Source: Tribonema minus
Taxonomy: Eukaryota > Sar > Xanthophyceae > Tribonematales > Tribonemataceae
DNA: 64,000 bases
Direction: 5' to 3'
Assembly: GCA_017506865.1 (NCBI GenBank)
Contig: JAFCMP010000525.1
Location: 1,488,001 to 1,552,000, forward strand
The notes below the pieces were generated by a model. That model was given only the letters and a program-made list of their open reading frames with translations. It made no database searches and had not been told where the DNA came from. Shown in pieces: positions 1 to 64,000 of the stretch; positions within the stretch are counted from its first letter, which is position 1, and the number at the start of each line of letters is the position of its first letter. Made by a program: the position numbers and the translations under genes.

Positions 1-209
1 TCATCCCCCCCTGCGCACAGCACAGCGCAGGCCGGCGGCTCAGCGCCAGGACGCTGCCATCCTCATCGACGCCTTCACGAACCGCAGTCACCACGTGAAA
101 ACACCGCCCATATCACCCCCCTCCCCCCTCCCCCCCAATGTCACCCTCCATACACCCCCCCCCCCCCCCCCCCCCCCCCCTCCCTTCTCCCTTCCCCCCG
201 CGCGCTCAC
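1..209 (-). other. Symplekin intron 12 and unresolved next coding piece
   Basis: After the donor at 209/208 the sense strand carries a 26-nt G run (C run on the plus strand near 157-182). Minus-strand bases 94 to 4 read AVREGVDEDGSVLALSRR and so on, which could continue the symplekin helix ending in GGAVRK, but no AG acceptor lies in the right place and a TGA falls at the window edge. I leave this unassigned. Confidence 0.3.
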
Positions 210-3200
210 CTTGCGCACGGCGCCGCCCACGGGCGCGTCCGCGTACGCGCGCGCGAGCCCCGCCAGCATCGCCCCGCTGCGCGCGCACAGCGCAAAGTAC
301 AGCGCGAGGCGCCGCCGCGCCTCGAGCTCCGTCTCCGGCTCCGCCTGCCAGCCCATGTCCGCGCGCCGCTGCGCCGCGCGTCGCGCCGCCGCCGCCCCAG
401 TGTCGCCGCCCTGCGGCGCGCCGGCGGCGCCGCCGGGCTGCGGCGCGAGGCCGTCGTCCTCATCCTCGTCGAAGTCGAGCTCGGTCTCGTCCTGCGTGCG
501 GCAGCCATGCGGGTGGCAGCGGCGGTGGTAGGAGTCAGTGGCGGCGGCGCGCTGCATCGTGGTAACGCCATTCATATTTAATTTGTGCTTGGCAACGAGA
601 GAGGCAATGAATGCTGCGGTGCCATGCCGTCATCCTCGTCCTCGTCGAAGTCGAGCTCAATCTCGTCCTGCGCGGGGGCGGCGGCGACGGCGCATGCGCA
701 GCGCAGCGGCAGCAGCGCAAGTAGAAATCATTGGCGGCGGGCACCGCATCACGGTGCATGTATGCTTGCATAGAGAGAGGGGGGGGGGAGAGAGAGAGAG
801 AGATGAATGTGCGCCGCCATGCTATTCCCGTCCGCATCGAAGTCGTGCTCCGGCTCGTCTTGCGAGCTGCCGGGGCTGCGGCAGCGGTGGCGGCGGCGGC
901 GGCGAGTGCCGGTGGCAGCGCAGTGCTGCGCCGGTGCGTCCAAGCGCACTGCTGCCGCAACGAGCGGTGACGAGGGGGGACGAGTAGAGAGCTAGCAGAC
1001 GACGCAGTGCGACGAGCGAGAGCGGCGAAGGCTGACTGCAGCGCCGACCTGACCCTAACCGTAACCCTAACCCTAACCCAGCGCCGCAGCACGCGCTGTC
1101 GGCTGTGTTGAAGACGAGCGCGGCTGCTGACCACGCAACTGTGCGAGCCACGCAGAGACGCGAAAAATAAGGCATCATGCCCACGCTTGTTGTGTGCGTT
1201 GAAGATAGCAGCGCGAGGCGACACGCACATGTCATCGACCATTCTGCGACGCGAGCGGAGGCGCCTCAGTGCCGCCGGCGCTGCCGCCGCAGCGGCCACC
1301 GCCTCGCACACAGACCAGCGGCACGGCGATGCCACGGGAGGACAGTCACCTGAGGCTTCGGCGCTGTGGCCTGAGCGCTGCCGCTGCCACCGCCGCCACC
1401 GTCCGCGGCGTGCGCCCTGGCGGGCAGCGCGCTCTCCAGCGCGTCGCGCGCAAACTCCTCCACCGCCGCGCGTAGCGACTGCCGCGGCCACAGCATGTTG
1501 GCGACGAGCCGCACGGCCTTAGTGCGCACCTGAGGCAAGCGGCGGCGGTGGCGGCGGCGGCGGCGGCGGCGGCGCTGAGCGAGAGGCGAACGGTTTTCAT
1601 TGTGTGACGTTTCGAACACGGTCTGGAGCATGTTGTGCACAGCTTTGCACTTCAAAAGATCCTGAGTGCTGAAAACGCATTTGTGGACAGCTGACGAGTA
1701 AAACTCATTCACACGGCAGTACATCATGTGGCTGACTTTATGCAGGTGTTGCACACCTCCATGTTGCTGTGAAGTGCGTTGATGCATCTCTGTGCCTTTG
1801 TGGCACGTGAAGCGCAGCTGACATGCGGCACCTACTGTATACTTCAACAGCAGCATACGTAGTTCAACATGGAAGTACTGGTGACCCACCTCCGTGCTCT
1901 TGCGGCACGCAGCTGAGCGTGCAACGCGCGCCGTATATATGCACACTTTGGTGTTGAAGTAGTATCATCCGCTGCCGCTGCCGCCGCCCGCAGCAGCGGT
2001 GCCGCCGCCCGCAGCAGCGGTGGCGGCAGTGACACGCTGTGCGCTATTGCGGCACGTGAAGCGCAGCGCGGCGCGTGCCGTCAACAGTACTTCACGAAGT
2101 ATTTCAGAAGCATAAGCACTTCACCTTTGAACTTGTACTGTACAGCAGTGACGCACCTCCGTGCTCTTGTGGCACGTGAAGCGCAGCGCGGCGGACAGCC
2201 ACGCGGCGCGCACCGTGAATCATTATACTTCAATGGTTGAACCAGATGTTTGTCTGTTGAGCATAAAGCGTTTACAGAAGATCACAGAAATCCCAAAACT
2301 GCATTAACTTAATACAATCCTGTCAGAGTTATGGAACAGACCTCGGTGCTCTTGTGGCATGTAAAGCGCAGCGCGGCGGACAGGCACGCGGCGCGCGCCG
2401 TGGGTTTGTAGAACACCAGGTCGCGAAGGCACACGAGGCCCGTCTGTATCTCGTGGCTGTCAGTCCCCCTGCAGCACGTGCAGCCGACAGCAGCGGAGAG
2501 CGCATTCCGATGCAGCAGCGCGTGTGAGGAAGAAGTTGTGCGCCTTGTTGTCTACATTGTATCAGTGCGGAGCGATTCTGAAAGACAGAGCTGCAAAGAC
2601 TTCCTCGGAGAACGCGACACACAGAGGATGTCCTCAGTGGACACGACGCATCTGACGGGCAGCCATCCTGTCGCGGTCGCACTCGCGTGTGCCAGCCATG
2701 ACGCATCATGACTTTGCGTGCTGCGTCGGCGCAGTGAGGCGGCTGCAAGCGCGACGTTGAACCATCGGCGGATGCGTGGGGGGGGGGGGGTGCATCTCAA
2801 AAAACACCAAACGACGTCCTCGGACGATGGTGATCACTGGCCACGACACTGTACCCCCGTTGCCCCCCCCCCCCCCCCCCCTTCGGCGCATCGTCTGTGC
2901 ACCTTGCCCCCTACTCCCCCACCTGCACACCCTCCCTCTCCGCCCCCTATCCACACACCTTGCCCCCCTACCTCCCCATCAGCACACCTAGGCACGCATG
3001 CCCTTGCTGAGCAGTGCCATATAGCGACGCGCATTGGCAGTGAGCCCCAGCACACACCCTTTCCCCCCAGCAACACAGCCTAAACCTCTGCCCCCCGTCA
3101 CACACACACACACATAAACAAACCCACATACATACATACACACACTCACACACCCACACGCGTACGCACGCACACACACACGCACACACGCACACACACA

Positions 3201-6200
3201 CACACAAGCATCCCACGCGCGCACCTGTCGCAGAAGTCGCAGACGAGGTTGACGGCGGCGTCGGGGAGGCGCGGCGCGAGCAGCAGCGTGCGCGCAAACA
3301 GCCGCTGCCCCTGGCGCGAGCGCAGCAGCGGCGGCGGCATGTGCCGCAGCACCGACAGCAGCGCGGCGTCGTACAGCGCCGCGGCCTTCGCCGGCGCGTG
3401 CGCCACCGCCGCCGCCGCCGCGGAGGCGCGTTGCTGCTGCTGCTGCTGCGCGTGCGTGGGCGTCGGCGGCAGCGCGGCGTCCGTCGCCGCGCGGCGCTCC
3501 GAGATGTAGAGCTCGTTGAGCAGCGCCATGGCGGTGGCGAAGCGGCGGCGGTAGTCGCGCGTGAGGAAGGCGACGATCTGAGGCGGAGGTGGGAGACGGG
3601 GGGGGTGGGGGGGGTCAATGGAAGGCGACGATAATGGAATGGAGTGGAGAGAAGGGGGGGAAGGGTGGGGGGGGTTTCAGTGGTGATGTCAGCGCCAATG
3701 ATGACATCAGCACGTATTGACGTGAGCGCCAGCTGACGAGACGCCAAAGCGCTTGCAGGGTGCATGGGGGTCAATGGTGACATCCGCCGCCGTGCTGGGG
3801 CGAAAGCCGCACGGGTGCCGCTGTCATCTGGAACGAAGAGAGGCGGCTGCCCGGGGATGCGCGGCGGTGGTCGTAGGGGGGGGGGGGTGTACTGACATCA
3901 ACGCTAGCTGACGAAATGCCAAAGCGCTTGCGCCAGGTGCATGGGTGCCGTTGTTGCAGACGTGCACGCGTGCTTCGCAAAGCAAGGGGGGGGGAGATGG
4001 GGGAAAGGGGGGGGCGCAGACCCCACCTTCCATCCAAAGCGCTTTGCGCTGCGGTGCAACAATGGAATTTCCACTCGAGCGCCCCATAGATACAGGCCTC
4101 CTTCCACAGACGCACATGGCATGAGTGTGGCCAAAGTATAGCTTGAAGCTGGACATTACATCCGTCTCTACCACCCCCACCTTCCATGCCCCCCCTGCAG
4201 TGCGCCGGAATCCAACTTGAGCGCTTGCATAAATGTATACTCGCGGATACCTTCATTGGTATTCCGCGTGCGACGCACCTCGCGCAGCACGTTGCTGCGG
4301 CCGACCGCTCAAACAAACGCTGGACTCTCTGCCCTGTAACCCGTGCTGGCTTCTGCACACGCACATATCGCGCTACAGGTACATGCACCTACTTGAAAAG
4401 CAAAAATCACGTGCAGTCTTCCGCGCGATGCACCTCGCGCAGCGCCTTGCCGTGGCCAACCGCTCATGTCATCTTGGACTCTAGGCCCTTGCACGCAACT
4501 GGGCCTTGCACTCTGCTCCACCGCAGAACCCCGCCACCACAGTGCGGTGCTTCGGCGCTTCAGCGCGCCTCGTTCTGCGCCGACCTCTCGCGGACGCCGC
4601 ACGTCACAATACACGCAAACAGAGTACAAGTGCAACTGCAACCTTCCACGCGCGACGCACCTCGCGCAGCGCCTTGCCGTGGCCCATCACTCAGAGAAGT
4701 GCTTGACTGTAAGCCCCTGCACCCTGTGCTGCCTTCCACACACACGCATTCTCGCGGTGCAAGTCCACGCATCTCCTTCAACAAAAGTAAAACTTCAAGT
4801 GCAGACTTCCGCGCGCGACGCACCTCGCGCAGCGCCTTGCCGTGGCCGACGCCCGCGGCGGCGTCCGCCTCGCACAGCATGCGGCCGAGCTTGGCGACAA
4901 GCTTGCGCTGCAGCGCCGCGCGCCCCTCCAGGAACGCGCCGTCCTCCGCCTTCACCACGCGCTCGAAGGCCTCGCGCGCCTGCGGCGGCAGCAGCGGCAG
5001 CGACGGCGGGAGCGGCAGCGGCGGCGGCGCGGGTGAGGCATCGGAGGGGACGGGTGAGAACAGTGCAGCGCACGGAGCTGCATCAGCCTAGGTGATCGTG
5101 ATGCTGATGACAAGCTCATGCTGATGACAAGCTCAAAGGCCTCGTGCGCCTTCGGCGGCAGCAGTGGCTGCGGCGGCAGCGGCGGCGGCAGCGCGGGGGT
5201 CAGGGTCAGAGGGCACGGGTGAGAATCATGCAGCGCACGAGCAGCATCATCAGCCAAAAGTAACCGCGATGCCGATTTGGCAGCGGCGGCGGCGGCAGCA
5301 GAGGCGGCGGCGCTGGTGAGGTCAGAGCGAGGGCGCAAATGGCGCATTCACGTAATGTGAGGTACCAAAGGCATCACACGCGCGCGCGCGACGGCGGCGG
5401 CAGCACGGATGAGGGTTAGACGAGGTGAAAGGGCAAGTGCGGACATTGGCGCTGGGCCTGGGAGGGCGGCCGTCTGGGCGGGCCATGCGCCGTGAGGAGC
5501 AGCTGAAGCCCTGGCTGTGCCGCTAAGCTGATGGCCCGCAACCGCGGGCGATCATCGCCACTGTTCACGCCGACGCTGCCGACCCAGACTACCAGTACAG
5601 TCAAGTCAAACTACAGGCTCAGCCGCGCCTCGCTCCTGCGCAATACGCTCGCCCGCCGGAGCTGCCTGCCAAGGCAGTCGAGGCATCTTGCAAGGACGCT
5701 CCAGCCGCTGCAGAGCGCTGCGGGCCTGTGTGGAAGCGCCTTGGCCAGCTGTGGGTTTGCACTGACGCTGGAGCGGCGGCAGCTCACCTTCACAGCCGGG
5801 TAACTTCTAAACTTCAACTGCAACACAAGCTTGCCTGCAACAGGTGGCCCCCCGCTGGCGACAGCGCCGGCGGCGCTACTGGCACACAGGACGGTCACGT
5901 GACATTGCAAACACACGCTCAGAATCTTCAGTACTTGAAACTTCAAAAAGCTTCACTGTAAACAAAGCCGGAGCGGCAGCGGCGGCAGCTCACCTGCTGC
6001 AGCCCCCTGGCTATGGGGTCCAGCTCCGCGGGCTCCTCCTTCTCCGCCGCCTTTTCCTCCTCCTCCACCACGGCCATCGCCTCCACCCCCGCTGCCGCGG
6101 CCTCCCCCTCCCTGCGCGCCGCCGCCGCGCCGTCGAGCGCTGCCGCCGCCTCCTGCAGCGGCGGCAGCGCGGCGCCGTTGGCTAGCGGCGCCGCCTTCGC

Positions 6201-9031
6201 TGCCGCCGCAATCGCGGCTGGTGCCATCTCCGCGGCCTCCACGGCGGCGGCGGCGACTTCGCCTGCCTCGGAGCTCGTCTCGAACCAGCCCACGTTCTGG
6301 CGCTGCGAGGGGGGGGGCGGGGGGGAGGGGGGGGAGTCTGGATGAAACGCCAGCGAAGGATTGGGGCGTAAACCTTACAGTCACAATAGCAGCGTACTCT
6401 GCAAAATCAGGACTTTTAGTTGGCCAGATGGCAGAACGCAGCAGACAATGCTTTGAGATGCGAACTGTGTGGGGTGGGTGTACAGACACAAAACTGAGCA
6501 CTGCAGCGTGTGCTACGCCCTCCCAGTCGTAACATGAAGTATAGAAAGGGTAGGGCAAGGGCACAGACTGCGCACCGCCGCGGCGATCCGCACCTTTCGT
6601 TCTCGCCGCCCTCCGAGTCCTGGCGCTCACGCGTGCGCTTCTTGGACGCGTGCTCCGGGGTAGGTATACAGACACAAACTGAGCACTGCCGTGCGTGCTA
6701 CGCCCTCCCAGTTGCACAGTTGGCGCCACGCTTGTCAAACATTCTTGAAAGGCAGAGCGAGGGCGCAGTGTTATGGCGATCCGCACCTTTCTGTTCTCGC
6801 CGCCCTCTGAGTCCTGCCGCTCGCGTGCGCGCTTCTTGGACGCGTGCTCCGGGCCCGCGACGGCGACGCCCACGCCGCTCATGGCGAGCAGGTCCTCGAT
6901 GTAACTGTTTGCAACAGACGCCGGGGAGAGAGAGCGGAGTGAGTTGGTCCTTGAGCATTGGTCTTTGCATCGGACAGTGGAGAGAGAGGGCGAGCCTGGG
7001 GTTAGGGTTAATTAACTTTGACTCTAGCCCTTTCTCTAGGTCGTCGAGCGTGTGTTCATGTTGGTGAGCTCGACTGCTGCATGTGCCGAGAGCGGGTGAT
7101 CGGTAGGATTGACAGGAACCGGAATAGCAAGGCAGCCCTTATTACCTGCTCAGGTGAGCAATGGCAAATGCGGCCTTGTGCTAACTTACCCCTTAACCTC
7201 GGGCAGGCTTGGTTGTGCATACTACTTCAAAAGAAAAAGATACATCTGGGAGTAAGAACAGTCGTTCTGCCAGCACCCCAGCGCCTCTGCGCGCGACACT
7301 TTGTGCACCGCCCCTTCCTCCCCCCGCTCTCCCCACACCGCCGCTCCCCACCAGAGCATCTTACTACAACATCATCACCGTGTTGCAAGCAGCCCGAGTC
7401 CGCGTGCTTCGAGCAACACCAGTACATGAGCACGTATGCATACGCGCGTGCGTGCCCTCTCGCTCCACCTGTGCACCCACAACGCGCGCATAAACACACC
7501 CTCTCACACAGGCGCACGCCGCCACTCACGTCACGGCGCCGGCGCCCCCCAGCGCCTCCGTCTCGCGCTGCGAGTGGCCCGGCGGCGGCGGCGGCATGCG
7601 CGCGAGCGCTGCCAGCGCCAGCTCCACGGACGTCGTCGCCGCTGCGTCGCCGCCGCCCGCCCCTGCCGCCGCCCACGACGCCCCCCGCGTCAGCCCTCGT
7701 CCGCCCCCTGCGACTGTGATGAGACCGCGGATGGTCGCGTTGGCGTCGACGGCCGCGCGCGCCTTGTCCTCGCCGCCGCCGCGCGCCGCCGCCGCGCACA
7801 GGCGCCGCAGCGCCGGCGTCACGCGCGGCGCGACCTGGGGGCGCAAGGGAAAACGCAAATACAGGAAGAAAAACATCATACTTTACTGCCAAGTACGGTC
7901 TGTGGTATAGCGATGGTGAATGATCGCAGCAGCTGCGATACACGCAAGCGGCGCTCGCTTTGTGCAGCACAGCAACGACGAATGATCGCGGCAGCTGCTG
8001 TGCGGCATCGGACAGCGCTAGCTTTTGTCGGCGCAGCGACGGCGAATGATTGCGGCAGCTGCAGTGCGGCGGCGGACAGGACAGCACGGCCGGTGTTCTG
8101 CGCCGCTGTGAGAGGTGCCGGCGCGGGCCACCGCGGCGGCGACACGGCAGAGCGCGCATGCGTCCCCCACATCAAGGGCAGCATCGTTTACAAAAAGTCA
8201 GAGTACAGAGCAATGGCGAGAAGGATACTGTTCGCGCTGTCAGTCTTGGCAAGCGCCTGCGCACCCCTACAGTTGGCGGCGCCGCCGCGCGCCAAGCGCG
8301 TTCGCCGCTCTGAAACGCACGCACTCTCAGGATACGCGTAGCGACGTCCGACAAAACTCAGACTGGCGGGTCTCGATACACATATGCCTTGGGAGCTTGA
8401 GGCGCGCCATGCGCAGCTGGCCGGCCGCCTCCAGCAGCCCCTCGGGGAAGCCCGCGGCGGCGGTGCCGGGCGTGACGACGCAGCATAGTGCCCCAAGTTT
8501 CAAATACAAAGTACTGGATGCATACCTTGAGGAGCTTAAGGCACGCCATGCGCAGCTGGCCGGCCGTCTCCAGCAGCCCCTCGGGGACACCTGCGGCGGC
8601 GGCACCGGGCGCGACGACGCGCTCCATGGCGTCCGCCAGCGCGGGCACGAGCGCGTCAAAGACGCTCGCCTTGGAGGACGCAATGTTCTGCAGCGCGTTC
8701 TCCAGGACCAGGTAGTGCTTCTTCTCAAAGCTGCGGGGGGGGCGGGAGGGGGGGGGGGCGAAGGTGATGAGCATCAGTGTGGTGTGGTTGGCGTTGAGGC
8801 ATCTGTACCATGTGCAACAGAAGCTAAACATGCAGTTACAGTGTTACCCTGCGCTGTCAGAAAACGAGTTGGGACTCGGCACGTTGTCCGCATGCTGCTC
8901 TTCCCTGGCAGCGATGCACTAGGGATGAACAGCGATGCACTCCGTTTGCAAACACCACCCGAGGCGGTTACGCCACACAGCAGTAGCAGCGGCAGCGGCG
9001 GCAGCAGCAGCGGCAGCGGCAGCAGCGACAG

Positions 9032-9069
<38 letters not shown>

Positions 9070-10347
9070 GCGGCAGCAGCACCAGGAGCAGCAGCGGCAG
9101 CAGCACCAGCAGCAGCAGCGGCAGCAGCACCAGCAGTGGTAACGGCAGCAACAGCAGCGGCAGCAGCAGCGGCGGCAGCAGCGCTCACCCGGGGCCGCCC
9201 TCCGGCCCGCCGTCGCGCAGCCACGCCGTCATGCGCCGCACGAGCGCGTGCCCCTCTGCCTCGAGCTCATCACGGCGCAGAAAAGCATGCTGCGCCGCCG
9301 CCGTCGCCGCCGGCAGCTCCGCGTGCACCGACTTGTCGCCCTCGCGCGCGGCGTACGGCCCGAGGCCGCGCCCGCCAATGAACGCGACCGCGACCGTCTC
9401 CGCAAACTTGATGACGACCGTGGAGACCTCCGGCGGCGCAGCGATGGCGGCAAGGACGGCGTCCTGCATCGCACGCAGCCGCGCCCACGCCGCCGCCGCC
9501 GCGTCGTCGCCGCTGCCGCCGCCGCGCGAGAGCCAGCGCAACGCGCCGCGGAACGTCGCGCTCGCCGCGAGCACGCACTGCGCGGCGCGGGGGTGGGTGT
9601 GTGAGGGGAGGGGGGGGGGGCATGTGAGTGCTAGACACGGGCTGCAGCGCAGCGGAAGGAGGACTACACAGGGGGGCACGCTGCGGGGAAGTGCGCGGCA
9701 GCGATTGCGTCGCAGCACCAGAGCCGCAACGACACGAAGCGGCGGGGCGCGCGCCGCTGCCGCCGCCGATCTTTGCCCTCGGGGGGGGGGGAGGGGGGTA
9801 GTCAGCCATTAAACTCACAATGGGTACGGTATGTTGCGCGTGCAGCGCATGCGCCGTCACTGCAGCGCGTACGCTTTCACACGGCGTCCTTGGTGTGAGC
9901 GCAAACCAATCTTATGGCGCGCTCCGCCGTGGCTGCACAAGCACAGCTCCACCACTAATGCCGTCGCAGCGACGCCGCCGCCCCCGCCCTTTTTCCCGAC
10001 CGAACGGTGTAGGCCAAGCCTGGCTGCCGCTGATGCTACTGCACTTCACTTGCTACATCGCAAGATGCAAACACGTTTTGTGCAAGTAAATACTTCAAGA
10101 AGTATGAGAGTTTCGGCTCCACCTTCCTTGGCACTGCTGGAGCGCCAAGCATGTCAGCGCTATTGCACCGCTCAGTTCCCCGTCACTCGCAACCAACCAG
10201 GGTGCTTCGTCCGCAAAATACGTACTTCAACTTGTACATTTGCAACAGCTCCCCCCCCCCCCTTCCCCCCCCCCCCCCCGACTGAGCACGCAAAGCTCAT
10301 GAGCACCGCGCCTGGCGTGAGGAATGAGCGCTGCGACACAAGTCGTG

Positions 10348-10427
<80 letters not shown>

Positions 10428-12518
10428 ACACACACACGCACTAACACATACACACACACACTAACACACACACACACCCCGCGCGCTTGCCTGCTTCCGC
10501 ACGCCCTCGTTCTCGTCGTTGAGCAGGTAGACCACCACGGGCGCCATGTCCGCGACGAACTGCGGGTGCGCCTTGACCACGTCGCGCAGGAACGTCAGCA
10601 CGTACTTGCGCGTCGACGGCGACGCGTCCAGCTGTCGCGGCAGCGGCGGCGGCGGTCAAGCAGGGCTTGAGTATCGCACGTCTTCAAAACAAGTCAGTCC
10701 ATGTACAGATATAAAGGTGTATATGTACTGTACACTTTCAGAGCATCTGTTTCTGGTGGAAAGCTTTCAAAATACAGTACTTGCGCGTCGCCGGCGACGC
10801 ATCCAGCTGTCACGAGCGGCAGCGGTGTTCAGGCAGGACTTTAGTTTCATACCTTGTTTGTGCTTTTGAACAATTCAGTGTACATATATATATATAAGTA
10901 TACATGTCCGGTTCCGGTGGGAAGGTTTTATTTCAATAGAGTACTTGCCGTGTCGACGGCGATGCATCCAGCTGTTGTGGCGGCGGCGGCGGCAGTTGGC
11001 GGGGGGTCAGTAATGTACGTTGCTGAAATGATTCAGTCCATGTGTGTATATACACCTCAAAGTATACATCTAGCTTCCTTTAAAGCATATGTTCCTGGTG
11101 GGAAGTTGTATTTTCAACTGAAGTACCTGCGCGTCGCCGGCGACGCATGCAGCTGTCGCAGTTGCTCTGCGCATGCGCTCTTGATGAGACTTCTTTTTTT
11201 TTTTTTTGAGGTAAGGACACCCTTGCAAAGCACGTGGCTGGTGTTGACTTGTGCCTGCTGAAAGCCTTATGGCAGTTTGCCGGCGGCAACGGCGCGCGCA
11301 GGCGTGTGATGCGGCACGAGTGACTGGCGAGCAGCGCTGGAGTGCTTTCTGCATGTGCACTGCGGTCGAGACTCCAGTTCATTGGCATGCGGCTCATGGT
11401 GCATTTCGCTACGGCCGCAGTGCCAGTGACGTGCAGTGCCGCGGTGACGCGCCGACGGCAAGAGTCCAGGACTGCCTGTCGGCGCAGCATCAACGCCAGC
11501 TCTCTGTTGTGACCATGCAACATGTATTGCGCAGAGCGATGCGATCCGACACGTCGGCAGCGTTATTTTATAGGCGCTGCACAGGTGTTTTTGGGAAGGC
11601 TGCTTTGTGCGGACAATATAGTCATGGCATGGTAAAAATTGCCGGCGCTCGCGGTTTCCCGATCACCTCATTTTGAGCACACCTGTTGCATGCACTCTCG
11701 TCTACAAGCTCGCTTTGATGCGATTCACTCGCAAACAAGCGCAAAGATATGATTGTGAGAAGATGCCATGCTTCTTGGCGGTGACACGTGGCTGACAGCT
11801 TTCGCACTCTTTGAAAACCCTGAACTCAAACCGACGCTGATGTTGATTTTGCTGAGAGCTTGTTGCGCCCTGCCGACTTGACTGTGCCACTGTGAGCCCA
11901 GATGAAGTGGTCGACATACGCCGCCACCTGCAGTTCCGCCCCCCTCTTCGATCAGAGCAGAGAGTTTTGCTGCTCATATGTACTCGCGTGCACCATGCGT
12001 GCAACCCACACTGCGCAATTTGTGCCCCCCTGCCTGCTGTGCAGTGCTCTGACATTGCTTAGCGCTCAAAGCTAAAATCACAGGCGCTCAAGCCACGACG
12101 CAGGCCTGAGAAAGAATCTTTTTCCACTCTTGCATATTGAAATGACTGACAGCCCCGCCGAAGCTCATTAGATACTGGCTGCTGCTGCGCCACGGTTTTT
12201 TCAGTATCAAAGTTGAAGTTGATAAAAAGTGGCCCCACAAAATGGGCACCTGGATTCATGATCAGCCTGCATATAGTACCAAGTCTGCACAGCTTGTGTG
12301 ACAGCTGTATCATTGCAATTATTGTTTACAACTGGGCATCTCACCTGAAACTCCACAATCATGGGCACGACCTCCGGCAGCAGACTGGCGTCCCTGTGCA
12401 GAGCCAGCTCCAACACCTGCGCCAGCTTGATGTGCTTCTCGTCCTTCCTCTCCAGCTTGGCATCGTTGACCAGCTCCACCACCTGTGCGAGGAGGTGCTC
12501 GCTGTCTGGCGTGCTCAT
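210..12518 (-). CDS. SYMPK: Symplekin, mRNA 3'-end processing scaffold (12 exons, C-terminus missing)
   Basis: Symplekin (Pta1 in yeast) is a nuclear HEAT-repeat scaffold that holds together the cleavage and polyadenylation machinery and binds Ssu72 through its N-terminal domain. Exons on the minus strand: 12345-12518, 10491-10631, 9189-9577, 8526-8730, 7530-7834, 6787-6904, 5994-6302, 4824-4979, 3225-3577, 2342-2456, 1350-1529, 210-491. They join in frame to 909 codons. Residues 1-300 match the N-terminal HEAT domain (LPEVVPMIVEFQ, RKYVLTFLRDVVKAHPQF, VVIKFAETVAVAF, LENALQNIASSK). A basic KKRARERQDSEGGE segment follows near 420-440. The C-terminal conserved domain begins near 548 (AREAFERVV, VNLVCDFCDS, CLRDLVFYKPTARA, VRTKAVRLVANM, LALYFALCARSG). 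Exon 9 has a short polyQ. Exon 2 ends with a GC donor. Human symplekin is about 1270 residues, so roughly a quarter is missing past the left edge. Family call is from remembered homologues; confident. Confidence 0.9.
440..870 (-). repeat. Junction array: 5' edge of symplekin exon 12
   Basis: The acceptor and first acidic codons of exon 12 (exon edge 440-491, DETELDFDEDEDDG) recur upstream at about 628-669 (DEIELDFDEDEDDG) and 821-863 (DEPEHDFDADG). Orientation is the same, and the first two copies keep the CAG in front. Confidence 0.85.
1783..2410 (-). repeat. Junction array: 3' edge of symplekin exon 10
   Basis: The exon end encoding ALRFTCHKSTE plus its GT donor (2342-2400) is repeated downstream in the intron at about 2155-2212, 2038-2080, 1888-1932 and 1783-1825. 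Copies lose length and identity with distance. ACTTCAA words lie between them. Confidence 0.85.
4268..4860 (-). repeat. Junction array: 3' edge of symplekin exon 8
   Basis: The exon end GHGKALRE and its donor (plus-strand core GCACCTCGCGCAGCGCCTTG at the true site, 4820-4840) recurs at about 4650-4690, 4427-4470 and 4268-4312, with spacing of about 160-225 bp. Each copy keeps the donor. Confidence 0.9.
4960..5190 (-). repeat. Junction array: 5' edge of symplekin exon 8
   Basis: The pyrimidine tract, acceptor and first codons of exon 8 (AREAFE, at 4960-5010) are repeated once upstream at about 5131-5190 as a variant reading AHEAFE. Exon 8 therefore has copies on both sides. Confidence 0.75.
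6583..6860 (-). repeat. Junction array: 3' edge of symplekin exon 6
   Basis: About 75 nt of exon 6 (PEHASKKRARERQDSEGGEN and donor) is repeated about 200 bp downstream at 6583-6660, with a few substitutions. Confidence 0.85.
7908..8090. repeat. About 63-bp minisatellite in a symplekin intron
   Basis: Three diverged head-to-tail copies, marked by GAATGATCGCGGCAGCTGC-like cores near 7918, 7980 and 8043. It lies upstream of exon 5, and I see no exon similarity in it. Confidence 0.7.
8392..8620 (-). repeat. Junction array: 3' edge of symplekin exon 4
   Basis: Nearly 95 nt of the end of exon 4 (VPEGLLETAGQLRMACLKLL) is duplicated downstream at 8392-8490, where it reads FPEGLLEAAGQLRMARLKL. The copy has lost a clear GT donor. 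Confidence 0.88.
8978..9182. repeat. CAG/GGC triplet-rich tract
   Basis: About 200 nt of interrupted CAG, CGG and GGC triplets inside symplekin intron 3, directly after the exon 3 donor in the sense direction. The Ala- or Ser-rich ORFs over it are composition artefacts. Confidence 0.85.
10348..10424. repeat. (CA)n microsatellite
   Basis: About 38 uninterrupted CA units. On the symplekin sense strand this is (TG)n shortly after the exon 2 donor. A similar, interrupted CA tract at 3101-3210 lies just after the exon 9 donor. Confidence 0.95.
10600..11165 (-). repeat. Junction array: 5' edge of symplekin exon 2
   Basis: The exon 2 start LDASPSTRKY and its CAG acceptor (10600-10640) has three upstream copies at about 10783-10815, 10941-10985 and 11123-11165, spaced about 160-180 bp. 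All keep the acceptor. Confidence 0.9.
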
Positions 12519-12807
12519 GGCAGGATCGTGGAAGATTTTGAAGGATTTGAAGTTTGTGCTGTTTGGGCTCCTAGAGGTGCAGCAGCTTCTGTCCGGACGC
12601 AGGCATGCAGCACCTCCCTGATTGCATGATCATGACACTGCCTCAACCCCCCAATGGCCTCCCCTGCTGTGCTAGCTCGAAAAATTGCTGAACACTGGCG
12701 CATGCCCCCCCTAAACCCCCGCGCTCATGTCACTCGCCTTGTGTGTAATCGGCACAGGGACCGCCCTACAGCACCAGCATCAGCCTTAGATCCTGTATCT
12801 TAGAGCC
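12519..12807. promoter_or_regulatory. Divergent intergenic promoter region
   Basis: Only 289 bp separate the symplekin start codon (minus, 12518) from the plastid-protein start codon (plus, 12808), so both 5' UTRs and promoters must fit here. I see no TATA box that I would defend. Confidence 0.55.
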
Positions 12808-15800
12808 ATGCACGCCACCAGTGCTGTAGCCCTCGTCGCCGTGCTGGCCACGGCAGGTGCCTTCGCGCCAGCGACCCCTCTGGTGGCGCCTCGATGCACC
12901 GCCTCGATGAAGATGGCTCTGCGCCCGGACGACTTCGTCCCCAGTGAGCTCTTCATGCAGCAGTACCTGGGGCAGGACGGTATTCGCTACAGCATGGGCA
13001 AGACTCCTCAGGAGATTGAGACAGAAGGCGCGTACGTCGGGTCTCTGCTCGCCATGTCTTTTGCTGGTTTTTGGCAGAGGCGGATCCTGCAGTTGCAACG
13101 CTCTGCACGCATCGCCGCGGGCTGGCGATGCCGCTGAAACGACGCGTCTAGATGACAAGGACCGTCCAGAATTGCCTGCAGGGCATTAGTGGCTTTCGCC
13201 GTCGTGATGTACCAGCCTCTGCAAAGCTGACCCGAAACTGCTACTTCCCGCGACTTTCCATGTTTGCTTTGCTGCCGTGCTGTTGACACAGGCGATTACG
13301 GCTTCTTCGAGGCCATCTTCGGCCAGACATCCAACAACGCAGCCAAGATGGTGAGTGCAGGGGCTGCCTTTGACGTTGATGTATGTCTGCCGTCAAACTG
13401 CTTGTTTCCTGCCTCAAAGTCACCCCCACTCGGCTGTTGCTTTTGTCTCATGCACTGCTCACTGCTGTACTATGTTTATTTCTGCAGGAGCTGAAGAAGC
13501 AGGCGCGCGAGTCAGCCAAGAAGGTTCTCTACACGGAGGTGAGCTGCAAGCTGCGATGACCCTCGCAGTGGCGTGGGTGATTTCCGGGAGAGCAGGACTA
13601 CCACCCCCGTTCATGTTTGCCAGCTCTGCCAAGTCAAGCTGACCGCTGTTGCACACGCACGCGCTGCTGGTGCTGATCATGTGGCAGTTTCATTGGCAGC
13701 TCAGCTCATGCTGCCGCACACCCAGGCTGCATTCATGAACCCCTGATTTCCTGAGCACGCTTCCTGCGCGTTCCGCGTGACCCTGCACGCACGCAGCGAG
13801 CGAAGGAGTGGCTGGTGAAGTACGGATATCCGCGCGCATTCCCCGCGTACGTGGACAACAGCGGGTGAGTCGCGCCGACACACATTCTCTTGATTGTTTT
13901 TCGTGAGCAGCGACACGCATGCATCCGCAAACAGCACAGCTGTTGACGGCACTGCGTGGCCTATGTAGGTTCAAGCACACGAACGCATACGTTGATATTA
14001 TCAATGAGGGCTGTAACAGCTGCTGTCATTTGCTTCGGCGATGTGACGCTGCTCAAGCAGCACGCAGCTGCTGCCACAACCACCCCGTCCGCCGCGGCAG
14101 AGGCGGTGATCTACTCATGACTGCGTGGCTGAGTGTCAGGCTAGCGGGCGCAGCGACAGCCGCGGGATGGCGGGCGTGGCTGTGCACTTGCAGTTGAAAC
14201 AGCATAGGTTGAAGTTGCAGCCCGGCGTTCCAGCGCAAGACCATGCGTGCGCCGACGAGAGCACCGTGTGTCATGACTGCATTATTCGCATCAATCTTGA
14301 AGTCTGTTGCCGTCGAAACTACTCCTTTTGAAGTACACTATAGTCAGAGGGGAAGGCCGTCGGCGCGGGCTGGCGTGGAGCGCTGCCGCGGTGCGCCGCC
14401 AAGCGCCATGCGACCCCCGCTCCCTGAGCTTCAAGGGGGATGCACATGGGGACTGCAAGCTGAGTTGGCGTCTGGGTTCGCACGCACGCCATCACTCGCA
14501 AACAGTGCACTTTCTCGTCGATGAAGTGCCCTGCGGCTGGCGCTGACTCGGCAGTGCTCCCAGGCACAGCGCAGCGGCGCACCTGCGCGACAGGGGGAGG
14601 GGGGAGGGGGGGGTTGGTGGCGAGAGAGAGGAGCTGCCATGACAACGTGTTCAGCGTCACGCTGCGGGGCCTGCTTGAAGTTGACTGGGCGCAGACGTGA
14701 CAGCTGAAGCTGCTGCAGGAGACAGTGTTTGCTGCCGGTCGGGAGTGAGCGTGCCGGGATTGAGATGTGCATGGAATGAGGTACACCGTTTCATTGCTCC
14801 GATCCAGGGTAACAAAATCATGAATGGCGCTTGCAGCTGTTTTTCATCGACTTGGACGGCGTGCCTCTGCTCACGTTTGCGCACCCTGCCCCCTCCCTCC
14901 CTCCCCCCCCCCTGCATTGACGCGCAGTGAGGACGCCGCTGAGTCCGCGCCCGTTGTCAAGGCGGCCATGGCGGCCGTGGCAGAGGTGAGAGCGTGCTCG
15001 CAGCGCTCAGCAAGTGCTGGCTGAGGCTGTGGTGTCATATGTGGGGGGGGGGGGGGGCAGCGCGGACGCAAATGAGCGGGGGATGGTTTGCCGTCAGCAC
15101 GGCAGACTGCTGCTGCGCCGCCGGTGCGCCGAGTGTGCGGGACGGCAGCTCTGCCGCGACGCGCGGGAGCAGGCGAGGGGGAAGGGAGTGGGGGAGGGGG
15201 GAGGAAAGCTCAAGCAGAGGGGGCGGGGCGCTTGCCACTGAGCACTGCTGTCCTCCATCCTGGCGGCAATGCCGTTGGCAGGCGGCAGCGCGCTTGGTGC
15301 CGCGCCTTAGGGTTACGGTCTCGCAGTGCGCGTCGAGTGTGACTAAGGGTGCGGCAGCAGCAAGCGCGCGCCGGCGGTGCAGCTGCCGCGGTCTTCTGTG
15401 CGGACGCTGCTGCTGCACTGAACTGCGCTGCTGCCGCTGCGGCGGCGGCGGTGGCCCCGCAGACGGGGGGTTCGGGAGCCTCCCGCGCTGGAGTTTTGCG
15501 TTTTTTTGGTTGTAAGTTTGCGGCGCGGGAGCGGGGGGGTCAGAGGGAGCCTTGCATGCAGCAGCGCTCCACGTGCTGAGATGCCCCCCATGATGATGAT
15601 GATGATGGGTCATGACGTCCCATGCATGCATGCATGCGTGCTGACTCCGCTGGGTCCGGTCCCGGCGCGCCTGTCGCCTGGGTATCGTCGGCGCAAACGC
15701 GGCGCGCGTCTTGGCAGCGTCGTGCATGTCATGCTGTAGGCGTTGTGAGACGCGTGCTTTGGACCTGTGGTGACAATTCGCCTAGGCGGCAGCTGCAAGC

Positions 15801-18380
15801 GCCAGCGCAGAACTGCTGCCTCACAACCCCCCACATCGTGCCCCTGAATCGCAGCAGCCTTCTGCCTGCACGTGTGGCCCCGCATCGCGTGCGTAGTCGA
15901 GGCCGCTGTGACAGCGAGGGTTAGGGTTAGGTCCAGTATCGCCAGGTGCCAGTCCTCGGCGCCTGTTGTACGCAGTGAGACACACGCCATCGTTGCCTGC
16001 GGTGTGTCACTTCTACTGCTGTCGCCTTCGGCGTTGCCTTGGTCTTTCTGGTCCCCTTTGTGGAACAGCGACATACTTCAACATACATACTTCAACATAA
16101 CACTCCAGAATACATATGTACCCTGACTGACACGCCTCCGCTCCTCCGCGCGCCGCAGCCTGTCGCCGCCGTGAAGGCCGCCGCGCCCAAGATCGCCGCC
16201 GTGGCTAAGAAGGGTGAGCAAACGGAGGCATGCCGCGCCGTCTTGCATCACTGTAGTTGTGCGCAGCGACGGCGGCGCACTGCGGGGGCCGTTGACTGTA
16301 GGTGCAATCTTCGTTGTTCATCGAAAGCCTGCGCGGTCGTCGTGCTTTGACATGGCACGCTTGGTCCAAAGCCGTCAGCGTCGTTGACTGCGCTGCTGAA
16401 AGCTGCATACGCCAGATGACATTGTAGGAATATGCGGCTCGGTGCGTCGGTTGCTTGCGGCACAAATATGCCACCTGCTTTTCCGGCTGCTTCGGTGGTA
16501 GAATACGCGGAATGCGCCGCCACGGTGAGGCCTGTTTCGCTTTCGGTCGTGTTGCCTATGTGCACGCGTTGGCATGCGCAGCAGAATACATTGCGTATTG
16601 CATGGCGCTTTGTGCACTCTCCGAGGATTACGCGCGTGGAGAGTACGTCTGCAGTAGCAGTCGCCACATGATGGGTGCTGCACGCGGCGAAGCTAGACAG
16701 CATGTAGCTGACTGCTTCAGCGCGGGCTAGCAGCGCCAGCGCCACAACACCAGCAGCGCTCAGCACCTGGTGCCAATGCGGCTCGGCTCCGCTGCGCTGC
16801 GCTGCGCTGACTGTGGCGCACGAGCGTCGAGGATTAGGGCTGCCCAACCCTAACCCCACCACGGCAGGCGTGCACGCCAGCAGTGCAGGGCACGGTGCGC
16901 AGGCCGCTCCCAAATGCAGGTCTGTGGCGCCAGATTGCCGGTGCTGCTCCTGTGCTGCCGGAGCGGCGTACGTGACAGACAAGCCAAGAGCCATTCTGCC
17001 ACGCACTTGCGCGTGCGCGTGTGTAGCGATGCGGATGAACGCGCCGCGAAGCGCGCGTTGGCGCGTTCAGTGAAACAGCAGTACCATAACGGCAACGCTC
17101 AGCAAATTAATTTGCCGCAGTGGCCCTCAGGTGCAACGCTTAGTTCCAGGGCCAGCGCCGCCACCGCCGTGTGTGCACTGACTTGCCCCCCCCCCCCCCC
17201 CCCCCTCCCTGCCTCCACGCCGCAGCCGCCGCCACTGTCAAGGCCGCCCCTGCCGCCCCCAAGGCCGCGCCCGTCGCCAGCGCCACCAAGTCTGCGCCCA
17301 AGGCCGGCCGCGGTGAGCGCAGTTTTCCGTGATCACATCCACGGGTGAATGCATGCGTGAGGCGCGCAGTGTCCGCTGCGGTGACTGCACGAGCTCGATG
17401 CTTGACGTCGCGCGTCCGCGGCGTCGACTCGCAATCTGCGCCGCCTGAGCGCCACATGCCCGCCCGGCGTGCTGCCACGCCCCTCGCTCGATAAGCGGAG
17501 CCTTCGGTTTACTGCGCCGCTTCGTGCTGGGCCTACTGCAGCCGCCATCGCCATGCCCGCCGCTGCCACAGCCCCCGCTGCATCCATGCGGCGCTATACA
17601 CACGGCGAACTCGTCGTCTCAGCGGCGCGCACACTCGCGTCGCTCGTCACAAGGCCGCATTTCTCAACCGCGCCGCTGTTTGCCTTTCTTTCTGTGTGCA
17701 CCGTCGCTCCGCAGTCATCGCCGCCAAGCCCGTCGCCGCCGCCGCTGCCGCCGCCCCGCGCGCCGCCGTGACCCGCTCCGCCCCCAAGGTGACCAGTCCC
17801 CTCCTGTTACATGCGGACGATGAGCAACTGTTGCGTAACTGCTGCATAACTGTCAAGTGATGCGCGTGAGCCATGTTCCGCGCGGCGTGGCGTGCGGTGC
17901 GCCGCCCGAGCGCTGTGGTTGTGTGCTTCTGCGGCCTGAGTCTTGCGCGTTTGGCCACTTGTAGGCCGCGGAATGAGCACCTGAGCTACTGTTCTGAAAC
18001 ATTCACGAGCAGTTTTTGCAGGCCGCCCGCGGCACACATTGCAACCTGGTTGTTGAAGTGTGGTGCGGAGATGCTGAACACTCATGTTTGCCGTGCCCTG
18101 TGTTGGTAGGCAGGGGGGTTGTGCTCGATGTGGCCCCCCCCCCCCGCCACTTCTTGTACAATTGCCTCCTCGTTGACAGACAGAGCTCAAGCATGGCAAA
18201 CCGCACGCAATCAGACACTTGCGCAAGCTTACATGGCTACACATGGCAAAACGCCGCTCGCCGCGCGCGCGCCCTCCGTGCTGACACGTATTCCTCTGCT
18301 CTTCCTCGCGTCCCGCCGCGCGCGCTCGCTCGCAGCCCAAGGGCAACCTCGCCAACCTGCCCAAGCGCTCCTCCAAATAA
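12808..18380 (+). CDS. Plastid-targeted protein with Lys/Ala/Pro-rich tail (9 exons)
   Basis: I do not recognise the family. Exons: 12808 to about 13027, 13292-13350, 13488-13538, 13797-13864, 14928-14985, 16159-16213, 17226-17312, 17715-17788, 18336-18380, giving about 238 residues. Residues 1-17 form a signal peptide (TSAVALVAVLATAG), then AFAP, the Phe motif used for import into red-lineage secondary plastids, then an Arg/Ser transit-like stretch. The mature part has LRPDDFVPSELFMQQYLG, GDYGFFEAIFGQ, KKQARESAKKVL and KEWLVKYGYPRAFPAY. From about residue 130 it becomes an Ala/Lys/Pro tail that ends LPKRSSK. Phases agree from exon 2 to the stop. The exon 1 donor is uncertain: a GC donor at 13027/13028 gives ETEG-DYGFF in frame; the only in-frame GT site after residue 73 gives a longer hydrophobic join. 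Expected in the plastid; role unknown. Confidence 0.72.
15580..15650. repeat. Short ATG and CATG microsatellites
   Basis: A run of GAT triplets (15590-15606) and a run of GCAT units (15622-15638) in an intron of the plastid-protein gene. Nothing else is recognisable in this 1.1-kb intron except two telomere-like words at 15304 and 15917. Confidence 0.7.
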
Positions 18381-19499
18381 GCCGCCGGGGGGGACCTGCG
18401 CCTCAGCGCGCGCCCCGCCGCAACGCACCCCAGCCATCACACGCTCGGCGCTACCAGCGCATCAGTTACACAAGACAGTTACGTCTCAACAGTTAAAGGG
18501 CCTCTTTGTGGGTTTCATGTTTTCTGGCCAGGCCGACGGAGAGGGGGGGGGGGGGGATGTGGCCTGAGGCAGGGGATGGCGGTCGCAGCCCCCCCGGTCA
18601 CAGGCGTTATGGAGGGGCTTGCACCACCTAGGTTTCAGTGAAGATCTGTCCTGTCCTTTGTGCTGTCAGTTCAGCGCCCCCTCTGCGCGTTGGGGGGGGG
18701 TCTTGCCTCAACTCGATCATATCGGAAGTATCTTATGCCTTTGCTGACGGGGGCGCTAATACACGGCTTGTGAATGTTACACTTCGCAGCTGTTTGATTC
18801 TCGCCCTCCCTCGCCACACTGTCAGATTCAGCCATGATTAAATAATTCATGAATCAAGTTGAGCTCTGTGCTTGGCCTGCATTCAGTGCTTTGCAAACTA
18901 CACTTTCCTGGCGGAACGTCAGATGCAGGTAGCAGAGGCACGCGCGCGTTGTCTGCCTTTGCAAGCACATGTTTGAGAATGCTCCTGGCTACTCTGCGGC
19001 GACGTTGGACCCCATGTAATAATCTGTCCAGGACGCGTTGTCGCGCTTCAGGTCGCCTATGCGGCACACTGCGTATGCGTGTCCGTACAAGTTTTCGCTC
19101 ATCCCGTCCTTCTTCTGATGCACAACACAGGCCTCAATAGCCACGGGCCGTTGGTTGCCCGTGGCCTAAGCCACATTTGTTTTTAAATATAAGGGGAGGG
19201 GGGGGGTGCGCGGGTAATCATCCACGGGCGTGTTGTTGTTCACGGAAGGCGCGTCTATTTGGTACAAGGCGTCTGTTTAGGACTACATACTGTAGCTACC
19301 ATGGTGAGTTTTGGGCCTAAGCCGGCGCCGCCTAAGCCCTGACACACTGCAACACTGCAGCGCCGCACAAATTTGCTGCGATGCAAAGGCAGGCATTGCT
19401 CAACAACCGTTGTGTGGTGATCAACAGGCATGGCGTGCACAGTTGCTGCTCGCGGCAGACATCGCATCGACGTGCGCACGTGCAAGAGTACATCATGAT
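18381..19499. other. Intergenic region, no gene seen
   Basis: About 1.1 kb downstream of the plastid-protein stop. It has AT-richer stretches, G runs near 18543 and 19197, and short ORFs without exon signals or recognisable domains. Confidence 0.6.
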
Positions 19500-19805
19500 C
19501 AGAATTGCTACAAACTTGCCACATTGGCAATAGGGTCATTTGGCAGCATCGGGGAGCAGGGGCGGAAGCTGCTGGAGGCTGTGGCGACGGAGTATGCCAG
19601 CAGGATGTCAGTGCCCGGAGGAGCGCGCCCTAAAGCTCTCAAGGGCATCGCCCTGGCGCGCTTACGCTCGGCACTGTCGGCAGCGCTCCACATGGCGTAC
19701 TCTGGCCGTGTCATGACACACATGGCAGAATCCAGGGGGGGGGGGCACATGGAGGAGGACGTAGGGGAGGACCCCGAGATGCCATTTGGCGGCGGCGGCG
19801 TTTGA
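19500..19805 (+). pseudogene. Possible C-terminal remnant of a retroelement-type ORF
   Basis: An open frame ending at 19805 encodes GSFGSIGEQGRKLLEAVATE, then LRSALSAALHMAYSGRVM and an acidic, Gly-rich end. The pattern resembles the C-termini of reverse-transcriptase-like ORFs I have seen in algal genomes, but no catalytic domain is present upstream and no terminal repeats are visible. It could also be an unrelated small gene. The frame continues upstream to 19311 without support. Confidence 0.3.
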
Positions 19806-19981
19806 GTGGTTGTCGTTGCGACACTTTCAGACTGTCATACGACATGTAGATTCCTTACAGCTAGATGCCAATCATCTGGGCTTTTTCGCGCCCTGAGCGA
19901 GAATTAATAAAAAGTACATCATGAAGCGAACATTGTATTTCTGTGTAAACAAGATGGAGTGGTATATGTGTGTGCGCAGCG

Positions 19982-21598
19982 CTACTGCGGCTGCGACAGC
20001 AGAAGGCCAAGACGTGCACTGTTGGCATCGTTACGGCTGAGCACTGCGATCGCCCGAACAACAGCAGCGAGGCGTACCGCGTGCCCCGCACACGCCCGCA
20101 TTGCGTGTACAAGCACTTCACAAACCCCAGCCTGGCCGAGCTCGACCCTGTTGGCGCCATCCCTGCCAAACGTTTCGATTGCGCACAGTGCAAATGCTTG
20201 GACAGCGGCGTCGTCTGCATGCGCCCGCATCGATTCGACGAGCAGGCCGCACGCCCCCGCCTCGCCGAGCTTTGCATTGTTGGCGTCGTTCTCGGCGAGC
20301 ATCGCGACCGCCTTTAGCACGTGCCGCTGCACGCCGACGTCGGCTACGTGAAGCCACATCAAGTCCGCAACGAGCTCACACGCCCTGGCCTCGCCGAGCT
20401 TGGCGTTGTTGAGGCTGTTCTTGCCGAGCTTTGTCATCACCCTCACCGCCAGTGCTTCTTGTTCTATGGTGGCGCTGCCGCTGTGGCCCCGCATGAATAA
20501 TACAAGGCGCTCGCATGCCCCCGCCTCGCCGAACTTGGCGTTGTTGGCGTCGTTCTCGCAGAGCGTCCCGACCGCACCAATGATAATCATGTGCGTGGCG
20601 ACGGCAATTGTGCGCATTCCATCTATGAGATGCCCGCACGCCCCCGCCTCGCCGAGCTTGACTTTGTTGGCGTCGTTCTCGCCGAGTCGCGCGATCGCCT
20701 GTATCGCGTGCCACCGCACCTCGGCGTCGTATGCGTGCATCGTCAGCGCTCGCATGACCAGCTTACAGACCCCAGCCTCCCCGAGCTTGCTCCTGTTGGC
20801 GCTGCCCTTGCCGAGCGTTACGACTGCCCGCAGCGCGTCGGGTGCGTGCTCCCGCATCCTTTCAGCGAGAAGGTCGCACACCCCCGCCTCGCCGAGCTTG
20901 ACCCTGTTGGCGACGTTTTTGCCGAGCTGCGCGATCGCTCTCAGTGCTTGCTGCTGTATGGCGGCGCTGCTGACGTGCGCGCGCATACTCTCAGCAAGCC
21001 GCTCGCATGCGCCTGCCTCGCCGAGCTTGGCGTTGTTGGCGTCGTTCGCGCAGAGCCTCTCCATTGCTGCTAGTGCATCCCGTTGCACGTCCACGTCGGC
21101 TGCATGCGTCGTCATGGCTTCGACGATACCATTGCAAGCCCCCACCTCACCGAACTGTGCGTTGTTCGTGCGATTGTCGCTCAACGTGGCTATCGCCAGT
21201 AGCGCGCTCCGTTGCACGGCGGCATCAGCTGAGTGCGACTGCATCATCTCGCCGATACGCTTGCATGCCCCGGCCTCGAGCTCATCACTGCCTGCGAACT
21301 TCGCGATCGCAGCTGCGATGGTGGATTGCACGACGGCGTCGTCAGCTGCGCGCGCCGTCATCGCTGCCACCAGCGCCACGCATCCTCCTGAGCCCAGGAG
21401 CGCCTGCCTGACGGCAAGCAACGCCGAGCGTGCCGCGCCGTCCGTCGACGCGCATGGTGTGCTGGGCGTGGCGGTCGCGACAGCAGCGACGACGCCAGGG
21501 TGGGCCGCACTGGTCTCAAGCTCCCGCGGCATCACCGCCGGCGGCGGCAGTGCAGTCACGTCGACGATGTCCGCACGAGGCCCCTCGTCTGCGTGCAC
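19982..21598 (-). CDS. Armadillo/HEAT-repeat protein, single exon (538 aa)
   Basis: About ten tandem repeats of some 43 residues, from around residue 100 to the end, each of the form LGEAGACE-LVE-MRAH-AD-AVQ-AL-AI-LGENDANNAK. This is an armadillo-type superhelix expected to bind other proteins; the partner cannot be read from sequence. The first 95 residues are Ala/Thr/Pro-rich and probably disordered. One repeat near residue 240 lacks about six residues, and the last is cut after its first helix (LGLLLSQPQ, then stop). Such NDANNAKLGEAGAC proteins form large families in haptophyte and pelagophyte genomes, as far as I recall. It has no introns although its neighbours are intron-rich, which could mean retroposition. 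The start at 21598 is the first Met of the open frame. Confidence 0.8.
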   Translation of the reverse strand: MHADEGPRADIVDVTALPPPAVMPRELETSAAHPGVVAAVATATPSTPCASTDGAARSALLAVRQALLGSGGCVALVAAMTARAADDAVVQSTIAAAIAKFAGSDELEAGACKRIGEMMQSHSADAAVQRSALLAIATLSDNRTNNAQFGEVGACNGIVEAMTTHAADVDVQRDALAAMERLCANDANNAKLGEAGACERLAESMRAHVSSAAIQQQALRAIAQLGKNVANRVKLGEAGVCDLLAERMREHAPDALRAVVTLGKGSANRSKLGEAGVCKLVMRALTMHAYDAEVRWHAIQAIARLGENDANKVKLGEAGACGHLIDGMRTIAVATHMIIIGAVGTLCENDANNAKFGEAGACERLVLFMRGHSGSATIEQEALAVRVMTKLGKNSLNNAKLGEARACELVADLMWLHVADVGVQRHVLKAVAMLAENDANNAKLGEAGACGLLVESMRAHADDAAVQAFALCAIETFGRDGANRVELGQAGVCEVLVHAMRACAGHAVRLAAVVRAIAVLSRNDANSARLGLLLSQPQ

Positions 21599-21803
21599 AA
21601 CAGTGGCGTCGCAGTATCAGCAGATGGATACGTCCGGGATGAGACGCAGCAGGGGTTAGTGATGGCTACAAACCTGTCATGTCGATGTCTTCCGCCACGC
21701 CACCTGCTCCCGCCGTCGCTGGTCGCAGAGATCTAGGCAGTACATAATCATCGCGGTGCTGGCACCTGTGCGAATGATCAGCCAGCCACAAGAGGGTACA
21801 CAA

Positions 21804-22106
21804 TTACGCTCGCAGGCTCCTCCGCTCCTCGCCATTTGTGCTGGTGCGGATGGCCGCCCACAGGTCCTGAGCTCTGGGCCAAGCTGCGGGAAATTCATGC
21901 TGCAGCTTCACCCTTCGCAATTTGGATAGAGCTGGCGTTTCCATCCAGGCTTTGGTCAGATCGCCAAGCTTCACGTCGACTTCAGTCAGGGGCTCGCCAT
22001 TTTTAGGCATCAGGTCTGCAGCATCCCACGCTGCCGCCTCGCTCACCTCCTGCTTGACCGCTACAGCAGCTGCGCCGGCCTTGCGCTTAATGCCCCTGCC
22101 GCTCAT
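21804..22106 (-). CDS. Small uncharacterised protein (100 aa)
   Basis: The frame from 22106 reads MSGRGIKRKAGAAAVAVKQE, then an amphipathic, charged stretch (LTEVDVKLGDLTKAWMETPA, KLRRVKLQHEFPAAW) and ends RSLRA. No family is recognised. The basic N-terminus looks like a nuclear signal, and AVKQE resembles a sumoylation site; both are guesses. It lies in the same orientation as the armadillo gene. It could instead be the last exon of a larger gene, because the open frame extends upstream to 22352. Confidence 0.4.
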   Translation of the reverse strand: MSGRGIKRKAGAAAVAVKQEVSEAAAWDAADLMPKNGEPLTEVDVKLGDLTKAWMETPALSKLRRVKLQHEFPAAWPRAQDLWAAIRTSTNGEERRSLRA

Positions 22107-23185
22107 GATCAAGAATATATGTAGCCATTCAGCAGGCACAGGCAGTTCAGCGACATGGCGAGCCCTTCGGCATACGACAAGCTGTCGCTGCGCAGCACCA
22201 ATCTGGATCTGATCAAGCAGTACAACAGTGGTCTTGCGGTATGGGTGGCCTTCTTCACCTTTGTGCAAATAGATCGTCGGGAGAGAGTCACCTGTTGCAG
22301 TGCTGTTGAAGTACTTTTTTCTGCGAAATCGGTGCCCGTGTGTGTGTCTCAACGTGATTGTGACTGGACAAGGATCAGCCAGATTGTGCGGTCATGCGTG
22401 CGCAAACGCTGCTCCGCTGCTCGGCTGCGGTAATGTGGCTGACCATCATGACGCCATGCATGGGTCTGCTGATTCCTGCAAGGCACAGCTGCTCGGGCTC
22501 GGCGGCGGCGGCGGCAAGGCATGTTGCAGCGCGCAGCAGCAGCTGGTGTAGTCATCAGCACCTGAAAGGTGAGACCGTGACTGATCGATTGCGGTTATGC
22601 GCGCTTTGAGAGAGGACTCAAGGGTCATCATGTAGTCCAGAGCTTCTCGCTGCATGCATCCTCCCTCAGGCTTGCATGTCCTCTCCAGCAGCCTCCTTGT
22701 GTGGATCAGCTTTGCTGCACGGCCGGCCATCAGCGGCCGCAGTCGTGCCTTTGTTTCCCTTGATTCTCTGTCTGCCTTGCTTTCGAACGTGCTTGTTGCT
22801 TTGCATGCTCCTGCGGATGCTTGTGATGCGTTCTTTTGTGCATGTTGATGACACAAACGCACAAGTAAAGCGCCGACAGTCACCAGCTGGTTCAACAGGT
22901 CAAGTGCACACCATGGTCAGGCAGGGCCACTGCCACCGCCAATAGCCAACACAGCTGATGTCTGCATGACAACACCCCTCCCCACTGCAGAGGAAAAAAA
23001 ACAGGATGGTCAGGCAGGGCCACTGCCACCGCCAATAGCCAACACAGCTGATGTCTGCATGACAACACCCCTCCCCACTGCAGAGGAAAAAAAAGCAGGA
23101 TCCGCTAAGCACCACTCCAATTCTCAACGCTCCGCGCGTCTTCCCTCACTCTCTGCGCGCTCCCGCCGCAGCAGCGCCAAGTGCC
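22107..23185. other. Region upstream of the DUF819 gene
   Basis: About 1.1 kb. A possible exon at 22155-22238 (MASPSAYDKL to NSGLA, followed by GTATGG) could be an upstream exon of the DUF819 gene, but its phase does not fit the acceptor at 23171, so I do not include it. The rest holds the perfect tandem repeat described separately. Confidence 0.45.
22913..23098. repeat. Near-perfect 93-bp tandem duplication
   Basis: The segment 22913-23005 is repeated at 23006-23098. I see a difference only at the end, where the A run is followed by CAGG in one copy and GCAGG in the other. Each copy contains a pyrimidine stretch and a CACTGCAG acceptor-like word, and lies just upstream of the DUF819 coding start. 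The identity implies a recent event. Confidence 0.95.
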
Positions 23186-26100
23186 ATGCCAATCTCCTCG
23201 CAGCGGCGGCAGCAGCAGCGGCAGCGTGCACTGGCAATGGTATCGCCCGCGGCGGTAGCTCCGACGGCGCTGCTGGCGACATCGTGCGGAGCGCTGTGGC
23301 TGGAGCACAGGAGCGAGGCGGCGGCGCGCGCAGGCAGCGCGCTGCTGTCGTTCGGCTCCATGTGCCTGCTGAGGTGCGTTGTGTGCACGCGCCCCGCGTC
23401 CGCTCGTACTCACTTGTCGCTGCCTGCGGGGCCTGCCGCACGCAGCCACTTCTTGTGCTACGCTGCTGTGAATCGTGCGTTGCTGGGGATAAATTCGTAG
23501 CGCAGGACGGAGGGGGCACACGCGCGCGCAGCGCTCTCCTGCTGTCGTAAGGCTCCATGTGAGGTGCGCTGTGTGCGGCGCCGCCTGCGTCTGCTTGTGC
23601 TGGTTGCTGCGTGCGAGGGCTGCCGCACGTGACCGGTTTGGGTACCGCCACACTGTGAAGTGCGCACATGCACCGGCGGCAGGTATGTTGGATCCGCGAG
23701 AGGCTGTGCGACTGGAGGGCAGGGCCGAGATGTCGGTTACAGCTCCATGTGCCCGCCGAGGTGCGCTGTGTGAGCCGCCTGCATTGATGCTGCATGCGAG
23801 GGCTGCCGCATGCGGCCAGTTCTCTTGCTCTGCGGTACTTCACGGCATGCATTTGCTGCTCGCTCCTGTCGCCGCCGCTGAAATGCCTTGTTTGGCGCAA
23901 GAGCAGCAGCGAGGTGACGACCACGAGTATTTGGTGCGCTGGTACAGCTCGCTCTTGTAGCGAACGTGTGGCGTATGGTCAGGTATACCATACTTCCTGT
24001 TGTCGGAGCAGCTCGCTGCTGCACACAGTGCGTCAATGCCGCTGCTGCTTGTACCTAATTGTGTATTGAAACTAAGGTTAGGTTTATGGCTAGTATTGGG
24101 ATTAAAATTTGGGTTAGCCAGCTTTATGGTAGATGCACGCTCGCTGCCGTGGGGGCGCTGCGGCCCTCTGCAGATGAAGCGCAGCATGTGCGCCATCGCT
24201 GCATGGGACGCAAACTGGAGCTGATGTTTTGGGGCCAACCTCAGGCTGACTGATGATGAGCAGCAGCGGCAGTGTATCACTGCCGCGTGTCAACTGCGGT
24301 TGGGGGTGCGCATCTGCAGTGCACACGCCTGTGCTAGCGCCGCGCAAGCCCAGTGACGTTCTGCACTGGCAGGCAGCGGCCGTGTGTCAGAATATATCAC
24401 CTGTCGCGCTTGCGTGTTCTTACACCCATGTCATCGTGCATTTCTGTCTGTGTGGACATAAGACATGTGTTAGAGTTAGGGTTGAATTACTATGCTGCAA
24501 CAGTCAGCGCTCATCTCAGGGCTACGGCGAGGGCTAACCCCAAGAGCGCGTGCGCGCGCCCCCGCCGACAGACAGTGTGCACTGAAATGGCACACTGCCA
24601 GCACGTGTGAGCGCGTGATATGAGCTCAATGCGCGCTGAAGATGCCCGGGCTCGTTCTCTCAACTGTAAAGCACTGCAGACAGTGTGGTGAAGGGCGCGT
24701 GCGTGCCACAAAAAACACAGCCGGCCAATGCAGTCATCGTTGCTGCTCGCCGCGACCCCACCTGAGGTGCAACCTCCTTCCCCCTCGCGCCGCGTCGCGC
24801 TGTTTCCGCTGCGGTCGCGGACCTCACCACCTGTCTGCGCCACCACTGGCTCACCTGTCATCTCAGTCACATCAGTGCTCGGTTGTATCAGTCATCGATG
24901 CCGTGCCCTGTGCTCAACCCCCCCCCCCCTCCTCCCCCCCCCCTCATCTCCAATGCCTCGTCTGCAGCAACCTGGGCCTCGTGCCCGCCGCGCACCCCGC
25001 GTACGACCTCTGCTGGTCCGTCCTCCTCCCCATGTCGCTGGCCACCATAGTGCTGGGCTGCCCGCTCACCCCCCAAAACCCCCCTGTCACCGGCACCACC
25101 ACACAACCTCAACCTCAACTTCAACAGGCGCGGCCCAGGGTCGGCGTGCCCTTCGCCATCGGCGCGGCGGGCTCCGTCGCGGGCGTGCTGGCGGCGTTTG
25201 CGGTCGCCACGTGCGCCGCCGCGCCGGCCGCGGTGAGGCTGCCGCCGAGCGCCGCGGCGGCGGCGGCGGCGGCGCTGGCGGCGACGTACATCGGCGGCAG
25301 CGCCAACCTCTTTGCGGGTGTGTGCGGGTGCCGCAGAAGTCGTGGATGAGCGCTGATGGCTGGACCGTGCTGTATGTTCACACCATATGATCTTATCGTC
25401 TGACGTGTAGGGTCGGGTCCGCTCTCCATGGTGTCGCACGCTCGCCGTTTGCGTCGTGCTGACGATTTTGCCGCTCGGCGCAAGCCAGCACCCAGCACGG
25501 CTGCGGCTTCGCCCTGTCATCCACGCGCCGGTGCGCGCACGCTGCCGCTGCGTCGGCGCCGCCGCTGCGACATCGCGCGCGCCGCGAATGCATTCTTCAT
25601 GACCATCGTGCATTACCACCTCATTGGGAAGCGCACATGCACTCAACCGATGCCGCCGTGCTCCGTGTGCCCATTCACCCACGCTGCCGCCCTCTGCAGT
25701 CGCGGCGGCGGTGGGCCTCGACGGCGGCGTGCTGAGCGCGATCGCCGCCGCGGACGTGTTCCTCATGGCCGTCTACTTTGCGCTGCTGGTGGCGGCGCAG
25801 AAGTCGGCGCCGCTGCGGCGCGCATTCGGCAGCGGCGGCGGCGGCAGCAGCGGCGGCGGCGACGCGCAGGTGCGGAAACGGCCCTCGCCGGCGCGTCGCG
25901 GCGCAGCGGCGCATGCGACGATGCAGGCAGCATGGCTCAGTCGCGCCCGGCGCAGGTCACGAGCCATGTATTACTACTGAGCGCTGAGAATCGAGTACAT
26001 GCTTCGGTCTGTGCGCTGCGGGCGGGTGCATGCGTGTTCTCCAGCGCTAAGACTGTGAGGTTGAGGAAGCGCGCAGCGCCGCTGCCTGCGACACGTGACC

Positions 26101-28692
26101 GGCGCGCCAGGGGAGCGTCGCCGTCGCTGCTCTGCGCGCCTTGCGCTTTGCGAGCAGGCGTTTTTTTTGCGTTTTTGTGGCGTGCCTTGCCCTGTGTGAG
26201 CAGGTGGTCTCATTTCCTCGGTCTCAGGGGAGTCATCGGTAGGCGCCATCATGTGAGGTCAGGGAGGCGCGCGCTTGTGAATCACTTGTTTTGAGCCCTT
26301 TGTACATATGGCGTCATGATCATGTTGCTCTGTCGACGTTGTCGGGACAGCGGCACAGACTGCGCCGCATGCGCAACGCTGCAGCAGAATGCATTCAACA
26401 AAGAGTGCGCGTGATAAGAATGGCACTGTCGCATTTGTGTCCCGTGTGCTTCTGGACAGCGAAGCGGCACGTGAACCGCACTAGGTGTTTTGTGTTTGCG
26501 CGGCAATCAGTGGAGGCGCTCACTGAGAAGGCATGCCTTCAAGAGTGTGTTTGGGAATTGCGAACAACATAGAGTCGCAGAGCGCGATCGCACGTCGTAA
26601 CCAGCTGGAAGAGCGCAGCGTGGGCGAACTGGCGGCTGGTCATCGATCCGGTCCCAGCACGCTCACCATACATACATAGACCATACCTGCCCATGCACTC
26701 ACATCGCTGCCGCATGCCCCCCCCCCCCCCCCCCCCCGTGCCTGCAGCCGTCCCCTCCAAACGCCACTGGTGAGCCCGCGCTCCCCCCCCTTCCCCCCTG
26801 CGGCCGCTGCCGCTGCTGCTGACGCTGGCGGCGGCGCGCGCCGTCTGCCTCTGCGGCGACGCGCTGCAGCAGTCAACGGGCTGGCCGGGTGCCGCCACCG
26901 CCGCCATCACCGGTCTCGCGGCGGCGGCGGCGGCGGGACTGCGCGCGGCGGCGCCGGCGGCAGCGGCAGCAGTCGCGGCGATCGCGCCGCGCGCCGCCGG
27001 GCTGCTGCTGACGCTGTTCTTCGGCGCCATGGGCGCGCAGGTGCGGTTTTGTTAAAGAATTGGAAGTTCATTTTACCCGTGTGTGGCCAGGTGGCACGGC
27101 TGAGCAGTTGTTCTCGCAAGTTGGTGACCGCGGTGACTGCGCGAATGGTATTGGTCTGCTGCTGGCAGCGGCGCTGCGGTGGTTGCATGATACAGCGGCA
27201 GTGGCATTGTTTGAACGGTGTCTAGCGCACGCTGGGCTGTACTGCCGCCGCTGTCACCTGCGCGCAACTTTTATCAGGCTGACGTTAGCTGATAGCGCCT
27301 AATCCTGACCCTAACGCCGGTGCAACCAGTCCATGCAGCGCCTGCCGGTTTTGCTGCGCGCGGACAGGGCATTGCAGGCGCCGCTCTCCTGCCGCTACGG
27401 GCGCGCACACATATGCTTCTTTGTCTTGTCTGCCAATGACACCGCAGCTGACACTACATGCAAACAGCAGCGGGGCTGCCATCGATGCATATGCGGCAGT
27501 TCAAGTCTAGTGGCCACCGGCACGGTGCCCCCGGGGTATGCTGAGCTGCCAACCCGCAGTCAACAGTCGTGCACATGGAGCATTATGGCGCGTTTGATGC
27601 ATTCGCTCGAGGTCTCCCCCCCCCCCCCCTCTACCCCGATTGGGCATGTACAATGCAGGCGCGCGCAGCCGACTTGGCGGCGGGTGGGCCTGCACTGCTG
27701 ACATTCTCCGCCATCAGCCTCGCTGGCCACATCGCTATCGTTTTCATGGTGAGCCTACGTCTCGTTGTTGCTGCTGGATGGAAGTGCTGCATGTCGTGGT
27801 GATCAGTCATGAGCTGAGTACCGTGAAGCACTGTGTGTAAGGCTGAGGCGGTTGGGCTTGGGTAGGGTTAGGGTTTGAAACCATGGTCAGGGTTCCAAAC
27901 CAGGGTTAGGGTTCTTACCCCTCAAGCTGTCCCTTCTCTCCTGTCACTGACTTGCTGTGATCCGTCTACGGGTGCAAATGGAGCTCTGTGGGTGCGATTA
28001 TAGATCACAAATTTGCCGGTCCTCAAGGTCATTCGCCGTGACGTAGTGCAAGCACTAGTGCTTGTTGTGTGAGGGTATTTGAAGTGACAGATTGAGCAGC
28101 GCTAGTGCAGCACTGCATCGCTATCAGAAGTCGACAACCTCAGCACTGTGTTGGCGGTAGACTTCATCTGCAGTCTCTCCACTGCCCTTCTCCTCAAGAT
28201 GTTTCAGTGGCATGCAGATGCAACCTGTAGCACGCACGTGGCTGGTATGGCTTACAATTCTTACTGCATCTTTCAACGCGCCACGATCACAGCATGCGCC
28301 TGGCAGCGCTACTTTAGGGTCGTTGTCAACATTGTGCACCAGCCGGCACTCGCTCCCGCGTCCCCCCCATCCCTCCTCAGTGCCTCTCCTCCCCTGCCCT
28401 ACCTGCTGCGCAGGGCTCGTGGCTCGCCAATGCCGCCGCCGCCGCTCTGCCCTCACGCAAGCCCACTACCAACCCCAACCAGCAGCAGCCGCAGCCGCTG
28501 CTGTCCCTAGACGACGTCCTGGTCGCCTCCAACGCCAACATTGGCGGCCCTGGCACCGCCGGCGCGTTCGCCTCCATGATCCGGCGCCCTGACCTCGTCG
28601 TCTCCGCGGCGGCGTGGGGGACGGCGGGCTACGCGCTCGCGAGCAGCGTCGGCGTCGCGCTGTTCGCGCTGCTCTCGCGCGCGGCGCGCTGA
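23186..28692 (+). CDS. DUF819-family integral membrane protein (6 coding exons)
   Basis: Exons: 23186-23373, 24968-25317, 25700-25869, about 26748-27040, 27659-27748, 28414-28692, about 456 residues. The family (bacterial YjcL-like, also found in plants and algae) is a multi-spanning membrane protein of unknown transport role. Family motifs appear in order: SNLGLVP with LLPMSLATIVLG, FAIGAAGSVAGVLAAFAV, TYIGGSANLFA, an Ala-rich DVFLMAVYFALLV helix, LLLTLFFGAMGAQ, ISLAGHIAIVFM, and the signature VLVASNANIGGPGTAGAF followed by WGTAGYALASSVGVALFALL. Gly/Ser- and Gln/Pro-rich loops are longer than in bacteria. Phases agree except at exon 4 of the six: from the acceptor at 26747 it needs one more base, probably in the C run at 26783-26790; an alternative AG at 26868-26869 restores the phase but removes a helix. 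The start Met at 23186 is provisional. Confidence 0.85.
23345..23775 (+). repeat. Junction array: 3' edge of the first DUF819 exon
   Basis: The exon end (GGCTCCATGTGCCTGCTGAG then GTGCG, 23354-23378) recurs at about 23535-23575 and 23730-23775, roughly every 190 bp. Both copies keep GAGGTGCGCTGTGTG. Confidence 0.85.
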
Positions 28693-29240
28693 GGCGGTAG
28701 CATGCGGCGGCCGCTGCGTGACCAGCAGCACGGGCGGCGCATCCGCGTTTGCGATCACCCGACGAACAACAATAATGTCTGCGCGGCGGCGTGCGACAGC
28801 GCGTGCGAGCAGCGCCGGCGTCGCGCTGTTCGCGCTGCTCTCGCGCGCGGCGCGCTGAGGCGGTGGCATGCAGCGGCGGCTGCTGCGTGGCCGGCGCCGG
28901 CGGGCTGCAGCAGCACGGGGGACGCCTCCGTGTTTCTAGTCACTTGATGTCAAGACAATGTCTCCGCGGTGGCGTGCGACAGTGTGGGCGAGCAGCAGCG
29001 CCAGCGTCGGTTTGCGCGGCGCCCGCATGCGGCGCACTGAGCCAGCGGCGGCCGCTGCTGCTGCCTTGCCGCATCAGCGAGCCAGAGCATGGGGAGGGCA
29101 CCCATGTCCATAATCCGGCGCCCATAGTCTGTGGTCTCCGCGGTGGTGCGGGGCAGCACGGGCGAGCATGGTTGGTGCCGCGCTGGTTGCGCTGCTCCCG
29201 GTCGCAGCGCGCAGACGCGCCGCAGCGGCGATGCAGGCGC
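28575..29240 (+). repeat. Array repeating the DUF819 gene end, including the stop codon
   Basis: The last coding segment with its TGA (28645-28700) is repeated at about 28806-28875, 28985-29055 and 29105-29240, with unit lengths of 166, 182 and about 175 bp. The second copy still reads GVALFALLSRAAR then stop. The fourth copy also repeats upstream exon sequence (ATCCGGCGCCC, CTCCGCGG). These copies sit in 3' flank or UTR, not in an intron. Confidence 0.9.
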
Positions 29241-30635
29241 CCGCAGCGGCCGCTGCTGCCGGCGGCGTCCGAGGACGACGGCAGCAGGCCGTGGCACCAC
29301 GGCCGCATATGCATCCATCTTGAGGCTTGAGTCTGGTTGGCCGCGGGCTATACGACGTCGAGCAGCGGCGACGCTATGCTGTTTGCGCTGTCCTTATGCG
29401 CGTAGTGAGCTGGCGGCGTAGTCCAGTGTGGCAGGGTCACGGAGACTCCAGCAGAGCACTGCAGCGCGGGCAAGGGCGCATGCGAGCTGTCAGCGTCCCG
29501 GCAGCGTGCCGCGGTGGTGGCGGCAGTGCCGGCGGCACCGCCGTCGCGCCACAGCCATCGGCCCTGCAGCCGCTCTTCAGCGTGAGCACAGCGCCACACA
29601 GCGCGCAGACGTCTGCTGCTTTCTAAAATTCGCAAGGCCGTAGCACGGCGCTGCTGCATTGAGAGCGCTTGGTGCCGGGCGCCGGTTACGATGGCGCTTC
29701 CGGCAGTCACCGGAAACTCCATGAAATCGCCATGTGGGGGGTCAGAGTTGAACAGTCGCGTGAGGGCACAGCAAAACTGCCGCCCCCCTACTGCCCCCAG
29801 CCCTCTAGATGGTGGGAATATGGCTCTGGCCCGCATGTCGTACGCAGCCGTGCACAGCGCGTCAGCTGCGGCCCTGAGGAGTTTATAGGCATTGGCACCA
29901 TGCGTCGTTAATTCAAGCATTCAGGTGCCGTTGCTTGTGCGACACAGCCATGAGCACGCCCAAGTGTTTCTTTTTCAGTTTATTAGTGCAATAAGCACCA
30001 TAACACGTACCGGTCGCCCAGCTTTAAGCCGCCTACCCTCGACCCCCGACCGAAACCCCCAGGGTGCTTGAAACGCCCAACAGAAAAAGTGTTTGCGGTG
30101 TGGTGCCCGTTGCAACGCAATAAATTCAGTGGACCTTGTGAGGTGATGCTGCAGCGTGTGAATGCGACATCGTCTGTCTGGTTAGCTTCGTAGTCATTTT
30201 AGTGCACCCAATTCATAAAGGCCCCGAGGGAGGTGTTTTACGTGTTACCCAGTAGCAGTCTAACCCTAACCCTAGATGCAAGAATCAAGAACTTCAACTG
30301 TATCTAATACTTGAACTTGGAGGCCAAATTGCTTGCGAGCTGTGCACGCCGGGCGTAGTAAGTAGCGCAGTTGTTGTACTGTTGACTCTCAGGCTCGCTG
30401 AGGTCGCGAGCTTGCAGCCCTGGTGTCACGCCTTGCCTGTCACCGCAAAGACCAGGTCTCAAGCTTTCACCTGCCGTGCGTACACCGACACTGGCGCGCG
30501 TGAAAACAACAGCTGGGCAGCTGCCTCGAAAGTGGTGGTGGGTTAGGAAGGCTAATTTCCGGAGGTGCAGGCGAAGGCGGCAGGTAAAGCTGCTGGCAGG
30601 AGCGGAGGCAGCTTTCGGCACGCACACGCAGCACC
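29241..30635. other. Intergenic region before the transporter gene
   Basis: About 1.4 kb with no supportable gene. It contains CCCTAACCCTAA near 30260 and an AT-richer stretch at 29970-30300. The transporter promoter and 5' UTR are expected near its right end. Confidence 0.6.
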
Positions 30636-33600
30636 ATGGCGATAGGTGCAACGGCGCTCAGCGTCCTGGCGTACAGCTTCTGCAGCGGCACCATGCTGCT
30701 TATCAACAAGCTGGCGATCCACCATCTGGGGTGCCCCACGATGGTGTCAGCTATCCAGCTGATTGCGGCGACGGTTTGGTGCCTGGGGATCAAGTACACG
30801 GGGTGCTTGGCAGTGGACGACTTCGAGTGGGCTAAGGTGAGTGTCTTGCTTATTCTACAATATGTACCGTTTATGATGCTGCGTGAGGTATTACTCAGCA
30901 GGTGGTGTGCTGCTACTGCATTTCGTGGACCTGTTCTTTTTCGGCCGTTGGGGCATTTCGGCTGCTGCCAGGTCGAAACATTGCAAAACACCCCCATGCC
31001 TGGCAGCATGCCTACGGGGGCTAATAGATGCATGAGTCAAGCGCACAACCTGCATTGCGCTTGGCGCTGTCCTGATTCACGCCGCCAGGCAACAACCTGG
31101 CTTGCGATGGTCTGCGCAGCAGCGCTGCTTGATGGCTGGATTTCCGAGGGTTAAGCGGTGCTTTAGTTGCAGTCGAGATGGCACATGAAAATGCACAAGG
31201 TTCAACAGCGGCATCTACATATGTTGCTGAGATTGAGTGTCATCGCGCTCTCAGTTTTGGCAGGTATCGCCAGCTCAAGCACAATGCCAGTTCACGCAAA
31301 GCTGTGCCATCGCCACAGAATTTCCTGACTTGCGCAGCTGCTGCTTTGACCGGTTCGGTCCAGTAGGGATGACTTGCTGCACACGCATTGCCAGGCGACC
31401 TTCATCGCACCGCCAGCCACTGCTGCCAGGTTTTGCGTATAGCTCCGGTCACGCTTGGACCGGTGCTGCTGCTTCAAAAAGTAAACAGTTCAATGGGGAT
31501 ATTGTACAGTTCCACAGGGCGTCGTTGAATTAACGTACAGCTCAAAGATGAAAAGTTACAGTTCACAGGGGTACTGTTGAAAACCAAGCACAGCGGATAT
31601 TGAACGCCGCGGCGGTGCGTGATCGCACACACCACAGCGCGTCATTCAGAAGGCAGCTCCCCTGCTGTCGTCGTGTCATCACTCATGACGCTACGGCAGG
31701 ACGCGCCTGCTGACGGTGCGTGCGCGTTTCCGCGCATGCGCGAGCGCCATTCGGTCTGCCGTTGGAGTTTTTCGTAGAGGAGAGTGGGCGGTCGGCGGTG
31801 GTTAAAAGGTGGTAGACAAAGAACAGAGCCCTTGCCATATCAATTGATCTCATGATGTCCCCACCAGCATCACCCCAGCTTCCCTACTGTGAGAGCAGCG
31901 GCACGGCGGAGGCTGTCGCACTGCTGCTGTCTCCCACATTTTAGAAGTAAAGTCACTCCCCAAGCTTTGAGTCGTGCTACGCTGACTTAGATGCCGTAAT
32001 CTTCACAGTTTTGATCACCCCTCCCCATGCGCCCCCCGCATCCCCCGCGCACGCCGCCGTGCCCCGCGGTACTGCTGCCGCTCCGGTAGTTTCACGCACG
32101 CTCCCCCCCCCCCCCCCCCCCCCCCCGTGGAGCCTCCGCTCCAATAAACTCACGCTCCCTACCCGCGTGCGCTCTCGCCGCAGGTGAAGCCGTACCTGTA
32201 CTACGTGGTCCTTTTCACGCTGGGCGTGTGGACCAACATGAAGTCGCTGGAGGTGTCGAACGTCGACACGGTCATCGTCTTCCGCGCGTGCACGCCGCTC
32301 GCCGTCGCCATCATGGACTTCTTCTTCCTCGGGCGCGAGCTGCCGGGGCGGCGCTCCGCCGCGGCGCTGGGGCTCCTGGGTGAGTGAGTGAGTCAATGAA
32401 TCAGTGAGAGAGTGAGGTTCAACTTCTTCTTCCTCGGGCGCGAGCTGCCAGGGCAGCGCTCCACCGCGGCACTGGGGCTCCTGGGTGAGCGAGTGAGTGA
32501 GTGAGTGATTGAGTATGTAAGTGAGTGAGTGAGTGGGTGAAGAGAGCTCCCTTTGCTGCCAGGGCAGAGCTCTGCTCCTTGTGCATGGCACTTCAAAGCG
32601 TGCGTCTCCCGCAAGCATTTCCATGGCTGGAGCACCGTTTTGTGGAGGAAGTTTACAAGGGCCAGCCGTGCGTGCGCATGTGCCGCTCATCGGAGGGTGG
32701 AGAAGGGTCACGGCTAGTGTTAGGTTAGGGTCAGGTTGACAGCGCGGCCGGTACCTCATCGCATGGTGTCCAACGAGACATGCATTCAGCGACGACCCCA
32801 AGTGTCGGGCGGGCGTCGCTGCTGCGTCGCTTCCGCCGCTCGTGCGCCGTCATCGTGCGCGCAACGCAACAGGCAGGGCTCGCGCGCGTGCATGCGTGCG
32901 TGTCTGCGGCAGGGCTTGGCGCACTCGGCGACGTGGCGAGTGACGCGCAAGTCGCGTTCGCGGGGTTCGCGGCATACCACTGCAGCAACAACAATACTTC
33001 ACCAAAGGCTGCAGCTTGTCACGCGTGCAGCGACACCTCTGCGCTCGTATGCCGCTGACAGCGCGCAGTTCGGCGCAGCTCGCGCTCGGGGGCTTCGCGG
33101 CGTGCTGCTGCTACTATCACTATGAAAGAAACAAAAGTGGCGTCTTGTAACACTCGTGCGGCGAATTTTTGCGGGCTGACGCGTTGCTGCCACCGCCATG
33201 TACGTGCGCGCACTTCTGTGGCAGGTCTTGGCGCGTTCGGCTACGTGGCGAGCGACGCGCAGTTCGCGCTCGCGGGCTTTGCGGCGTACTACTGCGTCAC
33301 GGCCTACTTCTTTCTTATCTGCGTCGAGATGACGTACGGCAAGCGCATCACGAGCTCCGTCAAGATGGCCACCGTGAGCGGCTCCGTGATGTACACCAAC
33401 TTCTTCGCGTGGGGGCCGATGCTCGCCATCGCGGCGTCCGTGGGGGAGCTGCAGAAGTTCAAGGAGGTGACTCGCACGATCGCTCGTCTTGTGTCTGCAG
33501 CGTGTGCCGTCGGATTCGTCAAGCCACGCGTCGGTTTGAAGGTTGGGCGTGAGGGTCGCTGCGCGTGGCGCGGCGGTGTCGCTTGCTCTCTAGGGTTACG

Positions 33601-35729
33601 TTAGGGTTGGGGGCCGCGCATTCACTCCGCTAAGCTGCAAGAAGCGGTCACCCTCCAGGGAGTGCTGGTCTGGACTTGAAGCGCGCGCGGCGTCACAAAT
33701 TCCCAATCCAGTGGCACGGCAACGGCCGGTCGGCTAGGGCACAGCGACGAGGCGCATTACTGTCACAATGTCATTTGCTCGGGATGGATGGCATGGGTAA
33801 CCATAATAAGTGGGCGCCCTTGCTCGCTCGCGCGATAGCGGTCTGAGTGCACGTGAGCGGAGACCCCAAGCCCTAGCCCTAATCAACCATAACCCTCATC
33901 GACCGGCGCTTGAACTATTGCACTGCCGGACTGAGCACCTGTGAAGCGTGGCGCGTGCTTCTGACGTAGGAGCACGCGGCGTCAGACCGCACCCATGTAG
34001 CAATGCGTCACCACGCAGCCGACAACGCTCAGCCCCCTCTCTCTGCCATGATCGCAGCCACGCCGTCGCGCTGCTGGACACCAATCGCAGCGCCGTGAAA
34101 CACATGACGATGACAGACCCCCAGCGCTCGTCCACTGCTCGTCTGCGCCGGCAGCGCGCCGTAGCAGCAGCCTGGCAGCCGCGCGAAACGCGCAGACGCG
34201 TTTTGTCCCGCCGCTCAGCACCGTCCCTGCTGTAATGCACAGCGCGGCATCACTGTGCTTCAAACGCTCCCTGCATCAGGCGCTGAAGCGTATCTCCGCG
34301 TGCACTGCCAACACACACCTCCCTTTTTCAAGTTGAAGTTATGAGTTAAAGTACTGATTGCTGAGAGCGCCGCCACGCGCAGCCAACGACGCTCAGCCAC
34401 CTATCTCTGCCGCCAGTCAGCCATGCCATTGCGCTGCTGGGCGCCGGGTTCCTTTCGTGCGCGGTAATCGGTCAGTCCCGCCTCAGATGCGGAAGGAATT
34501 TTACGTTTTATGTGCACCTTTTTGTGTGTTTCTTCAAGTTAAAGTTCTGATGCTGAGCGCCGCCGCGCGCAGGTGGAGTGGACCGCGCCGGGCGCGTTCT
34601 ACCTGACGCTGAGCTGCGTGGTGGGCACGGCGATATCGTACTGCGGGTGGTGGTGCCGCGGGCGCGTGTCGGCGACCACCTTCACACTGGTGGGCGTCAT
34701 CAACAAGGTGAACTTCACACTTGAAGTAGTGCTGGCACAAAAGTGCGTGTTGGAAGTAGATGTTGCACTGCGGGTGGTGGTGCCGGGGGCGCGTGGCGGT
34801 GACCACCTTCACGCTGCTGGGCGTCATCAACAAGGTAAACTCCACACTTGAAGTAGTGCTGGCGCGAAGCGCGCATTTACCGGGATGAGCTAGACGAGTA
34901 CGTTGTCAAACATCCGTGACGCAGCGGGCATACAGTGCGTGACTGAATGTACTACACAGGAGTAATCCGTCAAAAGTTCAGTGGCGCAGTAGCCGCTGCA
35001 GCGTGCTGACAGTTACTTCCTGAACGTTATGCCGTTCCTTCCACAGAGCTGGCAGGCGTCGTCAACAAGGTGCGCAAGAGGCACACTTGAAGTATATATA
35101 TCTCTAGATTAGGATGGGGCAGAAATGCTGCGTGAGCTCAGCCGAAAGTGAAAAGCAGGAGTAGCGGTGGACCGCTCGCTTGTCGAGTGAGCGCAACTGC
35201 TGATCACTGTCACGACGGAGCAGATCAGGCTAGCAAATGCGCTTCGGCGTGAGTGCCTCGGTAACATCGCGCCCTGCAAAGTGTGCTCGCTGCAGCGAGG
35301 TGGTGTGTTCAGTGCACACCATGTAGCTGTACCCACACGTCACACCCCGAAGTGTTTTGTGCGTGACCGCTCCTGTGCCCCCCGCCCGTAACCCCACATG
35401 CAAAGTTGAGTTTGCGAAACCGCCCCCGTGCCCCCCCCCCCCCCCCCACCCCACCCGCGCAGGTCCTCACGGTGCTGCTGAACGTCGTCATCTGGGACAA
35501 GCACGCGTCGCCCGTCGGGCTCGCCTTCCTGCTGCTGTGCCTCGGCGGCGGCGCGCTGTACAAGCAGGCGCCGATGCGCGCGGGCGCCGCGGCGGCGGCG
35601 GCGGCGACGGGGGGGCGCGCCGCCGCCGACGTCGCCGTCGACGTGGAGGCGACGGCACCGCTCAACGCGTCGCCGTCCGCCGTCGCGCGCAGCGGCAAGG
35701 GCGGCGGCGGCGGCATAGAGCTCAAGTGA
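30636..35729 (+). CDS. Nucleotide-sugar transporter, TPT/NST family (5 exons, 346 aa)
   Basis: Exons: 30636-30836, 32184-32379, 33225-33466, 34573-34707, 35463-35729, all in phase. The product resembles Golgi GDP-sugar transporters of plants and fungi (GONST/Vrg4-like), which exchange a nucleotide sugar for the nucleoside monophosphate across Golgi membranes. About ten membrane helices can be traced: LLINKLAIHHLG in the first pair, YYVVLFTLGVWTNMKSLEVS, NVDTVIVFRACTPLAVAIMD, FFFLGRELPGRRS, FALAGFAAYYCVTAYFFLI, VEMTYGKRI, SGSVMYTNFF, SCVVGTAISYCGWWCRGRVS and VLTVLLNVVIWDKHASPVGL. The tail is Ala/Gly-rich and ends in GIELK. Length is normal for the family. The substrate cannot be fixed by eye; GDP-mannose or GDP-fucose would be first guesses. 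The start has ACCATGG context at 30636. Confidence 0.9.
32300..32490 (+). repeat. Junction array: 3' edge of transporter exon 2
   Basis: The end of exon 2 (FFFLGRELPGRRSAAALGLL and GTGAGT donor, 32319-32385) is repeated at 32417-32490 with six or so changes. A GAGT-rich simple repeat surrounds both donors (32380-32535). Confidence 0.92.
32903..33300 (+). repeat. Junction array: 5' edge of transporter exon 3
   Basis: The exon 3 start (GLGAFGYVASDAQFALAGFA, from 33225) has upstream copies at about 32910-32990 (reads GLGALGDVASDAQVAFAGFA) and 33060-33115 (shorter). The first keeps its acceptor. Confidence 0.9.
34640..35080 (+). repeat. Junction array: 3' edge of transporter exon 4
   Basis: The end of exon 4 (TTFTLVGVINK and donor, 34675-34712) recurs at about 34766-34840 (reads TTFTLLGVINK) and, much reduced, at 35045-35075. 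TTGAAGTAGTGCTGGC follows the first two donors. Confidence 0.9.
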
Positions 35730-38466
35730 GGGGAGGAGCAGGGGGGCGGGGGGGGGGGGGCAGGGGGGGCTGGGGGGATAGAGCGGCCGCCGTCGAGCGC
35801 TGCGACCCCTGGCTCGCGTGCGCACGCGCGCACCGCGGCGGCACAAGCGGCTTCGCGCGCTTTCGCTGGCACGCGCTGCGCAGCGTGGCGGCGTGCAGTC
35901 GAATGTGGTGGCGCTCGCTGCCGAAGCGTGAAGCAGCGACAGACAACGATGACGTTTGGCGCAGCTGCACTGGCGGAAGCGGAGTGCTGCTGCTGCTGCT
36001 GCTGCAGAATTGTGTGACGGACGCGGCAGCTGCAACAGCAGACGGGGCACCATTCCTGTTGTGCAGCGCGCACGGCGCATCAGAGCAGTGCTTGCGGCGG
36101 CAGTGGGGCAGTCAGAGTGCATGGTGATCATGCGCTGCAGGGGGCGGGGGGGGGGTGGAAGAGCTACCTTTGCCCACTTGTGCCGTCGCGGCAACCGCTC
36201 GCGTGCCAACCGCAGCACTGCGCGACTGCTGCTGGCTGTGCAAACCACGGGTGTTCGCACCTCGAGCTGTGAGACAATGGGGGATGCGGATGCCCATCCC
36301 TCGCATAGCATGAAGCGGCAGGAGTCCCGGGGGGGGGTCCACCCCTTGCACAGTGAAGCAGTAGGGGGTCTGGGCTGAGATGGGGGGGGGTGGGGGAGGG
36401 GGCGTTCAGGCTCTCGCAGAGGAGCCGCTCTAACTGTCGCGGCGCCCCATAACATTGGTGTCGTTGCACCAGTCGGATCACATGGACGTGGCGTCTCGCA
36501 CACGCAAACAGGGTGCGTGCATTTGTTTTTTTTCCATTCCAATAGTGGCTTGCAGTGTGTTTGTCGTGTTTATCGCTTTTCCGCCGGCCCCATTCCGGGG
36601 GGCGTTTGCCAGAGTGGGTAGCGGAAAGGGGAGGGAGGGGGGGGTAGCAGAGGGGGGGGGGCGAGGGGCAGGTGGTATTATGTCGTTGCAAGAGCCTGGC
36701 ACTTGATACTCAAGCATATGCGCACTGCCAGTTGCCGGTCTGATCCGGAACCTGCTGCAGAGCCACATGCGTATTGTGCGCAAGGCAAAGTAGAGCAATG
36801 ACACAGTAATATTCCAATCTGCGTGGGTCAGTCAAATCAATGAGCAGTACATCAGCCTCCGATGCCTGCTTTTGCCTTGGAAACTGTCTTGCGCACGGTG
36901 TCCCCGAAAGTCAGCATTTTCAGCGCATTCTTGTGGTCAGAGGCACTGTGTTGAGGCATTTCATTTTATCACTGTGACGCAGGCAAGAGTAGGACGTGAT
37001 ACTCCCCCCACATTGATATTCTGCGACGCAATGCTCGGCATTCTTCGGCATCGCTAACAATAGTGTCTGTGACATGCAACTGTCAGTACAAATGGCGAGC
37101 GTGCTGCACCTCGGCCATTTCGAGGTTCGTGCGCGTGTGCTGTTACGCAGCAGTGCACCGCAATGAGCGTGATGAAGCCAGCAGCAAAAGTTGCACCGTC
37201 GTGTTGTACACCTCAGGACGAGGCAATTATGAGGTATTTGCGTCCTTTGTCCAAAGAACATTTCCTTCAGCGCACATGGGATCATGATGCCAATGAGTAG
37301 AGCGCAGGCACCTGTGGGTAGCGGGTGCCGGGTCCAGCCCCATTGCAACTTTCAACACAAGCGTGCAATTTGACGGAGTCTGAAGGCATACGGCCGTCAT
37401 GCATCAAATCATGTTGACCTCTTGACTTTTACTGACCGCAGAGTCACTGATAAATGGCAGTGTGAAGCGCATGTTGGCGAGGGCAGGCGCAGAGCCAATG
37501 AGTGACGTGAGAGCACAAATGCGCGCACTATCAAGCATGTGCAATGCATGTTTCGGCAGCTCATGCGCATGCAAGCCACGCTGTGCATGCCACTAAGAAC
37601 CCTGCAGTGTAATGAAGTTCATTGATTCGCACACCATCCCTGCACGTTGTCGCCAGGTCAGATACCATGCACGTCACAAGTGACTAAGCCGCGGCAGAGC
37701 AGCACTCAAAACCCGTTCCAATACTGTGCGCCGCAGCGCAATGAGCCCTCAGCCATGGCTCGAGCAGTACAACTTCAATGCATCCAATGGAACGGTATAG
37801 TCTGGAATCATTTTTAAGCACCATGGGCTGAAGCCCGTTGCTCATCTGGCTGCATAATCAATGACACCAAAAACTGTCTTTGAAATGCACTGTGATGTGC
37901 GCTAGCGCTGCCCCCCCCCCCCCGGGCCCTTGGAGACCTAAAGAGCACACTGCAAGCAGACGCAACTACCTAAATCTCTGAAACGCTGTCCAAAAAGAGC
38001 CCATCGACCGCCAACATGGGGCGGAAGCACACTAGCCCCTCTTGCTGCCCAGCAATGACTGCATGCCAGGCAGTGTAGGACATGCGCCATCACCACGAGG
38101 AGCGTCACTGCCAGTTCCCTTGCATCGCAGTGCTCAGCAATCCCCACTTCAGGTCTGCTACCTCTGGTTGCCGGCGCAGCAGAAGCTGTCGCCGCCGCTC
38201 TGCTGTCGCTGGCTGCCTGTACGCAGCCGCTACTGCCGCCTCGTCCGATGCCAATGTAATTTGCAACTGTCTTGCTACTGTTGTCTCTCCTCTACTGTGC
38301 TGCGACCGCGCGTCGAGCCGTGCTGCTGCGCACATGCTGCCGCTACTGCTGCGTGGCGACCCTTTTCCATCCAGCCAGTCTCTTCATCATGCGGCACATG
38401 CGCCTGCTGCTGCCTCAGTGCCGCTGCACGCGCGCAGATGCGACTGCGGAACGCCTGCTGCTGCAA

Positions 38467-38522
<56 letters not shown>

Positions 38523-38831
38523 GCCTATTCCTTTGCAACTGCTGCTGCTGCTGCTGTTGCTGCTCCTTGGAACGCCCGTACTGCCGTCAACTCGCACATG
38601 CTATGGTGGTCTGATGCCGCTGCGAACGGCCACCCCTGCTCCCACGTGACACTGCAAAGCCCGCGTCTGTTGAGCGTGCCATGCGCACAGACGCGCCCCA
38701 CGGCTGGTCCCGTCCGGCTGGCACGTACCTGTGACACCACCTCCGCCGCTGCGGCAGCCACCAAATTGCTACCTGTCGTGTGCCGCTTCTGCTCTCGTGT
38801 CATGCTGAAGCTCTATTCTGCTGCCCTGGGC
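35730..38831. other. 3.1-kb region between convergent genes
   Basis: The sugar transporter ends at 35729 and the zinc-finger gene ends at 38832 on the other strand. I find no exon-like segment between them. G/C homopolymers occur near 35746, 36145, 36640 and 37912, and a pure (CTG)n tract of about 55 nt at 38468-38522, about 310 bp beyond the zinc-finger stop. Confidence 0.65.
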
Positions 38832-40143
38832 TCAGTGGTGGCCAGGGTGGGTCTTCTCTGGCGACGGCGACAGCATCGCCTCGCTGCTCCCCGGGCGCCG
38901 CTGCTGCCACGGTGTGAGCCCCTGAGTCGCCTGCGACTGCCGCTGCTGCGGTGCCGCCGCTGCCGCTGCCGGCACTACCGCCGCTGCAGCAGCAGTGCCG
39001 CCCTCGCTGTGGCTGCGGCTGCTGGCGAATGCCATGGCGCGCAGCAGGTCGCTCAGGATGGTCTGCGTAGACTCGAAGGATGCACGAACTGCGCGCTCAT
39101 TGCTGCCGCCGCCGCCGCCGCTGCTGCCGCCGCCGCTTCCATGCTCAGTAGGTGCGGAAACGGCCCTGTGCAGCGGCGAGTCGAAGAGGTCCGCGGGGAG
39201 GTACGCAGGGGCAGCAGGCGCCGGGGTGGGAGCTGCGGAGTGCTGAGCCTCCACCGCGGCCGCCGCCGCTGCCGCCGCTGCTGCCGCCGCCGCTGCCGCC
39301 GCCGCCGCGCGGTCACTGGGAGCCGGCGTGTACAGCTGCCTGCGACCGGCGCCGCTGGTGCCGCCGCCGCCGCCGCCGAGAAAGTGCCCCGCGACCGGGG
39401 CGCGGGAAGGGGGACGCCCACTATCATCGCCGTAGCAGTCTACCGCGCCTTGCAGCAGCGGCGGCGGAGACGATGCGGGCACGGTCGAGATGGGCGCAAA
39501 CAGCGGCGCGCGCGCCGCCGCCTGCAGCGCCGGCGCCGCCGCCGCGAGGGCCGGGAACAGTCTGAAGTCGCGCTCGTGCGGCGCCGCGTGGTGGCCGACC
39601 GGCGGCGGGTACGTTGCGCGGACGAACGTCGCGGGGTCCAGCAGTCCGACGCTTGGCAGGCGCTGCTGCTGCTGCTCGTGCGATGGGTAGGCCTGGATGG
39701 GGGAGGTAGCGGGGCCTGCGTACGTGCGCCCGTAGTGGCCGCTGCTGCCGCCCGTGGTGCTGCTGAAGTAGCTGTGGCTGCTGCTGTCAAAGGCGAAGGG
39801 GGGGCCGCGGCCGGCACCGCTCGTGTAGCCTGCTGGCTCGTGCATGGCTGCTGCCGCAGTGTCGACGGGCGTGCCGCTGCGGTGCCACGGCGCTGTGGGG
39901 CCCAGGGGGTCTTGGTAGCGGCGCTGCTGCTGCTGCTGCTGCTGTTGCTGTCGCTGTGGTAGCGGCTGATGTACGGGCAGGTGCTGCTGCTGCAGCTGCT
40001 GCTGCTGCTGGTGGTGGTGGTGGTACTGCTGCTGCTCATAGTACTGCTGGTGCTGAGCGTGCTCCTGCTGCTGCTGCTGGCGGTGGTGGCGAAGGAAGCG
40101 GTCTTCCCGGTGCTCCTGCTCCTGCTGCAACGCCGCATAGTGG

Positions 40144-40180
<37 letters not shown>

Positions 40181-43100
40181 ACTGGTGCTGTTGCTGCTGC
40201 TGCTGGTATTGGTACTGCTGCTGCTGCTGCCGCTGCAGCAGCGTTGGCTCCTGCAGCAGCGCCGCCAGCGCCCTGTGCCTGTCCACGTCGAAGCCGCCGG
40301 ACATCCATTCTCCGCCGCCGCTGCCGCCACCGCCTGCAGCCTGCGCCCTCGCCGCGGCCGCCGCCGGCGACGGCGTGCGGTAGCTTCCCGTGTACGCCGC
40401 GTAGTGCGGCGCCGGCGGTTCCGCCGCGGGCGCGTACAGCTCGGGGCCGAGGGGGTCGATGGAGGGGGTGAAGGAGCTGCCGCGCGCTGCGCGCGGCGCG
40501 CGCTGCGGCGGCGGCACGAAGATGTCGATGTCATCGAGCTGGCGCGCGCGCGCTGCCGCGGGGCGCTGCGGCGTGCGGTGCAGCGGCGGGACTGCCAGCG
40601 GCGGCGGCGGCGTGAAGGACGGGCGCGGAGGGGGCGTGGCGGCAGCGGCAGCGGCGCCGGCGGCGCGCACGGAGGAGGGAGGCTTGGCGCCTGGCTGCGC
40701 CGGTGGCGCTTCCGGGATGACAAGGATCTGCGGCGACGTGGTAGGGGCAGCGGTGCGTGCATGCAAAAGCTCACATCAGTGCTCGTACATGGGCAGCACA
40801 GATAAAGCCTGCTGAGGCGTGGCGCAGTCAAAGTGGCTGCGCACATTTGGGACGCGTGTACGCACCAAAGCGCCCGCCAGTGGCGGGGATGTGATGACAG
40901 ATAATTTTTGGAATCTGGTCAACTGCGGCGGGGCGGGCTGTACGCACAGCGTCATGGCGAAGTACTGCAGAACGTGGGGCGTGCATGAGGTCGTGCTCAC
41001 AGATGTGCGGATTCGTGATCATGTGATGACTGAGCGCTGCGGTGCTCCATATAGCTAAGCAGACAGATCATACCGAAACGCAGAGAGGTCACCAAGCACG
41101 CTGTCCGTTTGCGGTGACAGTATGCAGTCTCATGCTCTACACGCCAGTGACGGTTCCTGGCGCACCGGCTACATTTCTTGAAGCGCTGCGGCGTGAAAAG
41201 GTCACGCTAGTGTGCGGCACTCCCGTAAACTAATTTCATGGCACCCAATCGCACTTCGCGCCGCGGTCGCCCTCTCAAGCATCGCGCAGCAGCCCGCCGC
41301 GGCGGCGCAACGAAAGCCGGTCAGCGACACAGGCACGATCTCCCTCTCACCTTGGTCCACTCGTAGATGGTCAGCGCGATGCCCAGGCTGTGCGCGAAGG
41401 CGACCAGGTGGCGGTTGTGCGCGTCCACAAACTCCTCGAAGCCCGTCACCTCGCGCGCGACGTGCAGCAGGTGCAGCGCGCTGCCGCCGCCGCCGCTGCC
41501 GACGCTGAACGGGCCGCTCCCGAAGCCGCCGCCACCGCCGCCGCCGCCGCTGCCGCCTGCGTCTGTGCGCGACGCGCGGATGACGCCGCAGTCCTTGAGC
41601 AGCGCGATGAGGCCGCGCACCTTGGTCTTTGAGTACGCGCTCTCGCCTGCGGCGAGGTGGCGGGGAGCGGCAAAGGGGGGGGAGGGGGGGGCGAACGTCA
41701 GAGCTGTTGAAGCTGCAAAGTTCAACTGAAGGTGGTGAAGCTTCGGCACGTGCTCAGCTGCGTGATGCCTTGGTTCTGTGGTGTGTGCGCACTGCTGTAG
41801 CGCCGGGGACTGCAGATGGATCTGAAGGACACACGCGGACACAACGAGGACTAGATGCACTGCGCTGCACGGCCCAACTCAAAGGTGGTGCTGGAGCGTA
41901 GAATGAGCTGGGGTGCGGACCACTCACGGCCGCGAAGCTGCGCACCGGGATCTTTGAGCACGCGCTTGCCTCTGAAGCAGGTATCATTGGCAGCAATATT
42001 GAGGCAATGGGCCATGTTGAGTCAACGCCTTGGGTATGGCGTCATTTGTTGAAGTGCAGCGCGAATAGGCTGCAGCAGTGGCAGAGGGTTTTAGGAGGGC
42101 ATACTTCAAGCTTGACATGCTCCAACTTCAGCTTCAACTTCACAATGGTATCTGGACACCAGAAGCTGAGCCATGATGCCTTAAGATCACGCCCTTGCTA
42201 TGCTAGCATTTTGGCCTGACAGACAGGGGTCCTTGTACGCATCGCACGGGCACATCATGCGCGTACTCAGAGCAAAGCAGTCGTTCGAGGTGCAATTACA
42301 GTGATGCAGGACAACGAGTAAACATTTTGCGCCATAAAATGACTTCTCAACCTCAACGCCTTTTCTGCAACAAACTAGGTTTGACATGCCACCTGCCCTT
42401 GTCGACCCTTTGACTGCCTGCGCATGGTAGGCAGCGATGTCAGCTGATAAGGCATCATCACAATTCTTAATGTCAGCAGTGCTCAGCTCACCTGTAGCGT
42501 GGTCCACGGGCAGCGGCGCGCCCGGCTCCTGCAGCGCGTTGTGCACGCTGCTGATGAGCTCCTTCTCCTCGCTGCCGCCCGGCTCGCAGTGGCGGAGCGC
42601 CACGTACACCTGCGTGGATGTGACGGCAGTGACGGCAGACGTGAATGAGTACCTGGTGCGTTTACAAGGGTGCTGAGCGAAGAGTGTTGCTAATATGCAG
42701 AGAGATTGAAGCGCGTTCCAGTACTGCTGCACATGGCAAATGTAATTGGAGGAAGTGACATGTTGTATGTGAAGCGAGCCTCAGGCCCCTGCAGGGCTGC
42801 GTATGACTCAAGGTTAGACATGACCTAGAGCCATTCACGACACCAGAAGTGGCTATGACACAATACTTTTGTATTGCTTTTGTTTTGAACTTAACATTTC
42901 TATGACTATATGCTGGCACATGTAGCTGTGAAAGACATTGAAGAACTCAAAAAAAGACAAACTACAACCTTTTGTCATCAACCAATATGCACTGGAACAT
43001 AGCTTCTCTACCTGCTGTGGTAGACCACCATCGCAGTGAGCGCATCTGGAGGCACATAGTGTATATTGGGCAGCAGCAGTGTTTGCATGATGCCATGAGC

Positions 43101-43574
43101 GTACGCATGGACTTCACCCTACTGAAATCAGATATATATTCCCATTTGAGTTTTATTTGCATACGTCGTAGGTAGTGTATGGAAACCCACAAGCGCAATC
43201 TGAGATTGCTCATGTTTTTGTCTTTGCAGTAAACGGTATCAAATATAAGTCCACACTAGTAGTACTAGTAGGTGCTTGATCTTTGAACTTTTGAAGCTCG
43301 TGAACTTCTGAAGCTCGTGTATTTCAACTTCTCTGCGACGACAATCACTTGAGTGCCGCACCTGCTGAAGCATGTAGCGGTGGCGCGCAGCCGGCAGCAG
43401 GACGTCCGCGGAGCGCTTGCGCAGCGCCGCCAGCAGCGCCGGCACGCCGCGCGCGCCGGCGCGCCGCGACAGGTACGGTGGCGGCTGCTGCTGCTGCTGC
43501 TGCAGCTGCGGCACCAGCAGCCCCTGCTGCTGCAGCGCCAACGACACCAGCGACCACAAGCTCGTGCTGCGGCT

Positions 43575-43607
<33 letters not shown>

Positions 43608-46600
43608 CAGGCCGGAGCCGTGCCACGGCGCCATCTCGGCCGACGCGCCGGGCGACGACGCGGCGATGCTCGGCAGCGAGTGCTTGAAGGGGCAGAGGCG
43701 GCCGCGAGTGCAGTCGAGGCCGTCGGGGCACGCGCGCGACTTGTAGACGGCGGGGTGGAAGTTCACCTCCTGCGCGCACGCGCGCGAGCGACGTTGGCAG
43801 GGGGGGCGAGGAGCGCAGGGGCATGTGAGCGCACTGCACTGCTGAGCAATGTGGCTATAATGGTGACAGCTGGCGGCGCGTCAGATGGAGGGCGGCGCGA
43901 GGCGCTCGCGAGGACGGCGCAGCGCGCTGCTGCATACGACGCTGGTGCACGGGCTGCAGTTTCATGGAGGTGGTGGGCCCCCGTGCTAGCAGGCACACAG
44001 ACGTCAGTGGCAACTGCCCGCGTGCACAAGAACACCATCAATCAAGCATGGAAACTGGTACAGCATAAGCTCTACCTACATCCCGCGAGCCGCGCGCTGA
44101 TGATTGAGGTAAGGCTGCGGCGCCCCCATACCTCAACACTCTACAGCATCACCTGCAGAGCGTAAAATAAACAAAAGCCACGGCCACTATCGATCATGGT
44201 TCAGCCGTGCAACCTGCAGCACCCTCATAAAGCACGTACCTCGGTGCCGTGCGCGAACGTGCACGCGTCGCCGGCGCGGCACCCGCCCGCGCCCCCCCAC
44301 TCCCCCGCCGCCGCCGCCTCCGCCGCCGCCTCCTCCGCGGGGCAGCGGCGCGGCCGGTACGGAACGATGCGCGGGTCGCGGCGCAGCGCGTCGCCGCCGC
44401 TGCCGCCGTGCGCAAAGTGGCAGTTGTCGCCGTTGTGGCGCTTGCCGCCGCGCGTGCACCACTCCGTGCGGTAGCTGCAGAGCTCAACCGCGGAGAGGTG
44501 GCCAAGGGGGTCGCCCGCGGCGCGCGCGATGGCGGCGGCGACGGTCAGCGCGCCTGCGCGTTGAGGGGGGAGGGGCGAGGGGGGCGGGGAGGGGGGGGGG
44601 GTAGTGAGCGTGTTTGTGCGTGAATGAAGAAGTGACGTGGAAGTTGCCAGCGACATTGGCAGAGCGCGTTGGGGGAGGGGCAAGTGGGGGGCAGGCGGAT
44701 CAATGAGCATGTGTGTGCACGAATGAAGAAATGACGAGGAAATTGCCAGCGAGGTTGCCAGAGCGCGATGGAGGGGGGGCGAGGGGGGGCCAGGGGGCGG
44801 CAGGGGGGTAACGAGCGCGCGCGTGTGCATGCGTGAAGAAGTTACGAGGAAGTCGCCAGCGAGGGTGCCAGAGGCGCGCGCCATGGCTGCAGCACTCCTC
44901 AACGCGGCTGTTTATTACCCAACGCCCAGCTGTGGGAAAACGTGCAGCTGATCCGCAGTAGAGACATCATCAACCATATGAAGAAATAGAACGTTTGAGC
45001 GCAGAATGAGCCATGAGAGTGATTTTGCATGGTGGCTAAGGGGGGGTAATGGCTGGCGCGCGCGGCGGCCGCAGTTACGGCAGTTACGACTGGCTGGGGG
45101 CGCCTGTTCTTATGCGTTCATGAAGAGCTTAAGGGGCAGCGGCGTATGCATTGATTCATAGAATACAGCTGTTTACAATATTTTTCACAAAGATGGACTC
45201 CTGACGTGCGCGCTGATGCATTGATTACCAGTTGCAGCGGGTGCGCTGGCAGTGCGCACTATGGCAGCAGTGTTCAGCGAGCGTGCTCGCATCAAGTAGC
45301 GGGCAGTACGTCGATGCACGCATCAAACCTGCACACGTCTGGTTACTGATTCATATTTATGAATAAATGCACGAGCCAGTGGCGCGCGCATCGGCTGCAG
45401 CAGTGCTCAGTGTGGTTGTTTGGCGCCCGCTGTGGGGAGACCTGCAGGTGATCACCAGCAGAGCTATTGATTGCAGGATTTGCGACTGCACATGCCATGG
45501 TGGCAGCCACAATCATTTGACCATCGGCATGGGGGTTGCATGCAGTGCTGAGAATAATTTTGGAAAGTGTTATTTATAAACAGATCAGCTGCACATAGAA
45601 TCTTTGCAAGGGCTGATGTGCATTTCCATCAAGGCACAGCCAGCAGAGGGAAGTGCTGATGCTGCATGCCATGGCAACGGGAGTGGTAGACGAGCTTGCT
45701 CGAAATGATGCTTAGCGGGGGGAAATTAAATGAAATGTACGCGGTTACTCCTGAGCCCGGCGCGCTTGTTAACATACTTGAAGCTTGTGAGAGGGCTTCC
45801 ACACCGTTGCAAATTATACTGGCGTGGAAACGCTCGTGACAATTAAACTTTCAATCTCAACAAAACGAAGACGATCGCATCACCGTTACCTGCAGTGCCG
45901 CTGACGTCATCGCTCCGGGACGCCGGCGATGCCGCCGGCGCGGCGTGCGCTGCCGCGGGGGTGCGGCGGCGCGGCGTGAACGACGCGCAGCTGCCAAAGA
46001 ACTCCTGCCACTCCGAGGAGCTGAGGGCGATGCCGGCTTCGCTCGCGACGCGCACGATGAGGCAGTTGTGCAGGTGCACCTGCGGGCAGCGCAAGTGCGC
46101 AGAGCATGCGTTAGCGTCCAGCGGTGTTGGTAGTGCGCGAGCATGTGTGAGGCAGGGTGCGTGTGCCGCGCTGATGTTGCCAATTTCGAGCGCTGCTGTG
46201 CGGCAATGCTAGAGGTACCCAAAACCTCAGGAAATATGCACTTGCTGGCGAGGGCCGCAGGGGCAGCGGCAAGAACAGAGCACGCGCACATCACAACACC
46301 AGAGAAAGCATATGAACAAAATTAAGAAGTACAATTCGAAAGCAGCCATGTCATCCTGCCGTCAGTAGACTCGCACAACGACGTCGCGAGCAGGCACAAC
46401 CGGACCACTGCTCAAGCCGAGTGCTCAATCACGCTCACCATCTGCGACGCCGAGCTGATGCCCGGCAGCAGCTCGCACGTCGCCCCGGGCCCCGCGTCGT
46501 CCGCGCCGCTCTCCTCCTCGTCCTCCTGCGGCGGCGACGGCGCGTCCGTGTACTCATAGCCGCCGCCGCCAGAGTGGAGCCGCTGCTGGTACTGCTGCTG

Positions 46601-47179
46601 CTGCGCGTGCGGCGGCAGCTGCTGCTGCCGCGCCGCCGCCTGCTCCGCGGCCCAGCGCGCCGTCTGCAGCAGCTGCGCGAGCTGCTCGGAGCCGCGCTGG
46701 ATGAGGCCCGCCTTGACGAGGTACTCTATCTCTGTCACGGTGATGGCGCGGTGGGGCGTGCGGCGCGGCGGCGCGTCGTCGCCGCCGGCGCCGGCGCCGC
46801 TGCCGCCGCCGCTGCCACCGCCGCTGCCGTGGCGGCGCGGCGGCGTGGGGCCATGCGGCCCGCTGCCGCGGCGCGCCGCCACCGCGCCTTCGTCGCGCTC
46901 GTCGAAGGCGGACGTTGAAAGCTGACTAAGAAGATCTGATTCTGATCCGTCGTTGTCGTCGTCGTCGTCATCGTCATCGTCACCGAGGACGGCGTACTGC
47001 GAGAGCTGCGCGTCGTTGTCGGTGGAGGTGGAGTCGTTGGCGCCCGCGCCGCCGCCGCTGCCGCTGATGCCGCTGCTGTTGCCGTCGCTGCCGCTGCTGC
47101 TGCCGCGGTCCCTGGAGAGGAGCTCGAAGCACGCCCGGATGAGGACTTGGAAGACCTTGTTCACCTTGTTCTTGCTCAT
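38832..47179 (-). CDS. CCCH tandem zinc-finger RNA-binding protein with long polyQ region (7 exons, 1320 aa)
   Basis: Exons: 46439-47179, 45890-46079, 44240-44553, 43362-43769, 42492-42609, 41351-41646, 38832-40727, all in phase. Residues about 325-445 match the arginine-rich tandem CCCH module of plant RR-TZF and Unkempt proteins: CTRGGKRHNGDNCHFAH, ALRRDPRIVPYRPRRCP, CRAGDACTFAH, then across an intron EVNFHPAVYKSRACPDGLDC and CTRGRLCPFKH. Such proteins bind mRNA in the cytoplasm and affect its stability or translation. The N-terminal 247 residues include a run of Asp, Gly/Ser linkers and TEIEYLVKAGLIQRGSEQLA. A conserved-looking segment at 591-689 (YSKTKVRGLIALLKDCGVI, SLGIALTIYEWTK) has no assigned domain. 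The last exon (630 residues) is low complexity, with Gln/Tyr/His tracts over about 120 residues and poly-Ala. The start Met at 47179 is the first likely one; another in-frame Met lies at 47242. Confidence 0.85.
39900..40250 (-). repeat. CAG/CTG-rich coding tract (polyglutamine)
   Basis: In-frame CAG runs within the last exon of the zinc-finger gene encode several Gln tracts of 5-11 residues, split by Tyr, His and Arg. The longest pure CTG stretch on the plus strand is near 40147-40178. Confidence 0.92.
44540..44890 (-). repeat. About 110-bp tandem array upstream of zinc-finger exon 3
   Basis: Three copies (about 44605-44680, 44700-44780, 44810-44885) share GAAGAA-TGACG-GGAA-TTGCCAGCGA and GCCAGAGCGCG. 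They end against the exon 3 acceptor at 44554; the similarity to the exon start is limited to a GCGCGCGATGGC-like word. Confidence 0.75.
44891..45889. other. Zinc-finger gene intron 2, left part
   Basis: One kilobase of intron with AT-richer content than elsewhere. It holds no ORF or repeat that I can support. Confidence 0.6.
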
Positions 47180-47399
47180 CTCGTTTTTGTCTGGTTGGGG
47201 GGTCGGTGCACACAGAGCAGGCAGAGATTGGCATGGGCACACTCGTGCGGAATCTGGCTGAGAAGGCGGTCAATTGATCAGCCAGCACAGCAACATGCCA
47301 CGGATCTAGATACTCCCTGTTTGCAAAGGAACCTCAGTGCCAAAGAGCACAAAAACGGCATGATTCGGCATGAGAAAATATCAACGAAGCTGGCGTAAA

Positions 47400-48017
47400 T
47401 CACGCGTTTGTGTCTGCCAGAACATGTGTCCGAATATAATCCTGGCAAGATCCATGATCACTGCATGTGCATGTGCATCTTCCAATCACAAACCACAGGG
47501 TCTGAGCTGTCCATTTTATTAGCTTAAGCTGCAGGCAGAGCTTGCACTGGTCACAAACTGCTTGGAAGGAGCTCGGATCCGCGCATTCCGGATCATGTTG
47601 AACTTCGGTCTTCGAGGCAGCAAAACCCGAAAGCGAGGCTATGCCAACGCCAGCGATGGATCGTGCAGGATAGATGACGAGGGCCTCACCTAAGTAAGGC
47701 GCAAGGGCCTGGATCAGCTCGCTCTGAAGCTGCTTGCGGTGAACTTTGGTGGTGCCATAGGCCTCCACTCGTCGTTGAACACACTGCCAGAGTTCAGTGG
47801 CGACGAACTCACTGTAGGGCTCGTGCGTCAGGCTCTGCTTGCGGAGGGCTGCTCTGACGGCGGCGAACTTGTGGGCCTTCTTGGATCCTTGCCACTGCTT
47901 CGCTGGGCGTGGGCGGACGAAGCGCCCTTGTGGCATTTGGCCTCCTGTGGGCATGCTGGTGTGTGTGCCTGGCAGAGGGAGCCCCCGTGGCCGCTTGCGA
48001 AGGCCGCCGCCAGGCAA
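47400..48017 (-). CDS. Unassigned ORF (205 aa), possible mobile-element relic
   Basis: The open frame has a protein-like composition in its middle: KAHKFAAVRAALRKQ, YSEFVATELWQCVQRRVEA, KVHRKQLQSELIQALAPYLG, GIASLSGFAASKTEV. After APYLG a GTGAGG donor-like site occurs, so the rest may be intron. Upstream minus-strand sequence to about 48280 also looks partly coding (RRFLCQLEEAFNLRGSLCVC) in another frame. No family is recognised. It could be a relic of a mobile element or a small multi-exon gene between the dynein and zinc-finger genes. Confidence 0.3.
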   Translation of the reverse strand: MPGGGLRKRPRGLPLPGTHTSMPTGGQMPQGRFVRPRPAKQWQGSKKAHKFAAVRAALRKQSLTHEPYSEFVATELWQCVQRRVEAYGTTKVHRKQLQSELIQALAPYLGEALVIYPARSIAGVGIASLSGFAASKTEVQHDPECADPSSFQAVCDQCKLCLQLKLIKWTAQTLWFVIGRCTCTCSDHGSCQDYIRTHVLADTNA

Positions 48018-48280
48018 CGCTGTGGCAGCTGATGCACGCCTCTAGCAGCAGCGTGACAGCGTTGACTTCAACGTCAAGGTGGGGCTTGCACACACAGAGA
48101 GAGCCTCGCAGGTTGAAGGCCTCTTCGAGCTGGCACAAGAATCTGCGTTGCCAGACCTCACAACCTGCACCGGAGGGGCAGCGGATGCTGGAGCCTCTTG
48201 ATCCAGGTGGGGGCGGCCGCTCGTCAGGGCTGCCTCGCACACACAGGTGCAGATCCAGAAGGAGGCTGCAGGATTTCATC

Positions 48281-49451
48281 TTCCGTCAACTTCAGTTAGG
48301 AGAGTCACTTTTTTCTGTGGAAGTTCTTCTCCGAGGCGGATTTGCTGATTGGCTATTCACAATCAATATTCTCCGCGCTGGATGTCCTCGTGCAAGAGAG
48401 CGCGCAGCCTTATATTTGCACAAGTGCAGTGATCTTCGAACGCTTTGTGTCGCTTCTCAAGATGATTTTCAACCGCACCATTGAGCGAGAGCGAGAGCAT
48501 GCACTTTGCTGGCAATGTCAGCCTGAGTAGCAGACGACACTTGGTCTGCGCAAATCTGCGTGTGCGTGTGTGTCACGATGCGAGCATAGCGCCTTTGCAA
48601 AATATTCGTGCCCGCAAAGTCAAACAACCGAGGCACTATCGCGAGCCGGCGGCATGCAGCAGATGCGCGTCGATCCTTTGAGCATTTATGAAAAAAACTG
48701 TGCAGCATGGTTTACTCGGTCTGATGCACGCAGGCGCGGCATCAGGCGCGGCATCATGACAATCTCAGGCAGCAGCGCTGTATGAAAAAACAGATTTTTC
48801 GCCCTTTTGTTCTTCTCGCATCTCGATTCCTCTCCTTGACTTCTTGACTTTGCCTGCGCTCCAGACACCATATTTGAGGCGCCGTTTGGCGCTTTCACAT
48901 CATATCATAGAGCCGCTTGCGGACCGAGTTCTGGACCTTGCTTGTGCTGATGTGGAGTATGACATGACGCTGTGCGTACTTGTTGAGCCCACTGCCGACC
49001 GCACATTTCAACAGCGCAAGTCAGCTGCCATTGTCAAGCACTCCCCTCATCCGCCCGAGACCACGCCAGCATCGATCTCGAATGCCAGCACCGCTGTCGC
49101 CAGCAACGAGAGCATTGCTTCCTGGTGGCATTACGTTCTGGTCAATGGAGTCGTACTTGGACAAGCTTTGATAAGACATTGCAGACATTCACACCAGCGT
49201 CTCAGTGCTCATCCACCAGCCTCATAACATTATCTCAGTGCTCATCCTACTGCAACAAGCCATACACATGAGAGTATGCCAGCACTGCACACAGAAGTGG
49301 CAGCACCCATTGTGTGCACAGAGCCAGTCAGCACACAACCGGCGCTACATGAATCAGACGTCAAGTGCAGAGGACACTGCCCCAGCCACCATCTCAGTAC
49401 TGGTCAATACGTATATTAAGGCGCAATGCAATGCTGGTACAGCGCTGCTGC
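48281..49451. other. Downstream flank of the dynein gene
   Basis: About 1.2 kb, relatively AT-rich. A plus-strand open frame at 48844-49227 has no domain or splice support. I see nothing firm here. Confidence 0.5.
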
Positions 49452-52400
49452 TCAATACCGCAGCGCGCAGAAACAGGCAACGCCGGCCTTGACGTAGTAC
49501 TCCTGGTCGCAGAACTGGACCTGCTTGTTCGTCTCGGACACCAGCGAGCTCCGCCAGCAGTCGGGCTTGTCGGCGGGGATCTGCGTGGCATCAGAGTTTA
49601 ATGCGGTGAAAGTTGGAGTCAGTATTAAATAAAACCAGGCCATGTCACGACAGTTGTGGCATGATGACCTCCAGTGACTATGCACAAGCACAGCGCGCTC
49701 GTACCGCAGCGTGTTTGCCAAGCATCACGTGCATTGAGTCCTACACAAGCTCAACATCGCATCAACACGCCGGAGCGCTGCCATCTCAACGCTCCGCACA
49801 CTCCCCCCCCCCGCCCCCCCCCCCTCCCCCGCGTGCGCCACCACCGCCGGCGCCTCTCACCTCTATCCAGAACACAAAGTTGGTGGAGTGCCCCGTCGTG
49901 CTCAGCGTCCCCGTGCGCGTGAGCACCTTGTACACGGGGCAGCGGTACACGCCGCCGCTCGGCGCGGCCCTGTCCCTCTCGGGCGCGAGGTGCAGCACCG
50001 GCATCGCGCTGAAGAGCTCCTTGGGGCGCGGGTCCGCGAGCGCGCCGCGCGCCGCGTCCCAGCGCGCGCCCTCCAGGAACAGTCCGTGGACGTAGACGCC
50101 GTCCGCGGGGCGCGCGAGCGCGGCGGGGGCCTCGCGGCGCGCGCGGAACGCGAAGGACAGCGCGTCCACGGGCACGCCGTGGCGCCGCGCGTAGTTCTGC
50201 AGCGACGCCGTGAGGAAGCCCTGGGGGGAAGGGGGGGGGGGTGGGGCGGGGGGGGGGGGAAGGGGTGTGGGGGGGGGGGTCAGGCGCAGATGTGGTATGC
50301 CATGCGGCGGGGGTGGGGGGCTGCTGCGGGGGCGTTGAGGCGCGGCACGGAGCATCACGGGAGCGAGGTTGTCAGAGCAAGCGCTGGGCCATGACCAGCG
50401 CAGGCGCAGCCCGTGGCGACGGGGCATGGCTACCGTTTTGAGTGCTGCAGTGGGCTACCAGCTGAGGTGAAAAATAATAATTAATACATGCTGGTAACAC
50501 ACCATGCTGTGCTGTGCTGCGTTGCTCAACACTTGGGCGCGCCAAGCTGCCAACAGATGCTGCGCATCCCTGCCGCCAAAGCCAAAGCATGAGAAACCGC
50601 TGGCTCAGAAGGCGGCGGCGCAGCACACGAGGCGCGGCTGAGACGCACGTACGCAATCACGATCGAGACGAAGAAGCCGCTGACCCAGACAGTTGATACT
50701 TCCATGCACGTACAGTATACATGGTGATGGCGACAGCCTCACAATGCGCGTGCGCGCACACTGCACACGACCATGCTGTCGCCGCAGCTGCGTGAAAAGG
50801 TCTCAAGTGGTACTCATTCAACGCGAACACGCCGTCACCGCACCTGCGGGAAGAAGAAGCCGCTGATCCAGAACACGGCGGGAATGCCGTGCTCCACCCA
50901 ATCTGCGACGAACGCGAGGCGCGCGAGCAGGTCCGCGAACCACGGCCCCAGGGGCTTGAGGCTCGGGTATGCGTGCGTCTGCCATATGCCGGGCACCTGG
51001 AGCATGCATGTAAGCATTGGGGGGGGGGGGGGGGAGCTGAGTTGTGGCTGTCAGCACACTGCGTCTGTATTGGGGACTGGAGTCGGATGCCACTTACGCA
51101 TGGTTACCTCGAGTGATGCTCAACACACGCGCCCTAGAAGGTGCACGGCAAAATCACAACAGTGGATACATGTGCAAGTAGCAGCAGGGCAGGGGGGAAC
51201 TGATTGGTGAAACGAGCAGCCCTGGCCTCATCAGCACCAGCTCTGTCCCGTACGCGCGTGGCCACAAGGGCCGCCTCATGCGGCACCCTGCAGGGTCGAG
51301 CGCCGTGCGCATCAAGACTCAATAACATCATTGACACCTCTGTCAGCATCGCTCAAAGAATGTTGCTCCTAGGCACGCAGGACGCACAAACTTCGATAAT
51401 TCTTGTATACTTTAATAGCAAGGGAGGGAGGATGTGCATCCTCGCCGTGATTACAGCGCCTCGCAGAATCAGTCCCACGGGCCCCACGCGCACGCCTCGC
51501 GAGAGCGCCAAGCATGCAACAATGGTTACAACGCACAACTTCAATGACGCTCACAACTTCAACAGCGTGAAGGGGTGGGGGTGTCACGCGCGCTTGCTTG
51601 CCTGCTGGTCGTAGATGCTGGCAGCCATGGCCTCGAGCTCCGCGGATAGCACCACGAGGCCGCGCAGCGCCTTCTGCAGCTCCGCGAGCGTGCGCCGCAT
51701 CACGCCCACCAGCGTGTGGTACCTGCAGGCGCGCGTATGCATTTATGGAATGGAATGGGTTAGAGATCGTATGGACAGGGTTTAATGAGATTCTCCCTGG
51801 TTGATCTTCAGACCTTGGAACGTGTACTTTTTGCGCAGAGTCCAGGGGGAGGAAGCAGCGCGCGCATCACTTCTTGGCTGGTACGGTACAGCAGGCGTAG
51901 GCATGTAGCTGCGGCAGGGTGGATTGAGGGGGGTTTGCGGAGAGACTCGCGGAAGCAGCAGCGTAGTGCTGCAGTTGCTTGGTGGTGAGTGGCAGAGGCC
52001 ACTCAGAACGCGACGCACGCAGCCGCAGCAGAGCCCCAGCCGGCGGGCAACGCAGACGCCGACGCGCATCAGAGGAGGCAAGCCTCTCAAGGCCCGTCTA
52101 TGTATGACGGGTTCGTTGAACAATGCCCCTGGTATACATTTGTCAAAAGTAGTTATTGTGACCTCGGGGTTGCTCGGCGTTGCGTACTTCGGAGGTCAGG
52201 GGGCCCCCTGGAGGCGCGCAGTGAAGCGCAAAGCAGCGCCTCGTGAACTCAGGCGCGTGTATAGCGTTGGCTTGAGACTGCGCCTTCTTGTTTGAGCAGT
52301 GCGATCAGCTAGCTGACAACTGCGTGCGACAGTGTGCTACTGTACATGCCCAATCGGGCCACCGCGCTTCTGCCGCAGCGCAGCGCCTTGCGGCGCGCGG

Positions 52401-55400
52401 ACGCAACGCGAGCAGTGCTCAGTCAGCACAGATGCAAACACACATTAAACTTCCAAAGCATACGCATACATGCATAGGTGTGGCATGCGCTGACGGCCGC
52501 CGCCCTACACGCGCCTCCAACGCACTCCAACAACACATTGCGTCCTCTGTGCACACACTGGCTTTTCGTGTACTATCTCTCTCACCGCTGCGCCTCCTGC
52601 TCCAGCAGCGCTGCAAACGCTAGTGCACACTCGCGCGCTCGCACTGCTGACCGCGCCTCCCCTCCCCCCCCCGCCCTACACGCACACCAACCCCCCCCGC
52701 GCGCGCACACTGCTTCCCAAACACTCTCTCTCACCGCTGCGCCTCCTGCGCGAGCACCGTGTTGAGCGACTCGCGGTAGTCGGTGGGGTGCCTGGCGAGC
52801 ACGGCGTCGGCGTCGTGGCACTGCGGCAGGCGCGCCTCCATGTCCGCGGCGGCGGCGGCGATCTGCTCCTCGCGCGACGCGCCGCCGCCGCCGCCCTCGC
52901 GCGGCTGCATCGCCACCATCACCGCGAACATGTCCTGATGGCGCAAAATGGCGGATGGATGCATGGACGTGGGGTACATTATAAGCAAGAGCGCTGAGCA
53001 TCACCAGCATATTCATTCGCTATCATGATTTTTGTAGTCTGGAAGTGAAAAGCACCGCCGCCGCCGCCGCCAGCGCCGCCGCCGCCCTCGCGCGGTTGCA
53101 TCGCCACCATCACTGTGACCATGTCCTGATGGCAGAAGGGCATGATGAATAGACACTTTGACATTGGGCACGTGTTGCCTAAAACAGCTGCCACCAGCAA
53201 GTTTAGTCGCTGTTGTGATTATTTCAAGTGATATGTATGAACCGCCGCTGCCGCCGTCTTCGCGCGGCTGCATCGCCACCATGACCGCGAACATGTCCTG
53301 CGGGCGGAGAATGGCGCGATGCGTGGACACTGACATCGGGCGCGTGTGTTTAGCAAAGCGCTGGGAGCCACCAGTGAATTTATTCGCCATCAGTTGTGAT
53401 TGAGAATATGAAGCGCCGCCACTGCCGCGGCTCTCGCCCGGCCGCATTGCCATCATCACCATGGACATGTCCTGCGGGTGGAAAACCGGTGCGAGGCATA
53501 GATGCATGGACGTTGGGTATGCTTTAAGCAAAAGCACCAGCAAATTTATTCGCAGTCGTAATTAATTGAGGGGTATGAAGCGCCGCCGCTGCTGCCGCCG
53601 CTCCTGCGCGGCTGCATGTTGACCATAGCAGCGAACATGCGTCCTGCAAGCGGCCGGCGGCTGGCACAGCAGGGTAATTGACAGCGGTTAAGCAAGCACC
53701 GGGTTCCACCATTAATGGCTGACCACACATGAAAAAAAAAAACGCGCAATCCTCTTCTTCCGCTATGGCACACGTCAGGTCAGGTATGTCACGTGCCGCG
53801 CACGCCGCAGCGCGCGAACTGCATCGACCCACTTCTAGTCCTCACCCTCGCTGTAGCCTTAGCTGTACTTTGCGAGGCTTCCCACTCAGGCCGACCTGCG
53901 CGGAGCGCGTGCTAACGCCGCCGCCACGGCAGCAATAACGCGCAATTTGACAAGCTTTGGGGGAAAGCGAGCAGGGCACAAACTGTGCCTACCAGCCATC
54001 GCCTCTACTCAGCTGTGCCTAACCCTAGTTTGCTGCCTGCCAGCACGACGTGCGATCTGGCACAATGCCGCCGGCTTCTCCCGGGGTCTTGCGAGAAATA
54101 CCCATTCTACGCCTGGTCCCCGAGTCAGCTGCTCCCGCACAGGCGCGCGTCGCCAGACATGAAGTTCTGCTCAGGGACTTGAAGTGACGCTCACCTCCGT
54201 CTCCGCGATGGCGCATGTGATGTTGGCGTTGTCGTGCATGCCGAAGACCTCCGGCTCGGCGCTGAGCGGCAGCGCGTCGATGTAGCGCAGGTAGCTGTCG
54301 AGGGGCGCGTCGGCGCTCGGCTCGACGCTGCGGTACGTGCCGCTGCGGCTGAAGGCGTAGTCGGCCTGTGCAGGGGGGGGGGGGGGGGATGGCGAGTTGA
54401 ACCATGCGCATTTAAAAAGGGTGTGTGAAGTGTTTGCGCAGAGTCTGGGAGAGGCAGCAGCATGTGCATCACTCCCTGCTTGGGGCCAACCAGCAAGACT
54501 ACTTAAGCACATACGTAGCTGTAGCAGAGCACTAGCTGAAGGGCTAGCATGGAGCTGCGGCTGAAGGCATAGTCGTCCTGCAAAGGGGGGGGGGGGGGGA
54601 TGACGCGTTGAGCCATGCACACGCACTGCATCAGCTCTCACCTCGAGGACTGCGGGCGTGTGTGTGAAGGCCAGTGACACGGGCGTCGCTCGTGCGCATG
54701 TTCCCTGACGTTGGCGACGCAGGGATTTACTTCTAGCAATGTCTGTACGGAGATGCCGATACGTGTGCGATTGCGCGCAGCAATCAATTGGAAGTGCAGC
54801 TACAGCGCGTCTCTTCGTTGTGTCAGCGGGCATGCAGAGGCCAGCAAACATGACGTTGCTCGTGCAAAGCCGTGGTGAGACACGCTGAGACATGCACGCG
54901 CAAGCCCTTTTTACCTCGAGAACGGCAGGCGTGTAGAGTCCGGCAATAATCACATCGCTCGTGCGCATGTCCTTGTCGTCGGTGATGCGCCCGCCGTAGT
55001 TGACGGTGCTGGTAAGCTGCCGCAGCACCTGTGCGCGTGAGCGGCGACCGGCGGCGGAGCGTCACACAAACAATGGTGAAGTTTGATCACAAAGTCGAAT
55101 TCCAATCACAGTAACCAGTTGCCCTTGATCGGTGCAGCGGGAGCGATGCGTGCATGCTGAGGTGTGCTGTGAGGCGGAGCTGGCAAGACTGATGAGGATG
55201 GAGACAGCAGCAGTGCTCAGCACGGAGGGGCGAGCTGTCCAGCACCTGGCGTGTGAAAGGTCGAGAGGTGTGGTTAATCCTTGTACTCCTGGGGGTATGC
55301 GCGAATGCATCATGCGGTTATTCGGCGCATAGAAGTTAGCCGATGACTCCCAGATGACAGTCTGACAGGTTCCTGCCCCCTGCGAAACAACAGCTCGCTA

Positions 55401-56190
55401 GCCGACACTAACAGTGCCAGAGCAAACTTCAAGCACCCGCGCAAGCAGCGACTCTCCCCGTCCTCATCGCGCCCCCGCGCCCGCAGCGCCGCCGCCCCCC
55501 CCCCCCGCGCGCACGCACCTGGTACGGCACGCTCTCGTACTGGTCCACGTACAGCGCGAGCTGCGCGGCGCTGATGTCGAGGTCCGTCTCGTTGAACTCG
55601 TACGGGACGTTCCAGCCCAGGGGGCCGAAGCGGCGGCGCTCCGTGACGAGCGCGTGGAAGAAGCACAGGCCGAAGAGGAGCTTGCGGAACGCCGCGGGCG
55701 CGCGCGTGCGCTGCAGCGCCGCGTCGTCCATTTTGGCGTACGTCGCGCGCAGGTTCGCCCTGCGCCGCGGAGGCGGTGTGTGCGTGAGGGGGGGGCGTGC
55801 AGCTGCGTGAGTTGAAGTTCAAGCTGTCGTGTTTGTGACTGAGAAGAAAACAGAAGGCCAACAAGCTTTCAAGTTGCTGCAGCGCGGCGTCGTCCATCTT
55901 GGCGTACGTCGCGCGCAGGTTCGCCCTGCGCTGCGCAAGTTTTTGGAGGGTGATTGTGCGGTAGGACGAGGTGAAGTTCAAGCAGTCGTGTGTGTGCATG
56001 GAAAACGACAGGGGTTTGGCGAGCTTCGATGTGGCGCCGCATTATTCGTCTTGGCGTACGGCGCGCACAGGTTCGCCCTGCGTCGTGTGAGTTTTTGGAG
56101 GGTGATTTTGCGGTTGAATGAGTTGAAGCTCGAGCAGTTGTGCGCGTGCATGAAAAGAGGTCGGCGAGCTTCGCTGCAGCGCCGGACGCG

Positions 56191-56221
<31 letters not shown>

Positions 56222-59200
56222 GGCAGTTTCGGGAGTCAAAATTCAAGCAGTCGCATGCGCAAACAGAAGTCTTACAACAGGATTGCTGCAGCGCCACGTC
56301 GTCCATCTTGGCGTACGTCGCGCGCTGACTCGTTGTGAGGCATGCATCAGGGCGTACAAACTAGCTGTGCACACGGAGACACAGGGCTTTAGATCCTCGG
56401 CCATGCCGTTCAACTTCAGCGAACTTTCTGACCCTGACCCTTACCCTAACCCTCACCCTAGCATCAAGACAGGCGAAGTCAGGGCGGGGCGTGCGCGCGT
56501 GCGCTGTCTGCAAGACTCGTCTCACGAGCCCCCATGACTCGTGTGTCGGTCTGAGTACCTGATTCCCTTGGGTGGCTCCTTGGTTCTTTCACCATCGGCC
56601 ATGCCGTTGAACTTCCGCAAACTTCACAACCCTAACCCTAACCTGGCGTCAACACTACTCAGCGGCGTCCTCAAAACAGGGCGGGACGCGCGCGTGCGCT
56701 GTCTGCAAGACTCGACTCAACATCACCCGTGACGCGTGAGTCGATCTGAGTACCTGAGTCCCTTGGGCGGCTCCTTGGTCATCTTGACGCCGCCCTGCAG
56801 CACCGCCGCGGGGAACGCCTTGCACGGCATGGACGTGAGCCACAGGCGGAAGCCGGGGTGCATCTTGTCGGGGTCCAGCTCCTCGCAGCGCCGCTCGAGC
56901 TCTGGCATCCAGCTGCAGAGGCCGGAGGGAGGGGGTTCATGAATCACGTGAGGGGGGCGGGGGGGGGACACAAGGAGTGGATGATAGCGTCACACTTGGC
57001 GAGTTTGGCATGGCATTAATACACCCGGTCAGCAGGTTGTGCACTGGCAATGTTGAAGTGGTGTGTTTGAGTTTATCCTGGCAACTAGAAAAGTGTACTT
57101 GACAGTAATTGTAATTTGATTTTTGAGTGTCCTGTTGCTTGTGCCATCGCTGCACGGAGGTTAGGGGAAGTGCAACGTGCGAGCGCCCTGCCTCGGGGCA
57201 GGCGCTCACTTGATGGTGACGTGGCGATTCTGCTGCAGCGCCCAGTGCCCCTTGACGTAACAGACATTATGGTCAGGCGCACAGGCGATGGGAGGCTTGA
57301 AGTGCGATGTGCTAGCACACGCGCTCATCTGATGGGGAGATGGCAGTTCTGCAGCAGCACCCAGTGCCCCTTGCCGTCGACATAATTTACGTTAGGGTGG
57401 GCTTGCAGGGTAAGCGGAGGCTTGGAGTGCGACGTGCCAGCGCACACGCTCACCTGACGGCAAGATGGCAATGCCGCAGCGGCACCCAGTGCCCCACGCG
57501 CCGTGACAGGTCTCACAAGTAGGCTAACAGGAAGATCAACCCTTCAAGTGCAACAGATCTCACGGGTAGGGTGACAGGAAGACCACCGCTTTGATTGCAA
57601 CACGCCAACGGAGACGTGAGGTGCCAGATATGCTGATCGCAGGGGGAAGTGCAGCGTGGGCTCACCTGATGGCGAGATGGCAGTTCTGCAGCAGCACCCA
57701 GTGCCCCTCGGCGGCACCAGCCTCCATCATGCGCCCCGCCAGCGCGCCCTGCCCCTGCCCAAGCGCGATGCTGCGCAGGCGGTCCAGGCAGCCCAGGTCC
57801 TGCGCGAGCTGCATGAGGTCCTTGTTGGGGTCGGAGCCGGTGCTGAGGACGAAGATGAGGGGGGTCGTGGGGGCAGAGTCCTGGGGGGGAGAGAGGGGGG
57901 GGGGGGGGGGGGAGATCAGGGGGTGCCAATGGCGGGGGGTGGTGTCTGCATGACGTAGGTGAGCGTGTTGTGTCAGTGTTTCGACGAATTGGAGTTCAGG
58001 GCAGGGCAGGGTTAGCGTCAGTATCAAATCAGTTTGTCAATGCGTGAGTCTGCAGAGTTCCAGGGCAGCAGTACGGACGCACAGGCAGCGCCATGACGCA
58101 AGCTGCGCTGACCGCTGAGCAATGTGTAGGTGCCTAGTCTAGGTTTGGGGTCAGGGTCAGGATTAGGGTTAGGGTCAGGATAAGTATGTTGATTGTGAGA
58201 CGCACCTGCTTCAATGTCAACCCTCGCGAACACTTTGAAGCATGACATGTGACTGAGGCTGCACGGGCGGCAGACGCTCCGCAAGCAATGTCCACACATG
58301 CGGGCATGATGGAACACGCGTGCAAGGCGAGCGGCGACGGCTCATACGGCGACGCGCACACGTGGCTTGCAAACTTCAGTTGTGACTCACCTCGTAGCAT
58401 GCGTGCAGGTCGAGCGGCGCGGCGTTTTCATGAACGACGCAACAAGCATGTTGGCGAATTAGCATGTGAAACATGTGGCATGTCAACCTCAACTGTGACT
58501 CACCTCGTAGCACGTGCGCATGTCGAACGGCGGCGGCTCCACGAACGGCGCGCCGAGCATGTCGGCGACCAACATGTTCACATGTCACATGCCAACTTCA
58601 ACTGTGACTCACCTCGTAGCACGCGCGCAGGTCGAACGGCGGCGGCTCCACGAACGGCGCGCCGAGCATGTCGGCGACGAATCCGCGCATGGCGTCCGCC
58701 ACCTTGTCGCGGCGCAGGCAGCGCAGCAGGCACATGCGGCGCACCCAGCCCTGCACGTCCTTGCCGCCTGCGCGCGGGGCGAAAACGCGTGTGTGCGCAC
58801 GCGAAACGAGCATCAGCAGTGACCACCGTGCCACGCGCGTCACTGTGAGGTACCGCCGCTGCTGCAGGTGCCGCTGCGCAGCGGCGCCGCTGCTGCTGCG
58901 GTGCGTGCTGCTGCGGCATCGCAGCTGACGGTGGCGTTTCAACGCTGGCGGTGGCACTTCAATGCGTGTTATGCGCTAGCCCCCGAGGCCATGTGGTGTC
59001 GCGGTGGCAGCCATGTGCGCCGTGCAAACGGGTCCGGCACGTGAACGGGCGTCAGCGCCATCACTTGATGTTGAGCAGCGAGTCGCAGCATGCGCGTGAT
59101 GGTGATGTGGTGCCGTGGCAGACGACTGCTGTTGCGCTGCTGGCACTAGCTGTTAAAGTACACCACGGCGACGCATAGCTTAAAATGTCCATTAAGGCTA

Positions 59201-62200
59201 TACGCGCTTCGCAGCGCCGGAAGCGTTCTCCTCCTCAGTTACCTGCAACCTCTGTAGCATCAACATACAAATTCGGCTGAATATCATCCTGAGACGCACC
59301 GAACTGCGTGCCGTCGCCGTCGGTCGCCTCCTGCGGCAGCTGCTTGTACGGCGCCGGGAAGGCCTCGAGCTGAGGCGTGCTGGAGTCGAAGACGCGGCGC
59401 CACTCCGCCGCGTGCACGACAAATGAGTCCGGGCATTCCCTGAAGAACGGCAGGCCTGAGGCGCGGCCGCGGCAGACAGTGCAGGTGCACGCGTGATGGG
59501 CACGCGAGCTGGACTTGTCTTGTACTCATCGAGGTCCCAGACGAGGCAGGCTGCTACACGGTGATGTGCAGCTGAAATGCGTGTACAAGCAGCGGACTGG
59601 AACTGCGTTGCGGCGTTGCACCTCAGGGCAAGGCTTAGGGCTAGGGTACAGGCTGAAGGTAGGGTCAGAACACCTGCCCAAACACTAGGTGCGGTCGCGC
59701 GCGTACAACGCCGTCGGCGTCTTGCTACTGAGGGATAAGCGGAAGTGTTGATTGCATGGCGTGCTCGCCATCGACTGACAGGGCCATCGCGAGCGGGTCT
59801 GCATGAAGATGAAACGCGCATGCAGCGGCAGCGACTCAGCTGAGCCAGAGTGAGTCACAACACCCAAGCGTCTCTGTCACGGCGCAACATGGCGTCAAAG
59901 CGTGAGCAAACATCCGGGCGATAGCACGCACTGTACGCATGCGCGCCATCTCCGCTACGGCAGCTCACCGGACATGGCAGTAATCTCCGCCCACACGTTG
60001 CTCTCGATCCACGAAGGGTCCGGGTTGGCAACGGCGCCACCGCCGCCCTCTGAGAACGGCGCCGGCGCGTTCCCCGAGATGAGGAACCGCCACTCCGCGG
60101 GGTCTATTCTCCCCTCCCCTTGCAGGATCTGCGCGTGGGCACACACGCGTGCGCAGTGCGCGTGTTTGTTTGAAAGAGGTCTGGTAGGGCAGTGTTTGGG
60201 TTGGATTCGGAGCAACTATGATGCTACAGGCACAGTCGAGGGCGTGCAGCGGTGGCTCAAGTAGAGCGCTGCCGCAGCCCAAGCAACGGCGGCGCCGCTG
60301 CCGCACGCTTGAGGACACGGCGTGCGGCACGTGGCGACGTTTATCAGATTCAATCGCAATAAATACACAGAGGCAGCCATCATATGCGTCCATCTCCTCG
60401 AGCGAGCGGCGTTGCACCGCCGCCGCGCCGCGGCGCCGCGCGCACAGCTTCATGCCAAACCCTAACCCTTACCCTATCCCTAATGCACCCTAATCCTAAC
60501 CCTAAAGGTTCCCCAATGCCTGCGTACCTTGATGGCGAGGAGGAACGCGAAGAGCAGCTTGTGGCGCTCAAAGAGCGAGCGGCACACGTTGACGTACACG
60601 CTGGTGGTGAATGCATCGATCAGGCTGCGCAGAGGAGCGAGGAGCGAGGGAGCAGCGCTCAGGTCGATGCTTAGGGTTAGGGCTAGGGTTGGAGATGGGT
60701 TAGGCGGCGCTCACGAGACGCTTCGCGCATGGGCGGCAGCAGAACTTTGCAGTGCATGTGCGCATAGACAGATAGGCATATCAATATCCGCGAAGGAGAC
60801 TTTCAAGTACTTGAGTCAAAGGGTACCGCCGAGTAACGGACGTTGATGAGCAATTCCAGGCCATCCTGCATGGCATCGAAGCTGAAGCTTCACCTTTGCA
60901 ATCGAAGTTTGTTCGACGGCTGCGAGACACGTTCAGGACGACAGTCAGTTAAATGTGGACCTGCCATGTGTCAAGTGCCAATCTGCAATATACACCACCG
61001 CACCCACAGCACACGAAACCTTTGATTAAATAGCATGTACAACCGTCTCTCAAAGCGTCCAAGCCAGCTGATGATTATGACCACTTGTGGGTAATGCTTT
61101 TATCTCTTTCTGGCGTGCTTCTCTACCACAACACGCACAGTGGTTGCCAATCGCGCGCCACCTCAAGCGCTGTACCTGTGCCCATATGTACATTTTTTTT
61201 GAAGCATGAATTCATAGGTCACTTTCACTGGTGGGATCAAGTGCAGGTATACCGCTACAGCCAACAGCAAGCGAGCATGCCTACAGTACACACCTGCCCC
61301 AGCCCTAAAACTAACAGCAGGCGAGCACACCTACAGTACATACCTGCGCAGCCGCCCGTCGAGGCCCCCCTTGCCCTGCGGCGCCGCGGCGATGGCCCTC
61401 ACAAACAGCTGCCTGAACCACGGCAGTGAGTACTGTGGCGCAGTGGCGACGCGATGATGCGGCAGACAGTTGGAGAGCGGGGTCAGCAGCGTACTGCGCT
61501 CGCCGGCGTGGCGATGTGGTGGTGCAGCAGACAGTGAGAGACTGCGGTCAGTGGCGCAGGAGGAGCATGCATGCGATGAGCTCTCGCTGAGGCTGTCACA
61601 CACGCAGGGCGCCGCCTCTGGGACGGCGACTGTACATGGTGACCGGGGCATGGGCAGCAGACTGCAACAGCAGACTTCAACTAGACAGCTGCCTGAACCA
61701 GCGAGTACTGCCAGCGCCGGCGATGAGGTGGCGCAGCAGACAGTAAGAGTGGGGGGGGGTTGTGAGCTTGTTGTGTGCTCTGATGGGGGGGGGGCGTTGT
61801 TGAGGCATCTGAGGACTGCGTTGGCTGGGGCATGGCTGGCGCTCACCGGCTTAGAAGCGCATTGTCGCAGGGACGTGCAGCAGTGACGTGCAGCCACCCT
61901 GCTGCGTCATTGCAGAGCTGGCAGGCCAGCAGGCAGGGCTCACGTGCAAGCGGACCGGTGGAATCGAGACGGCGCTGGTGACACGTTTGGCAGGCGGTGA
62001 TCATCAACTAACCACTTCGAAGTGTATGCAAGTACATTGCATCCACATCTTCAGAGCAGCACACAGGTTTATAGGGATGCCGCAAGTGCTCGTCATGCGC
62101 CTTTTTGCCGGAGAAGCACAGTTGAACGTCCCTTGAAGTTGACGCACCTGGTACATGGTGTCCACGACGGCGAGGTCGGCGAGGCAGGAGTACAAGAGGC

Positions 62201-64000
62201 ATGCTCGCATAATTTCAATTTGGGTATTTTAGAGAAGTGCAGTTGAACTTTAATTGAAGTTGACGCACCTGGTACATGGTGTCCACAACGGCAAGATCGG
62301 CGAGGCAGAAGTACAGCGCATAGTTAAGGTAATTTATAGAAGCGCAATTGAACTTCAGTTGAGGTTGACGCACCTGGTACATGGTGTCCACGACGGCGAG
62401 GTCGGCGAGGCAGAAGTACAGGAGGCTCGCGCGCTTGGCGACGGGGCGGTAGTCCTCGCTGCGCTGCAGTATCTCCGCCTCCGTCGCGACCGCTTCCGCC
62501 ATCTTGGCCTTGATCTCTTCGGATTTCACCTGCAGGGGTGATGTGGGCAACACGGGCGTGGCGTTTGGTGAGGCGTACAACCGGCTAATTGGCACTGCGG
62601 AGCGCTGGTCTCCGCGGGCAGTGTTGATGGGTGCCGGTAGTGCGGTTTTGGTTTTTGTTCGGGCATGTTGTTGGCTGACCTGCCACTGCTAGTCAATCGC
62701 GAACCACGCTGTTGCTGGCTGTGCAACCAACCAGGGCATTCGGCACTAACTTTGCACAGCGCATGTAGTGCTCGGAAAAGGCGTGGCGCTGGGGAGGGTC
62801 ACTACGGAGCACTGCCGCTGCAGGCGACACTGGTATGACGTGATTATTGGGGCAGGTTGCTACCTCAACTGCCACTGCTGAGTCAGAGGGACCTTGCTGC
62901 TGGCTCTGCAACGAGTCACACAATGGGCGCCCGGTGCTCACGATGCACAGTACAGTCAGCAGGACACGCGTGCTTTGCAGAGGCGCGACTGTCACAACTC
63001 CACAACAGCCACGCATGCTGCCTGCGGCAACATATGACCACCTGCCCGTTTGCTCCATCAGCTACTTCCGCCCCCTCTTCTCGTGGACCAGAGACTGCGG
63101 CGGCGGCGCGTGCGAGGAATATGGAGTATAATGCGCACTTTCTGCAGAGAGACTTGAGGGAAGCAGCAGCGTAGCGCCACCGCTCGTGAACCCTTAAGCG
63201 ACACGAGGCACGAAGCTGAGGCAGAGCTCCAGAGGGCCCGTCATGAGGCACGCAGTCGTGGCAGCGCCCTCGACGGCTGGTATGTACTGACGCGCACCCA
63301 CCTTGGCCTCGGCGAGCGTCTCCATGAGCGTCGTGTTGTCGAGGATGCTACTTTGTCAAGCACTTCAGTCCAGTTGTACACACGGACGTCGCACGCATAC
63401 ATGACGTGCATCCCATGGCCTCCGGAGTGCCCCAGAGATCGGGGTAGCTTCAAAGTAGGTTTCGCGCACGCACCTTGGCCTCGGCGAGCGTCTCGATGAG
63501 CGCCGTGTTGTCGAGGATGTTGCCCTCGCTCTCGCTCAGCAGCCTCAAGATCTGGCTCTCAATGTCGAAGAGCTGCGCGTCCATCGCAGCACCGCTCAGC
63601 GCGAGCGCCTCCTTGGCGGACGCGAGGTCCGGCAGCTCCTCGCCGAGAACGGTCCCCAGGAGCTGGTCCTCGAGGCCACCCACCGTGATGGTGAAGTTGA
63701 GCAGGCTGACCTGCAAGGGGGGGGGGGGGGGCGTGACTGTCTGAGTCGGTCACATGTGCATTTTGCAGAATTGTGCACCAGTCGAGCAGCTGGTCCTCGA
63801 GGGCGCCGACGTTGATGGTGAAGCTGAGCAGGCTGACCTGAAGGGGGTGGGTGACACACACAGGCGCACGCGCAGAGGACCGGAGGGGGATATTGGCTGT
63901 ACGTGCCATTGAGCGCCTGCGACCGTGGCGTGCATGGTATTTCCAGAGCTCGTCTGGTGATATAGCTCTAACTGACCTTGACCTGCACCTCCGTCGCGGC
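49452..64000 (-). CDS. DNAH1: Axonemal dynein heavy chain, DNAH1-like inner-arm type (last 18 exons, 978 aa)
   Basis: This is the C-terminal part of a motor that drives flagellar beating. Exons: 63977-64000 (partial), 63474-63710, 62374-62529, 61344-61432, 60528-60624, 59969-60128, 59300-59455, 58613-58767, 57666-57880, 56754-56912, 55519-55759, 54915-55028, 54195-54365, 52735-52934, 51602-51722, 50844-50996, 49861-50220, 49452-49580, in phase throughout. It starts at AAA5 ([52 protein letters not shown]), continues with [12 protein letters not shown] and AAA6 ([71 protein letters not shown]), then the C-terminal domain ([63 protein letters not shown]). [18 protein letters not shown] and [14 protein letters not shown] favour DNAH1, a single-headed inner-arm chain. 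The last exon carries an extra segment of about 18 residues before [13 protein letters not shown]. The exon at 51602-51722 ends with a GC donor. Confidence 0.93.
50655..50880 (-). repeat. Junction array: 3' edge of dynein exon at 50844-50996
   Basis: The exon end (WISGFFFPQ, 50844-50880) is echoed once downstream at about 50670-50695 (core GAAGAAGCCGCTGA-CCAGA on the plus strand), about 170 bp away. Confidence 0.6.
52880..53655 (-). repeat. Junction array: 5' edge of dynein exon at 52735-52934, four extra copies
   Basis: The acceptor and first codons (CAG then [15 protein letters not shown]) recur at about 53090-53130, 53260-53300, 53435-53475 and 53610-53645, about every 175 bp. The intron part of the unit is repeated too (TGCATGGACGT-GGGTA, CACCAGCAAATTTATTCGC, TGAAGCGCCGCC). 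Copies read [27 protein letters not shown] and [13 protein letters not shown]. Confidence 0.95.
54330..54585 (-). repeat. Junction array: 5' edge of dynein exon at 54195-54365
   Basis: The exon start (ADYAFSRS) and its G/C-run acceptor recur once upstream at about 54548-54598 (CTGCGGCTGAAGGC-TAGTCG, then the G run). Confidence 0.85.
54640..54960 (-). repeat. Junction array: 3' edge of dynein exon at 54915-55028
   Basis: The exon end ([16 protein letters not shown] and donor) recurs at about 54828-54870 (partial, no donor) and 54645-54705 (reads [21 protein letters not shown], with CTCACCTCGAG donor kept). Confidence 0.75.
55700..56330 (-). repeat. Junction array: 5' edge of dynein exon at 55519-55759
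   Basis: The exon start ([16 protein letters not shown]) recurs upstream at about 55870-55935, 56035-56085 and 56285-56330. The first copy keeps acceptor and frame; the last has lost the acceptor. Confidence 0.9.
56395..56790 (-). repeat. Junction array: 3' edge of dynein exon at 56754-56912
   Basis: The donor region (GTCTGAGTACCTGA-TCCCTTGGG and CTCCTTGGT on the plus strand) at 56740-56780 is repeated near 56550-56590. Flanking intron sequence (GCCATGCCGTT-AACTTC, GCGCGTGCGCTGTCTGCAAG) repeats with it, unit about 190 bp. Telomere-like words lie in both units. Confidence 0.88.
57207..57715 (-). repeat. Junction array: 3' edge of dynein exon at 57666-57880
   Basis: The exon end [13 protein letters not shown] and donor (57666-57710) recurs at about 57450-57495, 57325-57375 and 57207-57255. 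Copies read [25 protein letters not shown] and [13 protein letters not shown]; one has lost its GT. Confidence 0.93.
58380..58690 (-). repeat. Junction array: 3' edge of dynein exon at 58613-58767
   Basis: The exon end ([20 protein letters not shown] and GTGAGTC donor) recurs at about 58500-58567 (nearly identical) and 58383-58450 (diverged), unit about 112-118 bp. AACTTCAACTGTGACTCACC precedes each donor on the plus strand. Confidence 0.95.
61400..61715 (-). repeat. Junction array: 5' edge of dynein exon at 61344-61432
   Basis: GCTGCCTGAACCA-GCGAGTACTG at about 61688-61712 copies the start of the exon (61409-61435). Weaker GGCGATG-GGTGGCGCAGCAGACAGT units lie between them (61440-61760). Confidence 0.75.
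62140..62430 (-). repeat. Junction array: 3' edge of dynein exon at 62374-62529
   Basis: The exon end ([15 protein letters not shown] and GTGCGTC donor) is repeated at about 62265-62320 and 62145-62195 with very few changes, unit about 106-121 bp. Each donor is followed by the same AACTTCAA-type word. Confidence 0.95.
63290..63845 (-). repeat. Junction arrays on both sides of dynein exon at 63474-63710
   Basis: Upstream, the exon start ([18 protein letters not shown]) is copied at about 63775-63840 as [18 protein letters not shown] with its acceptor. Downstream, the exon end (LIETLAEAK and donor) is copied at about 63295-63350 as LMETLAEAK. Confidence 0.92.

Follow-up and report, generated by a model that had tools for sequence, protein, structure and literature searches.

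Many introns of the yellow-green alga Tribonema minus (Xanthophyceae, PX clade) carry short tandem arrays in which, for most of the 91 junction records that we collected, the duplicated unit crosses an exon-intron junction. The arrays are real and are present in most, not all, of the intron-rich loci examined. We favor an explanation in which small tandem duplications recur and are tolerated since splicing would remove the added copy, while the exon edge, being constrained, serves as a master copy, and we assign this explanation a probability of roughly 60%.

Tandem arrays at exon edges

The window analyzed here is a 64,000-nucleotide stretch of contig C522 (positions 1488001-1552000); the genome searched comprised 158.2 Mb in 554 contigs. 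The window holds a dynein gene that agreed with the deposited 3580-aa dynein heavy chain of T. minus at all of the 801 residues scored, and a predicted nucleotide-sugar transporter (exons 30636-35725, + strand) that is 100% identical to a deposited T. minus protein. The remaining genes are symplekin (-), an ARM-like-repeat gene (-), DUF819 (+) and a CCCH zinc-finger-like gene (-). The names symplekin and DUF819 were taken from the original prediction, while the ARM-like and CCCH labels were given by eye. In a BLAST comparison of the window with itself, all 58 repeat pairs on the same strand lay within 1.5 kb of each other, and there was one inverted pair.

About 25 exon edges had been claimed to carry arrays. 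Junction arrays were indeed found, and our count for the window came to 22 splice junctions: 10 edges on 8 dynein exons (short of the ten or more dynein exons expected), 7 edges in symplekin, 4 in the transporter and 1 in DUF819. The affected exons of symplekin (2, 4, 6, 8, 10 and 12, the last counted from the window self-comparison alone) and of the transporter (2, 3 and 4) were those originally named. Symplekin exon 8 and transporter exon 4 are among the exons with arrays on both sides. The alternation of exons seen in symplekin is not general and is absent from the dynein genes. Both terminal exons of DUF819 had been listed; the first carries a donor-side array, and the array at the last spans the predicted stop codon, where no splice site is predicted. 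The arrays in the window are as follows.

437-882 (-): symplekin exon 12 (210-491), acceptor-side array; repeat pair 437-685/613-882, period ~176
1780-2402 (-): symplekin exon 10 (2342-2468), donor-side array; extents from self-comparison and junction search
4259-4850 (-): symplekin exon 8 (4824-4979), donor-side array, three intronic copies
4961-5249 (-): symplekin exon 8 (4824-4979), acceptor-side array
6471-6853 (-): symplekin exon 6 (6787-6904), donor-side array
8384-8620 (-): symplekin exon 4 (8526-8730), donor-side array, period 138
10602-11159 (-): symplekin exon 2 (10491-10631), acceptor-side array, three intronic copies
22913-23101 (no strand): two tandem 93-bp units with 99% identity, lying 135 bp before the predicted start codon of DUF819 (23237) and away from splice junctions
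23304-23629 (+): DUF819 exon 1 (23237-23373), donor-side array
28573-29219 (+): array running across the end of the final DUF819 exon (28414-28689) and through TGA 28690-28692, its predicted stop codon, without predicted splice site
32317-32513 (+): transporter exon 2 (32184-32379), donor-side array, period 105
32903-33295 (+): transporter exon 3 (33225-33466), acceptor-side array
34014-34440 (+): repeat pair in the third transporter intron; the exon 4 acceptor (34573) likewise gives a junction match
34615-34863 (+): transporter exon 4 (34573-34707), donor-side array, period 129
44556-44878 (-): array abutting the acceptor of an exon (44240-44553) predicted for the zinc-finger gene; lacks an exonic part and is classed as non-edge
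52576-52759 (-): dynein exon (52735-52934; deposited 52734-52934), donor-side array
52876-53653 (-): dynein exon (52735-52934), acceptor-side array, four intronic copies, period ~180
54342-54621 (-): dynein exon (54195-54365; deposited model mapped), acceptor-side array
55710-56325 (-): dynein exon (55519-55759; deposited model mapped), acceptor-side array, three intronic copies
56397-56779 (-): dynein exon (56754-56912; deposited model mapped), donor-side array
57199-57710 (-): dynein exon (57666-57880; deposited model mapped), donor-side array, three intronic copies
58357-58681 (-): dynein exon (58613-58767; deposited model mapped), donor-side array, period ~110
62111-62434 (-): dynein exon (62374-62529; deposited model mapped), donor-side array, two intronic copies
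63291-63519 (-): dynein exon (63474-63705; deposited model mapped), donor-side array, period 172
63658-63851 (-): dynein exon (63474-63705; deposited model mapped), acceptor-side array, period 127

Other repeats lie in the same window. Positions 20118-21278 were rejected as an intron array because the repeats there are coding: they belong to a long exon whose protein product is itself internally repetitive (ARM-like by eye). A ~110-bp dispersed repeat in a dynein intron (63115-63232) has 14 other genome matches at 72-83% identity. The window contains no tRNA or Rfam match. Interstitial TTAGGG-type repeats occur at 1048-1079, at 27864-27914 and in several dynein introns; this is probably the telomere repeat, because among the matches listed for a query from L023 many fall at contig ends.

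Eight loci were annotated with a small gene finder at strict settings, with dynein homology as support. Exons shorter than 45 nt, of low coding score or resembling a better neighbor were excluded (78 of 106 were retained in the minus-strand set of C522). The query for each junction, 50 nt from each side of the splice site, was searched against its own intron. A same-strand copy was found in the adjoining intron for 48/163 donors and 42/163 acceptors; these counts, like the 91 records, include some spurious minus-strand exons of C522 lying over plus-strand genes. No reverse-strand copy was found at any of the 326 junctions, in agreement with the claim that copies keep the exon's orientation, and queries against mismatched introns gave 0.0 matches on average. 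Intron-midpoint queries, by comparison, matched in 11/133 cases in each direction, and exon middles matched their flanking introns in 2/79 and 2/75. In unrelated genes on other contigs, 4/16 donors and 3/16 acceptors had a junction copy, and adding DUF819 and the transporter brought these figures to 7/24 and 5/24, with none on the reverse strand. Two intron-poor dynein loci (C90 and C146) had copies at 0/28 junctions versus 90/298 elsewhere (Fisher p=1e-4), so the process is uneven between genes. An 'intergenic' control (0/98 overlapping windows) was unclean in that the stretch contains a predicted gene, and its mismatched figure of 11.2 was inflated by window overlap; this control was not relied on.

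Assembly duplication was rejected as a source of the arrays since the copies differ by 10-22%. In genome searches no full-length second haplotype copy was found for one 2-kb piece of the window, and for a 3-kb piece of C113 a full-length second copy was absent among the matches listed. A 10-kb piece of C90 had near copies on C179, inside a repeat-rich stretch. The near-identical sequence of C90 and C179, together with equal-scoring kinase matches on C144, C223 and C278, suggests that part of the genome either survives as separate haplotypes or was recently duplicated.

Minimal periods were 62-219 bp in 77 of 79 arrays and 348 and 384 bp in the other two. The exonic part of the unit had a median of 49 nt (10th-90th percentile 21-86 nt), with a few records above 150 nt. 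As a fraction of the period its median was 0.33 and its distribution was non-uniform (KS p=5e-7, n=68); exonic parts are shorter than uniform breakpoints predict, a shortness that the simplest model leaves unexplained. On recount, the exon edge was repeated in the intron one to five times in 85 of the 91 junction records and not at all in 6. Edge arrays tended to cover more periods than intronic arrays (plain medians of 2.33 vs 1.69). Among the largest edge arrays found is a donor-side array at L029 1667-2593 with about eight 116-bp copies. In tandem exon duplication, exon sequence is duplicated beside itself. The Tribonema arrays differ in that the exonic part is mostly a 20-90 nt edge; duplication of a whole exon with both splice sites is not the pattern. 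In 43 multi-copy arrays, mean identity to the exon was 0.909 for the nearest copy and 0.878 for the farthest (28 better, 13 worse, p=0.009), which bears out the claim that copies generally decay away from the exon. The identity, codon-position, period and copy-order measures retained four doubtful rows of the 91 (two over plus-strand genes and two in symplekin) and exonic parts shorter than 12 nt.

Preference for the exon edge

When only intron sequence was used to detect arrays, which were extended afterwards, an exon was reached by 49 of 72, or by 52 of 79 with the extra loci. The spurious C522 exons were removed for this set, in which some of the non-edge arrays, such as 57199-57495, are really the outlying copies of an edge array. 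A simulation of uniform placement passed through the same steps gave 146/517 (28%; binomial p=4e-12 for 52/79), assuming one duplication per intron, copies diverged by 2-25% and exonic parts no longer than 110 nt. Simulated junction queries matched in 109 and 111 of 830 cases versus 71/695 for mid-intron queries, while the real junction queries, at 48 and 42 of 163, stood against 11/133. In the dynein region under the deposited model, 17 of 25 arrays were edge arrays versus a formula-based expectation of about 5. Taken by themselves, the five extra loci gave 3/7 by intron-only detection versus about 2 expected, which is no clear excess.

The exon copy is constrained while both copies of an intronic pair decay, and edge copies are therefore easier to detect. 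The original prediction of junction anchoring holds in part: much of the anchoring is visibility, and a real but smaller edge excess remains. Sorted by intronic identity, the edge share was 8/15 at 85% or above (simulation 61/174, 35%; p=0.11, a small sample; still 8/15 with the extra loci), 27/41 at 75-85% (simulation 64/233; 29/45 with the extra loci) and 14/16 below 75% (simulation 21/110; 15/19 with the extra loci). The excess is clearest in older arrays, and this suits persistence or regrowth around a constrained copy. Intronic identity did not differ significantly between edge and intronic arrays (p=0.20).

The excess might instead reflect a mutational hotspot, in which junctions attract breaks or nicks, for example transcription- or chromatin-linked ones, that are repaired into tandem duplications. 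Such a hotspot would account for an edge excess that persists when exon sequence plays no part in detection, and for the concentration of exonic breakpoints 20-90 nt from the junction. However, the array over the predicted stop codon of DUF819 involves no splice site, which suggests that a coding edge without one suffices, and the 99% identical pair at 22913-23101 lies upstream of a start codon. The most alike class of arrays is also not significantly above uniform placement. Nor is array presence clearly correlated between dynein paralogues: at the few shared intron positions (17), both members carried arrays in 4 of 34 comparisons (p=0.39). We regard a junction hotspot as unlikely, though it deserves to be weighed seriously.

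If, on the other hand, duplications fell uniformly and were recognizable only where they overlap conserved exon sequence, then visibility would account for the whole pattern. Intron-only 80-nt windows did have copies in 10-17% of cases at all seven positions along the intron; the last 80 nt of exons matched in 36/138 cases and the first 80 nt in 27/137. Exonic identity (0.882) exceeded intronic identity (0.771), and its mean square of 0.789 lies close to the latter (second measure; 90 records, chance level ~0.6), as such a model would have it. A purely uniform process does not, however, produce 52 edge-anchored arrays of 79 under intron-only detection, and visibility as the sole cause is improbable.

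Decay of the copies and use of the splice sites

The copies differed from their exons at 163/1576 (10.3%) of first, 175/1572 (11.1%) of second and 240/1566 (15.3%) of third codon positions, and at 764/3410 (22.4%) of positions in their intronic part. If the copy alone changes at constrained sites, the one-sided rate is about 0.107, and two free copies would be expected to differ at about 0.21 of positions; the observed value was 0.224. On this evidence the copies look like neutral relics and are probably neutral or nearly so.

The copies had been predicted to leave decoy splice sites, most of them keeping GT or AG and the reading frame. Retention was confirmed: 39 of the 45 donor copies that aligned keep GT or GC (3 others did not align), and 37 of the 42 such acceptor copies keep AG (1 other did not align). 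It is, however, about what neutral decay predicts. If the copies were instead functional decoy or alternative splice sites or exons under selection, this retention would be explained, as would splice dinucleotides that differ at 8.0% (14/174) rather than the 10-11% of codon positions 1 and 2, a match of 264/280 at splice positions versus 6625/7380 at exonic positions in a local-alignment measure, and stop codons that are somewhat rare (6 versus about 12 expected from single random changes in 470 changed codons). Part of the better match at splice positions is expected because changes in the exon itself also count as exonic differences. The gap is small as well: at the rate of codon positions 1 and 2, about 19 splice positions should have changed, and 14 did. 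Against selection, moreover, the first two codon positions diverge half as fast as a pair of intronic copies, which is what neutrality predicts, and the periods leave remainders of 0, 1 and 2 modulo 3 in 27, 39 and 25 cases, so that a bias toward multiples of three, and with it selection on frame, is absent. At 28 of 30 array junctions the deposited dynein model passes over the copies and takes the exon-joined splice side, with a tolerance of 6 nt at exon edges; the two exceptions lie outside the window. Selected function for the copies is thus very improbable. The putative decoy sites appear to show little or no sign of function, although weak or past constraint may have acted on some copies.

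Intron lengthening and related processes

At least one edge array was present in 70 of 141 introns of the five array-bearing loci. Median intron length was 864 bp with one edge array, 831 bp with two and 623 bp with none (p=0.0005), the four doubtful rows and exonic parts below 12 nt having been dropped from this comparison. The proposal that introns grow by tandem duplication across the exon edge is in this respect upheld.

Tandem structure, a single orientation, neutral-like decay, agreement with deposited models, longer introns and an edge excess are what the genome sequence itself records, and recurrent duplication from a constrained exon edge could link them in the following way. A small genomic tandem duplication with a unit of about 60-220 bp would recur, with an intronic breakpoint at one end and, at the other, a breakpoint that usually falls 20-90 nt into coding sequence of the exon; the first duplication would presumably arise by a DNA-repair route. 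The original splice site, still attached to the exon body, would stay in use in the living cell, and because the extra copy would then be spliced out, it would be tolerated and decay neutrally while the intron lengthens. Later rounds would place fresh copies beside the exon, so that older copies tend to lie farther out. Edges would be favored mainly since selection keeps the exon copy intact and thus a good homologous partner for re-duplication, whereas two wholly intronic copies would diverge twice as fast.

We consider that the arrays belong with small tandem duplications, being direct, head-to-tail and local, though in an uncommon context, one in which splicing would protect the added copy. 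Fill-in at breaks by CST and Pol alpha-primase produces small tandem duplications in human and mouse cells, according to PMC8355091; the likeness lies in short direct tandem copies. The closest single case, described in PMC4974935, is the potato RdRp gene, where one boundary-crossing tandem duplication created a new intron via a formerly exonic donor. In both systems the duplicated unit crosses the intron-exon boundary. In Tribonema, however, existing introns lengthen, many times and in many genes, and the deposited models keep the original sites, 2 of the 30 dynein array junctions departing from the exon-joined side.

The process does not resemble the birth of new introns. In one model of intron gain (a subject reviewed in PMC3443670), an exonic segment that contains AGGT is duplicated in tandem; this is likewise a tandem duplication near exons that turns exon sequence into intron sequence, but the Tribonema unit includes pre-existing intron and the expected marks, an exon tail at the intron 3-prime end and an exon head at its 5-prime start, were each found in 0/137 introns; we give this origin hardly any credence. 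Few intron positions are common to the dynein paralogues (C522, C508, C113, C514 and C146): C522, with 48 introns, and C508, with 23, have 6 in common at 57% identity, hinting at high intron turnover.

Introners occur in other algae. An introner or other dispersed transposable element could be imagined here since a short dispersed repeat is present in one window intron, but no array unit recurs elsewhere in the window or in mismatched introns, nor genome-wide for the one 2-kb array-bearing piece searched, and this origin is just as negligible. Introners do resemble the arrays as a genome-scale source of intron sequence, although they form dispersed families and the Tribonema units are local; a term search of the available text of PMC9860276, which describes introners, returned no mention of Tribonema or tandem duplication. 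Literature searches covering few subscription papers listed no study in which tandem arrays at exon edges are described as a way for introns to grow on a genome scale.

How introns become long without transposons is an open question, and in Tribonema the source of the added length can be read, dated by its decay against a constrained exon, and counted. The arrays also offer a natural test of splice-site choice, as numerous introns contain a second, almost identical site left unused in the deposited models of dynein (28/30) and of the transporter. The edge excess is the part most worth pursuing, whether it reflects a master copy or a hotspot. More tentatively, and at somewhat less than even odds, exon edges may be constrained master copies that repeatedly seed tandem copies, so that intron length ratchets upward in a self-renewing, selection-anchored process distinct from transposons and from intron gain. 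Taken together, the evidence suggests that introns in this alga lengthen by short duplications across the exon boundary, hidden from selection by splicing.
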